NCBI GenBank assembly: GCA_947626395.1
Contig: CANQRU010000032.1
Coordinates: 1 to 41,720, forward strand
Length of the DNA stretch: 41,720 nt
From: an uncultured Lachnospiraceae bacterium
GTDB taxonomy: Bacteria; Bacillota; Clostridia; Lachnospirales; Lachnospiraceae
Reading direction: 5' to 3'
Shown: one piece after another, positions 1-41,720 of the stretch
How positions within the stretch are numbered: position 1 is the first letter of the stretch
How the letters are laid out: every line of letters starts with the position of its first letter
Translations under genes and position numbers: made by a program
Notes under the pieces: model-generated
What the model was told of the DNA's origin: nothing
Database searches by the model: none
Seen by the model: only the letters and a program-made list of their open reading frames with translations

Positions 1-77
1 AATGGGACTTGAACCCACACGATCATACAATCACTAGATCCTTAGTCTAGCCTGTCTGCCAATTCCAGCATTCCCGC
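1..77 (-). tRNA. tRNA-Leu (anticodon AAG), 3' end cut by window edge
   Basis: On the minus strand the acceptor strand GCGGGAA starts at 77. It is followed by a Leu-type D arm, an anticodon stem CTAGA/TCTAG closing the loop CTAAGGA (anticodon AAG), a long variable arm as expected for a class II tRNA, and the T arm GTGGGTTCAAGTCCCA. The last roughly ten bases, including the 3' acceptor strand, lie outside the window. The isotype is inferred from the anticodon and the long variable arm. Confidence 0.93.
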
Positions 78-87
78 AAGCCTTGAC

Positions 88-116
88 AGTATAGCACATT
101 TTTGGGGGAATGGCAA
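88..116 (-). promoter_or_regulatory. Promoter of the tRNA-Leu gene
   Basis: Minus strand: TTGCCA (116-111), 17-bp spacer, TATACT (93-88). Transcription would start a few bases before the tRNA 5' end at 77. Confidence 0.7.
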
Positions 117-130
117 CTGATTTTTTGAAA

Positions 131-158
131 TTTTCCGGAAGAATTTTTCCGGAAGAAT
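131..158. repeat. Perfect 14-bp tandem duplication with two TTCCGGAA palindromes
   Basis: The unit TTTTCCGGAAGAAT occurs at 131-144 and again at 145-158. Each copy holds the palindrome TTCCGGAA, so the two can also pair as a hairpin. It lies between the tRNA promoter and the sortase promoter. Function is unknown; an operator is possible. Confidence 0.6.
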
Positions 159-190
159 TTTGAAAGCGCCCTGCGGGAAATCTTCACGGA

Positions 191-219
191 TTGAAGAAAA
201 TGTGATTTCGTGATATACT
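191..219 (+). promoter_or_regulatory. Predicted promoter of the sortase gene
   Basis: TTGAAG (191-196), 17-bp spacer, TATACT (214-219), about 70 bp before the sortase start codon. Confidence 0.5.
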
Positions 220-289
220 TTCTATCATAACCGGATGAACGGCGGAAATAAGGATGCCGGCGAAGGCCGGCGCGGGGGAGGGAGAATTC

Positions 290-1126
290 ATGAAGCGGAC
301 AGGAAAGCTGCTGATCGGGATCGCGGTGATACTCTTGCTTGCGGCGGGTACCGCGGCGGTCGTGGGACAGTTTGCGTCGAACAGGGAACCTTTAGAACCT
401 ACGGAGCCGCGGACAGAGTCTCAGACGTCGCCGGAAACTACGCAGGCGGCGACGGCCCCGGCGAAGCCGGAGACTGCGACGGAAGCGGAGACAGAACCGG
501 AGACGGAGCCCTACGTCTCGCCGATCGATTTTGAGGCGCTCTGGGAGAAGAATCCGGATGTGATCGGCTGGATCACGATCGAGGGGACGCATATCGACTA
601 TCCGATCCTGTATTCCGGGGATAATGATTATTATCTGCATCATGACATCGACGGCAATGAGACGGCGGCCGGTTCTATTTTCCTGGATCTGGAGGATAAG
701 ACGGACATGACAAGCCGTCATAACGTGATCTACGGGCACCGGATGAAGGACGGCAGTATGTTCAAGGATGTGATCCGGTTCCGGGAGGAGCAGTTCTTTA
801 AGGAGCATCCTTACTATACGATCTATCTGCCGGACCGGGAGATCAGGCTGAAGGTGATATCGTGCTATTACGCGCCCAACAGCTACCAGCTGCGGCGGAT
901 GTATTTCCCAACCCAGCGCGCTTTCGATAAATTTGTGGAACGGAGTCTGGAGAAATGTCCTTACGCGGCGGAGGTGGAGTACCCGGTGAAGTCGCTGTTT
1001 ACGCTGATCACCTGCAGCTATGAGGTGGACGACGCCCGGACGATGCTGCTGGCGGTGGAGGTAGACGGGGACGGGAACCAGATCCTGGCGGAGACCGCAG
1101 CGGGCGGGCAGACGGAGACGCACTGA
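290..1126 (+). CDS. srtB: Class B sortase
   Basis: Membrane-anchored cysteine transpeptidase of 278 residues that would attach surface proteins to peptidoglycan. The start ATG at 290 was chosen because GGGAGGGAG lies just upstream and it opens directly on a basic residue cluster and a membrane anchor (residues about 6-25). A Thr/Glu/Pro-rich linker (about 30-75) leads into the catalytic domain. Catalytic residues are visible: His150 in YGHRMKDGSMF, Cys242 in TLITC, and Arg250 in DDARTML. The YGH and TLxTC spacing, with the long loop, fits the SrtB family. No substrate with a C-terminal NPQTN or LPXTG-type signal is encoded in the window, so it appears to be an orphan housekeeping or class B enzyme. 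It has its own promoter. Family assignment is firm; the substrate is unknown. Confidence 0.93.
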   Translation: MKRTGKLLIGIAVILLLAAGTAAVVGQFASNREPLEPTEPRTESQTSPETTQAATAPAKPETATEAETEPETEPYVSPIDFEALWEKNPDVIGWITIEGTHIDYPILYSGDNDYYLHHDIDGNETAAGSIFLDLEDKTDMTSRHNVIYGHRMKDGSMFKDVIRFREEQFFKEHPYYTIYLPDREIRLKVISCYYAPNSYQLRRMYFPTQRAFDKFVERSLEKCPYAAEVEYPVKSLFTLITCSYEVDDARTMLLAVEVDGDGNQILAETAAGGQTETH

Positions 1127-1212
1127 CGGGCCGGCGATCGGCCGGATGGAATGATCGGATGGCGCTGTCCTTTGCCTGCGGCAATGAATTTGCAAAAAAT
1201 ATGAAATAGCGC

Positions 1213-1241
1213 TTGCATTACGGTCCGATATCCATTATGAT
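1213..1241 (+). promoter_or_regulatory. Promoter of the purine operon
   Basis: TTGCAT (1213-1218), 17-bp spacer, TATGAT (1236-1241). Transcription would start near 1248, just before the riboswitch P1 stem. Confidence 0.75.
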
Positions 1242-1249
1242 AACGGCAG

Positions 1250-1322
1250 AAGCGTGCGACTGGCGGAGTCAGTGGGCAACCACGGGGGAGCACGCATTTT
1301 TGAAAAGCCGACCGCCTGGGCA
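1250..1322 (+). ncRNA. ZTP (pfl) riboswitch aptamer
   Basis: Senses ZTP/ZMP (AICAR nucleotide), the signal of 10-formyl-tetrahydrofolate shortage. P1 pairs GCGTGC (1252-1257) with GCACGC (1290-1295). Inside it are the stem GACT/AGTC (1258-1261 with 1267-1270) and a GTGG-GCAA-CCAC hairpin (1272-1283). The second subdomain carries the hallmark CCGCCTGGGCA (1312-1322), joined by a short A/T-rich linker. It sits in front of purO and purH, whose substrates are ZMP and FAICAR, which is the expected physiological target. Confidence 0.93.
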
Positions 1323-1358
1323 TTATATTTGTGGTGCCCAGGCGGCGTTTTCTTTTTT
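1312..1358 (+). terminator. Intrinsic terminator forming the ZTP expression platform
   Basis: CCGCCTGGGCA (1312-1322) pairs perfectly with TGCCCAGGCGG (1335-1345), followed by a T-rich tract (1348-1358). The 5' arm is the same conserved segment needed for ligand binding, so aptamer folding and termination are mutually exclusive: ligand gives read-through into the purine genes. Confidence 0.93.
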
Positions 1359-1447
1359 GAGGCGGCGCGTTTCCGGAACGGCGCGTTCGCGGAGAATCAC
1401 CCGCAGAGGCACACATTATCACACCATGTTATAAGGAGGACAAAACT

Positions 1448-2161
1448 ATGCAGAAACTGGATTTGGCAGAAGAACTCAGGAACAATGCGTATCCGGGCCG
1501 CGGGATCGTCATCGGGAAGTCGGCGGACGGGACGAAGGCGGTGGCGGCGTATTTCATCATGGGACGCAGCGAGAACAGCCGAAACCGAGTGTTCGTGGAG
1601 GACGGCGAAGGGATCCGCACCCAGGCGTATGACCCGGCGAAGCTTAAGGATCCCAGTCTGATCATTTACGCGCCGGTGCGGGTGCTGGGGAACAAGACGA
1701 TCGTGACCAACGGGGATCAGACGGATACGATCTATGAGGGGATGGATAAGCAGCTTACGTTTGAGCAGTGCCTGCGGAGCAGGGAGTTTGAGCCGGACGG
1801 GCCGAATTATACGCCGCGGATCTCGGGGATCATGCATATCGAACGGGGCGGGTATAATTATGCCATGTCGATCCTTAAGAGCGCGGATGGGGATCCGGAA
1901 TCGTGTCAGAGGTATACGTTCGCGTATGAGAGTCCGCTTAAAGGGGAGGGGCATTTTATTCATACGTATATGCATGACGGGGAGCCGCTGCCCAGCTTTG
2001 AGGGAGAGCCGAAGCGCGTCGGGATCGAGGGAAGTATTGACGAGTTTACGGAGATGGTATGGGAGAGTTTGAATGAGGAAAATAAGGTGGCGCTGTTCGT
2101 GAGGTTTATTGATATTCGGACCGGGGAGTATGAGAGCAGGATTGTGAATAAGAATTCGTGA
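1448..2161 (+). CDS. purO: IMP cyclohydrolase, stand-alone PurO-type
   Basis: Last step of de novo purine synthesis: closes FAICAR to IMP in the cytoplasm. The 237-residue protein has the look of the PurO-family (IMP cyclohydrolase-like) fold, with an N-terminal NAYPGRGIVIG, a GRSENSRNR motif and a conserved GNKTIVTNGDQTD stretch; it is unrelated to the cyclohydrolase half of bifunctional PurH. The start is set by AAGGAGG about nine bases upstream. It lies directly downstream of the ZTP riboswitch and 24 bases before the formyltransferase gene, so the two form one operon that together replaces bifunctional PurH. Codon use is typical of the flanking high-GC genes. Identity is from sequence memory of the family; confidence is high. 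Confidence 0.9.
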   Translation: MQKLDLAEELRNNAYPGRGIVIGKSADGTKAVAAYFIMGRSENSRNRVFVEDGEGIRTQAYDPAKLKDPSLIIYAPVRVLGNKTIVTNGDQTDTIYEGMDKQLTFEQCLRSREFEPDGPNYTPRISGIMHIERGGYNYAMSILKSADGDPESCQRYTFAYESPLKGEGHFIHTYMHDGEPLPSFEGEPKRVGIEGSIDEFTEMVWESLNEENKVALFVRFIDIRTGEYESRIVNKNS

Positions 2162-2185
2162 GAGGACGAAAGGAGATTATAAACG

Positions 2186-3364
2186 ATGAAGGAACTGGAA
2201 TTGAAGTATGGTTGTAATCCGAATCAGAAGCCGTCGAGGATATTTATGGAGAATGGGGAGGAACTGCCGATTGAGGTGTTGGCGGGGAGGCCGGGGTATA
2301 TCAATTTCCTGGACGCGTTCAACGGATGGCAGCTGGTGAGGGAGCTTAAGAAGGCGACGGGGCTGCCGGCGGCGGCTTCGTTTAAGCATGTCTCGCCGGC
2401 GGGCGCGGCGGTGGGACTGCCGCTTGATGAGACGCTGAGGAAAATTTACTGGGTGGATGACATGGGGGAGCTGTCGCCGCTGGCTTGTGCTTATGCGCGG
2501 GCGCGGGGAGCGGATCGGATGTCTTCGTTCGGGGATTTTATTTCTCTGTCGGATGTGTGCGATGTGGATACGGCGCGGATCATTAAGAGAGAGGTGTCGG
2601 ACGGGGTGATCGCGCCGGGGTATGAGCCGGAGGCGCTGGAAATCCTTAAGAGCAAGAAGAACGGGAATTACTGCGTGATCCGGATCGATGAGAGTTATGT
2701 GCCGGAGCCGCTTGAGAGGAAGCAGGTGTTCGGGATCACGTTTGAGCAGGGGCGCAATGAGCTTAAGATCGACGATGAGCTGATGTCCAATGTGGTGACG
2801 GCCAACAAGGAGATCCCGGATGAGGCGAAGATGGATCTGGCGATCTCACTGATCACATTGAAATATACGCAGTCGAATTCGGTCTGCTACGTAAAGGGCG
2901 GACAGGCGATCGGTATCGGAGCGGGGCAGCAGTCGCGGGTGCATTGTACGAGACTGGCCGGACAGAAGGCGGACAACTGGTTCCTGCGTCAGGCGCCGCA
3001 GGTGCTGTCGCTGCAGTTTGTGGACGGGATTAAGCGGGCGGACCGTGACAACGCGATCGACGTGTATATCGGAGAGGAGTACATGGATGTGCTGGCGGAC
3101 GGCGTGTGGGAGAAGACGTTTAAGGTGAAGCCGCCGGTGTTTACCCGGGAGGAGAAGCGGGCCTGGCTTGACCGGATGACGGATGTGGCCCTGGGCAGCG
3201 ACGCGTTCTTCCCGTTTGGCGACAACATCGAGCGGGCGAAGAAGAGCGGCGTGAAGTATATCGCCGAGCCGGGCGGTTCCGTGAGGGACGACCAGGTGAT
3301 CGCCACCTGCGATAAGTATGGGATGGCGATGGTGTTTACGGGGATCCGGCTGTTCCATCACTGA
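2186..3364 (+). CDS. purH: AICAR formyltransferase (PurH transformylase domain only)
   Basis: Transfers a formyl group from 10-formyl-THF to AICAR (ZMP), giving FAICAR. At 392 residues it is shorter than bifunctional PurH (about 520) and lacks the N-terminal MGS-like cyclohydrolase domain; that activity is supplied by the upstream PurO-type gene. Visible family motifs are FKHVSPAGAAVG near residue 66, the long QSNSVCYVKGGQAIGIGAGQ segment around 232-251, SDAFFPFGDN, and the C-terminal MVFTGIRLFHH. It has its own ribosome site (AAAGGAG) and is the second gene of the ZTP-controlled operon. A weak hairpin at 3398-3432 separates it from the convergent regulator gene. Confidence 0.94.
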   Translation: MKELELKYGCNPNQKPSRIFMENGEELPIEVLAGRPGYINFLDAFNGWQLVRELKKATGLPAAASFKHVSPAGAAVGLPLDETLRKIYWVDDMGELSPLACAYARARGADRMSSFGDFISLSDVCDVDTARIIKREVSDGVIAPGYEPEALEILKSKKNGNYCVIRIDESYVPEPLERKQVFGITFEQGRNELKIDDELMSNVVTANKEIPDEAKMDLAISLITLKYTQSNSVCYVKGGQAIGIGAGQQSRVHCTRLAGQKADNWFLRQAPQVLSLQFVDGIKRADRDNAIDVYIGEEYMDVLADGVWEKTFKVKPPVFTREEKRAWLDRMTDVALGSDAFFPFGDNIERAKKSGVKYIAEPGGSVRDDQVIATCDKYGMAMVFTGIRLFHH

Positions 3365-3397
3365 TAAGACTGCATTCGTAATATATGGAAGTGGAAT

Positions 3398-3432
3398 CGA
3401 GCAGGAAACGGCTGATCGCCGCATCCTGCTCG
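3398..3432. terminator. Hairpin between convergent purH and xre genes
   Basis: Perfect 9-bp arms CGAGCAGGA (3398-3406) and TCCTGCTCG (3424-3432) with an inner CGGC/GCCG extension. There is no clear T tract on either strand, so termination is plausible but unproven. Confidence 0.4.
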
Positions 3433-3440
3433 GCTGCAGT

Positions 3441-3776
3441 TTACAGTTCCCCGGCAATTTTGGCCAGGGCTTTAATGATAGTCAGATACCGTTTATATTG
3501 TATATCGCCGGATTTCTTAACTTCACGGATGATATTGAATACGACCGGGTCAGAGTCGGGGAGATTATCCTGCAGCAGATAGTCTGGAGACAGGTTCAGT
3601 TTGTCGCATATGACCACAAATGTATCCAGGGACATCTTCTTGGTGCCGCGTTCAATGTTGCCGTAGAAGGAAGCTGATATATCGCAGAGTTCAGCAACCT
3701 GTTCCTGGGACATGCCGTGATCTAAACGAACATGTCTAATTTTCTGGCCGATTTCGTAGTAGTCGAGATATTCCAT
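3441..3776 (-). CDS. XRE-family transcriptional regulator
   Basis: A 111-residue DNA-binding protein. Residues about 9-65 are a classic XRE/Cro helix-turn-helix (IGQKIRHVRLDHGMSQEQV, then ISASFYGNIERGTKKMS). The C-terminal 45 residues are a helical tail, perhaps for dimerisation. Its promoter on the minus strand is TATTTG-17-TACAAT, and a pair of the 20-bp-spaced repeats (3839-3869) lies just upstream of that promoter. It is therefore the only regulator in the window that can be proposed, by position, to bind these elements; that is inference, because XRE proteins more often bind dyads than direct repeats. The gene and its surroundings are more A/T-rich than the purine genes. The target and ligand are unknown. 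Confidence 0.88.
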   Translation of the reverse strand: MEYLDYYEIGQKIRHVRLDHGMSQEQVAELCDISASFYGNIERGTKKMSLDTFVVICDKLNLSPDYLLQDNLPDSDPVVFNIIREVKKSGDIQYKRYLTIIKALAKIAGEL

Positions 3777-3804
3777 AATTTTCCATTCCTTTCGTAATTA
3801 TTTG

Positions 3805-3833
3805 ATTGTACCCTAAGTGAATTGTGGCAAATA
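3805..3833 (-). promoter_or_regulatory. Predicted promoter of the XRE gene
   Basis: Minus strand: TATTTG (3833-3828), 17-bp spacer, TACAAT (3810-3805). The repeat pair at 3839-3869 lies immediately upstream, in an activator or autoregulation position. Confidence 0.45.
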
Positions 3834-3838
3834 ATGTC

Positions 3839-3869
3839 CTGCTAGAATTATTTAGCATCTAATAGGATT
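3839..3869 (+). promoter_or_regulatory. Tandem operator pair 1 (xre/macro intergenic)
   Basis: CTGCTAGAATT (3839-3849) and CTAATAGGATT (3859-3869), starts 20 bp apart. The orientation is the same as the other three pairs, but no good -10 follows on the plus strand; it lies upstream of the minus-strand xre promoter. Confidence 0.55.
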
Positions 3870-3931
3870 GTAAATGAAAATCATGCCAGAATAGGATCTG
3901 CCGGGCGACGCTGAAAGTCCCAGCAATAATT

Positions 3932-3976
3932 CCGTAAGAATAATATATTGCCCAATAGAATTATTATTGATATAAT
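3932..3976 (+). promoter_or_regulatory. Macro-domain gene promoter with tandem operator pair 2
   Basis: Promoter TTGCCC (3948-3953), 17-bp spacer, TATAAT (3971-3976). Repeats CCGTAAGAATA (3932-3942) and CCAATAGAATT (3952-3962) start 20 bp apart; the second begins at base 5 of the -35 hexamer. Confidence 0.7.
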
Positions 3977-4022
3977 GGAAACAGTGTCGGGAATGAAGCA
4001 GATGTAAGTCGGAGGAGGCTGT

Positions 4023-4511
4023 ATGGAGAACAATATAAGTTTTGTGACAGGTGATATTGTGAAGGCGGATGTGGATATCGTAGTCAATGCGGCAAATGGA
4101 GTCGGATATCTGGGTGGAATCCTCGCACGGAAATGGAAGATGAGCGGAGTCGCGCAGAGCATCAATTATGCAACAAAAGGCGCGGTGGAAAAGGAGGTCC
4201 GGCGCCGGATGAAGATCAGCAAAGCGGGGGAAGTATTCTTTACCTGTGGCTATGGGGTTGGCCGGATCGGGATCATCCACGCCGTTACCATGTTGTTTCC
4301 CGGGGGACGGACCAGTGCGAAAACGGTAGAAACTCTGCTGCCGCGGATCATGGAACTGGCGGAGGAAAAGGGAGCTGAATCGGTGGCGCTACCGTATCTG
4401 GGGAGCGGAACCGGAGGACTGAAGAAAGAAAAGGTACGGGAGATATATAAGAATTATTTTGGCACTTATGGGAAATGCATAGAGATAAAAATATATGAAT
4501 CGAAGAAATAA
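4023..4511 (+). CDS. Macro-domain protein (predicted ADP-ribose binding or hydrolysis)
   Basis: A 162-residue single macro domain of the type that binds ADP-ribose or removes it from modified molecules in the cytoplasm. Family marks are FVTGDIVKADVDIVVNAANG at residues 7-26, a GGILARKW loop in place of the usual GGGVAGAI, a GYGVGRIGIIHAV strand, the FPGGRTSA loop and LPYLGSGTGG phosphate-binding loop. The start follows GGAGGAGG. It has a consensus promoter carrying the same 20-bp repeat pair as the Tad operon 0.6 kb downstream. No DarT-like or other ADP-ribosyltransferase toxin is adjacent, so a DarTG pair is not supported. The substrate and its link to the pilus are unknown. Confidence 0.87.
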   Translation: MENNISFVTGDIVKADVDIVVNAANGVGYLGGILARKWKMSGVAQSINYATKGAVEKEVRRRMKISKAGEVFFTCGYGVGRIGIIHAVTMLFPGGRTSAKTVETLLPRIMELAEEKGAESVALPYLGSGTGGLKKEKVREIYKNYFGTYGKCIEIKIYESKK

Positions 4512-4513
4512 TC

Positions 4514-4558
4514 CTAATAGAATTATTTATTGACTAATAGAATTTATAGCTGTATAAT
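4514..4558 (+). promoter_or_regulatory. Tad operon promoter with tandem operator pair 3
   Basis: Promoter TTGACT (4530-4535), 17-bp spacer, TATAAT (4553-4558). Two identical copies of CTAATAGAATT at 4514-4524 and 4534-4544, 20 bp apart; the second starts at base 5 of the -35. This is the best-matching pair and likely defines the consensus. Confidence 0.78.
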
Positions 4559-4651
4559 CGAATCCAGATAGCAGATTCTCTAAAAACATATCAAGGTACG
4601 CGTTACCTGAATGCAGTTGTGCCGGAAGAAAAAACGAGGAGGTACTACTAT

Positions 4652-5722
4652 ATGCAGATTAAACTGATTATTGCAGAACGGGATGACAGATACCGTGATA
4701 TGATCACGCGTTTTCTAGAGAAGAACCACTTGGATACCCTGGAGATTTTTTCTTTTTCAGGACCGGAGCTGTTGAGAAATTTTCTGGCAGGGGAAAACGC
4801 CGATGTGATCCTGCTTGACAGAAGTTTTGGAATTGAAGCTTCCGAATTGGCAGCTTACGGAAAAGTGGCCTGTCTGTGCGATTCTGAATCGGAAGAGACG
4901 AAAACCCCTGTTCGCACCATTGCAAAGTATAAGAAACCCGATCTGATCTATAATGATATTTTGGATCTTTATGCGGAGAGCGGCAGTCGTGTCTCCAGCC
5001 GTCCAGGAAACAAAGGTTCCTGCAATCTGATATTGATTACAAGCTTTTCGGGTGGTAATGGCGCGTCTACATATGCGGCGGCCTGCGCGAAGAAATCGGC
5101 GGCTCATAATAAAAGGACGCTGTATCTGAATCTGGAACCGACGGGAAGCAGCGCAGATTTCTTTTCGGGAACAGGGAGCTACAGTTTTGAAGATTTGATT
5201 TTCGCCTTAAAGAGTCAGAGGGTGGACGTGGGTCTTAAGATGAAGAGCACGGTTCGGGAGGACAAGAGCGGGGTTTTCTATTTTGAACCCTGCAGTTCAG
5301 CTATGTATATGCTGGAACTGGGACAGGAGGACATTCTAAGGATCTTAAATATATTAAGTACTGGCGGCGATTACGAGAATGTCGTTGTCGATATGGATTT
5401 CCGGCTGGATACAGATTTTATGGAAATCATGAACTGCATGGATAAGATTGTCCTTGTGGAGAACGGCGGGACAACGGCCAACACCAAATTTGCAAGAACT
5501 GCGGATGCGGTAAAAATCCTGGAGGGACAGACGAAATGCAGCGTCATGAATAAGATGTACATTTTCTATAACAATTTCAGCAGCAGTGAATCCAGCAGCG
5601 AGATACAGGGCTTTTCAATTCCGGTTCTGGGGAAACTTCCGCCTGTTAAGCACGCCGTGACCCGGAAGATTGTCGACTATATGGTGGGTCAGGACGTGAT
5701 TTTCGGCAGTCTGCTCGAATAA
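4652..5722 (+). CDS. tadZ: TadZ/CpaE-like pilus assembly ATPase
   Basis: First gene of the Tad operon; TadZ proteins are MinD/ParA-like and place the pilus machine at its cell site. The 356-residue product has an N-terminal receiver-like domain (about 1-115: IIAERDDRYRDMI, then VILLDRSFG) and a C-terminal atypical P-loop domain from about 125. The Walker A position reads SFSGGNGASTYA, so the signature lysine of KGGVGKS is missing, as is known for atypical TadZ proteins. The ATG at 4652 was chosen over an upstream GTG at 4619 because GAGGAGG lies nine bases before it. tadA follows five bases before its ribosome site, so translation is probably coupled. Confidence 0.85.
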   Translation: MQIKLIIAERDDRYRDMITRFLEKNHLDTLEIFSFSGPELLRNFLAGENADVILLDRSFGIEASELAAYGKVACLCDSESEETKTPVRTIAKYKKPDLIYNDILDLYAESGSRVSSRPGNKGSCNLILITSFSGGNGASTYAAACAKKSAAHNKRTLYLNLEPTGSSADFFSGTGSYSFEDLIFALKSQRVDVGLKMKSTVREDKSGVFYFEPCSSAMYMLELGQEDILRILNILSTGGDYENVVVDMDFRLDTDFMEIMNCMDKIVLVENGGTTANTKFARTADAVKILEGQTKCSVMNKMYIFYNNFSSSESSSEIQGFSIPVLGKLPPVKHAVTRKIVDYMVGQDVIFGSLLE

Positions 5723-5733
5723 CGGAGGTGCGT

Positions 5734-6975
5734 ATGCGCGAACAGGATTTTCAGAGCATGGTTGACCAGATACACCATTATGTGACCGAGAACCTTCCGC
5801 TGAGTACAATGTCCGATGAGGAACTGGATGCCGAGATACAGCGGATCGTGAATGAACGCTGCTCAAAGGCCGGTTTTGTTTCCATGGAAGAGCGGGTGCT
5901 CATATGCGAACAGGTTTTCAGCGCGATCCGTGGATTCGGAATCCTTGACCTGATCATGCGCGACGACAAGATCACGGAAGTTATGATCAATGGCCCCAAG
6001 GATATATTTATTGAGAAAAACGGCAGGCTGGAACGACTGGATCAGGAATTTGAGAGTGAGAGACGGTTAGAGGACGTGATTCAGAAGATTGTCGGTCTGG
6101 CCGGAAGAGAGGTGAATCAGGCCAATCCGATCGTAGATACCCGTCTGCCGGATGGGTCCCGTGTAAATGTGGTTCTTCCGCCTGTTTCCATGAAAGGTGC
6201 GACGGTCACCATACGAAAGTTTTCAAAGACGCCCATGACGGTAGAACAGCTTCTGAAGTACGGGTCGATCACTCCGGAGGTGGCCGGGGTACTGGAAGTT
6301 TTGGTTAAGGCCAAATACAATATTTTTATATGCGGCGGAACAGGTTCCGGTAAGACTACGTTCCTGAATGCGGTTTCTAATTTCATACCGCACGACGAGC
6401 GCGTCATTACAATTGAGGATTCCGCGGAGCTGCAGATTGTGGGAATCGATAATCTGGTGAGTCTGGAAACCAGGAATGCGAACGCGTCAGGAAGCGGACA
6501 GATCACGATCCGGGATCTGATCAAATCCTCGCTCCGTATGAGACCGGAGCGGATTGTGGTGGGCGAGGTTCGCGGGGGAGAAGCCCTTGATATGCTCCAG
6601 GCCATGAATACCGGCCATGACGGTTCCCTCAGCACTGGTCATGCCAATTCGACAAAGGATATGCTGAGCCGTTTGGAGACCATGGTTTTGCAGGGAGCGG
6701 CCGGACTGCCTCTGGAAGCGATACGGCAGCAGATCGCATCCGCAGTTGATATTATCATTCATCTTTCCCGGCTGCGTGACAAAACGAGGAAAACGATGGA
6801 AATTACAGAAGTCTGCGGTTATGAAAATGGGGAAATTATTCTTAATCCGCTTTATGTCTTTGAAGAGGACGAGAACAGTACGCTGACGAAGGTTTCCGGG
6901 CAGCTGAAGAGGACGAAGAACAGGCTGCAGAATGATATGAAGCTGAAAATGATGGGATATTATGACGAAATCTGA
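5734..6975 (+). CDS. tadA: TadA/CpaF-type secretion ATPase
   Basis: Hexameric motor ATPase of the Tad (type IVc) pilus, acting on the cytoplasmic face of TadB/TadC. The 413-residue protein has the CpaF N-terminal all-helical domain followed by the ATPase core: Walker A GGTGSGKTT with Lys207, Asp box ITIEDSAELQ, Walker B RIVVGEVRGGEALDML, and His box around MNTGHDGSLSTGHANS. The length fits CpaF family members (about 400-480). ATG 5734 is used because a GTG six bases earlier overlaps the GGAGG ribosome site. Order and spacing with tadZ, tadB and tadC are those of a canonical Tad core. Confidence 0.95.
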   Translation: MREQDFQSMVDQIHHYVTENLPLSTMSDEELDAEIQRIVNERCSKAGFVSMEERVLICEQVFSAIRGFGILDLIMRDDKITEVMINGPKDIFIEKNGRLERLDQEFESERRLEDVIQKIVGLAGREVNQANPIVDTRLPDGSRVNVVLPPVSMKGATVTIRKFSKTPMTVEQLLKYGSITPEVAGVLEVLVKAKYNIFICGGTGSGKTTFLNAVSNFIPHDERVITIEDSAELQIVGIDNLVSLETRNANASGSGQITIRDLIKSSLRMRPERIVVGEVRGGEALDMLQAMNTGHDGSLSTGHANSTKDMLSRLETMVLQGAAGLPLEAIRQQIASAVDIIIHLSRLRDKTRKTMEITEVCGYENGEIILNPLYVFEEDENSTLTKVSGQLKRTKNRLQNDMKLKMMGYYDEI

Positions 6976-6991
6976 AGAATAGAGGTAGGCC

Positions 6992-7831
6992 ATGTTCGGT
7001 AAACAGAAAGCCCCCAGACAGGAAAAACAGAAGGAACAGAAAAAGCGGAAGAAACAGAAAGAAGTTTATACCCCTATAGCCGGCATCATGAACATCGGGG
7101 ATGACTATCATATTTATCATATGACGGTTCCCGACCGTCTAGCGGCAGCGGGACTCGGCGTGACAGCGGGCGTAGCCATTGGGTATGTATTCTTTAACAA
7201 CTGGTGGGTTGCAGGAATCATATCTGTTATTTGTGCTTTGGCGCTTCAAAAACCGTATCAGGAGCACCAGAAGAAGGCGAGGCTTAAGAAACTTCTGCTG
7301 CAGTTTAAAGATCTTCTGGAAACGCTTTCCGCGTCTTATTCTGCAGGACTGACTACAACGAAGGCATTTGCTGACGCTCTTAATGAGATGACGGAACTGT
7401 ATGGAGACAATGCGGATATTGTAACGGAATTGAAAATGATTAACGCAGGGCTCCAGCATAATTTCAATATCGAGGATCTGCTTTTGAATTTTGCCCAGAG
7501 AAGCGGTCTTGACGACGTGGACAGTTTTGCGAATGTGTTCGAGGTCTGTAACCGGAAGGGCGGCAATCTGAAACAGATCGTCAGTGAATCACGGAGCGTG
7601 ATCAATGATAAGATTGAAATCGAGATGGAGATTCAGACCATGGTCGCGGCGAGTAAAAACGAGCTGAATATCATGATGATCATGCCGTTTATTATTATGT
7701 TCTCCCTGCGGAGCATGGGAGATACAATGACCGGAAACAGTCTGCTGAACATTGCAGTAAAGCTGGGAGCGCTGGTTGTTTTTGCGGGCGCCTATGTGAT
7801 CGGGCTTAGGCTTGTGGATATTAAAATATAG
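6992..7831 (+). CDS. tadB: TadB-like platform protein (type II secretion F family)
   Basis: Inner-membrane platform protein expected to bind TadA. The 279-residue product starts with a strongly basic, Gln/Lys-rich cytoplasmic stretch (residues 2-27), then two membrane segments (about 50-85), a helical F-type domain (about 95-215, with LLETLSASYSAGLTTTKAF) and two C-terminal membrane segments (MIMPFIIMFSL and LGALVVFAGAYVIGL). It is 16 bases behind tadA, and its stop codon overlaps the tadC ribosome site. TadB is distinguished from TadC here by gene order only. Confidence 0.86.
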   Translation: MFGKQKAPRQEKQKEQKKRKKQKEVYTPIAGIMNIGDDYHIYHMTVPDRLAAAGLGVTAGVAIGYVFFNNWWVAGIISVICALALQKPYQEHQKKARLKKLLLQFKDLLETLSASYSAGLTTTKAFADALNEMTELYGDNADIVTELKMINAGLQHNFNIEDLLLNFAQRSGLDDVDSFANVFEVCNRKGGNLKQIVSESRSVINDKIEIEMEIQTMVAASKNELNIMMIMPFIIMFSLRSMGDTMTGNSLLNIAVKLGALVVFAGAYVIGLRLVDIKI

Positions 7832-7841
7832 GAGGGCAGAG

Positions 7842-8720
7842 GTGAAGATGGTCAACTGGTTCCAGATTGCGCTGATGGCAGCGGCGACTCCTTTTGTGCT
7901 GTTATGGGTATATCTGTATATGAAATACCAGAATTCCTTCAATCGGTACATAGAAAGCCTGTCGGCGGATGACTATACCCTGCCGGAATTATTTTTCATT
8001 GGCATGGGCTTTATTCATCTGACTCACTATAATCTTCATAGCCGGAAGGGAAGGGCAAGGATCAAGGAAATATCGGAGATCAAGGGCCGTAAATATGCTG
8101 AATACTATTATTATATCATTAAGAGCGCTTCCTTTACCTATATCCTTACGCTGACGCCTGTCGCTGTGATACTGAGCGCTATGTCGAATGAGCCTCTTAT
8201 GCTTGTTCTGGGGATGGCGGTAGTGCTTTTGCTGGTCCGTTATCTGGAAAAGGATATCAATGACAAGCTGGAAGAACGCCGGGAAGAGTTGCTTCTGGAT
8301 TTGCCGCAGGTACTCAGCAAACTGTCGCTTTTGATTAACTCCGGGATGGTTATGCGGGAAGCCTGGGTGAAAGTATCCCAGACCGGAGAGAGGGCTCTTT
8401 ATCAGGAAATGAAGATCACATCCCAGGAGATGGCCAACGGCGCGTCGGATCTGGAAGCGTTTCGGAATTTCGCGGATCGCTGTTCGGTCAAGTCGATCCG
8501 CAAGGTTACGTCCACCCTGGTTCAGAACCTGCAGAAAGGGAACCAGGAGCTGGCGTATTTTTTGGACGATATGTCGCGGGAGATGTGGGAAGAGAAGAAG
8601 AATATTGTCCGCCAGAAAGGCGAGACGGCCGGAACGAAACTTATGATTCCGATCGGTATGATTTTTATGGGAATTATGATCTTGATCATTGTCCCGATTT
8701 TTGGGAATGGGTTTGGCTGA
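7842..8720 (+). CDS. tadC: TadC-like platform protein (type II secretion F family)
   Basis: Second platform protein, which would pair with TadB. Membrane segments lie near the N-terminus (FQIALMAAATPFVLLWVYLY), in the middle (SFTYILTLTPVAVIL and MLVLGMAVVLLLVRYL) and at the C-terminus (LMIPIGMIFMGIMILIIVPIF). The F-type domain holds LPQVLSKLSLLINSGMVMREAW. The GTG at 7842 is six bases after AGGAGG and is used here; the in-frame ATG at 7848 (MVNWFQ) is an equally possible start. About 290 residues fits the family. Confidence 0.85.
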   Translation: MKMVNWFQIALMAAATPFVLLWVYLYMKYQNSFNRYIESLSADDYTLPELFFIGMGFIHLTHYNLHSRKGRARIKEISEIKGRKYAEYYYYIIKSASFTYILTLTPVAVILSAMSNEPLMLVLGMAVVLLLVRYLEKDINDKLEERREELLLDLPQVLSKLSLLINSGMVMREAWVKVSQTGERALYQEMKITSQEMANGASDLEAFRNFADRCSVKSIRKVTSTLVQNLQKGNQELAYFLDDMSREMWEEKKNIVRQKGETAGTKLMIPIGMIFMGIMILIIVPIFGNGFG

Positions 8721-8794
8721 GGAAACATTGTTTGCAGGCGGGATAATATACCTCGCTTTCAAAATAAATCAAATAAATCTAGGAGGATAAGAAC

Positions 8795-9010
8795 ATGTGG
8801 GAGAAACTGGATATGCTGTTTTTGACAGTGATGGCTTTTTGCGATCGTACTGCAGATCGGCTGGCGCATGAAGAAAAAGGAGCTTCCGATATGATCGCGA
8901 TTCTGCTCATCGTAGTGATTCTGATCGCAGTAGCCGCGATTTTCCGTACCCAGCTGATAGGACTTGTAAATCAGGTGTTTGGAAAATTGACCAATTTTGT
9001 GGATCAGTAA
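8795..9010 (+). CDS. Flp-like major pilin candidate
   Basis: A 71-residue prepilin in the position where Tad loci place the pilin. A charged N-terminus ending EEKG (Gly29) precedes a hydrophobic stretch SDMIAILLIVVILIAVAAIF and a short amphipathic tail. Cleavage after Gly29 would leave a 42-residue mature pilin. Unlike classical Flp, the +5 residue after the glycine is Ile rather than Glu, and Asp32 (+3) is the only nearby acid; this resembles the Flp1-like pilins of Clostridia. It has a strong ribosome site (AGGAGGATAAG) and is followed by a large stem-loop, both consistent with a high yield of this product. Confidence 0.8.
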   Translation: MWEKLDMLFLTVMAFCDRTADRLAHEEKGASDMIAILLIVVILIAVAAIFRTQLIGLVNQVFGKLTNFVDQ

Positions 9011-9015
9011 GCGAA

Positions 9016-9057
9016 AGCTCCCCAATGCCGGGCGGTATCTGCCGGCTTTGGGGAGCT
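9016..9057 (+). terminator. Strong stem-loop after the pilin gene (transcript processing or attenuation)
   Basis: Perfect 10-bp outer stem AGCTCCCCAA (9016-9025) with TTGGGGAGCT (9048-9057) and inner stem GCCGG/CCGGC (9027-9031 with 9042-9046). No T tract follows and the operon continues, so it more likely stabilises the pilin mRNA or partly attenuates transcription than ends it. Confidence 0.7.
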
Positions 9058-9087
9058 CGAAAGAGGAAACAAGGGGATAATAAAACG

Positions 9088-9780
9088 ATGAAAAAACGGG
9101 ATCATAAGCGCAGTTCGGAATCGGGCGTCATTCTGATAGAGGCGACTATATATTTCCCGATCGTGATTTTTCTCGTTATCGCGCTCATTTATATGGGGAT
9201 GGTAAAATATCAGGAAAGCGTGCTGACGTTTCAGGTGCAGAAGCTGGCTGTAATGGGAGGCCGCCAGGTGGCCTATCCGGGCTATGAGGAATTCCTGTCG
9301 GACGGTTCTCTTGCGTCCGGCGCGGTTGATTTTAAGGAGGACAGCAGTTTCGGTTCGTCCATGGAGGCGTACTACGAGGCGCATTCGCATCACCTGTATA
9401 ATGAATGGCGGTTCGATTACGGGAATGAGCAGGCGGAGTTAAAGAGAACGCTGGAGGATATGCTCAGCCAGAGGTCGTTTCTGACCGGAATCAGCACGGA
9501 AGCAAACGTGGAGATCGGAAACTATGTGATCGGAAAAAGTATTTCTGTGACGGCTTCCTATGGAGTGGAAAGCCCGAAGTTTCTGGAGATCATCGGCGTT
9601 CCGCTGAATTTGAAAATGACTACTTATGTGACGCAGTCGGCGGCTAATCCGACCGAGCTGGTAAGGGATATCGATCTGGCGGGAGATTTGATCAATTTCC
9701 TTCTTGAGAGGTTTGGAGTAAAGGGCCGGGTCGATGATTTCCTGAAAAAAGTAGAGGATATAAAGAATAAGATACTGTAG
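9088..9780 (+). CDS. TadE-like pseudopilin
   Basis: A minor pilin-like membrane protein of 230 residues. The short basic leader ends at Gly13, followed by VILIEATIYFPIVIF: Glu18 at +5 after the glycine is the mark of prepilin peptidase substrates and of TadE/TadF. After the helix comes an extracytoplasmic domain rich in Ser/Glu/Tyr. The ATG at 9088 is chosen because AAGGGGAT sits nine bases upstream; upstream in-frame codons run through the pilin stem-loop. It precedes the large DUF5702-type gene, with 17 bases between. Confidence 0.85.
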   Translation: MKKRDHKRSSESGVILIEATIYFPIVIFLVIALIYMGMVKYQESVLTFQVQKLAVMGGRQVAYPGYEEFLSDGSLASGAVDFKEDSSFGSSMEAYYEAHSHHLYNEWRFDYGNEQAELKRTLEDMLSQRSFLTGISTEANVEIGNYVIGKSISVTASYGVESPKFLEIIGVPLNLKMTTYVTQSAANPTELVRDIDLAGDLINFLLERFGVKGRVDDFLKKVEDIKNKIL

Positions 9781-9797
9781 ATGGGGATCAGGCTGCT

Positions 9798-12700
9798 ATG
9801 AGAAGGTTCAGAAGAGAGATAAAAGGTTCGATCGCATTGTTTTTGTCTATGATCATGCTGCTTTTGGTATTGCTGGAGGGATTCCTGATCGACGGCAGCA
9901 GGGTTGTTGCGGGCAAGATGATGATGTCTACGGCCGGAGATATGGCGCTGAACGCGGGACTTACTTATTATGATGATTCTCTCAGGAAGATCTACGGCCT
10001 TTTTGCGGTCAGTGAGACGGAAGAGGAATTAAAGAAGAACCTGGAGGTGTATTTTAAGGAAACCATAGGAGAGGCGTCCGGGATTAACGGGGGCGACGGG
10101 GGAGACGGAACGCAATATACGCAGAAGCTTCTGGACAGCATAAAGGCCGCCGTTACCGGGGATATGAACGGACAGGACGCGACGAAGATCATCAATCTGG
10201 CGCTGAAGCCCGGAACCTTTGAAGTCAAAGGCGTGCCGGAGTCGGCGCTGTCTAATTCGTATGCGATCAAGAACCAGATCCTGGAATATATGAAATACCG
10301 CGGTCCGGCAAGCCTCGGATACGGGATGCTGGAGAAGCTTTTTGCTTTTAAGGATTTAGGCAAGCAGCAGAACGCAATGGAGAAAAAGCTTGACTATGAA
10401 GAGAATCTTTCGGATATCCAGAAAGCGTGCGAGGAAGCGTATGACAATCTTGTTGTTTATAACAGACTGCTGGATGAAGAGCTGAATCCGTCTGCGGTGG
10501 AAGAGGCCAGCCTTATTATTAACCGGAACATGTATGAGGCGATCATCGCGGTCTGGTGTTACAGCGTTTTGAAAAACACGCCGGTATTGGAAGAATGGGA
10601 AACGAAGCCGGACGACGACCTTACTTTTGCCGATATGAATGAGGCGGGGGATACGATGGAGGAAGTAACCGGACCGGACGGTTCTTCCGTGGGAACGATG
10701 GAGTCGGTTTACAGGGATTATACCACGAGCAGGGGAGAAGGTTTTGCCGGACATCCGAGGGCGGCGATGGACGTCGTGAAGCTGGTTCTCGGCTACGAGG
10801 AAGAGTGCGGGATGTACCGGGTGTTTTATAATACCTGGGAGACATATAAGGATGAATACGACAGTCTGCCGGAAGAGGAACAGGATCCGGAAGAATACAG
10901 CGAGTATGAAGCGATCTATGATCTGTACGCAGGCAGGATTGAAAAATATATCAGTGCACCGGATGAAATGCTTGAGCTGCTGAAGAGTGATATAGATAAT
11001 CGCATGAAAACAGCGGCCGACAAACTGAATCAGATCGCTGGGCAGGCGGAGAATCTGAAAGAGGCGGCCCGCCTGGGGAAAGAGGCCCTGAACGACATAT
11101 TGACGTCTATGGATACCCTGGAAGGCAAAAAGGCGGCCTGGCAGGGAGCTATCGATGATCTGTCGTCCGGCGGAACGCAGACTTCAATGCAGACCTCGAT
11201 GCAGGCCGATCTGGACAATAAGGCGAAAGAGCTGAATCGGCAGCAGGTGATAGATCTGCAGGATAAAGTCGGCAATGGAATGGCCTATGCGGAAATGCTG
11301 CTTGGCGCTGCCGCTGATACAAAGGCGGCGGGTTTTAAATTAGAAGACCAGGATAAGAGCAGTTATGCCGCCTACATGTGGAACAGTTTTCTTCATACAT
11401 CCTATAAAAATGATACGAATCCTTTTTCCATCGGCGATCGTTTCTCAACCTTCGACGTGGATACCTGGACTGAAAACGCCGTACAGACAGGGAGTTTATC
11501 GGATTCGGCCTGTACCGTCTATTTTGTTAATCTGAACGGCGGCGTGTATGAAGGGAATTTCCGTAAGATGGATCTGAAAAACTATTCAGATCAGATGGAT
11601 ACGGCCATCAGCGGAAAAAACGATCCGTTCTACGCGTATCTGGAACGGACGTGCCCCAAGAGAGACGCAGAAGATACAAGCAAGAAGGATGCGGAAGATA
11701 AAAAGAAAAGCCTTCTGGAACAGGGGGGCAGCCCGGATCTGACTGCAGACGGACTGCCGACGCTTCCTTCGTCAGGTTCTGCCAGCGAACATACAGATAT
11801 TAAAACGACGGGAGGGAATGCGGAAAAAGAGGAGATCTCCAAAAACGCAAAAGAGAATACAAAGAAGACGTCGAATTTTCTGGATCAGATAGGCAGCCTT
11901 CTGGAAAAGGGCCGGGATAAGCTGTACATTTCCGAATACGCTACAAAGATGTTCAGCTATTATACGATCGATAAGACCAAAGAGGGGGAGGATCGGACGG
12001 AAGATGAGGTTACTCTGAGCAACTATCCGATGAATGCGGCCAATAACGCCATGTATAAGGCGGAGGTGGAATACATTCTGTGGGGCGATGCGTCCGGTTC
12101 GAACGATGTGAGTTATACCCTTGCTACGATTTTTGGTATTCGGCTGCTTCTGAATATGCTGTATGCGTTTACAGGGGATCCGGAGATACGGTCTGTGTCG
12201 CTGGGAATTGCCACAGCCATCGCGGGATGGACGGGGTTCGGAGTGCCGCTCGTGCAGAGTGTGATTATCATCGCGTTCGCCCTGGCGGAGTCCGCATATG
12301 ATATTGCGGAGTTAAGGAATGGTAAGAGCATACCGATTTATAAGTCGACGAATACATGGGTGGTAAAACCCTCTAATATGCTTGGAGAGATAACAAGCGA
12401 TATGATCACGCAGGTGGTTAAAGACGCCGCGAAGAATGCGAAAGAGCTGATGTTCGATAAACTGGATGAACTGACGGAGGAAACAAAAGATTCATTCAAA
12501 TCCACATTCCAGAATTATGCGGATAAGACCGTAAAGAATATCGTGAGCACGGCGTCGCAGACAGTGCTCACGCCGGTACAGGAGAGGCTGGTTTCACTGA
12601 TCAATATCCCTTCGGATGTCGGGAACTCTGTGGAGGCGCAGTTTACTGCGGCGATTTCCAGTCTGAGGGACGATATTGCGGCGGAGCAGGACAGTATTAT

Positions 12701-13385
12701 GAAGGAGATTAAGCTGCAGGCTGTCGATTACTTCCAGAATTATCTCCTGACCGACGTCACAGCCTGCGTTTCCGATATCCAGCAGCAGGAAGGACTCACG
12801 ACAGAAGCTATCACGGAGAAAGTAAATACACTGATGGATGAATGCAAGGCAAAACTGGAGGAGCAGCTGACATCCGCGGCGCAGTCCCTGGTCGATTCAG
12901 CCAGCGGCAGCGTGAATAATGCGCTGGATTCGGCGAACGACAAGCTGCAGGAAAAAGCAAGTGAGGAAATCGATAAGTTTGTAATGCGGGTCGGCGGCGA
13001 GATATCCTCTGTTGATCTGTCAGAAGGAGGAATCCTGGAGGGAAGCGGATTGGACGGCGGCGTGTCCAGGTCGTCGTTCGCAGACGCATTGTCCATGAAT
13101 TACAAAGAATATCTGTGGATGTTCATCGCTGTGCAGAGTATGGTAAATGAAGACGCGATTCTTCAGCGTATTGGAACGCTGATCGAAGCGAATCTTACTC
13201 AGTCGGAGGCAAAGCCGTCGAAGGATTTTAAGCTTTCGGAAGCCTATACGTTCCTGGAGGTGAAGGCGGACGCCGACGTCAGCACCACGTTCTTCTCGCT
13301 TCCGGTTCCGGTACAGGGCGGCGGAAATGTTGTTCTGGGACAGGACAAATACACGATTGGTTATCATGGGGTTCTGGGATATTAG
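9798..13385 (+). CDS. Large Tad-associated membrane protein (DUF5702-type, TadG-like N-terminus)
   Basis: A 1195-residue protein of the kind found in clostridial Tad loci (recognised as DUF5702-type from memory). The N-terminus RRFRREIKGSIALFL followed by a hydrophobic helix looks like a TadG/pseudopilin start, though +5 after Gly10 is Phe instead of Glu. The bulk is extracytoplasmic and helical, with coiled-coil-prone parts (around 390-480 and 920-1060) and charged low-complexity sequence near 615-690. Two hydrophobic segments lie near 780-840. It is far larger than proteobacterial TadG and is a candidate for the trans-envelope or tip component that would replace secretin-linked parts in this monoderm. 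It sits between two TadE-like genes. Function is not established. Confidence 0.75.
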   Translation: MRRFRREIKGSIALFLSMIMLLLVLLEGFLIDGSRVVAGKMMMSTAGDMALNAGLTYYDDSLRKIYGLFAVSETEEELKKNLEVYFKETIGEASGINGGDGGDGTQYTQKLLDSIKAAVTGDMNGQDATKIINLALKPGTFEVKGVPESALSNSYAIKNQILEYMKYRGPASLGYGMLEKLFAFKDLGKQQNAMEKKLDYEENLSDIQKACEEAYDNLVVYNRLLDEELNPSAVEEASLIINRNMYEAIIAVWCYSVLKNTPVLEEWETKPDDDLTFADMNEAGDTMEEVTGPDGSSVGTMESVYRDYTTSRGEGFAGHPRAAMDVVKLVLGYEEECGMYRVFYNTWETYKDEYDSLPEEEQDPEEYSEYEAIYDLYAGRIEKYISAPDEMLELLKSDIDNRMKTAADKLNQIAGQAENLKEAARLGKEALNDILTSMDTLEGKKAAWQGAIDDLSSGGTQTSMQTSMQADLDNKAKELNRQQVIDLQDKVGNGMAYAEMLLGAAADTKAAGFKLEDQDKSSYAAYMWNSFLHTSYKNDTNPFSIGDRFSTFDVDTWTENAVQTGSLSDSACTVYFVNLNGGVYEGNFRKMDLKNYSDQMDTAISGKNDPFYAYLERTCPKRDAEDTSKKDAEDKKKSLLEQGGSPDLTADGLPTLPSSGSASEHTDIKTTGGNAEKEEISKNAKENTKKTSNFLDQIGSLLEKGRDKLYISEYATKMFSYYTIDKTKEGEDRTEDEVTLSNYPMNAANNAMYKAEVEYILWGDASGSNDVSYTLATIFGIRLLLNMLYAFTGDPEIRSVSLGIATAIAGWTGFGVPLVQSVIIIAFALAESAYDIAELRNGKSIPIYKSTNTWVVKPSNMLGEITSDMITQVVKDAAKNAKELMFDKLDELTEETKDSFKSTFQNYADKTVKNIVSTASQTVLTPVQERLVSLINIPSDVGNSVEAQFTAAISSLRDDIAAEQDSIMKEIKLQAVDYFQNYLLTDVTACVSDIQQQEGLTTEAITEKVNTLMDECKAKLEEQLTSAAQSLVDSASGSVNNALDSANDKLQEKASEEIDKFVMRVGGEISSVDLSEGGILEGSGLDGGVSRSSFADALSMNYKEYLWMFIAVQSMVNEDAILQRIGTLIEANLTQSEAKPSKDFKLSEAYTFLEVKADADVSTTFFSLPVPVQGGGNVVLGQDKYTIGYHGVLGY

Positions 13386-13404
13386 AGAGGGGGATGGCCT
13401 GTTC

Positions 13405-14196
13405 ATGAAGCGGCAGAGAGGTTCTCTCACGATTGAGGCGGCGCTGGTGCTGGGAATGTTCCTGTTTGCGTATGCGGCGATCATAAGCATAACGAATTTT
13501 ATCCGTGCGCAGATGATCATCCAGTATAGTCTGGGGCAGGCGGCGAAGGAAATTTCCGCATACTGTTATCTGGTCAGTAAGACAGGGCTTCTGGATGACA
13601 GCGCCAGAGTGCATTCTGAGGCAGAAACATTTAAAAATGATACCGACGAGGTGATCGATACGGTAGTGAAGCTTTATGAGGCGCTGGATGAAGGCGCTGA
13701 CAGTATCAGCAGCAGTGTAACGGCGATTCCGGAGTGTACGGATCTTGATGAACTGATCAGTTCCATAGAGGAGGCAAAGGCGAACAGCGTCGATGTCTAT
13801 ACCAATGTGTCCACGAGTGCGAAGACGGCAGTGAGTACGGGAGAGGCGTATTTCAGCAATCCGGCCGCAATTCTTAAAGGAATCTGCTCTGTAGGTAAGG
13901 ACGAAGCGTTCAGCGATATAAAGACATATCTGATCGCGGCTCCGATCAGCAAGGCGCTTGTGGCAAGGCAGATCGGTCTTTACGGGCAGGATTCCCAGGG
14001 AAGAGATGTTCTGGAAAGGCTTGGGGTTGTCGGCGGTATGGATGGGATAAGCTTCGCTGGAAGTACGCTGTTTAACGACGGGGAAACGATTTGCGTGAGC
14101 GCGACGTATGCCATGAAATTACCGTTCGGCATCCTGGATAAAGAATTTTATTTTAATCAGGCCGCGTCCACCAGGGCCTGGGGAGCAGGCAAATGA
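13405..14196 (+). CDS. Second TadE-like pseudopilin
   Basis: A 263-residue protein with leader MKRQRG then SLTIEAALVLGMFLFAYAAI: Gly6 with Glu11 at +5 gives a clean prepilin peptidase site. The rest is an extracytoplasmic domain with Ser/Asp/Glu-rich helices and a C-terminal region (MKLPFGILDKEFYF) like that of TadE-type proteins. ATG 13405 follows GAGAGGGGG at some distance. It begins 19 bases after the DUF5702-type gene ends. With the upstream TadE-like protein it could form the minor pilin complex. Confidence 0.82.
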   Translation: MKRQRGSLTIEAALVLGMFLFAYAAIISITNFIRAQMIIQYSLGQAAKEISAYCYLVSKTGLLDDSARVHSEAETFKNDTDEVIDTVVKLYEALDEGADSISSSVTAIPECTDLDELISSIEEAKANSVDVYTNVSTSAKTAVSTGEAYFSNPAAILKGICSVGKDEAFSDIKTYLIAAPISKALVARQIGLYGQDSQGRDVLERLGVVGGMDGISFAGSTLFNDGETICVSATYAMKLPFGILDKEFYFNQAASTRAWGAGK

Positions 14197-14221
14197 TTGC
14201 GAAACGAGAGGAATGCAGGGT

Positions 14222-14848
14222 ATGTTCTTGACAGCTGCGGCGCTTATTGGACTGGCTGCGGCGCTGTTTGCCGGCGGCCGCCGGTTGAAAAAATGGGAGA
14301 TCCGGGGAAGAGGGCCGCGGCTGATTCTGGCGGCGGGAGGAGCGATTGTTTTTATTGCGGGTACTTACCTCATGGGGCTTTATGGATACCATATCCTGAA
14401 GATTGTGCGGTATTGGATCCTGATGTACGCCCTGATCCTGCTGGCGTTACTGGATTGGAAGAAACGAATCGTACCGAACAGGGTACTGCTGGTCCTTCTG
14501 GGAATCCGTACGATACTTATGATAGCGGATAGTATCTGTTTTCCTTCCGCGGTGCTTGAAATTGTAATTTCGTCGGCCGCGGGCATGGCGGGCGGGGGCC
14601 TGATGTTTTTCCTGGCTGCCATGCTGTCGCGCGGCGGGATCGGTATGGGGGATGTGAAACTGATTGCCGTTATGGGGTATTATCTGGGTTTTCAGGTTCT
14701 TATGAGCGATCTGATCCTGACGCTGGTTTTGACGGTTGTGGCGGGCGTATTCGCACTTGCTTTCCGTAGGGTTTCTTTGCACACGGAACTGCCGTTTGCG
14801 CCATTTGCGGCGGTGGGGACGATATTGACGATACTGCTGGGATGCTAA
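14222..14848 (+). CDS. Prepilin peptidase (A24 family, TadV/CpaA-like)
   Basis: Membrane aspartyl protease that would cleave the pilin and the TadE-like proteins. The 208-residue product has about six membrane segments. The catalytic pair is visible: Asp78 in LALLDWKKRIVPN and Asp144 in GIGMGDVKLIA, the GxGD signature. It lacks the N-terminal methylase domain of PilD, as expected for TadV. ATG 14222 is preferred over ATG 14213 because the GAGAGG ribosome site ends ten bases before it. The gene overlaps no neighbour and is followed at once by the WG-repeat gene, whose ribosome site overlaps its stop. Confidence 0.9.
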   Translation: MFLTAAALIGLAAALFAGGRRLKKWEIRGRGPRLILAAGGAIVFIAGTYLMGLYGYHILKIVRYWILMYALILLALLDWKKRIVPNRVLLVLLGIRTILMIADSICFPSAVLEIVISSAAGMAGGGLMFFLAAMLSRGGIGMGDVKLIAVMGYYLGFQVLMSDLILTLVLTVVAGVFALAFRRVSLHTELPFAPFAAVGTILTILLGC

Positions 14849-14858
14849 AGGAGACGAG

Positions 14859-16151
14859 ATGAAAAGAATCATTTTTGTTGCCATAATAGGACTTTATGCG
14901 CTGGGGTGGCTGGTGACGGGGCAGGCGTATATGGAAAAACCGGCTGAATATAACCGCCTTCTGGCGGAAGCGCAGCGATATGAGAAGAATCAGATTTATA
15001 CGACTGCTATTGAGTATTATCAGCAGGCGATTGCGATCAGGGACTCGCTGGAGCTGCAGGAGCAGATCGCCAGGGATTATCTTGCTGCAGGCGACGAGTC
15101 AGGATTTGTGAATACCTGCGGAAGGATAAATGAAGCTTACGGATATCCGATGTCGACCGTGGAGATGCTGGCTGATTTTTATGAAGAGAACAAGCGAACG
15201 GAAAGCCTGATCAGCCTGCTGAATGACGCGCTGAAGCATCACGGTGACAGCGCGGAGCTGGCTGACAGGTATGCGTCGGTCAGATATACATATGAGAATC
15301 ACTATATTGCTTATGAGAAGATTTATACGTTCCGTGCCGGAAAGGCTGTCTGTGTACAGGAGGGCCGCTACGGGCTTCTGAACGCGGATGGCAGCCTGGC
15401 GATTCGTACGGTCAATGACTGGACAGGCAGTCCCTCAGACGACGGACTTCTTCCGGTGTTTCGGGAAGGTAAATTCTATTTCGCGGATACCAACGGAAAT
15501 AAGAAAGAGGTGCCGATGGACGGCCAGAACGTTGAAGAGCTGGGAAACCTGGGCAGCGGAGTGGCTCCTGCAAAAATTGATGGAAAGTACGGTTATGTCA
15601 ACAGCCGCTTCGAACCGCAGTCGGGATTTGAGTGGGATGGCGCGACAGCTATGCAGGATGGTTTTGCCGCTGTTAAAAAAGGTGAGAAATGGGCGGTTAT
15701 CAACAGTTCTTTTGAAACGGTCACAGATTATATCTATGATGATGTTAAAACGGATGAGAACGGATTTTTTGCCGTTTCCGGCAGGGCTTTTGTGAGAGAT
15801 GCAGACGGTTTCCGGATGATTAATGGGAGCGGCGAGAGCATAGGCGGGGGCGGATATGAGGATGTAGTTCCATTCGTATCCAAAGAACCGGCCGCGGTGG
15901 AGAAGAATGGCCTCTGGGGATTTGTCAATACAGACGGCGAGATGGTGATCGAGCCGCAGTACAGAAATGCCGGAGCATTCAGCGAAGGTCTCGCGCCGGT
16001 AGAAACGGATGATGGCTGGGGGTATATTACGCTGAATAATGAGATGGTGATCGGACCGAAGTTTTCCGAAGCAAAGAGTTTCTGCCAGGGTTTAGCTCCG
16101 GTAAAGGAAGAAGACACATGGACAGTCATCGAGCGGAATATTAAAAATTAG
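14859..16151 (+). CDS. Membrane-anchored TPR-like and WG-repeat protein
   Basis: A 430-residue protein with an uncleaved signal anchor (residues 1-20), a helical TPR-like part (about 30-150: AEAQRYEKNQIYTTAIEYY) and about seven WG/KWG repeats from residue 160 to the end, such as YGYVNS, WGFVNTDGEMVIEPQ and WGYITLNNEMVIGPK. The repeats usually form beta-rich scaffolds outside the cytoplasm. It lies between the peptidase and the FHA gene in an unbroken operon, so it may be an assembly or sensor part on the outer membrane face. No enzymatic motif is seen. Confidence 0.8.
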   Translation: MKRIIFVAIIGLYALGWLVTGQAYMEKPAEYNRLLAEAQRYEKNQIYTTAIEYYQQAIAIRDSLELQEQIARDYLAAGDESGFVNTCGRINEAYGYPMSTVEMLADFYEENKRTESLISLLNDALKHHGDSAELADRYASVRYTYENHYIAYEKIYTFRAGKAVCVQEGRYGLLNADGSLAIRTVNDWTGSPSDDGLLPVFREGKFYFADTNGNKKEVPMDGQNVEELGNLGSGVAPAKIDGKYGYVNSRFEPQSGFEWDGATAMQDGFAAVKKGEKWAVINSSFETVTDYIYDDVKTDENGFFAVSGRAFVRDADGFRMINGSGESIGGGGYEDVVPFVSKEPAAVEKNGLWGFVNTDGEMVIEPQYRNAGAFSEGLAPVETDDGWGYITLNNEMVIGPKFSEAKSFCQGLAPVKEEDTWTVIERNIKN

Positions 16152-16165
16152 AGAGGGAGAGCGCA

Positions 16166-17683
16166 ATGGAAAGATTTACTTACGATAGTCAGGGGCAGGA
16201 GTCTGTGCTGATCTATCAGCTGGAGCGGGGAGAACACCTGGACACATTTGCCAAAGGAATGCTGCAAAGCAATGAGATTGAGGGGATACTGAGGCCTTCT
16301 TTTGTCCAGAAGGATCTGGATCAGTTTTTAAAATATCCGGTGACGTCGAAGATCCAGCTGCAGGAGTATGCGGAGGGAACGCTTGACAGGGAAGTTGTTT
16401 TAAAGCTGTGTGCGTCTATAGCCAGAGCTTGTACGGAACTGGAGACGGAATATGGGCTTGACCCGGACAAGATTGTTCTTGATCCAGAGTATATTTTTGT
16501 GGATATACGTAAAAATGAGGCCTTTTTCCTCTATCTTCCCATTGATGAATTCCATCAGGGAACTACGGTGAAGGAGTTTTTGCTGCATTTCCTGTCCCAT
16601 ATACAGTATCCGGCGGATGAAGACGTATCTTATGTGGGAAGGCTGATTTCTTCTTTGAATCAGAAAAATTCCTGGGAATATAAGGAATTGAAGGAAATGA
16701 TAGCCGGATTTTTCAGCGGCGCGTCGATCCCGGAAGCTTTAAATCCTGTACGGAAGGACGCCGGACGCGCAGAACCGTCCAGCTATGCCGCCGCAGAAAA
16801 GGAACCTGCAGAGGATATGGGGCAGTATGGAAGATCCGGCGTTATTCCGGAAGCGCCTCTGCAGGATGTTCCGAAACCTGAAAAAGCGGAGAAGAAAAAC
16901 TGGTTCAGCATACTGGATAAAAAGGAAAAGCCTGCAAAAGGCGGTAAGAAAAAGGAACGCGGGGGCAGTATGGATATTCCCGGCATAGAAATACCGGGAG
17001 ACGTTCCGGCGCCGTTTTCTGATGTACCGATCCCCGGCGATCCGAAAGCGGAGCCGGTTGCAAAAGAGGAGCGGGAGCAGGATGTTCCGGTACAGTCTTC
17101 CGGAAAGAAAAAGGGCTTAAAACTGCCGTTTGGGAAAAAAAGCCGTGTGATAAATCCTGAAATTCCGGTTGCGCCGGATTCCCAGGGGGAGTCTCTGCAG
17201 GACGAGCCCGCTCCTTATGAGGTTTCCCGGCCGGAATATGCGGCGAAGCATGAAACGGCAACGGTTTATTACGAAACGGGGAGCAGTGATGACAGCGGCA
17301 GAACTGTCATCATGGGGGGCGGAGACGGTTATGGTCAGAACGATATTTCCGAAACGGAGAAGAAAAAAAAGGGAAATGTTTCGGATGCTGTCGTCAGGGT
17401 GATCCGGAAACGCAGCGGTCAAAGTATGGAAATCAACAAAGATGTTTTCCGTATAGGTACGGCCGCTAAACATGTGGATTTTTATATCGGAGATAACGCG
17501 TGGATCGGTTCCATTCATGCGGATATACGGAGAGATCATGGGGACTGGTACGTGATCGACCGGAACTCCCTGAACCATACATATGTGGATGATGTGCAGG
17601 CGCCGCCGTCTGTGCCGGTTGCACTCAGAAACGGGAGCATCATCCGTCTGGCGAATGAGGATTTTGAATTTATTATCAGTTGA
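16166..17683 (+). CDS. FHA-domain protein with DUF6382-type N-terminus
   Basis: A 505-residue cytoplasmic adaptor. Residues 1-165 resemble the DUF6382 domain (recognised from memory; DSQGQESVLIYQLERGEHLD, DPDKIVLDPEYIFVDIRKN). A disordered, Lys/Pro/Glu-rich linker follows (about 190-400). The C-terminal FHA domain (about 405-505) has the phosphothreonine-binding marks FRIGTAAKHVDF, GSIHADIRRD and DRNSLNHTYVDD, with NHT in place of the common NGT. Just before it is RTVIM (Thr380), matching motifs in the kinase encoded 5.4 kb downstream. The next gene is a PP2C phosphatase, so a kinase, phosphatase and FHA reader are all in this operon. FHA would bind phosphorylated partners near the pilus machine. 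Confidence 0.86.
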   Translation: MERFTYDSQGQESVLIYQLERGEHLDTFAKGMLQSNEIEGILRPSFVQKDLDQFLKYPVTSKIQLQEYAEGTLDREVVLKLCASIARACTELETEYGLDPDKIVLDPEYIFVDIRKNEAFFLYLPIDEFHQGTTVKEFLLHFLSHIQYPADEDVSYVGRLISSLNQKNSWEYKELKEMIAGFFSGASIPEALNPVRKDAGRAEPSSYAAAEKEPAEDMGQYGRSGVIPEAPLQDVPKPEKAEKKNWFSILDKKEKPAKGGKKKERGGSMDIPGIEIPGDVPAPFSDVPIPGDPKAEPVAKEEREQDVPVQSSGKKKGLKLPFGKKSRVINPEIPVAPDSQGESLQDEPAPYEVSRPEYAAKHETATVYYETGSSDDSGRTVIMGGGDGYGQNDISETEKKKKGNVSDAVVRVIRKRSGQSMEINKDVFRIGTAAKHVDFYIGDNAWIGSIHADIRRDHGDWYVIDRNSLNHTYVDDVQAPPSVPVALRNGSIIRLANEDFEFIIS

Positions 17684-17694
17684 GAAGGAAGCCC

Positions 17695-18483
17695 ATGAAA
17701 TTTTTCTATTCCTGCCGGACAGACATAGGCGTTTCAAGGGAGAGCAATCAGGATTCCCTGCTCGTAAAGACCGCCCGTGCCAACGGACATACCGTGCTGA
17801 TGGCGGCGGTCTGCGACGGAGTCGGAGGGTTAAGCAGAGGGGAGAGAACCAGCCGCAGAGCTGCAGAGCTTTTGGCTTCCTGGTTTGAATTTGAGGTGGT
17901 TCAAATCATGGGGCAGCCGCGGCCCGAGGATATATTGCGGTACCGGTTCCGTCAGAGGCTGATGGATATCAACAGGGAGATATATTCGAATAACGTTCGC
18001 AGCGGAATCTCCAGCGCTACGACGCTTACTGCGCTTATTCTGTGGGATTATCGTTTCCTGGTTGGTCATCTGGGAGACAGTCGCTTGTATCGTATTGATA
18101 AACGAACGGTTCTGCTGACCAGCGATCATTCCTGGGTAGCGAATGAAGTGGCTATGGGCAGGATGACTCCGGCGCAGGCTATGCGGGACAAAAGACAGAA
18201 CATCATATTAAAATGCATTGGCGGTAAAGCGCAGGCTGAACCGGACATTTTGGAAGGAAAGCTTGAAGAAGATGCCGTGTTTGTCTTATGTACGGATGGA
18301 TTCTGGCATCATGTCAGTCAGGAGGAATGGGGCCGATGGTTCTCGCCTTCCGTTATTTCCGGGGAGACAGCGCTTTCGGATAATCTGTACAGAGTTACTG
18401 AACTGGTGAAAAGAAGGGGAGAAAGCGACAATATCACCGCAATCGCTATCGATGTGACCTGTTCGGAAGGAGAGGAGAGATGA
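17695..18483 (+). CDS. PP2C-type Ser/Thr protein phosphatase
   Basis: A 262-residue soluble metal-dependent phosphatase that removes phosphate from Ser/Thr. Motifs in order: DIGVSRESNQDS, VCDGVGGLSRGE (metal-binding Asp), HLGDSRLYRI, SDHSWVANEVAMGRMT, LCTDGFWHHV and GESDNITAIAID. All metal-binding aspartates of the family are present, so it should be active. ATG 17695 is preferred because it begins at MKFFYSCRTDIGV right after AGAAGGAAG. Its stop overlaps the start of the next gene. It is the natural antagonist of the kinase at 23119. Confidence 0.95.
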   Translation: MKFFYSCRTDIGVSRESNQDSLLVKTARANGHTVLMAAVCDGVGGLSRGERTSRRAAELLASWFEFEVVQIMGQPRPEDILRYRFRQRLMDINREIYSNNVRSGISSATTLTALILWDYRFLVGHLGDSRLYRIDKRTVLLTSDHSWVANEVAMGRMTPAQAMRDKRQNIILKCIGGKAQAEPDILEGKLEEDAVFVLCTDGFWHHVSQEEWGRWFSPSVISGETALSDNLYRVTELVKRRGESDNITAIAIDVTCSEGEER

Positions 18484-18965
18484 CGTCCAAGATAAAATGG
18501 AAGCAGATCGGACAATGGAGGAGGATCACTCTGATCATATCGGCCGTCCTGCTTATCCTGGCTTTCGCTCCGTGTATTCACATAGAGGAAATCCCGGTAT
18601 TCGATCCATATGGGGTATTTGAAAAAAAGGTTTCTGAGATACCGATGGCAAACTGGGCGATGGTGCCTGTTATCATATTGGTTATTTTTGCCTGTATATC
18701 TGAATCGTGGGCAGCCAGAATTGTGAGATTCACAGCGTCGCTTATTCTGCTTATATATACTACCGTCCTGATTCGTGTCCTGGCCATGAGCCAGGTTATG
18801 GACGGTATTTCTCTGATACAGTACCGGTATACCGGTTTTGGATGGGGCTGCTTTTTGCTTTCCTCTGCTGTTTTCGTTTCAGCAGCGTTTTCTCTCAGGG
18901 AAGATGGAACGCAAAAGGATGCAGGATGGGAGAAGAACAGAAGCAAGAGAAAAGGATTGGCTTGA
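18480..18965 (+). CDS. Small four-helix membrane protein of unknown function
   Basis: A 161-residue protein with four hydrophobic segments (about 17-35, 57-75, 80-100 and 115-135), a short basic N-terminus and a basic C-terminal tail. It starts with ATGA overlap on the phosphatase stop and ends in TGATG overlap with the next gene, so it is translated as part of the chain. I do not recognise a family. Position between the phosphatase and the glycosyltransferase-like genes suggests a role in the same envelope process. Confidence 0.78.
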   Translation: MTSKIKWKQIGQWRRITLIISAVLLILAFAPCIHIEEIPVFDPYGVFEKKVSEIPMANWAMVPVIILVIFACISESWAARIVRFTASLILLIYTTVLIRVLAMSQVMDGISLIQYRYTGFGWGCFLLSSAVFVSAAFSLREDGTQKDAGWEKNRSKRKGLA

Positions 18966-20425
18966 TGGAGCGCATGGAAGGAAAGAGACGGCGTACAGCC
19001 GGATGGGCTGAAGTGATATCCAGACTGTTGATCGCAGTAGTCTGTTTTGGTATTTTTTTTATATACCTCGGTAACTGTGATGAACTGTGGAACTATAATT
19101 TTGGGAGAAATATCGCAGAAGGGATGGTACCTTACCGGGATTTCAACATGGTACAGACACCGTTGTCTGCGTATATCCTTGCAGGGATTTTCCTCCTTTT
19201 TGGGGAACGGCTTTTGATCTATCGAATCGCCGGCTTTATACTGATGCTTGTCAGTTTCCAGCTATTTTACTCTATATGCAAAAGAATCACCAGGGACAGT
19301 CTGTTCGCCTTTGCATATACACTGTTTTTCACTGTGATGAATTTCTTGTGTTGGATATACAATTATAATTATATGACGCTGACGATTCTTTTGGCGGTGC
19401 TGTATCTGGAACTTGTATTTCAGGATACGAGGCCGCTGCTGACAGCGTGTCTGAGTGGTTTTTTAATCGGGTTATGTCCTCTGATCAAACAGAATACAGG
19501 AGCATTCCTGCTGATCGGAAATTTCATTTTATGCGCTGCGGATATCCTGTATTATAAAAAACCATGGAAACAAGCCCTGCTTAGAGCAGGCATGAGCCTG
19601 GTTCCGCTGCTGCTGTTTGTATGTGTCTGGGTGATCCGGGGGAATTGGGAGAGCTTCTTCGAATACGCGGTGCTTGGGATCGGAACTTTTTCGCACCGGA
19701 TAACATTCATTCACTTTATGACGCAGGCGCCGGTGACATTTTGCCTTTCAGCGGTTCCGCTGGGTATAGGGGCGTATATCATCTGCGGCGTCTATAGAAA
19801 CGGATGCAGCAGACTTCAGCTTACATACCTGACGATATCCGTGACGTTTCTTTCGATGGCTTATCCACTGTGTGATTTCAGCCATTTGTTCTGCGCGGTG
19901 GTTCCGTTGTCGCTGACTATGCTTTTGTATATGGGACAGCGAGGTGTGTCGGCCAGGGAAAGGTTTTTGAGTAAAGTGGCGGTGACGGCGGAAATATATG
20001 TGGCGGCGCTTTTTATCTGGGGGCTGTTGTCTCCGCTTTCAGAAAAGGAATTCAGCAGCCTCAGACATTATGAAGGGATACCTGTCATTAGCGTTCAAAA
20101 TGAAGAGATACATGCCGTGGATGATTATATTCTTGCGCGGGAGGCAGAGGGGAAGTACGTTTATATCGCAGACAGTGCATCGGCCGTTTATACAATTCCG
20201 CTGGACAGGTATGATAAATTCTGGGATATGCTTCTTGTGGGCAATATAGGTCTCGCGGGGATAGAAGACATCCTGCCGAAGGGAAACGGTAATATTTTTC
20301 TTGTGCTGGACGACGAATATAAACTCGAGTGGCAGAATTATTTTGAACTGATCCAGTATGTAAAGGATCATTATACATTTGCAGGCAGGATTGGCAGATA
20401 TGACATTTATCAGCAGGAAGAATAA
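18965..20425 (+). CDS. GT-C-type membrane glycosyltransferase (GT39/ArnT-like)
   Basis: A 486-residue polytopic protein with about eleven membrane helices and a C-terminal soluble part (from about 380). The first external loop carries Asp39-Glu40 in GNCDELWNYNFGRN, followed by PYRDFNMVQTPLSAY, which is the layout of GT-C enzymes that use a lipid-phosphate sugar donor. ATG 18965 is used because TGATG couples it to the previous stop and AAAGGA lies nine bases upstream; a longer in-frame start at 18926 is possible. With the next two genes it forms a lipid-linked glycosylation group. The acceptor is not known; the pilin or pseudopilins are the obvious candidates. Confidence 0.75.
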   Translation: MERMEGKRRRTAGWAEVISRLLIAVVCFGIFFIYLGNCDELWNYNFGRNIAEGMVPYRDFNMVQTPLSAYILAGIFLLFGERLLIYRIAGFILMLVSFQLFYSICKRITRDSLFAFAYTLFFTVMNFLCWIYNYNYMTLTILLAVLYLELVFQDTRPLLTACLSGFLIGLCPLIKQNTGAFLLIGNFILCAADILYYKKPWKQALLRAGMSLVPLLLFVCVWVIRGNWESFFEYAVLGIGTFSHRITFIHFMTQAPVTFCLSAVPLGIGAYIICGVYRNGCSRLQLTYLTISVTFLSMAYPLCDFSHLFCAVVPLSLTMLLYMGQRGVSARERFLSKVAVTAEIYVAALFIWGLLSPLSEKEFSSLRHYEGIPVISVQNEEIHAVDDYILAREAEGKYVYIADSASAVYTIPLDRYDKFWDMLLVGNIGLAGIEDILPKGNGNIFLVLDDEYKLEWQNYFELIQYVKDHYTFAGRIGRYDIYQQEE

Positions 20426-21917
20426 GAAGTTTTCAGCAGTTGATTACGGATATGCTGCTATAGGATTCCTGGTGTTTTCGGTACTTTTGTACTTTCTGGG
20501 ACAGGGAATTCCGGGAAATGATTTCTGGTGGCATGTGAAGGCGGGAGAGTGGATCTGTACACATGGTTCAGTACCTGTGCAGGATATCTTTTCGTGGTAC
20601 GGTATAGAAAAAGGAATCCGTTGGACTGCCCATGAATGGTTATCCGAAGTGGTGTTTTATATGATTTACAGCCGCTTTGGAGAGAGAGGGATATATCTGT
20701 TCGTGGTGGCGGCCGCGCTTATATTCACCTGGCTGATGTGGGAACAGGCAAAGAAGTATATTGTCAGGAACATCATGTTCGGCAGTGCGTTCTTTGGTCT
20801 CTATGCGGTGCTTGCCCCATTGTTTTTTTATGGAAGGCCGCACATATTCAGTTTTTTCTTACTGTACTTTGAACTGAGATTATTATACGGATATCTGGAC
20901 GGACACGGCAGACGCAGGGTTTTTATCATTCCCTTTTTGGCAGTTTTGTGGAGCAATTTCCATGGCGGTTCTGCAAGTCTTTCCTACATCCTGTGCCTTG
21001 TTTTTGCGGCGGGAAGTCTGTTTTCTGTCAGGATTGGCCGGATTGCATCTGTAAGGGAGGATTGGAAAGTACCGCTGCGGCTGCTTCTGGTTGCTGCGTT
21101 GTCTGCCGCAGCAATTCTGGTGAACCCTGTGGGAAAAGCAGTATTTCTTTATCCGTATGATAACCTGGCCCAGAGGCAGATGCTTTCGGTTATCAGCGAA
21201 TGGCAGTCTCCGGATGCAAAGGAACTGGGCCAGATGATTCTCTTTTATCTGCCAATTGCGCTGATGTGCCTGGGGATGTGTGCGGATAAGGGGAATTTGC
21301 GTCTTACGGATCTGCTGATAATGGGGATGTTCCTATTGTTGTTTTTCCGAAGTGTGCGCTTCATCTTTCTGTGGTATATTGCGGCTGTCTTCTGTGCCTT
21401 TCCATATGTGCCGCGGTACGAGGTCAGACAGATTAAAAAGCCATGGGAGAGAGTCGTATTGCAGTTGTCCGTTCTGACGGCCATATTGCTGTTTGGTGCC
21501 GGAGCGGTCGGAATTATCAGGACATACAGGAAAGGTGAAATGATAGAGGAAGTGCTTTCTGAGCAAATGCTGGAAACTGTCCGAACCCAAGCACCCGAGA
21601 GGATTTTTAATGATTACGATACAGGGGAAGCTTTAATATTCCATGATCTGCCGGTATTTTTTGACTCCAGGGCCGATTTGTACGCTCAGGAGCATATTTT
21701 CGAGGATGGCATCAGTTTGACAGGGCTGGTTCAAATGAATCCGGAAGAGGATGCTGCTTACGCTGATGTGGAGATGCTGATGGACAGGTATGGTTTTGAC
21801 GGGCTTCTGCTGAGACGCGGACGGCCGCTCGTACCCTATTTACGCAGTCATCCCGAGAGATATGAACTGGTGTTTGAGGACAAAGATACAGTATATTTTT
21901 CAGTTCTGGAACAGTGA
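20400..21917 (+). CDS. Second GT-C-like polytopic membrane protein
   Basis: A 505-residue protein with about ten to eleven membrane helices and a C-terminal extracytoplasmic domain (about 395-505). The first loop has NDFWWHVKAGEWI (Asp41) and WTAHEWLSEVVFY, a pattern seen in uncharacterised GT-C-like families. It overlaps the previous gene by 26 bases. Because it stands between another GT-C protein and a dolichyl-phosphate mannosyl synthase-like gene, it is probably a second transferase or a flippase-like partner. Function is inferred only from topology and context. Confidence 0.68.
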   Translation: MTFISRKNKKFSAVDYGYAAIGFLVFSVLLYFLGQGIPGNDFWWHVKAGEWICTHGSVPVQDIFSWYGIEKGIRWTAHEWLSEVVFYMIYSRFGERGIYLFVVAAALIFTWLMWEQAKKYIVRNIMFGSAFFGLYAVLAPLFFYGRPHIFSFFLLYFELRLLYGYLDGHGRRRVFIIPFLAVLWSNFHGGSASLSYILCLVFAAGSLFSVRIGRIASVREDWKVPLRLLLVAALSAAAILVNPVGKAVFLYPYDNLAQRQMLSVISEWQSPDAKELGQMILFYLPIALMCLGMCADKGNLRLTDLLIMGMFLLLFFRSVRFIFLWYIAAVFCAFPYVPRYEVRQIKKPWERVVLQLSVLTAILLFGAGAVGIIRTYRKGEMIEEVLSEQMLETVRTQAPERIFNDYDTGEALIFHDLPVFFDSRADLYAQEHIFEDGISLTGLVQMNPEEDAAYADVEMLMDRYGFDGLLLRRGRPLVPYLRSHPERYELVFEDKDTVYFSVLEQ

Positions 21918-21930
21918 AGGAGAAGGCGCT

Positions 21931-22881
21931 GTGAATACAAATTTATGGATCGTTGTTCCCTGCTATAACGAGGAAATGATCCTTGAGAAAACGGCGGTAT
22001 GCCTAAAAGAGAAGATGGAAAAACTGAACAGGTTGGATATTCTGTCCGGTAACGGGCGGATTGTCTTTGTAGATGACGGCAGCAGCGACGGAACCTGGCA
22101 GAAGATACGGGAGTTAGCAGGCAGCGATAAGATGTTTTTGGGAATCAGGCTGTCCCATAACAGGGGCCAGCAGAACGCCCTGCTGGCAGGAATGATATAC
22201 GCAAAGGATCGCTGCGACTGCGTTGCCACAATCGATGCAGACATGCAGGATGATATAGATGTGCTGCCGGCTTTTTTGGAAAAATATGCAGAAGGCTGCC
22301 AGATCGTCTATGGAGTCAGGAAAAACCGTAATGAGGACACGGTATTAAAGCGTGCGACAGCGCAGTTGTTTTATCGGATCATGAAACTGATGGGCGCTGA
22401 AGTTTTCTATAACCACGCTGATTACAGGTTAATGAGCAGGAAGGCGCTGGAGGCACTTGCGGAATATTCGGAGGTGAATTTATTTCTCAGGGGAATGATC
22501 CCTCAAATCGGGATGAAAAGCGCAGTGGTCTATTATGACCGGAAAGCGCGGACAGCCGGAAAAACGAAATATTCGGTACGGAAGATGATAAGCCTCGCCA
22601 TAAACGGACTTACCTCATTCAGTGAAAGGCCGCTCCATTTGATATCTGTGACAGGCATTATATGTTCTCTGCTCAGCCTTCTTGGAATGGCATATGCGCT
22701 TATTTCTTACTTTTTCGGGTATACAGTACCGGGGTGGACGGCTATCGTGTGTTCCATCTGGCTCCTTGGGGGAATCCAGCTGATGTGTCTGGGAATAGTA
22801 GGGGAATATATCGGCAGGATATTCTCTGAGGTAAAAAGGCGTCCGCGTTATTATATAGAAGAAACGACAGAGATGGGATGA
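21931..22881 (+). CDS. Family 2 glycosyltransferase (DPM1/GtrB-like polyprenyl-phosphate sugar synthase)
   Basis: A 316-residue enzyme that would load a nucleotide sugar on polyprenyl phosphate at the inner membrane face. The GT2 core has WIVVPCYNEEMI, IVFVDDGSSDGTW and ATIDADMQDD (acidic metal and donor site), then two C-terminal membrane helices (about 240-300), typical of GtrB/ArnC-type members. The GTG at 21931 is chosen because AAGGAGA lies seven bases before it and the family begins at about this point. The lipid-linked sugar it makes is the probable donor for the two upstream GT-C proteins. Confidence 0.88.
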   Translation: MNTNLWIVVPCYNEEMILEKTAVCLKEKMEKLNRLDILSGNGRIVFVDDGSSDGTWQKIRELAGSDKMFLGIRLSHNRGQQNALLAGMIYAKDRCDCVATIDADMQDDIDVLPAFLEKYAEGCQIVYGVRKNRNEDTVLKRATAQLFYRIMKLMGAEVFYNHADYRLMSRKALEALAEYSEVNLFLRGMIPQIGMKSAVVYYDRKARTAGKTKYSVRKMISLAINGLTSFSERPLHLISVTGIICSLLSLLGMAYALISYFFGYTVPGWTAIVCSIWLLGGIQLMCLGIVGEYIGRIFSEVKRRPRYYIEETTEMG

Positions 22882-22929
22882 TACTCTGTTTGGGTACGGC
22901 AGTAAGAGTAAATTCAGAGGAGGAATGTT

Positions 22930-23085
22930 ATGGCATGGCTGACAGATGAGTTGTTATTCTACGGCGGAATGGTGACGGCGGCGATCACGGCTGTGGCAGC
23001 GCTTCTGTACTTCTGTATATGGAAAATACGGAAGACACATCTGGATGTGCGTCTGGATGAGGAATACGGAAAACGAAAGAAATGA
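22930..23085 (+). CDS. Single-pass 51-residue membrane protein
   Basis: Short gene with an excellent ribosome site (AGAGGAGG, six bases before ATG). The product begins MAWLTDELLFYGG, then one membrane helix (about residues 11-31) and a basic tail ending EEYGKRKK. It fills what would otherwise be a gap between the GT2 and kinase genes. No family is recognised; it could be a small subunit or regulator of the neighbouring membrane kinase. Confidence 0.7.
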   Translation: MAWLTDELLFYGGMVTAAITAVAALLYFCIWKIRKTHLDVRLDEEYGKRKK

Positions 23086-23118
23086 TAGGTCAGGGCCTGA
23101 GAAGGGAGGAAATATGCG

Positions 23119-25974
23119 ATGGGGCAGATTATTGCTTCGACGTATGAGATTATAGAGAAGATAGGAGCCGGTGGAGGCGGCAATGTATATCTCGCGAATC
23201 ATCTTCGATTAGGCAAACGGGTGGTGCTTAAGGCGGATAAAAGGGAAATGACCACGCGTCCTGAACTTCTCCGAAGAGAGGTAGATGTACTTAAGAATCT
23301 GAATCACCCGAATATTCCTGTAGTCTATGATTTTTTTGCTGAGAACGGTATCGTTTATACAGTCATGGATTTCATTGAAGGTGAAAGCCTGGACAAGCCG
23401 CTTAAGCGGGGAGAGAAGTATCCGCAGGCGCAGGTGATTCAATGGGCGATACAGCTTTTGGAGGCGCTGAAATATCTGCATAGCCCTGTTCATGGTACGC
23501 CGCCGAAGGGATATGTACACAGCGACATAAAACCGGCCAACCTTATGCGCAGGCCGAACAACGATATCTGCCTGATCGACTTTAATATCGCGCTCGCGCT
23601 TGGTGAAAAGAATGTGGTCGGCTGCAGCATTGGCTACGCGTCTCCGGAACATTACGGTTTGGATTATTCGTTTGGAGCCGAACAGACACTTCACGGGAAT
23701 ACGGTTCCGATGCCTGGCCCGGACCGGAAAACGGTTCTTATGCCCCGGAATATGGGAAGTACATCCGGAAAACGGACGGTCATACCTGACGTGCGGTCTG
23801 ATATCTACAGCACGGGGGCGACGCTTTATCATCTGCTTAGCGGCAGACGGCCGGAATGGGACGCCAAAACGGTCGTTCCTCTTTCGGATAAGGAATTCAG
23901 CCCGCAGGTTGTAAAAATTATTACGAAAGCCATGAATCCGAATCCGGATCTGCGTTATCAGACGGCAGAGGAAATGCTGAATGATTTCCTGCATCTTCGC
24001 GACCGGGATCCCAGGGTATTGAAGATGAGGAGACAGGCGATCGTGGGAGGAGCGGTGTTCCTGCTGCTGCTGTCGGCGGAACTCGCCTCATCGTTCGTCG
24101 GCCTGAAGCGCATGCAGACTACCGAGAACTGGCTGAAGCTGGCCGAGTACTCCCGCAACGCCCTGGAAACCGGCGATTCTGCGCTGGCGATCGATTACGC
24201 TCTGCAGGCGCTGCCGGAACGGACGGGAAGCATTCTGGAGCCGCCTTATACGGCCCAGGCCCAGAGCGCCCTGACGGACGCCCTGGCGGTCTATGATCTT
24301 TACGACGGCTATAAGACCCAGGGAGCGGTGAATCTGCCGGCGCCGCCTCTCGCGATGGAGATCTCTCCGGATGGCAGGACGGCGGTGTGCATTTACGCTT
24401 ATGAGGCGGCGCTGATCGATACGGAGACGGCGCAGATCCTGAAGACGCTGCCGGTGGCGGAATCCGCGCTCAGCGAGGTTCACTATCTGGATAAGGATAC
24501 GGTCCTGCTGGCGGGAGCGGACGGGATCACAGCTTATGACATCCCGGGCGATCGGATCATATGGACGGGAAATATGGCTACGGCCATCGCGGTATCCGGA
24601 GACGGGAAACGGGCGGCGGCCGTATATCGTGATGAGCAGTCGGCGGCGCTGTATGACACGAAGGATGGCAGACTGCTCAAAACGGTCGATTTCGGCGGGA
24701 GGAGTCAGAGCGTGACAGTGAATGACATTTTCGCCAATCCGCGGGACAATCTTCTGGCGCTGAATGAGGACGGCACTCTTCTGGGGGCCAGCTTTGCGGA
24801 TGGATCCCTGCAGATTTTTGATCTTGAGAATCCGGATGATGACATTATCCTTTTCGATCCGGACTCCGGCTACAGTCATTTTGAAGGAGGCTTCTATCAG
24901 GAGTATTTCGCGTTCGCCGCGACAACGCCGGGGGATTCCATGTTCGGCGTTATCGATACGGAGAACATGGTGCAGACCGGCGGTTTCGAGTCGGACCAGG
25001 CGTTTGGGGTGGAAACGGATGGGAGCGGCATTTATGTGCAGACGCAAAATCTGCTGGTAAAGATCGATCCGGTGACGGGCGGGCAGGAGCCGCTGGTGAC
25101 GACGCCAGATAACATTCTTCGATTTGCCAGAGGAGGCGGGCATACGCTGATCGCGTCGGAGGACAAGTTTATGTTCTATGACAGTTACGCGAATCTGATG
25201 TCCACTCACACGAAGGAGTACGGCGGTGATTTCGTCCGGCTGGCGGAAGGCGTCGCGCTGGTCGGAAGTATGGATTCCCCGCTGGTGCGGGTGATGAAAT
25301 ACATCGACTATCCGGAAGCGGAGGTATTTTCCTATGATTCGTCGTATGTGCACGACGAGGCGCGGCTGAGCGCGGATGGGAAGACGGTGATGCTGTTCGC
25401 CTATGATCAGTTCAGGCTCTGCCGGCTGGACGGCGGGCTGATCGCGGAGGTGGATATCCCGGACGCGGAGCAGGTCTACGACCAGCAGTACCGGCGGGAT
25501 GCGGACGGTTCGCGGCTGGAAGTGATCTATAATGACGGCACGGTGAGAAATTACAGCGCCGCGGACGGCTCCCTGATCAGCGAGGAGAGCGGAGAAGCGC
25601 CGGCGGAGGATCTGTATGAGGAATTCTGCACGGATAACCTGCGGATCACCTCGCCGCTTCACGGGACTCCGGCGGCCTATGACAGGGAGAGCGGACGGCT
25701 GGTGCGGGAACTGGAGAAAGACGCGTATCTGACGTATGTGACGCAGACCGGGGATTACATCGTGACGCAGTATACGACGGCGGACGGCTATTTTTACGGA
25801 CAATTGCTGAACGGGCAGTGCGAGGTGCTGGCGGAGCTTCCGTATCTCTGCGATGTGTATGACGGAACGCTGTATTTTGACTATCCGACCGGTCATGTGC
25901 GGGAATCCCGCATTTATGATATCGGCGAGCTGATCGGGATGGCTCGTGCAAAGAAAGATGAGAGGAAACAGTGA
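23119..25974 (+). CDS. Membrane Ser/Thr protein kinase with large C-terminal propeller-like domain
   Basis: A 951-residue Hanks-type kinase. The cytoplasmic kinase domain (about 9-290) has a Gly loop GAGGGGNVY, Lys38 in VVLK, and a catalytic loop HSDIKPANLM (Asp136, Asn141) with Ser in place of the Arg of HRD. The metal loop reads DFN (154-156) rather than DFG. A roughly 50-residue insert after YASPEHYG carries three TV motifs. One membrane helix (about 305-330) leads to an extracytoplasmic region of about 600 residues with WD40- or PQQ-like repeats (MEISPDGRTAVCIY, IAVSGDGKRAAAVY). The layout is that of a sensor kinase reading an outside signal. It is the last gene of the Tad operon; substrates may include the FHA protein. 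Catalysis is likely retained but is unproven. Confidence 0.88.
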   Translation: MGQIIASTYEIIEKIGAGGGGNVYLANHLRLGKRVVLKADKREMTTRPELLRREVDVLKNLNHPNIPVVYDFFAENGIVYTVMDFIEGESLDKPLKRGEKYPQAQVIQWAIQLLEALKYLHSPVHGTPPKGYVHSDIKPANLMRRPNNDICLIDFNIALALGEKNVVGCSIGYASPEHYGLDYSFGAEQTLHGNTVPMPGPDRKTVLMPRNMGSTSGKRTVIPDVRSDIYSTGATLYHLLSGRRPEWDAKTVVPLSDKEFSPQVVKIITKAMNPNPDLRYQTAEEMLNDFLHLRDRDPRVLKMRRQAIVGGAVFLLLLSAELASSFVGLKRMQTTENWLKLAEYSRNALETGDSALAIDYALQALPERTGSILEPPYTAQAQSALTDALAVYDLYDGYKTQGAVNLPAPPLAMEISPDGRTAVCIYAYEAALIDTETAQILKTLPVAESALSEVHYLDKDTVLLAGADGITAYDIPGDRIIWTGNMATAIAVSGDGKRAAAVYRDEQSAALYDTKDGRLLKTVDFGGRSQSVTVNDIFANPRDNLLALNEDGTLLGASFADGSLQIFDLENPDDDIILFDPDSGYSHFEGGFYQEYFAFAATTPGDSMFGVIDTENMVQTGGFESDQAFGVETDGSGIYVQTQNLLVKIDPVTGGQEPLVTTPDNILRFARGGGHTLIASEDKFMFYDSYANLMSTHTKEYGGDFVRLAEGVALVGSMDSPLVRVMKYIDYPEAEVFSYDSSYVHDEARLSADGKTVMLFAYDQFRLCRLDGGLIAEVDIPDAEQVYDQQYRRDADGSRLEVIYNDGTVRNYSAADGSLISEESGEAPAEDLYEEFCTDNLRITSPLHGTPAAYDRESGRLVRELEKDAYLTYVTQTGDYIVTQYTTADGYFYGQLLNGQCEVLAELPYLCDVYDGTLYFDYPTGHVRESRIYDIGELIGMARAKKDERKQ

Positions 25975-26000
25975 GAATGAGAAACATGAGGAAAGAGGCG

Positions 26001-26019
26001 GATATGCGGATATCTTTTT
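26001..26019 (+). terminator. Weak terminator at the end of the Tad operon
   Basis: Short hairpin GATAT (26001-26005) with ATATC (26010-26014), followed by five T (26015-26019). Only five base pairs, so read-through into the next gene is possible. Confidence 0.3.
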
Positions 26020-26026
26020 AATAATT

Positions 26027-26071
26027 CTGATAGAATTAATACTTGCCTATAAGAATTTACAGAGGTATAAT
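26027..26071 (+). promoter_or_regulatory. Promoter of the secreted repeat protein with tandem operator pair 4
   Basis: Promoter TTGCCT (26043-26048), 17-bp spacer, TATAAT (26066-26071). Repeats CTGATAGAATT (26027-26037) and CTATAAGAATT (26047-26057) start 20 bp apart with the same placement on the -35 as at the macro and Tad promoters. Confidence 0.75.
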
Positions 26072-26122
26072 AATCCCTGGGTGAGTTATTGAACCCAATT
26101 AACATATCAGGAGGAAAGAAAA

Positions 26123-29100
26123 ATGAGGAGTGTAAGAAGAAAACTGTCGCTGCTGTTAGCGCTGGCGATGGTGATGGCTTCCTGCCTGAACCCGGGAATG
26201 ACGTCCCGGGCAGAGGAAGGGGGCGGACTGCCCGGTCTTAACATCGGCCCGCCTATCGTGGACCTTACCGGCCTGCCGGACGGCGGCACGGAAACCTACG
26301 AGCCGGAAGTTAAGAATGAGGCGCAGGACGAGATCGGCAATGTGCCGGAAGCGACCGGGTCGAACGCGGAGGATGATTTCTATCAGTCGCAGATTCCGTC
26401 GGTGATGTCGCTGCTGCCGCTGCGCCGTGTGAGTGCGACGTTAGGTCTGAACGGTTATTCGGCGGAGATGCTGAAGGCGGTTCCGCTGGAGACGGTTTTG
26501 AAACTGATGCGCAATGAAGATGGCGAACCGATCGACTTTACCGATGCTACGATCGTGTGGGCGTATTTCAAGGATAAGGACGGCAACCGTCTGCATGATG
26601 AGCTGCATGTCCGGGATCAGAAAGCGACCATAGACATGTCCAGAGCGGCGGATATGTATGAGTACGACGATTCTTTCGAGATGGAACTGATCGTCGGCAC
26701 CGGGAAGCAGCTGGATCAAACGGCTATTCGATATATCGTTACTGTGTATATCTCGGAAGAGCTGAAAGACGAAATTGATTTTTATTTATGGGATGCAGAT
26801 GGGAACGGGATTGATGACAGTAATGGACTTTTGCGCGTTGCATACGCAAACTCCACCATTCTGGCGGCGCAGGGAATTCCTGTTACGGCGGTGATCATGC
26901 AGACGAAGCAGAAAGCCGGCGAATACTATCTGCAGGTAGATTCAGATTTGGAATATCAGCTTACTCGTTATGAAGAGCAGTATCGTGATATGAGCGTCAA
27001 CGTATACCTGATGAAGGATTTTCTCAAAAACTATTCGAATGGTAAGGTGGGATCATTAGCCGATACAGCGAATATAAGCGATCAGATTTTCGCGGCCGGC
27101 TATAAGAGCAAGCTTGCCATGGCTGATACCGCGGAAGCAGCGCTTGATTCCGATAACCTTTTCTGTATTGCCTATACGGATAATGCGACAGGCGAGGTTC
27201 TTGCCTATCAGGGTCTTTATGTTGTCGTTCAGTCTGTGGATGAGATGGCGAAGCTGCAGGTTCTGAAGCCTGCGGGCGGGAAAATGGAAGAAGCTGCGGT
27301 ATATGATACCTATGACTGTTCATACAGCGGCATGTACAGAATAGAATGGTATATAGAGGGCGGCTCGGATTCCAACGGTATCCGCATGGAAACAGATTAT
27401 AATGACAACATATATGGCTATATGTATGATTATTATTATCTGAATTCTGATACATATCCGCAGGGTGGCAGCTATCTTACGCTGAACGAAGGGGCGAAAG
27501 TGGATAAGGTCGTGAGCGGACGGTACGACACGCCGGAGGAAGCGGCCGCCGCGGGGGCGAAAGATATCACGGCGCAGATACTGGCGGCCGACAAGACGAA
27601 GGTTCCTTACGGATATAATAATGGGGACACCCGGATGGATTATACGGTATTCTATGCGAATGGCGTAGCCGCTAAATATCGGGCATATATTCAGTCGGAT
27701 GTGCTCTCGGAGAGTATTGGTGTTAGTGTATCGAAAGACAGCGGGAGTTGTTCCTCGGGCAGCGCTCTTAGGCTGAATTCCAATATTCTTGAAGCGCAGG
27801 GAATCCCGGTCAAAGCTGTCACTTATTATGATTCTTATCATGAACAGGGAGACACTTACAGGATCAAATTGAGATCCCGGATTGCATCCGAGGAGAGCCG
27901 GCATAAGGTAAATGTGGACGTTTACCCGATGAAGGAATTCCTGAAGCACTATAAGGACGGCGTTGTGGATGGGCTTGATCCGAACGCAGCTCTGACGAAG
28001 GATATTCTGTATCAGACGTATCCTTCGGACGCGGTTGGTTACACCGGGACATTTGATATCCCTGCGAACGGCACGGATATTACGGCCGCCGATAATTTGC
28101 TGTGCTTTGTTTACACGGATCCGGAGAGCGGAAAAGTGATCGGATATATAGGCTATTTATTCATGATGGCCGGGAACCATGATATTCCTGTCGCCAATCT
28201 GTATGAAAGTACCGACGGCAAAATGTCGAAGGCATCGCGGCTTCGGAGCGAATCCTATTCAGGTATGAGCAGCGGATGGAGCCTGAATTTCCGGTCAGAG
28301 GCAAATGGAGTTTACAGCAATACCAGCAGACCTGCTGAGCTAGAGCGGGAACATCGCCTGAATGTCGATCACCATACGGATTCGGAGTATTATTTCGGAT
28401 TCGACGCCGGCCAGGGAATTTCTAAAGTTGTGCTGGGACAGTATAACAGTCTGGAGGAAGCGCAGGGGGCGAAGGATATCACATCGCAGATCGTGATCTC
28501 GGATCCGACGGCGTCTTCCTTTGGCTATAAGGCGAACTTCTCCCTGGAGGAGAATCAGAAGTTTACGGTCTTTACGACGTATGGTTCCGTATTCTGGTAT
28601 ACGCTTGAGGTCCTTGACGGCGGGACTTCGGTCAGCGATTTTACGGAGATGCCTCTGGTCAATGAAGTGGACCGTTGGTTCCGGGTGACTGGTGCTGCTA
28701 ATACGAATGGCAGTGCTTATGTGGTGCAGAATGATCGCTACCGTACGCTGGATACTCTTTACGGTTATGGATACCAGACGGTATTCCTTTTGGATCCGGA
28801 CGCCGATCTGGCGCATATTAAGCCGACGTTTGAGACCAGTTCGGAGAATGTACGTGTCCGCCGGTCCGATCAGGCGACAGACGTAAACCTGCAGTCAGGA
28901 GAGTTTGAAGACGATTTCTCGGATGGACCGGTTCAGTATACGATTATAGTCAATGATGTGACGCAGCAGAGAAACTACCGGGTTGCTTTTGTCAAGAAAG
29001 TTACCGGGAAATCCCAACTCTATGTAAATCATCCGGATCAGGAACCGGATGTAGAAGGCAACACAAGGGAGCTGTTCCTTACGGAGTACTTCGAGAACAG

Positions 29101-30748
29101 GCATGATATTCTGATCGCGAATATTGGCGATCAGCCTCTGACTGGTCTGAAGGTAGAACTGAAAGACGCGGAACATGTGAAACTGGACGATTACTGGACA
29201 GTGGGCGGTGACGGAAACAGTACGCTGCAGGGATTTACAAAAACATATAATTCGGATTATAATGATGATTATGGTGAACTGCCGAATCTGGCGAAGATCC
29301 GTCTGGTTCCCGACGGCGAGGGAGATATTAAGGGAACGCTGACGATCTCCGCGGACGGTTCCGATCCGGTGGTCATCAAGCTGACCGGTATCGCTGCGAA
29401 TCCGAAGATCATGACCGCGTCCATGAGCAACGCGGTAAAATACGTTCCTTATTCCCAGGTCATTACGACCACCAATATGTATGACTGGAATAAGGTCTCC
29501 TTCAGCATCGTGGACGGTGAACTGCCGGAAGGCGTGACGCTTGGAGCAAAATCCGGTGAAATCTACGGCGTTCCGAAGGAGAGCGGAGAATTTACATTTA
29601 CCGTCAGGGCGGAATTCAGCAGTGATTATTTCCTGCCGTCCGAAAAAGAATTTACGCTGACTGTGGCGGATAACACGAACTCGAACGTCTATATGGCGTC
29701 AGACAGCGGCTATACCCTGAAGGATGCGATCGGTGTGGACGCAGGCGGATATGACTTCGTGCTGTCAGAGATATCGGATCAGCTGTTTACGTCCGAAGGC
29801 GTGTATCCCAATTTCGATCACAAGGTATTCCTGAACGGCGAGCTGCTTGTGGAGGATGTTGATTATACGTCGGAGAGCGGCAGCACGAGGATCACGATCA
29901 AGAGTCAGACGTTCCGGAACAAGGCGAAGAGAGACGGAACGGCCAATACCATCGCGGCTGAGTTCCGTGTGAACAGCGGCAGTATCGGAGGCGGTTCCGG
30001 AAGCGAAACAGAAGGCGGCACAGGAAGCGGTACCGGAAGCAGCAGCGGAAGCGGGATCGGCGATGTCGGAGCGACAGAGGCTGTGAAGGAGATGAAACGT
30101 ACCGCGCAGAACTTCAGGATACCTGCCGGTACTTCCAGCAGTTCCGATTCTTCCTCCGAACCCACAGTGGTTCCGGACAGCAAATGGACGCAGGATGAGC
30201 ACGGCTGGCGTCATCAGCTTGACGACGGTTCCTGGGCGACCAGCAGCTGGCAGAAGCTGACCTATAACGGCGTCACCAGCTGGTACTATTTCGGCGCGGA
30301 CGGTTACATGATGACCGGATGGTTCACGGATACGGACGGGCGGAGATATTATCTGAATCCGGTATCTGACGGCACGCAGGGCGCGATGGCTGTAGGCTGG
30401 CGCTTCATCGACGGCGAGTGGTATTATTTCAATACCGCGGACGAAGGCACGGAAGGCTCGCTTACGGACAGCGGCTGGCGTTATCTGGAGTATAACGGCG
30501 TCAAAGACTGGTACTATTTCGACAACCGTCAGATCATGGCCAGCGGCTGGATCACGGCCGATGGCCGCAGGTACTACCTGAATCCGGTATCCGATGGCTT
30601 CAAGGGCCGGATGCTGACCGGATGGCAGCAGGTCGACGGACGCTGGTACTACTTCGATGAGCAGGCCGGCGGACCGCAGGGGGCCATGGTGACCGACAGG
30701 ACGATCGGCGAGTACTATGTAGGCCGCGACGGCGTCTGGGTGCGGTAA
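26123..30748 (+). CDS. Large secreted surface protein with cell-wall-binding repeats
   Basis: A 1541-residue exported protein. The signal peptide (about 1-30) has a cut site near SRA-EE. Two related blocks of roughly 300 residues follow (about 242-545 and 550-835), each starting with an ILxAQGIPV motif, then YPMKEFLKHY-like, LFCIAYTD-like and GAKDITxQI-like segments. Around 1092-1180 is a putative Ig-like domain (VDGELPEGVTLGAKSGEIYG), then a beta domain at 1190-1290, a Gly/Ser-rich linker, and at 1352-1541 aromatic wall-binding repeats such as WYYFGADGYMMTGWF and RRYYLNPVSDG. There is no LPXTG signal, so anchoring should be non-covalent. The promoter shares the paired repeats of the Tad operon. 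An adhesin or pilus-associated role is inferred; no enzyme motif is seen. Confidence 0.85.
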   Translation: MRSVRRKLSLLLALAMVMASCLNPGMTSRAEEGGGLPGLNIGPPIVDLTGLPDGGTETYEPEVKNEAQDEIGNVPEATGSNAEDDFYQSQIPSVMSLLPLRRVSATLGLNGYSAEMLKAVPLETVLKLMRNEDGEPIDFTDATIVWAYFKDKDGNRLHDELHVRDQKATIDMSRAADMYEYDDSFEMELIVGTGKQLDQTAIRYIVTVYISEELKDEIDFYLWDADGNGIDDSNGLLRVAYANSTILAAQGIPVTAVIMQTKQKAGEYYLQVDSDLEYQLTRYEEQYRDMSVNVYLMKDFLKNYSNGKVGSLADTANISDQIFAAGYKSKLAMADTAEAALDSDNLFCIAYTDNATGEVLAYQGLYVVVQSVDEMAKLQVLKPAGGKMEEAAVYDTYDCSYSGMYRIEWYIEGGSDSNGIRMETDYNDNIYGYMYDYYYLNSDTYPQGGSYLTLNEGAKVDKVVSGRYDTPEEAAAAGAKDITAQILAADKTKVPYGYNNGDTRMDYTVFYANGVAAKYRAYIQSDVLSESIGVSVSKDSGSCSSGSALRLNSNILEAQGIPVKAVTYYDSYHEQGDTYRIKLRSRIASEESRHKVNVDVYPMKEFLKHYKDGVVDGLDPNAALTKDILYQTYPSDAVGYTGTFDIPANGTDITAADNLLCFVYTDPESGKVIGYIGYLFMMAGNHDIPVANLYESTDGKMSKASRLRSESYSGMSSGWSLNFRSEANGVYSNTSRPAELEREHRLNVDHHTDSEYYFGFDAGQGISKVVLGQYNSLEEAQGAKDITSQIVISDPTASSFGYKANFSLEENQKFTVFTTYGSVFWYTLEVLDGGTSVSDFTEMPLVNEVDRWFRVTGAANTNGSAYVVQNDRYRTLDTLYGYGYQTVFLLDPDADLAHIKPTFETSSENVRVRRSDQATDVNLQSGEFEDDFSDGPVQYTIIVNDVTQQRNYRVAFVKKVTGKSQLYVNHPDQEPDVEGNTRELFLTEYFENRHDILIANIGDQPLTGLKVELKDAEHVKLDDYWTVGGDGNSTLQGFTKTYNSDYNDDYGELPNLAKIRLVPDGEGDIKGTLTISADGSDPVVIKLTGIAANPKIMTASMSNAVKYVPYSQVITTTNMYDWNKVSFSIVDGELPEGVTLGAKSGEIYGVPKESGEFTFTVRAEFSSDYFLPSEKEFTLTVADNTNSNVYMASDSGYTLKDAIGVDAGGYDFVLSEISDQLFTSEGVYPNFDHKVFLNGELLVEDVDYTSESGSTRITIKSQTFRNKAKRDGTANTIAAEFRVNSGSIGGGSGSETEGGTGSGTGSSSGSGIGDVGATEAVKEMKRTAQNFRIPAGTSSSSDSSSEPTVVPDSKWTQDEHGWRHQLDDGSWATSSWQKLTYNGVTSWYYFGADGYMMTGWFTDTDGRRYYLNPVSDGTQGAMAVGWRFIDGEWYYFNTADEGTEGSLTDSGWRYLEYNGVKDWYYFDNRQIMASGWITADGRRYYLNPVSDGFKGRMLTGWQQVDGRWYYFDEQAGGPQGAMVTDRTIGEYYVGRDGVWVR

Positions 30749-30811
30749 AGATTTCGGGCAGGCTGCTGCGGTCCGGGTGCGGTAAGGATTTCGCGCAGAA
30801 CGCGGCGGTCT
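30738..30811 (+). repeat. Imperfect 37-bp tandem duplication across the stop codon
   Basis: GGGTGCGGTAAAGATTTCGG... at 30738-30774 is repeated at 30775-30811 with several mismatches. It copies the last codons and stop of the surface-protein gene into the downstream spacer. Confidence 0.6.
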
Positions 30812-30833
30812 GGAAACTGTAAGATGAAATACA

Positions 30834-30877
30834 GGGGTATCCTTTGGATCTGACGGTCCGGAGGGTACCCCGTGTTT
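30834..30877 (+). terminator. Terminator of the secreted surface-protein gene
   Basis: GGGGTA (30834-30839) pairs with TACCCC (30866-30871), and the inner CCTTTGGA pairs with TCCGGAGG using wobbles; GTGTTTTA follows. Confidence 0.55.
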
Positions 30878-30930
30878 TATGCCCCGGATCCCCTTCCCGG
30901 GCAATTCTGTATTTATCTACGTGGAAATCG

Positions 30931-30959
30931 TTGACATTTTCTGCGGTATTCATTATAAT
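30931..30959 (+). promoter_or_regulatory. Consensus promoter of the DegV gene
   Basis: TTGACA (30931-30936), 17-bp spacer, TATAAT (30954-30959): a full match to the sigma-A consensus, about 52 bp before the start codon. No operator pair is present. Confidence 0.85.
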
Positions 30960-31010
30960 TGGATGTAGTAAAAAATACTATGTCTGATAGTTATGAATGC
31001 GGAGGGGGAT

Positions 31011-31850
31011 ATGAGTTATAAAATTATTGGCGACAGCTGCATGGATATAACGGCGGAGATGAGGAAGGATCCGCATTTTCAGATCATTCCGCTGACGCTG
31101 CAGGTAGACGATGTGCATGTGATTGACGACGAGACGTTCGACCAGCAGGCGTTTCTGAAACTTGTGCGGGAGAGTCCCAACTGCCCGAAGACGGCGTGCC
31201 CGTCTCCGGAGACGTTCAAGCAGGCCTATATGTGCCCGGAGGAGAACGTCTATGTGGTCACGCTGTCCAGCCCTTTGAGCGGCTCCTATAACAGCGCGCT
31301 GGTGGGCAGGAAGATGTACGAGGAGGAGTTCGGCCCGAAGAATATCGCGGTCATCGATTCCTGGTCGGCGTCGCCTGGAGAGATGCGGCTGGCAATGATG
31401 ATCCAGGAGTACAGCGAGGCCGGCATGGCGTTCGGGGAGATCGTGGAGAAGATCGAGGCGTTCAAGGCGGATAAGATGCGCACGTATTTCGTGCTGGAGA
31501 GCCTGGAGGCGCTGAAGAAGAACGGCAGGCTGACGGGGCTTTCGGCGTTTATTGCCACGGCGCTTAATATCAAGCCGGTCATGAGCGCCGAGAAGGGCGT
31601 GATCATCAAGCTGGATCAGGCCCGCGGGATCAATAAGGCGCTGGTGAAGATGTGCGCCGCCGCGGTCAGCCGGGCGGATAAGCCGGAGGAGCGGATCCCG
31701 GTGATCGCCCACTGCAATAACCGCGAGCGCGCCGAGTTCGTGCGAAAGGAGCTTCTGAAGCTGGTTAATTTTAAGGAGGTACTGATCACGGAGACGGCCG
31801 GCGTGGCTACGGTTTACGCCAGCGACGGCGGTATCATTCTGGCGATCTGA
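31011..31850 (+). CDS. DegV-family fatty-acid-binding protein
   Basis: DegV/FakB proteins bind a fatty acid, in known cases presenting it to the FakA kinase for phosphorylation. The 279-residue product has IIGDSCMDIT at the N-terminus, TACPSPETFKQAY, the VVTLSSPLSGSYNSAL loop, DSWSASPGEMRLA and the LKKNGRLTG motif. The start ATG 31011 lies three bases after GGAGGGGG. It stands alone with its own consensus promoter and a strong terminator. No FakA-like kinase is in the window, so its partner must be elsewhere. Confidence 0.9.
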   Translation: MSYKIIGDSCMDITAEMRKDPHFQIIPLTLQVDDVHVIDDETFDQQAFLKLVRESPNCPKTACPSPETFKQAYMCPEENVYVVTLSSPLSGSYNSALVGRKMYEEEFGPKNIAVIDSWSASPGEMRLAMMIQEYSEAGMAFGEIVEKIEAFKADKMRTYFVLESLEALKKNGRLTGLSAFIATALNIKPVMSAEKGVIIKLDQARGINKALVKMCAAAVSRADKPEERIPVIAHCNNRERAEFVRKELLKLVNFKEVLITETAGVATVYASDGGIILAI

Positions 31851-31871
31851 CAGCGGATATTTCCGACAATT

Positions 31872-31913
31872 GGGCGCTTTTCGGCAGATTACGGCCGAAG
31901 GCGCTCTTTTTTT
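31872..31913 (+). terminator. Terminator of the DegV gene
   Basis: Stem GGGCGCTTTTCGGC (31872-31885) with GCCGAAGGCGCTC (31894-31906, with wobbles), followed by seven T (31907-31913). Confidence 0.85.
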
Positions 31914-31923
31914 AAGAAATTGT

Positions 31924-31969
31924 TTGATAAATAGGCGCGGCAGAGTTATGATATATATGATAACTCTGC
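31924..31969 (+). promoter_or_regulatory. Promoter with perfect inverted repeat over the -10 and start site
   Basis: TTGATA (31924-31929), 17-bp spacer, TATGAT (31947-31952). Arms GCAGAGTTAT (31940-31949) and ATAACTCTGC (31960-31969) form a perfect 10-bp inverted repeat around a 10-bp centre, covering the -10 and the expected start. This is a typical repressor operator position. The element is unlike the paired repeats of the Tad group. Confidence 0.7.
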
Positions 31970-32065
31970 GCGGCGCGGTCTGTGGATATGCAGGTACGGC
32001 CTCGTCTTCGGGCAGGGAGATGCAAGACAGATGAATGGCAGATGGTACGAAGGAGGCCGAAGAAG

Positions 32066-34387
32066 ATGAAGATACGGGCCTGGAAAGTTCGGCTCCGCTT
32101 CCTGGCGGTTATTGCGGCGGCGATGTGGATTCTGGCCGGCTGCAGCATGTACGGGGCGCCGGTCGATACGCAGCTGAAGGTGAATGAAGATCTGTCCGGT
32201 GTCCGCGTTATGGACGTGACGATACCGGCTACTATGGTGTCCGGAAATTCCCCGGTGACAATCGATATCCTGAACCGGCTGATCGAGGAGAACTGTCCGC
32301 AGGAGCTTGTCTGGAGTTATGAAAAGAACGGGAATACGGATCAGTATCACGTGGAGCTGGCTTTTGACTCGCAGCTGGATTATATGATGAAGGTGAAGGT
32401 GATCACCGGCAAAAGCGTGCAGCTTGAGATGGAGGCGTCGGATTCCGTCTGGAAGAAGGGAATCCGGGTCGTGGAGGATTTTACCAGCGCGGATCTGCTG
32501 GCGTGGCTTAAGGACGCGATGGTTTCTGAAGAACTGGTGTCCGCGGACATGGCGGACCGGATCTTCCGGGCCGGTTCCACGGAGCTTGTGTATGGGGACC
32601 GCAGCTATAAGACGGATTTCGCGATCCGGGTCGACGAGATGGTGAAGGCGCCTCTGGAAAAGATCGACGTGCTGACGGCTGTAAAGGCCGGAGAGCAGTT
32701 TGACAGGGATCTGGTGATCTATGTGCCGCAGGCGTCCATGGAGGCCAACGGCGATGAGCTGAAGGCATATCTGGATGGTATGGTCCCGCCGGACGCCGTG
32801 TCCGAGTGGGGGCTTTACGGAAATGGAGCGACGCTGACGATCCGGAAGGAGAATTTAAGTCTTTCGGAACTGGATGCGTTCACAAAAGCGGCGACGGCTG
32901 TTTCCGGCGCGGCGCAGGGCGGTATTGCGGTGTCTGAGAAGTCGCCGGGGACGAGCGTATTTGTATTTACAGATCAGTGGAAAGAGGAACTGGATCTGAG
33001 CGCATACGGCTGTGAGGACGGCGAAACCGTTCATGCCGGTTACTACGTGAAGGCGGAAGATGGGATCGGGTTAACCGGAGTGCCGGAAAGCGGGGCGGAT
33101 CAGGCGGCTGAGGTTAGCGCAGGTTACGACGGTTACCGGCTGGTCAGCGCGGAACGGACGGACCGGCTGGAAGCGGAATTCGAACTTGTCAGGACTTACC
33201 GGGCTGAGCATACGGAGATCCGGACGACAGTAGAGGAAGGGAATGTTTTTGAAAGAGAGATAAGGCTGACTCTGCAGGATATGCCGGAGGGAGCGCGCCG
33301 GGAACAGATCGCGGAGCGGCTGCGGGAGCGGGCTGCGGCAGCGGCGGATGACGGAGTGGAAGCCGGCGCGGATGCAAAGGCGGCGGAGGAGAGTGCTGAT
33401 GCGGAAGCGGGAGAGGCGGACGACGCTGATGCGGGGGCAAAGGAAGAAAACGCTGATGTGGGGGCAGCGGATGCTGGAAAAGAAGCCGGAGCGAATCACG
33501 GGACTGAAAGCGTTGGCGTCTGCGAGATCAGTACTGAAGAAAGCGAAGACGGCTTCGCGGTGATCATTTCCATGGAAGGCGAGGCTCTTGTGATAACGGA
33601 GCTGTCCGGGAGGATCCTGGGAGGCACGACGGAAATATCCTGGAAGACGGAAGGCGGGCCATTCAGCATCCGGAAGAAGTTCTCCTATGCGGAGACCGCG
33701 GATTACAGCGGCTTCTTCGCGGACGCGGCGGAGGATCATTCGATCACATATGTGATCGATTTTGAAGGCTTCGGAGGTTCCATCGCGGAGCCGGACGGAA
33801 AAGTGATGAAGACGCTGGAAGCGCGGGGGATCACGCGCAAAGTAAGCGGACGTGCCGTCACCCTGCAGATAAAGGGGACCGCTTATGAAGTGGCCGAGAC
33901 GGGTTCTTCCGTAAATGTGCCGGGGATCATCCTCTGGATCGTGATCATCCTTCTGGCCGTGATCGCCATAGCTGCGGCCGTAAAGTTCGGCGCGGCGCGG
34001 AAAGTGAAGGATAAAGCGGATATCCGCCAGCTGCAGGATAAGATGGACGAGGAAGAACTGCGGCGCGCGACGGAAGCGGCTGACCGGGCGGAAGCGAAGG
34101 CACGCGAGGCGGCCATGCAGCTGGCCGGTCAGATGAAGGCAATTCCGCTTTCGGAAGGGCCGGAGGCGGAAGAAGCGGCGGGGCCGGAGGCCGGAGTAGA
34201 GGCCGAAAATCGGGAAGAAGCGGCGGAGCCGGAAGCCGGAGTAGGGGCCGAAGATCAGGAAGAAGCGGTGGGGCCGGGAGCCGGAGTAGAGACCGAAGGC
34301 CAGGAAGAAATTGTGGAACCGGAAGCCCAAGAAGAAGCCGAAGATCGAGAAGAAACGGCGGACCGGGAGGACGCCGGGCCGCGGTAG
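32066..34387 (+). CDS. Large lipoprotein with a second membrane anchor and acidic repeat tail
   Basis: A 773-residue protein. The signal peptide ends in lipobox LAGC (Cys26), so it should be lipid-anchored outside the cell. Residues about 30-430 form an extracytoplasmic part with repeated beta-rich stretches, then an Ala/Glu/Asp low-complexity stretch (about 430-480), a second folded part (about 485-610), one membrane helix (PGIILWIVIILLAVIAIAA, about 615-635), and a cytoplasmic tail with a charged coiled coil and four 15-residue acidic repeats. ATG 32066 follows AAGGAGG by nine bases. No known domain is recognised. Dual anchoring by lipid and helix is unusual. It shares a transcript with the galactokinase-like gene, apparently without a terminator between. 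Confidence 0.8.
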   Translation: MKIRAWKVRLRFLAVIAAAMWILAGCSMYGAPVDTQLKVNEDLSGVRVMDVTIPATMVSGNSPVTIDILNRLIEENCPQELVWSYEKNGNTDQYHVELAFDSQLDYMMKVKVITGKSVQLEMEASDSVWKKGIRVVEDFTSADLLAWLKDAMVSEELVSADMADRIFRAGSTELVYGDRSYKTDFAIRVDEMVKAPLEKIDVLTAVKAGEQFDRDLVIYVPQASMEANGDELKAYLDGMVPPDAVSEWGLYGNGATLTIRKENLSLSELDAFTKAATAVSGAAQGGIAVSEKSPGTSVFVFTDQWKEELDLSAYGCEDGETVHAGYYVKAEDGIGLTGVPESGADQAAEVSAGYDGYRLVSAERTDRLEAEFELVRTYRAEHTEIRTTVEEGNVFEREIRLTLQDMPEGARREQIAERLRERAAAAADDGVEAGADAKAAEESADAEAGEADDADAGAKEENADVGAADAGKEAGANHGTESVGVCEISTEESEDGFAVIISMEGEALVITELSGRILGGTTEISWKTEGGPFSIRKKFSYAETADYSGFFADAAEDHSITYVIDFEGFGGSIAEPDGKVMKTLEARGITRKVSGRAVTLQIKGTAYEVAETGSSVNVPGIILWIVIILLAVIAIAAAVKFGAARKVKDKADIRQLQDKMDEEELRRATEAADRAEAKAREAAMQLAGQMKAIPLSEGPEAEEAAGPEAGVEAENREEAAEPEAGVGAEDQEEAVGPGAGVETEGQEEIVEPEAQEEAEDREETADREDAGPR
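34180..34360 (+). repeat. 45-bp tandem repeat in the lipoprotein gene
   Basis: CCGGAGTAG recurs at 34191, 34236 and 34281, giving a 45-bp period. In protein this is four 15-residue units of the type EPEAGVGAEDQEEAV at the C-terminus. Such repeats are prone to copy-number change. Confidence 0.8.
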
Positions 34388-34445
34388 TAAAGCGGAATCA
34401 ATCGTGTGGCAGGCGGCCGTCAGGGCCGCGGAAAGGAGAACATAT

Positions 34446-35732
34446 ATGGAGATCAGCAAGGCATTGACATTACTGGAATCGGAGCCTGCGAAGGAGCTGT
34501 TCGGCAGGCTGTACGGGGATAAGGCCGCGGAAAACGTGGCCCGCTATCAGAAACTGGCGCGGGATTTCGCGGACAAGTTCGGCGGGGAGGACATACGGCT
34601 GTTCAGTTCCCCGGGCCGCACGGAGATCAGCGGCAATCACACGGATCACAACCACGGCAAGGTGCTGGCCGGCAGCATTAATCTGGACTGCGTCGGCGCG
34701 GCGGCTGTCAATCACACGGACCGTGTACATATCGTCAGTCAGACATTCGGCCAGGAATTCACGATCGACCTGAATGATCTGGCTCCCAGCCCGGCTATGG
34801 CGGGGACGGAGGATCTGGTGAAGGGCCTTCTGATGGGATTTAAAGAGTCCGGCTACGAGGTGGGCGGTTTCGACGCGGTCATCACCAGCAATGTGATCAG
34901 CTCCGCGGGCGTCAGTTCCTCCGCGGCGTTCGAGATGCTTCTCTGCTCCATGCTGAATACATTTTTCAATGACGGCCGCATGAACACGGTGGCCTACGCC
35001 CACATCGGCAAGTATTCGGAGAATAACTACTGGAACAAAGCGTCGGGTCTTCTGGATCAGATGGCCTGCGCGGTGGGCGGTCTGATCACGATCGATTTCT
35101 TCGAGCCCCAGGCGCCGAAGGTGGAGAAGATCGAATTCGATTTCGCCTCTCAGAACCACAGTCTGATCATTGTAAATACCGGCCGCGGCCACGCGGATCT
35201 GAGCGCGGATTATTCCTCGGTGCCCAATGAGATGAAGAAGGTGGCGGAGTTCTTCGGGAAGGAGGTCTGCGCCCAGATCTCTGAGGAAGACGTTCTGGCG
35301 CGCCTGGCGGAAGTGCGGGCCTATGCCGGCGACCGCGCCGTGCTGCGGGCGCTGCATTTCTTTGAGGAGAATAAGAGGGTAGACGCGGAAGTCGCGGCTT
35401 TGAAGGAAGGCCGCTTCGATGATTTCCTGGCGAATATCACCGCTTCCGGCAATTCTTCCTGGAAATGGCTTCAGAACTGTTACACGGATTCCAATGTGCA
35501 GGAGCAGGGGATCACGGTCGCGCTGGCGCTGACAGAGCTTTTCATTGCGGAGAAGCAGAGGGGCGCCTGCCGCGTCCACGGCGGCGGCTTCGCCGGCGTT
35601 ATCATGGCCATGCTTCCGAACGATATCGTGGATGAATATGTGGAAATGATGGAGAAGGCCCTGGGCGAGGGCAATGTATACCGGATGAGCATACGGCCGT
35701 ATGGGGCGGTATGCGTGGATGAACTGCTGTAA
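34446..35732 (+). CDS. galK: Galactokinase or related GHMP sugar kinase
   Basis: A 428-residue cytoplasmic GHMP kinase that phosphorylates a sugar, by family galactose at C1. Motifs: SSPGRTEISGNHTDHNHGKVLAG near residue 56 is the galactokinase signature (GRTEISGNHTDHN), SSAGVSSSAAFEMLL is the ATP-binding GHMP motif 2, and HGGGFAGVIMAML is motif 3. It is a little longer than typical GalK (about 385-400) with an N-terminal extension. ATG 34446 follows AAAGGAG. No galT or galE is adjacent, and the upstream neighbour is a lipoprotein, so galactose specificity is likely but not certain. Confidence 0.88.
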   Translation: MEISKALTLLESEPAKELFGRLYGDKAAENVARYQKLARDFADKFGGEDIRLFSSPGRTEISGNHTDHNHGKVLAGSINLDCVGAAAVNHTDRVHIVSQTFGQEFTIDLNDLAPSPAMAGTEDLVKGLLMGFKESGYEVGGFDAVITSNVISSAGVSSSAAFEMLLCSMLNTFFNDGRMNTVAYAHIGKYSENNYWNKASGLLDQMACAVGGLITIDFFEPQAPKVEKIEFDFASQNHSLIIVNTGRGHADLSADYSSVPNEMKKVAEFFGKEVCAQISEEDVLARLAEVRAYAGDRAVLRALHFFEENKRVDAEVAALKEGRFDDFLANITASGNSSWKWLQNCYTDSNVQEQGITVALALTELFIAEKQRGACRVHGGGFAGVIMAMLPNDIVDEYVEMMEKALGEGNVYRMSIRPYGAVCVDELL

Positions 35733-35788
35733 AAACTGTACGGGGCGGGGTGCGCGGATGGACTGCGGCTGCGTCAGTGCTGTAAAAA
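35703..35788 (+). repeat. Imperfect copy of the galK 3' end after its stop codon
   Basis: GGGGCGGTATGCGTGGATGA... CTGTAAAAA (35703-35735) is followed by GGGGCGGGGTGCGCGGATGG... CTGTAAAAAA (35742-35788), the second with an insertion. It echoes the last codons and stop, like the duplication at 30738. Confidence 0.45.
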
Positions 35789-35818
35789 AGAGTGCCGGTA
35801 CGCGGTTTTATCCGAATC

Positions 35819-35850
35819 AAAAAGGCGGGAGCGAGAGATTCGCTTCCGCC
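35819..35850 (-). terminator. Terminator between convergent galK and DAHP synthase
   Basis: Arms GGCGGGAGCGA (35824-35834) and TCGCTTCCGCC (35840-35850) pair with one wobble over a five-base loop. On the minus strand five T follow (35823-35819); on the plus strand only TTT, so it works best for the DAHP synthase transcript but may be bidirectional. Confidence 0.8.
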
Positions 35851-35924
35851 TTTGATATGACATAGACCGGAGCCGTCCGTATGGGCGTTCGGTACCGGAC
35901 TGGCCAGGCGCTGCCGGATCAGGC

Positions 35925-36953
35925 TTACAGTCCTTCCGCGATATCGTAGATCAGCTGCTCGGACTCTTCCCAGCCCAGGCAGGGGTCGGTGATGGACTTG
36001 CCGTAGCAGTGCTCGCCGATCTTCTGGCTGCCGGGTACGATATAGCTTTCCACCATGACGCCCTTCACCATCTCGCGGATCTCGGCGGAATGGCGGCGGC
36101 TGTGGAGAACTTCCTTCACGATCCGGACCTGTTCCTGGTACTGTTTCCCGGAGTTGGAATGGTTGGCGTCCACGATGCAGGCCTTGTTCTTCACGTCCCG
36201 CTCCTCGTAGAGACGGTGCAGAAGGATCAGGTCCTCGTAGTGGTAGTTGGGCAGGTACTGGCCGTGCTTATTGACCGCGCCGCGCAGGATCGTGTGGGTC
36301 AGCGGGTTGCCCGGCGTATGGACCTCGTAGCCCCGGAAAATGAATTCGTGGGCCCCCTGGGCGGCCACGACGGAATTCAGCATGACCGTCAGATCGCCGC
36401 TGGTAGGGTTCTTCATGCCCACGGGGACGTCGCAGCCGCTGGCTACCAGCCGGTGCTGCTGGTTCTCCACGGAACGGGCTCCTACGGCGATGTAGGACAT
36501 CAGATCCGACAGGTACCGGAGATTCTCCGGATAGAGCATCTCGTCGGCGGTGGTCAGACCGGTCTCCTGGACCACCCGCATGTGCATCCGGCGGATGGCG
36601 ATGATGCCCTCGTACATGTTGGGCTTCTTCTCCGGATCCGGCTGGTGCAGAAGGCCCTTATAGCCCTCGCCGGTAGTCCGCGGTTTATTCGTGTAGACAC
36701 GGGGGATGAGGATCAGACGGTCCTTTACTTTCTCCTGAACCGGAACCAGCCGGCTCACATAGTCCAGCACGGAGTCCTCATTGTCGGCGGAACAGGGGCC
36801 GATGATCACCAGGAACCGGCTGTCTTCGCCGGTCAGCACCTTTCGGATCTCCTCGTCGCGCTGCGCCTTGACCTCTGCCAGCCCGTGGGGCAGCGGAAAC
36901 TGCTCCCGGATCTCCGCCGGCGTCGGCAGCTTGTTGATAAATTCAAGTCCCAT
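35925..36953 (-). CDS. aroF: 3-deoxy-7-phosphoheptulonate (DAHP) synthase, type I
   Basis: First enzyme of the shikimate pathway: condenses phosphoenolpyruvate and erythrose 4-phosphate. The 342-residue protein matches the AroFGH class: FLVIIGPCSADN, PRVYTNKPRTTGEGYKGL, SVENQQHRLVASG, VGMKNPTSGD, CIVDANHSNSGKQ and VMVESYIVPGSQ. Metal and substrate residues (Cys of GPCS, His of DANHSNS, Glu of VES) are present. There is no fused chorismate mutase or ACT domain. It lies 74 bases downstream of the PH-domain gene on the same strand with no terminator between, so they probably share a transcript. No T-box or trp-type leader is visible in the gap. Confidence 0.94.
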   Translation of the reverse strand: MGLEFINKLPTPAEIREQFPLPHGLAEVKAQRDEEIRKVLTGEDSRFLVIIGPCSADNEDSVLDYVSRLVPVQEKVKDRLILIPRVYTNKPRTTGEGYKGLLHQPDPEKKPNMYEGIIAIRRMHMRVVQETGLTTADEMLYPENLRYLSDLMSYIAVGARSVENQQHRLVASGCDVPVGMKNPTSGDLTVMLNSVVAAQGAHEFIFRGYEVHTPGNPLTHTILRGAVNKHGQYLPNYHYEDLILLHRLYEERDVKNKACIVDANHSNSGKQYQEQVRIVKEVLHSRRHSAEIREMVKGVMVESYIVPGSQKIGEHCYGKSITDPCLGWEESEQLIYDIAEGL

Positions 36954-37027
36954 TGCAAAATATCTCCTAATTCGTCAGAATTCCCCCGAAAAACTGTGTA
37001 CACCCAGGATCCGCGGTACGCGGCGTC

Positions 37028-37468
37028 TTAATTACGCTCTTCGAAATCCGGAATACCGTCCCCGTCCAGATCGATCATAGGCGGCGGCATACCCGGGCCG
37101 CCGTAGAATTCCTTGCCGATTACGTTGCGGCTCTGGCGGGCTTCCTCCACGGCGGAGGAGAGCATACGGCGGATCTCCATCGGCCGCGCGATGTTCTTAA
37201 GGACGATCTCCGGGGTGCCGTCCACGCGGGTCTTGATAATGATGTCCCCGGTACCGAAGATCTTGCCGGCCAGGCTCTGCTTACAGGTAACGTCCACGAT
37301 ACGGTAGAGCAGCGTCTCTTCCAGCGTGGTGTTCAGAAACCCGGTCTTCACCATCAGACGTTCGTCTTCGATATAATACTTGGTGAAGCTTAACGGGAAC
37401 CACAGATGGTGCTTCCGGTCCTGCCATTTGATGCCGGGCATATCGTTTACATTGACGGATCCAGCCAT
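37028..37468 (-). CDS. Bacterial PH-domain protein with DxDGDG tail
   Basis: A 146-residue protein with a bPH_2-like domain (about residues 20-115): LSFTKYYIEDERLMVKTGF, then ETLLYRIVDVTCKQSL and GTGDIIIKTR, the pattern of small PH-like proteins often linked to membranes. No membrane helix is present. The C-terminus after a Pro/Gly-rich linker ends DLDGDGIPDFEERN, an EF-hand- or thrombospondin type 3-like calcium loop, which is unusual in this family. It has its own promoter and is followed by the DAHP synthase gene. Function is unknown. Confidence 0.82.
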   Translation of the reverse strand: MAGSVNVNDMPGIKWQDRKHHLWFPLSFTKYYIEDERLMVKTGFLNTTLEETLLYRIVDVTCKQSLAGKIFGTGDIIIKTRVDGTPEIVLKNIARPMEIRRMLSSAVEEARQSRNVIGKEFYGGPGMPPPMIDLDGDGIPDFEERN

Positions 37469-37530
37469 AATAACACTCCCTTCACAAATAAGATCTCAGC
37501 GTATTTCCATAAAACCATTGAATCATGGAT

Positions 37531-37559
37531 ATTCTATCACGGGGAAGGAAAGATGTAAA
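37531..37559 (-). promoter_or_regulatory. Predicted promoter of the PH-domain and DAHP synthase genes
   Basis: Minus strand: TTTACA (37559-37554), 17-bp spacer, TAGAAT (37536-37531), about 65 bases before the start codon. Confidence 0.5.
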
Positions 37560-37593
37560 GAAAGATATTTTTTAAATATGACTGAAATTCTGC

Positions 37594-37628
37594 TTGAAAT
37601 CCTTGATTCCCTGAGATACAATTATAAT
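37594..37628 (+). promoter_or_regulatory. Predicted promoter of the decarboxylase operon
   Basis: TTGAAA (37594-37599), 17-bp spacer, TACAAT (37617-37622). A TATAAT directly after it (37623-37628) gives an alternative -10 with a poorer -35 (TTGATT, 14-bp spacer). Confidence 0.5.
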
Positions 37629-37707
37629 CGGCAGAGATTGGATTCACTGGATGGATGTTCCTATGGTGCGTCCGTCTACTAAATATTTTAAAATGGAGGA
37701 CTGCAAA

Positions 37708-39162
37708 ATGAGTAATTCGGCACAAACTTCAGCAGGCAGCAGGATCGCTAAGCTGCTTGATGAAAACAGTTTTGTTGAAGTCGGCGCTTATGTGACAGCA
37801 AGGGCCACCGATTTCAACATGACAGGCAAGGACACACCGGCTGACGGCGTCGTGACAGGCTACGGCACCATCGGCGGATGCCTTGTGTATGTGTACAGTC
37901 AGGACGCTTCCGTGCTGGGCGGCTCCATGGGAGAGATGCACGCGAAGAAGATCGCAGCTGTCTACTCGATGGCCATGAAGATGGGCGCTCCGGTCATCGG
38001 TCTGGTAGACTGCGCGGGTCTTAGACTTCAGGAGGCCACCGACGCGCTGCACGGCTTCGGACAGCTCTACATGAGCCAGACCATGGCCAGCGGCGTGATC
38101 CCGCAGATCACGGCGATCTTCGGTACCTGCGGCGGCGGTATGGCTGTCTCCGCGGCGATGAGCGATTTTACCCTTATGGAGTCGAAGAAGGCGAAGCTGT
38201 TCGTCAACGCTCCGAATGCGATCGACGGCAATTACGCAGGCAAGTGCGACACCTCCGCGGCTGATTTCCAGGGCGAGAAGGCCGGCATGGTCGATTTCGC
38301 GGGAACCGAGGATGAGGTCCTGGCGAAGGTCCGCGAGCTGGTCGGCGTTCTTCCGGCCAACAACGAGGACGACATGTCCTACGATGTATGCGAGGATGAT
38401 CTGAACCGTGTGTGCGAGGGCCTGGACGGCTTCGCGGGCGATACGGCCGCGGCGCTGGGCCAGATTTCCGACGATGGTTTCTTCCTTGAGACGAAGCCCA
38501 TGTTCGCTCCCTCCATGGTGACCGGTTTTGCCCGCTTAAACGGCAATACCGTGGGCTGCGTGGCGAACCGCAGCGAGAGCCTGGATGAGAAGGGCGAGAA
38601 GACGGCGAGCTATGACGCGGTGCTGACAGCCGAGGGCTGCACGAAGGCCGCGGAGTTCGTGGATTTCTGCGACGCGTTTAATATTCCGGTCCTGACCCTG
38701 GTGAACGTGAAGGGCTACAAGGCCGACAAGTGCAGCGAGCGCCATATGGCGAAGGCGGCGGCGAAGCTGACCTACGCGTATGCCAATGCCAGCGTTCCGA
38801 AGGTGACGGTTATCATCGGACAGGCGTTCGGAACAGCTTACCTGACCATGGCCAGCAAGTCCTGCGGCGCAGATATCGTTTACGCGTGGCCGACAGCAGC
38901 TATCGGCATGATGGACGCCCAGGCTGCGGTGAAGATCATGTACGCCGATGAGATCGCGAAGGCGGACGATGCCGTGGCTTTGATCAATGAGAAGGCGGCG
39001 GAGTACCAGACCCTTCAGTCCAGCGCCATCGCGGCTGCGAAGCGCGGCTATGTTGATGATATTATCCCCGCGGAGGACACAAGAAAGCGTGTGATCGCCG
39101 CGTTTGAGATGTTATTCACAAAGAGAGAGGATCGTCCGGCCAAGAAGCATGGCACGATCTGA
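37708..39162 (+). CDS. mmdA: Biotin-dependent acyl-CoA carboxyltransferase (MmdA/12S-like)
   Basis: A 484-residue carboxyltransferase of the propionyl/methylmalonyl-CoA type that moves carboxyl groups between an acyl-CoA and biotin. Two crotonase-like halves are present: N-half with VVTGYGTIGG, VYSQDASVLGGSMGEMHAKKI and FGTCGGGMAVSAAMSDF; C-half with TLVNVKGYKADK and IIGQAFGTAYLTMASKS. ATG 37708 follows GGAGG by nine bases. It leads an operon with an OadG-like protein, a biotin carrier, OadB and an OadA-like gene. The usual call is methylmalonyl-CoA decarboxylase alpha subunit; the acyl-CoA cannot be set from sequence alone. Confidence 0.88.
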   Translation: MSNSAQTSAGSRIAKLLDENSFVEVGAYVTARATDFNMTGKDTPADGVVTGYGTIGGCLVYVYSQDASVLGGSMGEMHAKKIAAVYSMAMKMGAPVIGLVDCAGLRLQEATDALHGFGQLYMSQTMASGVIPQITAIFGTCGGGMAVSAAMSDFTLMESKKAKLFVNAPNAIDGNYAGKCDTSAADFQGEKAGMVDFAGTEDEVLAKVRELVGVLPANNEDDMSYDVCEDDLNRVCEGLDGFAGDTAAALGQISDDGFFLETKPMFAPSMVTGFARLNGNTVGCVANRSESLDEKGEKTASYDAVLTAEGCTKAAEFVDFCDAFNIPVLTLVNVKGYKADKCSERHMAKAAAKLTYAYANASVPKVTVIIGQAFGTAYLTMASKSCGADIVYAWPTAAIGMMDAQAAVKIMYADEIAKADDAVALINEKAAEYQTLQSSAIAAAKRGYVDDIIPAEDTRKRVIAAFEMLFTKREDRPAKKHGTI

Positions 39163-39178
39163 GCGAGGTGACAGGCGT

Positions 39179-39955
39179 ATGAAACAGATTAAGAAGCATT
39201 TCGTATGGATACTCTGCACGGTTTTCTGCCTGATGAGTCTGACGGCCTGCGGGAAGACGGTCGAGATAGAAAGCAGTCTGGATCCGCAGATGACCGATTA
39301 TATGGTGCAGACGGCCGGATCCCTGCTGGAGGAGGTTACCTCCATGGCGGAGAGCGAGATCGATATGATCATCGGGCAGCAGGCGGCCGAGCCGGGCGTT
39401 ATCACCGGCCTTGAGAGTTATAAGGGGCTGGAGAGCGATCTGGGCGCTCTGGTTTCCATCTCGGAGCAGGGACGCGTGACGGAGGTGGAAGACGGCTATG
39501 AGATCGCGGTCGACGCGCAGTTTGAGAAGCGTCAGTGCGAGTTCGTGCTGGGAGTCGATGAGGATATCGCCCAGATCACGTCCATGACGTTCAATCCGGT
39601 CTACAGCCTGGGAGAGAACATGACCAAGGCGGCGCTCAATACGCTGATGGGCATGGGAACCGTGTTCCTGGTACTGATCTTTATCAGCCTTCTGATCAGC
39701 TGCTTTAAGTATATCAATGTCATCGAGAAAAAGATGAAAGAGAAATCGGAGCCTGCTCCGGCGGCACCGGCTCCTGTTTCCGCACCGGCTCCTGCTCCTG
39801 TGGTTGAGGAAGAAGAGGATGTGACCGACGACCTGGAACTGGTGGCGGTTATTACCGCGGCGATCGCGGCGGCTTCGGAGAATGCGGTTCCGGCAGACGG
39901 ACTGGTGGTCCGTTCGATCCGCCGGGTACCGAACAGCAAGTGGAAGAACGCGTAA
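39179..39955 (+). CDS. OadG-like sodium pump gamma/delta subunit with lipoprotein N-terminus
   Basis: A 258-residue protein, much longer than classic OadG/MmdD (about 80-120). It begins with a lipoprotein signal (lipobox LTAC, Cys24) and an added extracytoplasmic domain (about 25-155). The OadG-like part follows: one membrane helix (TVFLVLIFISLLISCFKYI, about 160-182), a charged VIEKKMKEK stretch, a Pro/Ala linker, and a C-terminal ELVAVITAAIAAASEN segment typical of this subunit. Its role would be to hold the carboxyltransferase and biotin carrier on the OadB pump. ATG 39179 is set by GAGGTG nine bases upstream. Confidence 0.82.
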   Translation: MKQIKKHFVWILCTVFCLMSLTACGKTVEIESSLDPQMTDYMVQTAGSLLEEVTSMAESEIDMIIGQQAAEPGVITGLESYKGLESDLGALVSISEQGRVTEVEDGYEIAVDAQFEKRQCEFVLGVDEDIAQITSMTFNPVYSLGENMTKAALNTLMGMGTVFLVLIFISLLISCFKYINVIEKKMKEKSEPAPAAPAPVSAPAPAPVVEEEEDVTDDLELVAVITAAIAAASENAVPADGLVVRSIRRVPNSKWKNA

Positions 39956-40014
39956 CTGCATGAAAGCATGCGGCTATGGAATAAGTGTAAATTATAATAG
40001 GAGGATTCTATATC

Positions 40015-40395
40015 ATGAAGAATTATACGATCACAGTCAATGGCAATGTGTATGAAGTAACCGTAGAAGAAGGCGTTTCCACAGGCGCTCCGGCCGCTGC
40101 TCCCAAGGCTGCTCCGAAGCCCGCCGCTCCGAAGGCGGCCGCTCCGGCTCCGAAGCCCGCTGCACCCGCAGGCGCTGCAGGCGCCGTAGCCGTAACCGCT
40201 CCGATGCCCGGCAAGATCCTCGGCGTCAAGGCAAGCGCCGGCCAGGCCGTGAAGCGCGGCGAGGTCATCATGGTCCTGGAAGCCATGAAGATGGAAAATG
40301 ATATCGTAGCTCCCTCCGATGGAACCATCGCCACGATCAATGTGGCTGTGGGCGATGCCGTGGAATCAGGTGCGACGCTGGCTACATTAAACTAG
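40015..40395 (+). CDS. Biotin carboxyl carrier protein of the decarboxylase
   Basis: A 126-residue carrier. After a short N-terminal segment (MKNYTITVNGNVYEVTVEEG) comes an Ala/Pro-rich flexible linker (about 25-60), then a biotinyl domain with VLEAMKMENDI; Lys92 is the biotin site. It moves carboxyl groups between the soluble carboxyltransferases and OadB. A strong ribosome site (AGGAGG) is present. It lies between the OadG-like and OadB genes, as in mmdA-D-C-B operons. Confidence 0.94.
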   Translation: MKNYTITVNGNVYEVTVEEGVSTGAPAAAPKAAPKPAAPKAAAPAPKPAAPAGAAGAVAVTAPMPGKILGVKASAGQAVKRGEVIMVLEAMKMENDIVAPSDGTIATINVAVGDAVESGATLATLN

Positions 40396-40436
40396 GAACC
40401 GCGTAGATAACGCAGGTTTCGGATGGAGGGATTAAC

Positions 40437-41588
40437 ATGGAATATATTACAACGACATTGTCGAATCTTCTTCAGCAGACGGCGTTCCTCAATCTGTCCT
40501 TTGGCAATCTGGTCATGATCGCTGTGGCCTGTTTCTTCCTGTATCTGGCCATCAGAAAGGGATTTGAACCGTTGCTGTTGGTGCCCATCGCGTTCGGTAT
40601 GCTCCTTGTGAACATTTATCCGGACATCATGGTGCACCCGGAGGATTCGTCCACCGGTACAGGCGGCCTTCTGTACTACTTCTTCCAGCTGGATGAGTGG
40701 GCGATCCTGCCGTCTCTGATCTTCATGGGCGTAGGCGCCCAGACCGACTTCGGTCCGCTGATCGCGAATCCCAAGAGCTTCCTTTTGGGCGCGGCGGCCC
40801 AGTTCGGTATCTACACCGCATATTTTATGGCCATCTTCATGGGCTTCAATGACCGCGCGGCGGCCGCTATCTCCATCATCGGCGGCGCTGACGGCCCGAC
40901 ATCCATTTTCCTGGCCAGCAAGCTGGGACAGACCGGCCTTATGGGACCGATCGCCGTGGCGGCTTACTCCTACATGGCGCTGGTTCCGATTATCCAGCCG
41001 CCGATCATGAAGCTGTTCACCACGGAAGAAGAGCGCAAGATCAAGATGGAGCAGCTTCGTCCGGTTTCCAAGCTGGAGAAGATCCTGTTCCCGATCATTG
41101 TTACGATCGTGGTCTGCCTGATCCTGCCGTCTACGGCACCTCTTGTCGGCATGCTGATGCTGGGCAACCTGTTCCGTGAGAGCGGCGTGGTCAAGCAGCT
41201 GACCGAGACCGCCAGCAACGCGATGATGTACATCGTGGTCATCCTGCTGGGAACCTCCGTAGGCGCGACCACCAGCGCCGAGGCGTTCCTGAATATGGAC
41301 ACCATCAAGATCGTGGCCCTGGGCCTGATCGCTTTCGCGGTCGGTACGGCGGCGGGCGTCCTGTTCGGCAAGCTGATGTGCAAGGTGACCGGAGGCAAGA
41401 TCAATCCGTTAATCGGTTCCGCGGGCGTGTCCGCCGTTCCAATGGCGGCCCGTGTGTCCCAGAAGGTGGGCGCCCAGGCCGATCCGACCAACTTCCTGCT
41501 GATGCACGCCATGGGTCCGAACGTGGCCGGCGTTATCGGTACGGCAGTGGCGGCCGGTACCTTTATGGCGATCTTCGGTGTGAAGTAA
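40437..41588 (+). CDS. oadB: Sodium-translocating decarboxylase beta subunit (OadB/MmdB/GcdB family)
   Basis: A 383-residue polytopic membrane protein that decarboxylates carboxybiotin and pumps sodium ions out. The family hallmark GGADGPTSIFLASKLG is present near residue 150, with the second conserved region SAGVSAVPMAARVSQ and a C-terminal MHAMGPNVAGVIGTA. About ten membrane helices and two re-entrant regions are expected, and the length fits the family. It follows the biotin carrier by 41 bases and precedes an OadA-like gene by 97 bases. Confidence 0.95.
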   Translation: MEYITTTLSNLLQQTAFLNLSFGNLVMIAVACFFLYLAIRKGFEPLLLVPIAFGMLLVNIYPDIMVHPEDSSTGTGGLLYYFFQLDEWAILPSLIFMGVGAQTDFGPLIANPKSFLLGAAAQFGIYTAYFMAIFMGFNDRAAAAISIIGGADGPTSIFLASKLGQTGLMGPIAVAAYSYMALVPIIQPPIMKLFTTEEERKIKMEQLRPVSKLEKILFPIIVTIVVCLILPSTAPLVGMLMLGNLFRESGVVKQLTETASNAMMYIVVILLGTSVGATTSAEAFLNMDTIKIVALGLIAFAVGTAAGVLFGKLMCKVTGGKINPLIGSAGVSAVPMAARVSQKVGAQADPTNFLLMHAMGPNVAGVIGTAVAAGTFMAIFGVK

Positions 41589-41685
41589 AATGAACGGGCG
41601 GGCCGGCTGCGCAGGCAGGCAGACGAATACCTGCGGGCGCGGGCCTGCGAGTCGAAAATGAATGAAAATAACAGGAGGTAATACA

Positions 41686-41720
41686 ATGGCTGAGATACAG
41701 AAAAAACCGGTAAAGATTGT
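41686..41720 (+). CDS. Start of an OadA/PycB-like carboxyltransferase, cut by window edge
   Basis: Only MAEIQKKPVKIV is inside the window, preceded by AGGAGG with good spacing. This opening matches what I recall of oxaloacetate decarboxylase alpha or pyruvate carboxylase B subunits, and the context after OadB agrees. The assignment rests on eleven to twelve codons and context. Confidence 0.6.
   Translation, partial: MAEIQKKPVKI

Follow-up and report, generated by a model that had tools for sequence, protein, structure and literature searches.

The window, i.e., the whole stretch of 41,720 nucleotides analysed here, comes from an uncultured Lachnospiraceae bacterium and carries a small regulator gene, xre, that lies divergently to a macro-domain gene, a Tad pilus operon, a protein kinase gene and the gene of a large wall-binding protein. 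The features on which the analysis rests are as follows:

3441..3776, minus strand: xre, encoding a 111-aa Cro/C1-type (HTH_3) regulator, the proposed binder (Pfam HTH_3, 2.9e-12)
3805..3833, minus strand: predicted weak xre promoter by consensus reading, -10 TACAAT (3805-3810), poor -35 region TATTTG (3828-3833)
3839..3869, no strand: candidate operator pair at xre, CTGCTAGAATT / CTAATAGGATT, kept in relatives
3928..3942, plus strand: macro promoter, candidate distal operator, degenerate AATTCCGTAAGAATA
3948..3962, plus strand: macro promoter, candidate proximal operator, overlapping -35 TTGCCC (3948-3953)
3971..3976, plus strand: macro promoter, -10 TATAAT
4023..4511, plus strand: macro-domain protein gene (Pfam Macro, 1.6e-14)
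4510..4524, plus strand: Tad promoter, candidate distal operator AATCCTAATAGAATT
4530..4544, plus strand: Tad promoter, candidate proximal operator, overlapping -35 TTGACT (4530-4535)
4553..4558, plus strand: Tad promoter, -10 TATAAT
4652..22881, plus strand: Tad operon and co-directional genes (Pfam; extent inferred from gene order), with a Tad part (TadZ-like, its start at ATG 4652 picked by ribosome-binding site; CpaF (T2SSE); two T2SSF; Flp1-like; DUF5702; prepilin peptidase) and further genes (WG-repeat, FHA, PP2C, PMT_2, GT2)
23119..25974, plus strand: Ser/Thr protein kinase gene (Pfam Pkinase, 1.6e-32)
26023..26037, plus strand: surface-protein promoter, candidate distal operator AATTCTGATAGAATT
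26043..26057, plus strand: surface-protein promoter, candidate proximal operator, overlapping -35 TTGCCT (26043-26048)
26066..26071, plus strand: surface-protein promoter, -10 TATAAT
26123..30748, plus strand: gene of a 1541-aa protein with choline-binding-type wall repeats (Pfam Choline_bind_3, 1.7e-18)

Read directly from the sequence, 11-bp copies are paired at 3839/3859, 3932/3952, 4514/4534 and 26027/26047, their starts always 20 bp apart. CTAATAGAATT is matched at 11 of 11 bases at 4514 and 4534, at 10 of 11 at 3859, 3952 and 26027, and at 9 of 11 at 3839 and 26047. The weakest copy, at 3932 (CCGTAAGAATA), matches it at 6 of 11; it draws support from its left arm AATTC, which went unused in the initial annotation, and from the orthologous macro-promoter site in the relative G406, which is perfect. 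Three promoters, those of macro, Tad and the surface protein, have their -35 hexamers at 3948, 4530 and 26043, respectively; in each, the second copy begins with the fifth base of the hexamer, and TATAAT follows 19 bp past the start of that copy (3971, 4553 and 26066). The four pairs and the rigid layout shared by three of them, both claimed initially, are thus present as described.

The label 'direct repeat' describes these sites incompletely: the copies do lie 20 bp apart, yet they are parts of tandem dyads, and the conserved distal unit is a 15-bp dyad rather than the 11-bp element first proposed. An alignment of 21 sites from relatives gave the palindromic consensus AATTCTANTAGAATT for the distal copy, exact over 15 bp in 9 of the 21, with each base of the left arm AATTC kept at 18-21 of them. 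This alignment was made without the three window sites, without a probable chance match (G114:C53, 2 mismatches) and without five look-alikes, AGAATATTCCC...TATAAT (in G000, G114, G406, G408 and G409), which were omitted because the CTAATAG core is missing. All three distal copies in the window fall short of exact symmetry (departures 4, 1 and 1), and the proximal copy is half-symmetric, the -35 box standing in for one arm. The distal consensus has the dyad form of an operator for a Cro/C1-type regulator, making it a candidate XRE site.

We examined how specific the pattern is by scanning genomes with reversed-pattern controls. In the bacterium's own 3.46-Mb genome, a pattern of 19 specified bases, with no more than 3 mismatches allowed, matched five times and its control 0 times, and the top three matches (0, 2 and 2 mismatches) all lie in the window. 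With the -35 omitted, 18 specified bases remained, and the pair then matched eight times and its control twice; the three leading matches (0, 1 and 1 mismatches) were those at 4514, 3839 and 26027, and the remaining five, one of which overlaps the Tad site, had 3 mismatches and were approximately at background. Across 26 genomes of the genus, the pair with both -35 and -10, a pattern of 23 specified bases with at most 3 mismatches allowed, occurred at 30 places in 10 genomes, and its control at none in all 26. A looser pattern, used for leads only, hit every one of the 26 genomes; its controls gave comparable numbers, and most of its hits were background. In a family-wide scan of 397 genomes with a pattern of 19 specified bases, allowing at most 2 mismatches, the pair occurred at 49 places in 36 genomes, five of these places inside the genus (G000 and G114), versus ~30 for the reversed pattern, so that matches beyond the genus are mostly background. 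Four stretches with pair matches outside the xre-Tad locus were compared with 23 proteins of the window: L101 (G406), L102 (G077; one of its two copies), L103 (G029) and L104 (G179). No match had an E below 1e-8, and the three stretches from beyond the genus (L102 to L104) showed no XRE relative. Pairs of equal quality are therefore not scattered through the genome, and chance A/T-rich repeats, which the initial annotation had already thought inadequate, are rejected by the controls in the own genome and in the 26 genus genomes.

Conservation of the pair follows xre. Of the 11 genus genomes whose XRE is at least 74% identical, 10 have strict sites; the 15 others have none, the look-alike class aside (Fisher 2e-6). 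A CpaF-like match occurs in 25 of the 26 genomes, making Tad-type loci nearly universal in the genus; the 42 CpaF matches yielded 30 Tad loci, of which 16 share the type of the window and 14 belong to another (a division drawn at an E-value gap chosen once the list was known), while 12 matches had no locus. Among the 16, the pair was found in 9/9 loci with an adjoining xre (0-2 mismatches) and in 0/7 without (best 5-7 mismatches; Fisher 9e-5), both Fisher values being overstated as related genomes are not independent. The other-type loci had it in 0/14 (best 5-8 mismatches). One locus without the pair, in G399, encodes a CpaF 88% identical to the window's, while in G408 the XRE is 97% identical but CpaF only 61%, i.e., xre and operator are constant and the Tad cassette differs. 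The xre-side pair was likewise present in all nine xre-Tad loci, each copy retaining 8-11 of 11 bases; in G404 (record L168) the contig begins 26 bp upstream, leaving the xre site outside the data.

The pair is conserved before the same genes, namely Tad in nine genomes, macro in four and the surface protein in seven, in a survey that scores the best site per locus, such that L082, L085, L077 and L081 show a neighbouring Tad or macro site. The initial proposal that one regulator controls xre, macro, Tad and the surface protein gains support from this conservation, the lack of which before Tad and macro orthologues would have counted against it. Kinase operons on other contigs are preceded by the same candidate operator in G413 and, at two sites, in G406; in G416 it lies before a kinase gene adjoining xre. 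The predicted regulon would thus comprise xre, macro, Tad and the surface protein, along with Ser/Thr-kinase operons in three relatives. Two genomes are counter-cases: G416 has the XRE and one kinase-gene pair, yet its Tad locus on another contig lacks the pair, and G415 (XRE 75% identical) has no pair, the operator region being missing.

The xre product scores 46.8 bits against a Pfam HTH_3 cut-off of 23, and its AlphaFold model (mean pLDDT 87.1) has C-terminal helices after the HTH. Close folds include ClgR, C.BclI, C.AhdI, P22 C2 and SinR; since the matches are plentiful and differ little in Z (12.5 to 10.3 for the best 50), with the C-terminal helices barely tested by that search, they name a fold and not a family. 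SinR of Bacillus subtilis is a top PDB relative by sequence. Its operators, GTTCTYT repeats, are arranged differently from the XRE pairs, and the eight NCBIfam families reported for XRE include no SinR model. CTNNNAG pairs 20-23 bp apart occur upstream of 14 of 60 non-redundant XRE relatives (300 shuffles gave 0.47 on average and at most 3; the downstream control gave 2/59) and were not found there in the other 46, including 0/8 of the 43-50% class. Among 13 representatives with a promoter-embedded site, AGAA is faced by ERGT proteins in 6/7 and AGCATT by IT..(Y/F)YGN.ERGD-type proteins in 5/5, with L169 and L140 as exceptions. Operator and XRE sequences thus vary together in this small sample.

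Taken together, these comparisons of sequence make the divergent XRE protein the most likely binder of the pairs. We consider it probable that the pairs are tandem operators of this adjacent protein, which would jointly repress the macro, Tad and surface-protein promoters and regulate itself. In the mechanism that we infer, which extends to binding, dimers, cooperativity, the direction of regulation and a possible inducing signal, an XRE dimer is expected on the distal dyad (centre -48) and would help a second dimer onto the imperfect proximal site, which is centred at -28 and has the -35 box as its left arm. Proximal occupancy would block RNA polymerase, repressing the three promoters together; in these near-consensus promoters both the -35 and the spacer lie under the site, an overlap that implies repression. 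At the xre promoter, the pair centres lie at about -43/-44 and -63/-64 from the predicted start, before a poor -35, and the -10 and its distance from the operator are seen again in relatives. Since the pair is upstream of this poor -35, self-activation is possible, and XRE may autoregulate, perhaps positively, from there.

Taken alone, the site geometry may also be compatible with activation. XRE could thus be a dual switch, resembling either a controller protein or lambda CI, in which the distal dimer activates, the proximal one represses and the weak xre promoter is itself activated, a possibility we regard as rather unlikely. Lambda-type repressors (lambda CI, P22 C2) share the Cro/C1 fold with XRE, and their tandem operators similarly lie between divergent promoters, with a poor self-promoter and an operator near -43; the nearest operator centre at xre is -43/-44 at eight of the ten loci compared, the window's among them, and hinges in the other two on the choice between two overlapping -10s. 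However, the 111-aa XRE lacks the CI C-terminal domain, no phage genes were recognised among the 29 window proteins (Pfam), and the RstR phage-repressor model scored 43.4, below its cut-off of 80. The controller (C) proteins of restriction-modification systems (C.AhdI, C.BclI, C.Esp1396I) are small HTH proteins among XRE's nearest by sequence and fold, the first two being among its closest relatives of known structure. In the available part of PMC3758141, C proteins use two tandem operators, with the proximal one of C.Esp1396I within the -35, the same distal/proximal architecture as here. The C-protein operator consensus, GACTTATAGTC in the accessible part of PMC4321490, has a left part, GACTNATAG, that also appears in some of our proximal sites. 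The XRE sites nevertheless differ from the canonical C-box GACTNNNAGTC as defined in those portions of PMC4321490 and PMC3758141, their right arm being AGAATT and not AGTC, with dyad centres 20 bp apart. In addition, no restriction-modification enzyme was matched among the 29 window proteins (Pfam), and XRE, unlike C proteins, has surface genes as predicted targets and C-terminal helices after the HTH. Against a dual switch, the target promoters are near-consensus at -35 and -10 and therefore need no activator, and in records L161, L163, L165 and L166 the pair overlaps the -10 instead (by eye), a position suited to repression.

The initial annotation had allowed for a binder encoded elsewhere, such as a LytTR-like response regulator, with xre as one of its targets. 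LytTR activators indeed use direct repeats ~20 bp apart close to the -35, but we hold this origin to be very unlikely: the pair tracks xre at Tad loci (9/9 versus 0/7), the distal copy is a dyad of the Cro/C1 kind, and XRE relatives are accompanied by variant pairs. No LytTR or receiver-HTH regulator was found among the 29 window proteins (Pfam, E up to 0.001). TadZ carries a TadZ-like receiver domain only. Finally, that the pairs are A/T-rich promoter sequence common by descent, with no common regulator, is highly improbable: the sequence is A/T-rich, and the look-alike conserved before one gene family in five genomes attests that promoters can reach 2-3 mismatches by descent, but reversed-pattern controls gave 0 or near 0, unrelated genes are preceded by the same motif in fixed register, and the close Tad relative in G399 lacks the pair.

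With XRE as the probable joint repressor, surface genes of these gut Lachnospiraceae are most likely switched by a small DNA-binding protein via conserved paired promoter sites, the switched set comprising Tad pili, a large wall-binding protein and, in some species, kinases. The best-ranked titles of our literature searches included no paper on Tad pilus control in Clostridia, and the accessible part of PMC5171806 contains no occurrence of AGAATT, AATAG or Tad. A bolder idea, which we hold only tentatively and think unlikely, is a phage-repressor-style bistable switch running the surface programme: XRE would activate itself from the -43 dimer and cooperatively shut off Tad pili, adhesin, macro protein and kinases, giving piliated and bald cell states, with Tad cassettes swapped beneath a conserved switch and an operator code within the broad XRE subfamily (ERGT with AGAATT, ERGD with AGCATT). 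The finding offers a named candidate regulator, an exact operator and a predicted regulon, and a partial recognition code for a putative operator family may help to read regulons in uncultured genomes.

We followed up the four pairs of an 11-bp element, with starts 20 bp apart, that the initial annotation had reported, and on reading 3600-4900 and 25800-26300 found all of them:

3839/3859, before xre (3441..3776, minus strand), a 111-aa Cro/C1-type HTH_3 regulator (XRE)
3932/3952, before the divergent macro-domain gene (4023..4511, plus strand)
4514/4534, before the Tad operon, which begins at a TadZ-like gene (4652)
26027/26047, before the gene of a surface protein with choline-binding-type wall repeats (26123..30748)

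The fixed layout claimed for the last three promoters likewise held, with the second (proximal) copy running from base 5 of the -35 hexamer and TATAAT lying 19 bp on; the first (distal) copy at 3932 is weak, matching at 6 of 11 bases. In the window's own genome (G000; 3,457,157 bases), a search on 19 specified bases with up to 3 mismatches gave 5 places, the top three of them in the window, and its reversed control gave none. Without the -35 requirement there were 8 places versus 2 in the control: 4514 with 0 mismatches, 3839 and 26027 with 1 each, and five with 3 each, one of which overlaps the Tad site itself. Within this assembly, pairs this good were confined to the window locus.

Across the genus, a strict site, defined by 23 bases that span the pair, the -35 and the -10 and allowed at most 3 mismatches, was found at 30 places in 10 of 26 genomes, and its reversed control at none in the 26. 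Six places were set aside, namely one in G114:C53 and five copies of a single promoter look-alike; the other 24 precede the same kinds of gene, extended by Ser/Thr kinases. We conclude that the pairs are real and conserved.

Strict sites by downstream gene (G numbers denote genomes)
TadZ genes: 9 (G000, G114, G406, G407, G408, G409, G410, G413, G417)
Macro genes: 4 (G000, G406, G407, G413)
Surface proteins resembling that of the 26123 gene: 7 (G000, G114, G406, G408, G409, G410, G417)
Ser/Thr-kinase genes or operons: 4 (G416, G406 twice, G413)

In G413, and at one G406 site of the two, the kinase comes after at least one other reading frame. At fetched loci L100 (G406, 3867-11201) and L088 (G413), kinase genes lie behind the same pair on contigs other than that of the Tad locus, pointing to control in trans. 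The look-alike, AGAATATTCCC...TATAAT, is itself conserved and promoter-like (G000:C50:6842-6881 in L092; also L086, L087, L093, L095), standing in five genomes upstream of a 128-aa gene that by eye we take to be Asp23-like; although it fits the pair pattern with 2-3 mismatches, it has no CTAATAG core, and a relation to the pairs is improbable. Outside the genus, pair-like matches at 1-2 mismatches were seen at L102 (G077, two copies with identical matched sequence), L103 (G029) and L104 (G179), and no XRE relative was found in these fetched stretches.

Presence of the operator followed that of xre. An XRE relative of at least 74% identity occurs in 11 of the 26 genus genomes, and strict sites in 10 of these 11 and in 0 of the other 15; in G415, the one that has none, the stretch where closely related G416 carries its operator is missing. 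G404 has a relative at 57-58%. Neither these counts nor those for the Tad loci below are independent, as the genomes share kinship. Among 42 matches to CpaF, the operon's T2SSE protein, 16, one per genome, were of the window type (E below 1e-140; the cut-off was placed at a break in the listed values, which resume at 1e-126). Nine of these 16 Tad loci have xre just upstream on the same contig, and all nine carry the pair before TadZ with 0-2 mismatches. At the other seven (G399, G400, G416, G404, G415, G403, G397) the pair is absent, the best 31-mers having 5-7 mismatches, and an XRE of this kind is on another contig or was not found. G399 has the closest CpaF of all (88% identical), no operator at its Tad locus and no detected XRE of this kind in its genome (88% complete), and in G408 a 97% XRE precedes a Tad cassette whose CpaF is only 61% identical. 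Judged from these sequences, the control region is kept while the Tad cassette changes; between G408 (L149) and G399 (L230), cassettes appear to have been exchanged beneath a conserved xre-operator region. A second CpaF-type locus in the window's own genome (G000:C51:4913-6031, L257; 55% identical) has no operator pair in its available stretch. The most likely reading of the pairs is that they are operators of the neighbouring XRE.

Aligning 21 distinct sites from relatives, window sites excluded, revealed that the distal copy is a dyad, its consensus being AATTCTANTAGAATT. The five bases of the left arm AATTC are conserved, in order, at 19, 18, 18, 19 and 21 of the 21 sites, and by our own count nine sites are exact over 15 bp; the window's three distal copies differ from the consensus by 4 bases at the macro promoter and by 1 each at the Tad and surface-protein promoters. 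Of the left arm, the proximal copy retains chiefly CTA, the remainder being the TTGNC of the -35. The 11-bp direct repeat first described is therefore genuine shared sequence but incomplete, being the part common to two dyads, the proximal one merged with the -35. Operator centres at the target promoters lie at -48 and -28.

We then compared XRE family members (123 loci, some genomes twice; 113 with at least 200 bp upstream; 60 representatives at 80% identity). Two CTNNNAG cores 20-23 bp apart lay within 300 bp upstream of 14 of the 60, versus a mean of 0.47 in dinucleotide shuffles (sd 0.67, maximum 3 in 300) and 2/59 in 300 bp downstream; offsets 11-19 were empty. By identity to the window's XRE, pairs occurred in 3/4 (at least 70%), 3/9 (50-70%), 0/8 (43-50%), 6/28 (35-43%) and 2/11 (below 35%). 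Thirteen representatives have a promoter-embedded site in the window's register. ERGT proteins stand opposite AGAA in 6 of 7 cases (L169 faces AGTA), and IT....YGN.ERGD proteins opposite AGCATT in 5 of 5; L140, an ERGD protein of another subfamily, faces AGAA, its -10 being doubtful. Such co-variation, in a small sample and tracking subfamily, is as expected if the XRE reads the site. The second subfamily (ERGD, mostly AGCATT operators) is divergent to a 126-aa protein (L129, L198) or to 312- and 321-aa neighbours (L185, L199), by eye presumably HTH regulators.

The AlphaFold model of the XRE (mean pLDDT 87.1, pTM 0.62) has seven helices; its closest PDB relatives by sequence are C.AhdI, SinR, an ICEBs1 Xre protein and C.BclI, and its closest folds ClgR, C.BclI, C.AhdI, P22 C2, ImmR and SinR, all within about 1.2 Z. 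Two genes adjoin xre at 1448-3364, one IMP cyclohydrolase-like and the other encoding an AICARFT/IMPCHase domain; both also lie next to xre in G406 and G409.

Restriction-modification (R-M) C proteins use two operators, and the proximal one contributes to the -35 (PMC3758141); their operator consensus is GACTTATAGTC, and the sites are separated by about 4 bp (PMC4321490). In Mollicutes, a C protein has direct repeats as its binding sites and also binds promoters outside R-M genes (PMC5282649). The window system would work alike but is not one of the C-protein systems: no R-M gene was recognised among 29 window proteins by Pfam, and its right arm, its spacing and its surface targets are different. 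Among the titles listed in a literature survey that covered few subscription journals, none described this operator or a regulator of Tad in Clostridia.

Building on the demonstrated sites, layout, linkage to xre and XRE/operator co-variation, we propose that one XRE dimer would occupy each dyad, the distal dyad filling first and the proximal site then cooperatively, whereupon the XRE would hide the -35. Repression would be the simplest sign of this regulation, because promoters with such near-consensus -35 and -10 elements do not require an activator and because by eye the pair overlaps the -10 in L161, L163, L165 and L166. The xre promoter has a -10 (TACAAT/TAAAAT) without a good -35. In 8 of 10 loci, the window among them, the operator centre closest to it lies at -43 or -44; for L110 and L111 the position hinges on the choice between two overlapping -10 sequences. 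A site at roughly this distance serves lambda CI in activating its own promoter, so self-activation of the XRE is a serious possibility. The regulon and operator code would be useful to a specialist rather than shocking; a bistable-switch reading would be the more striking.
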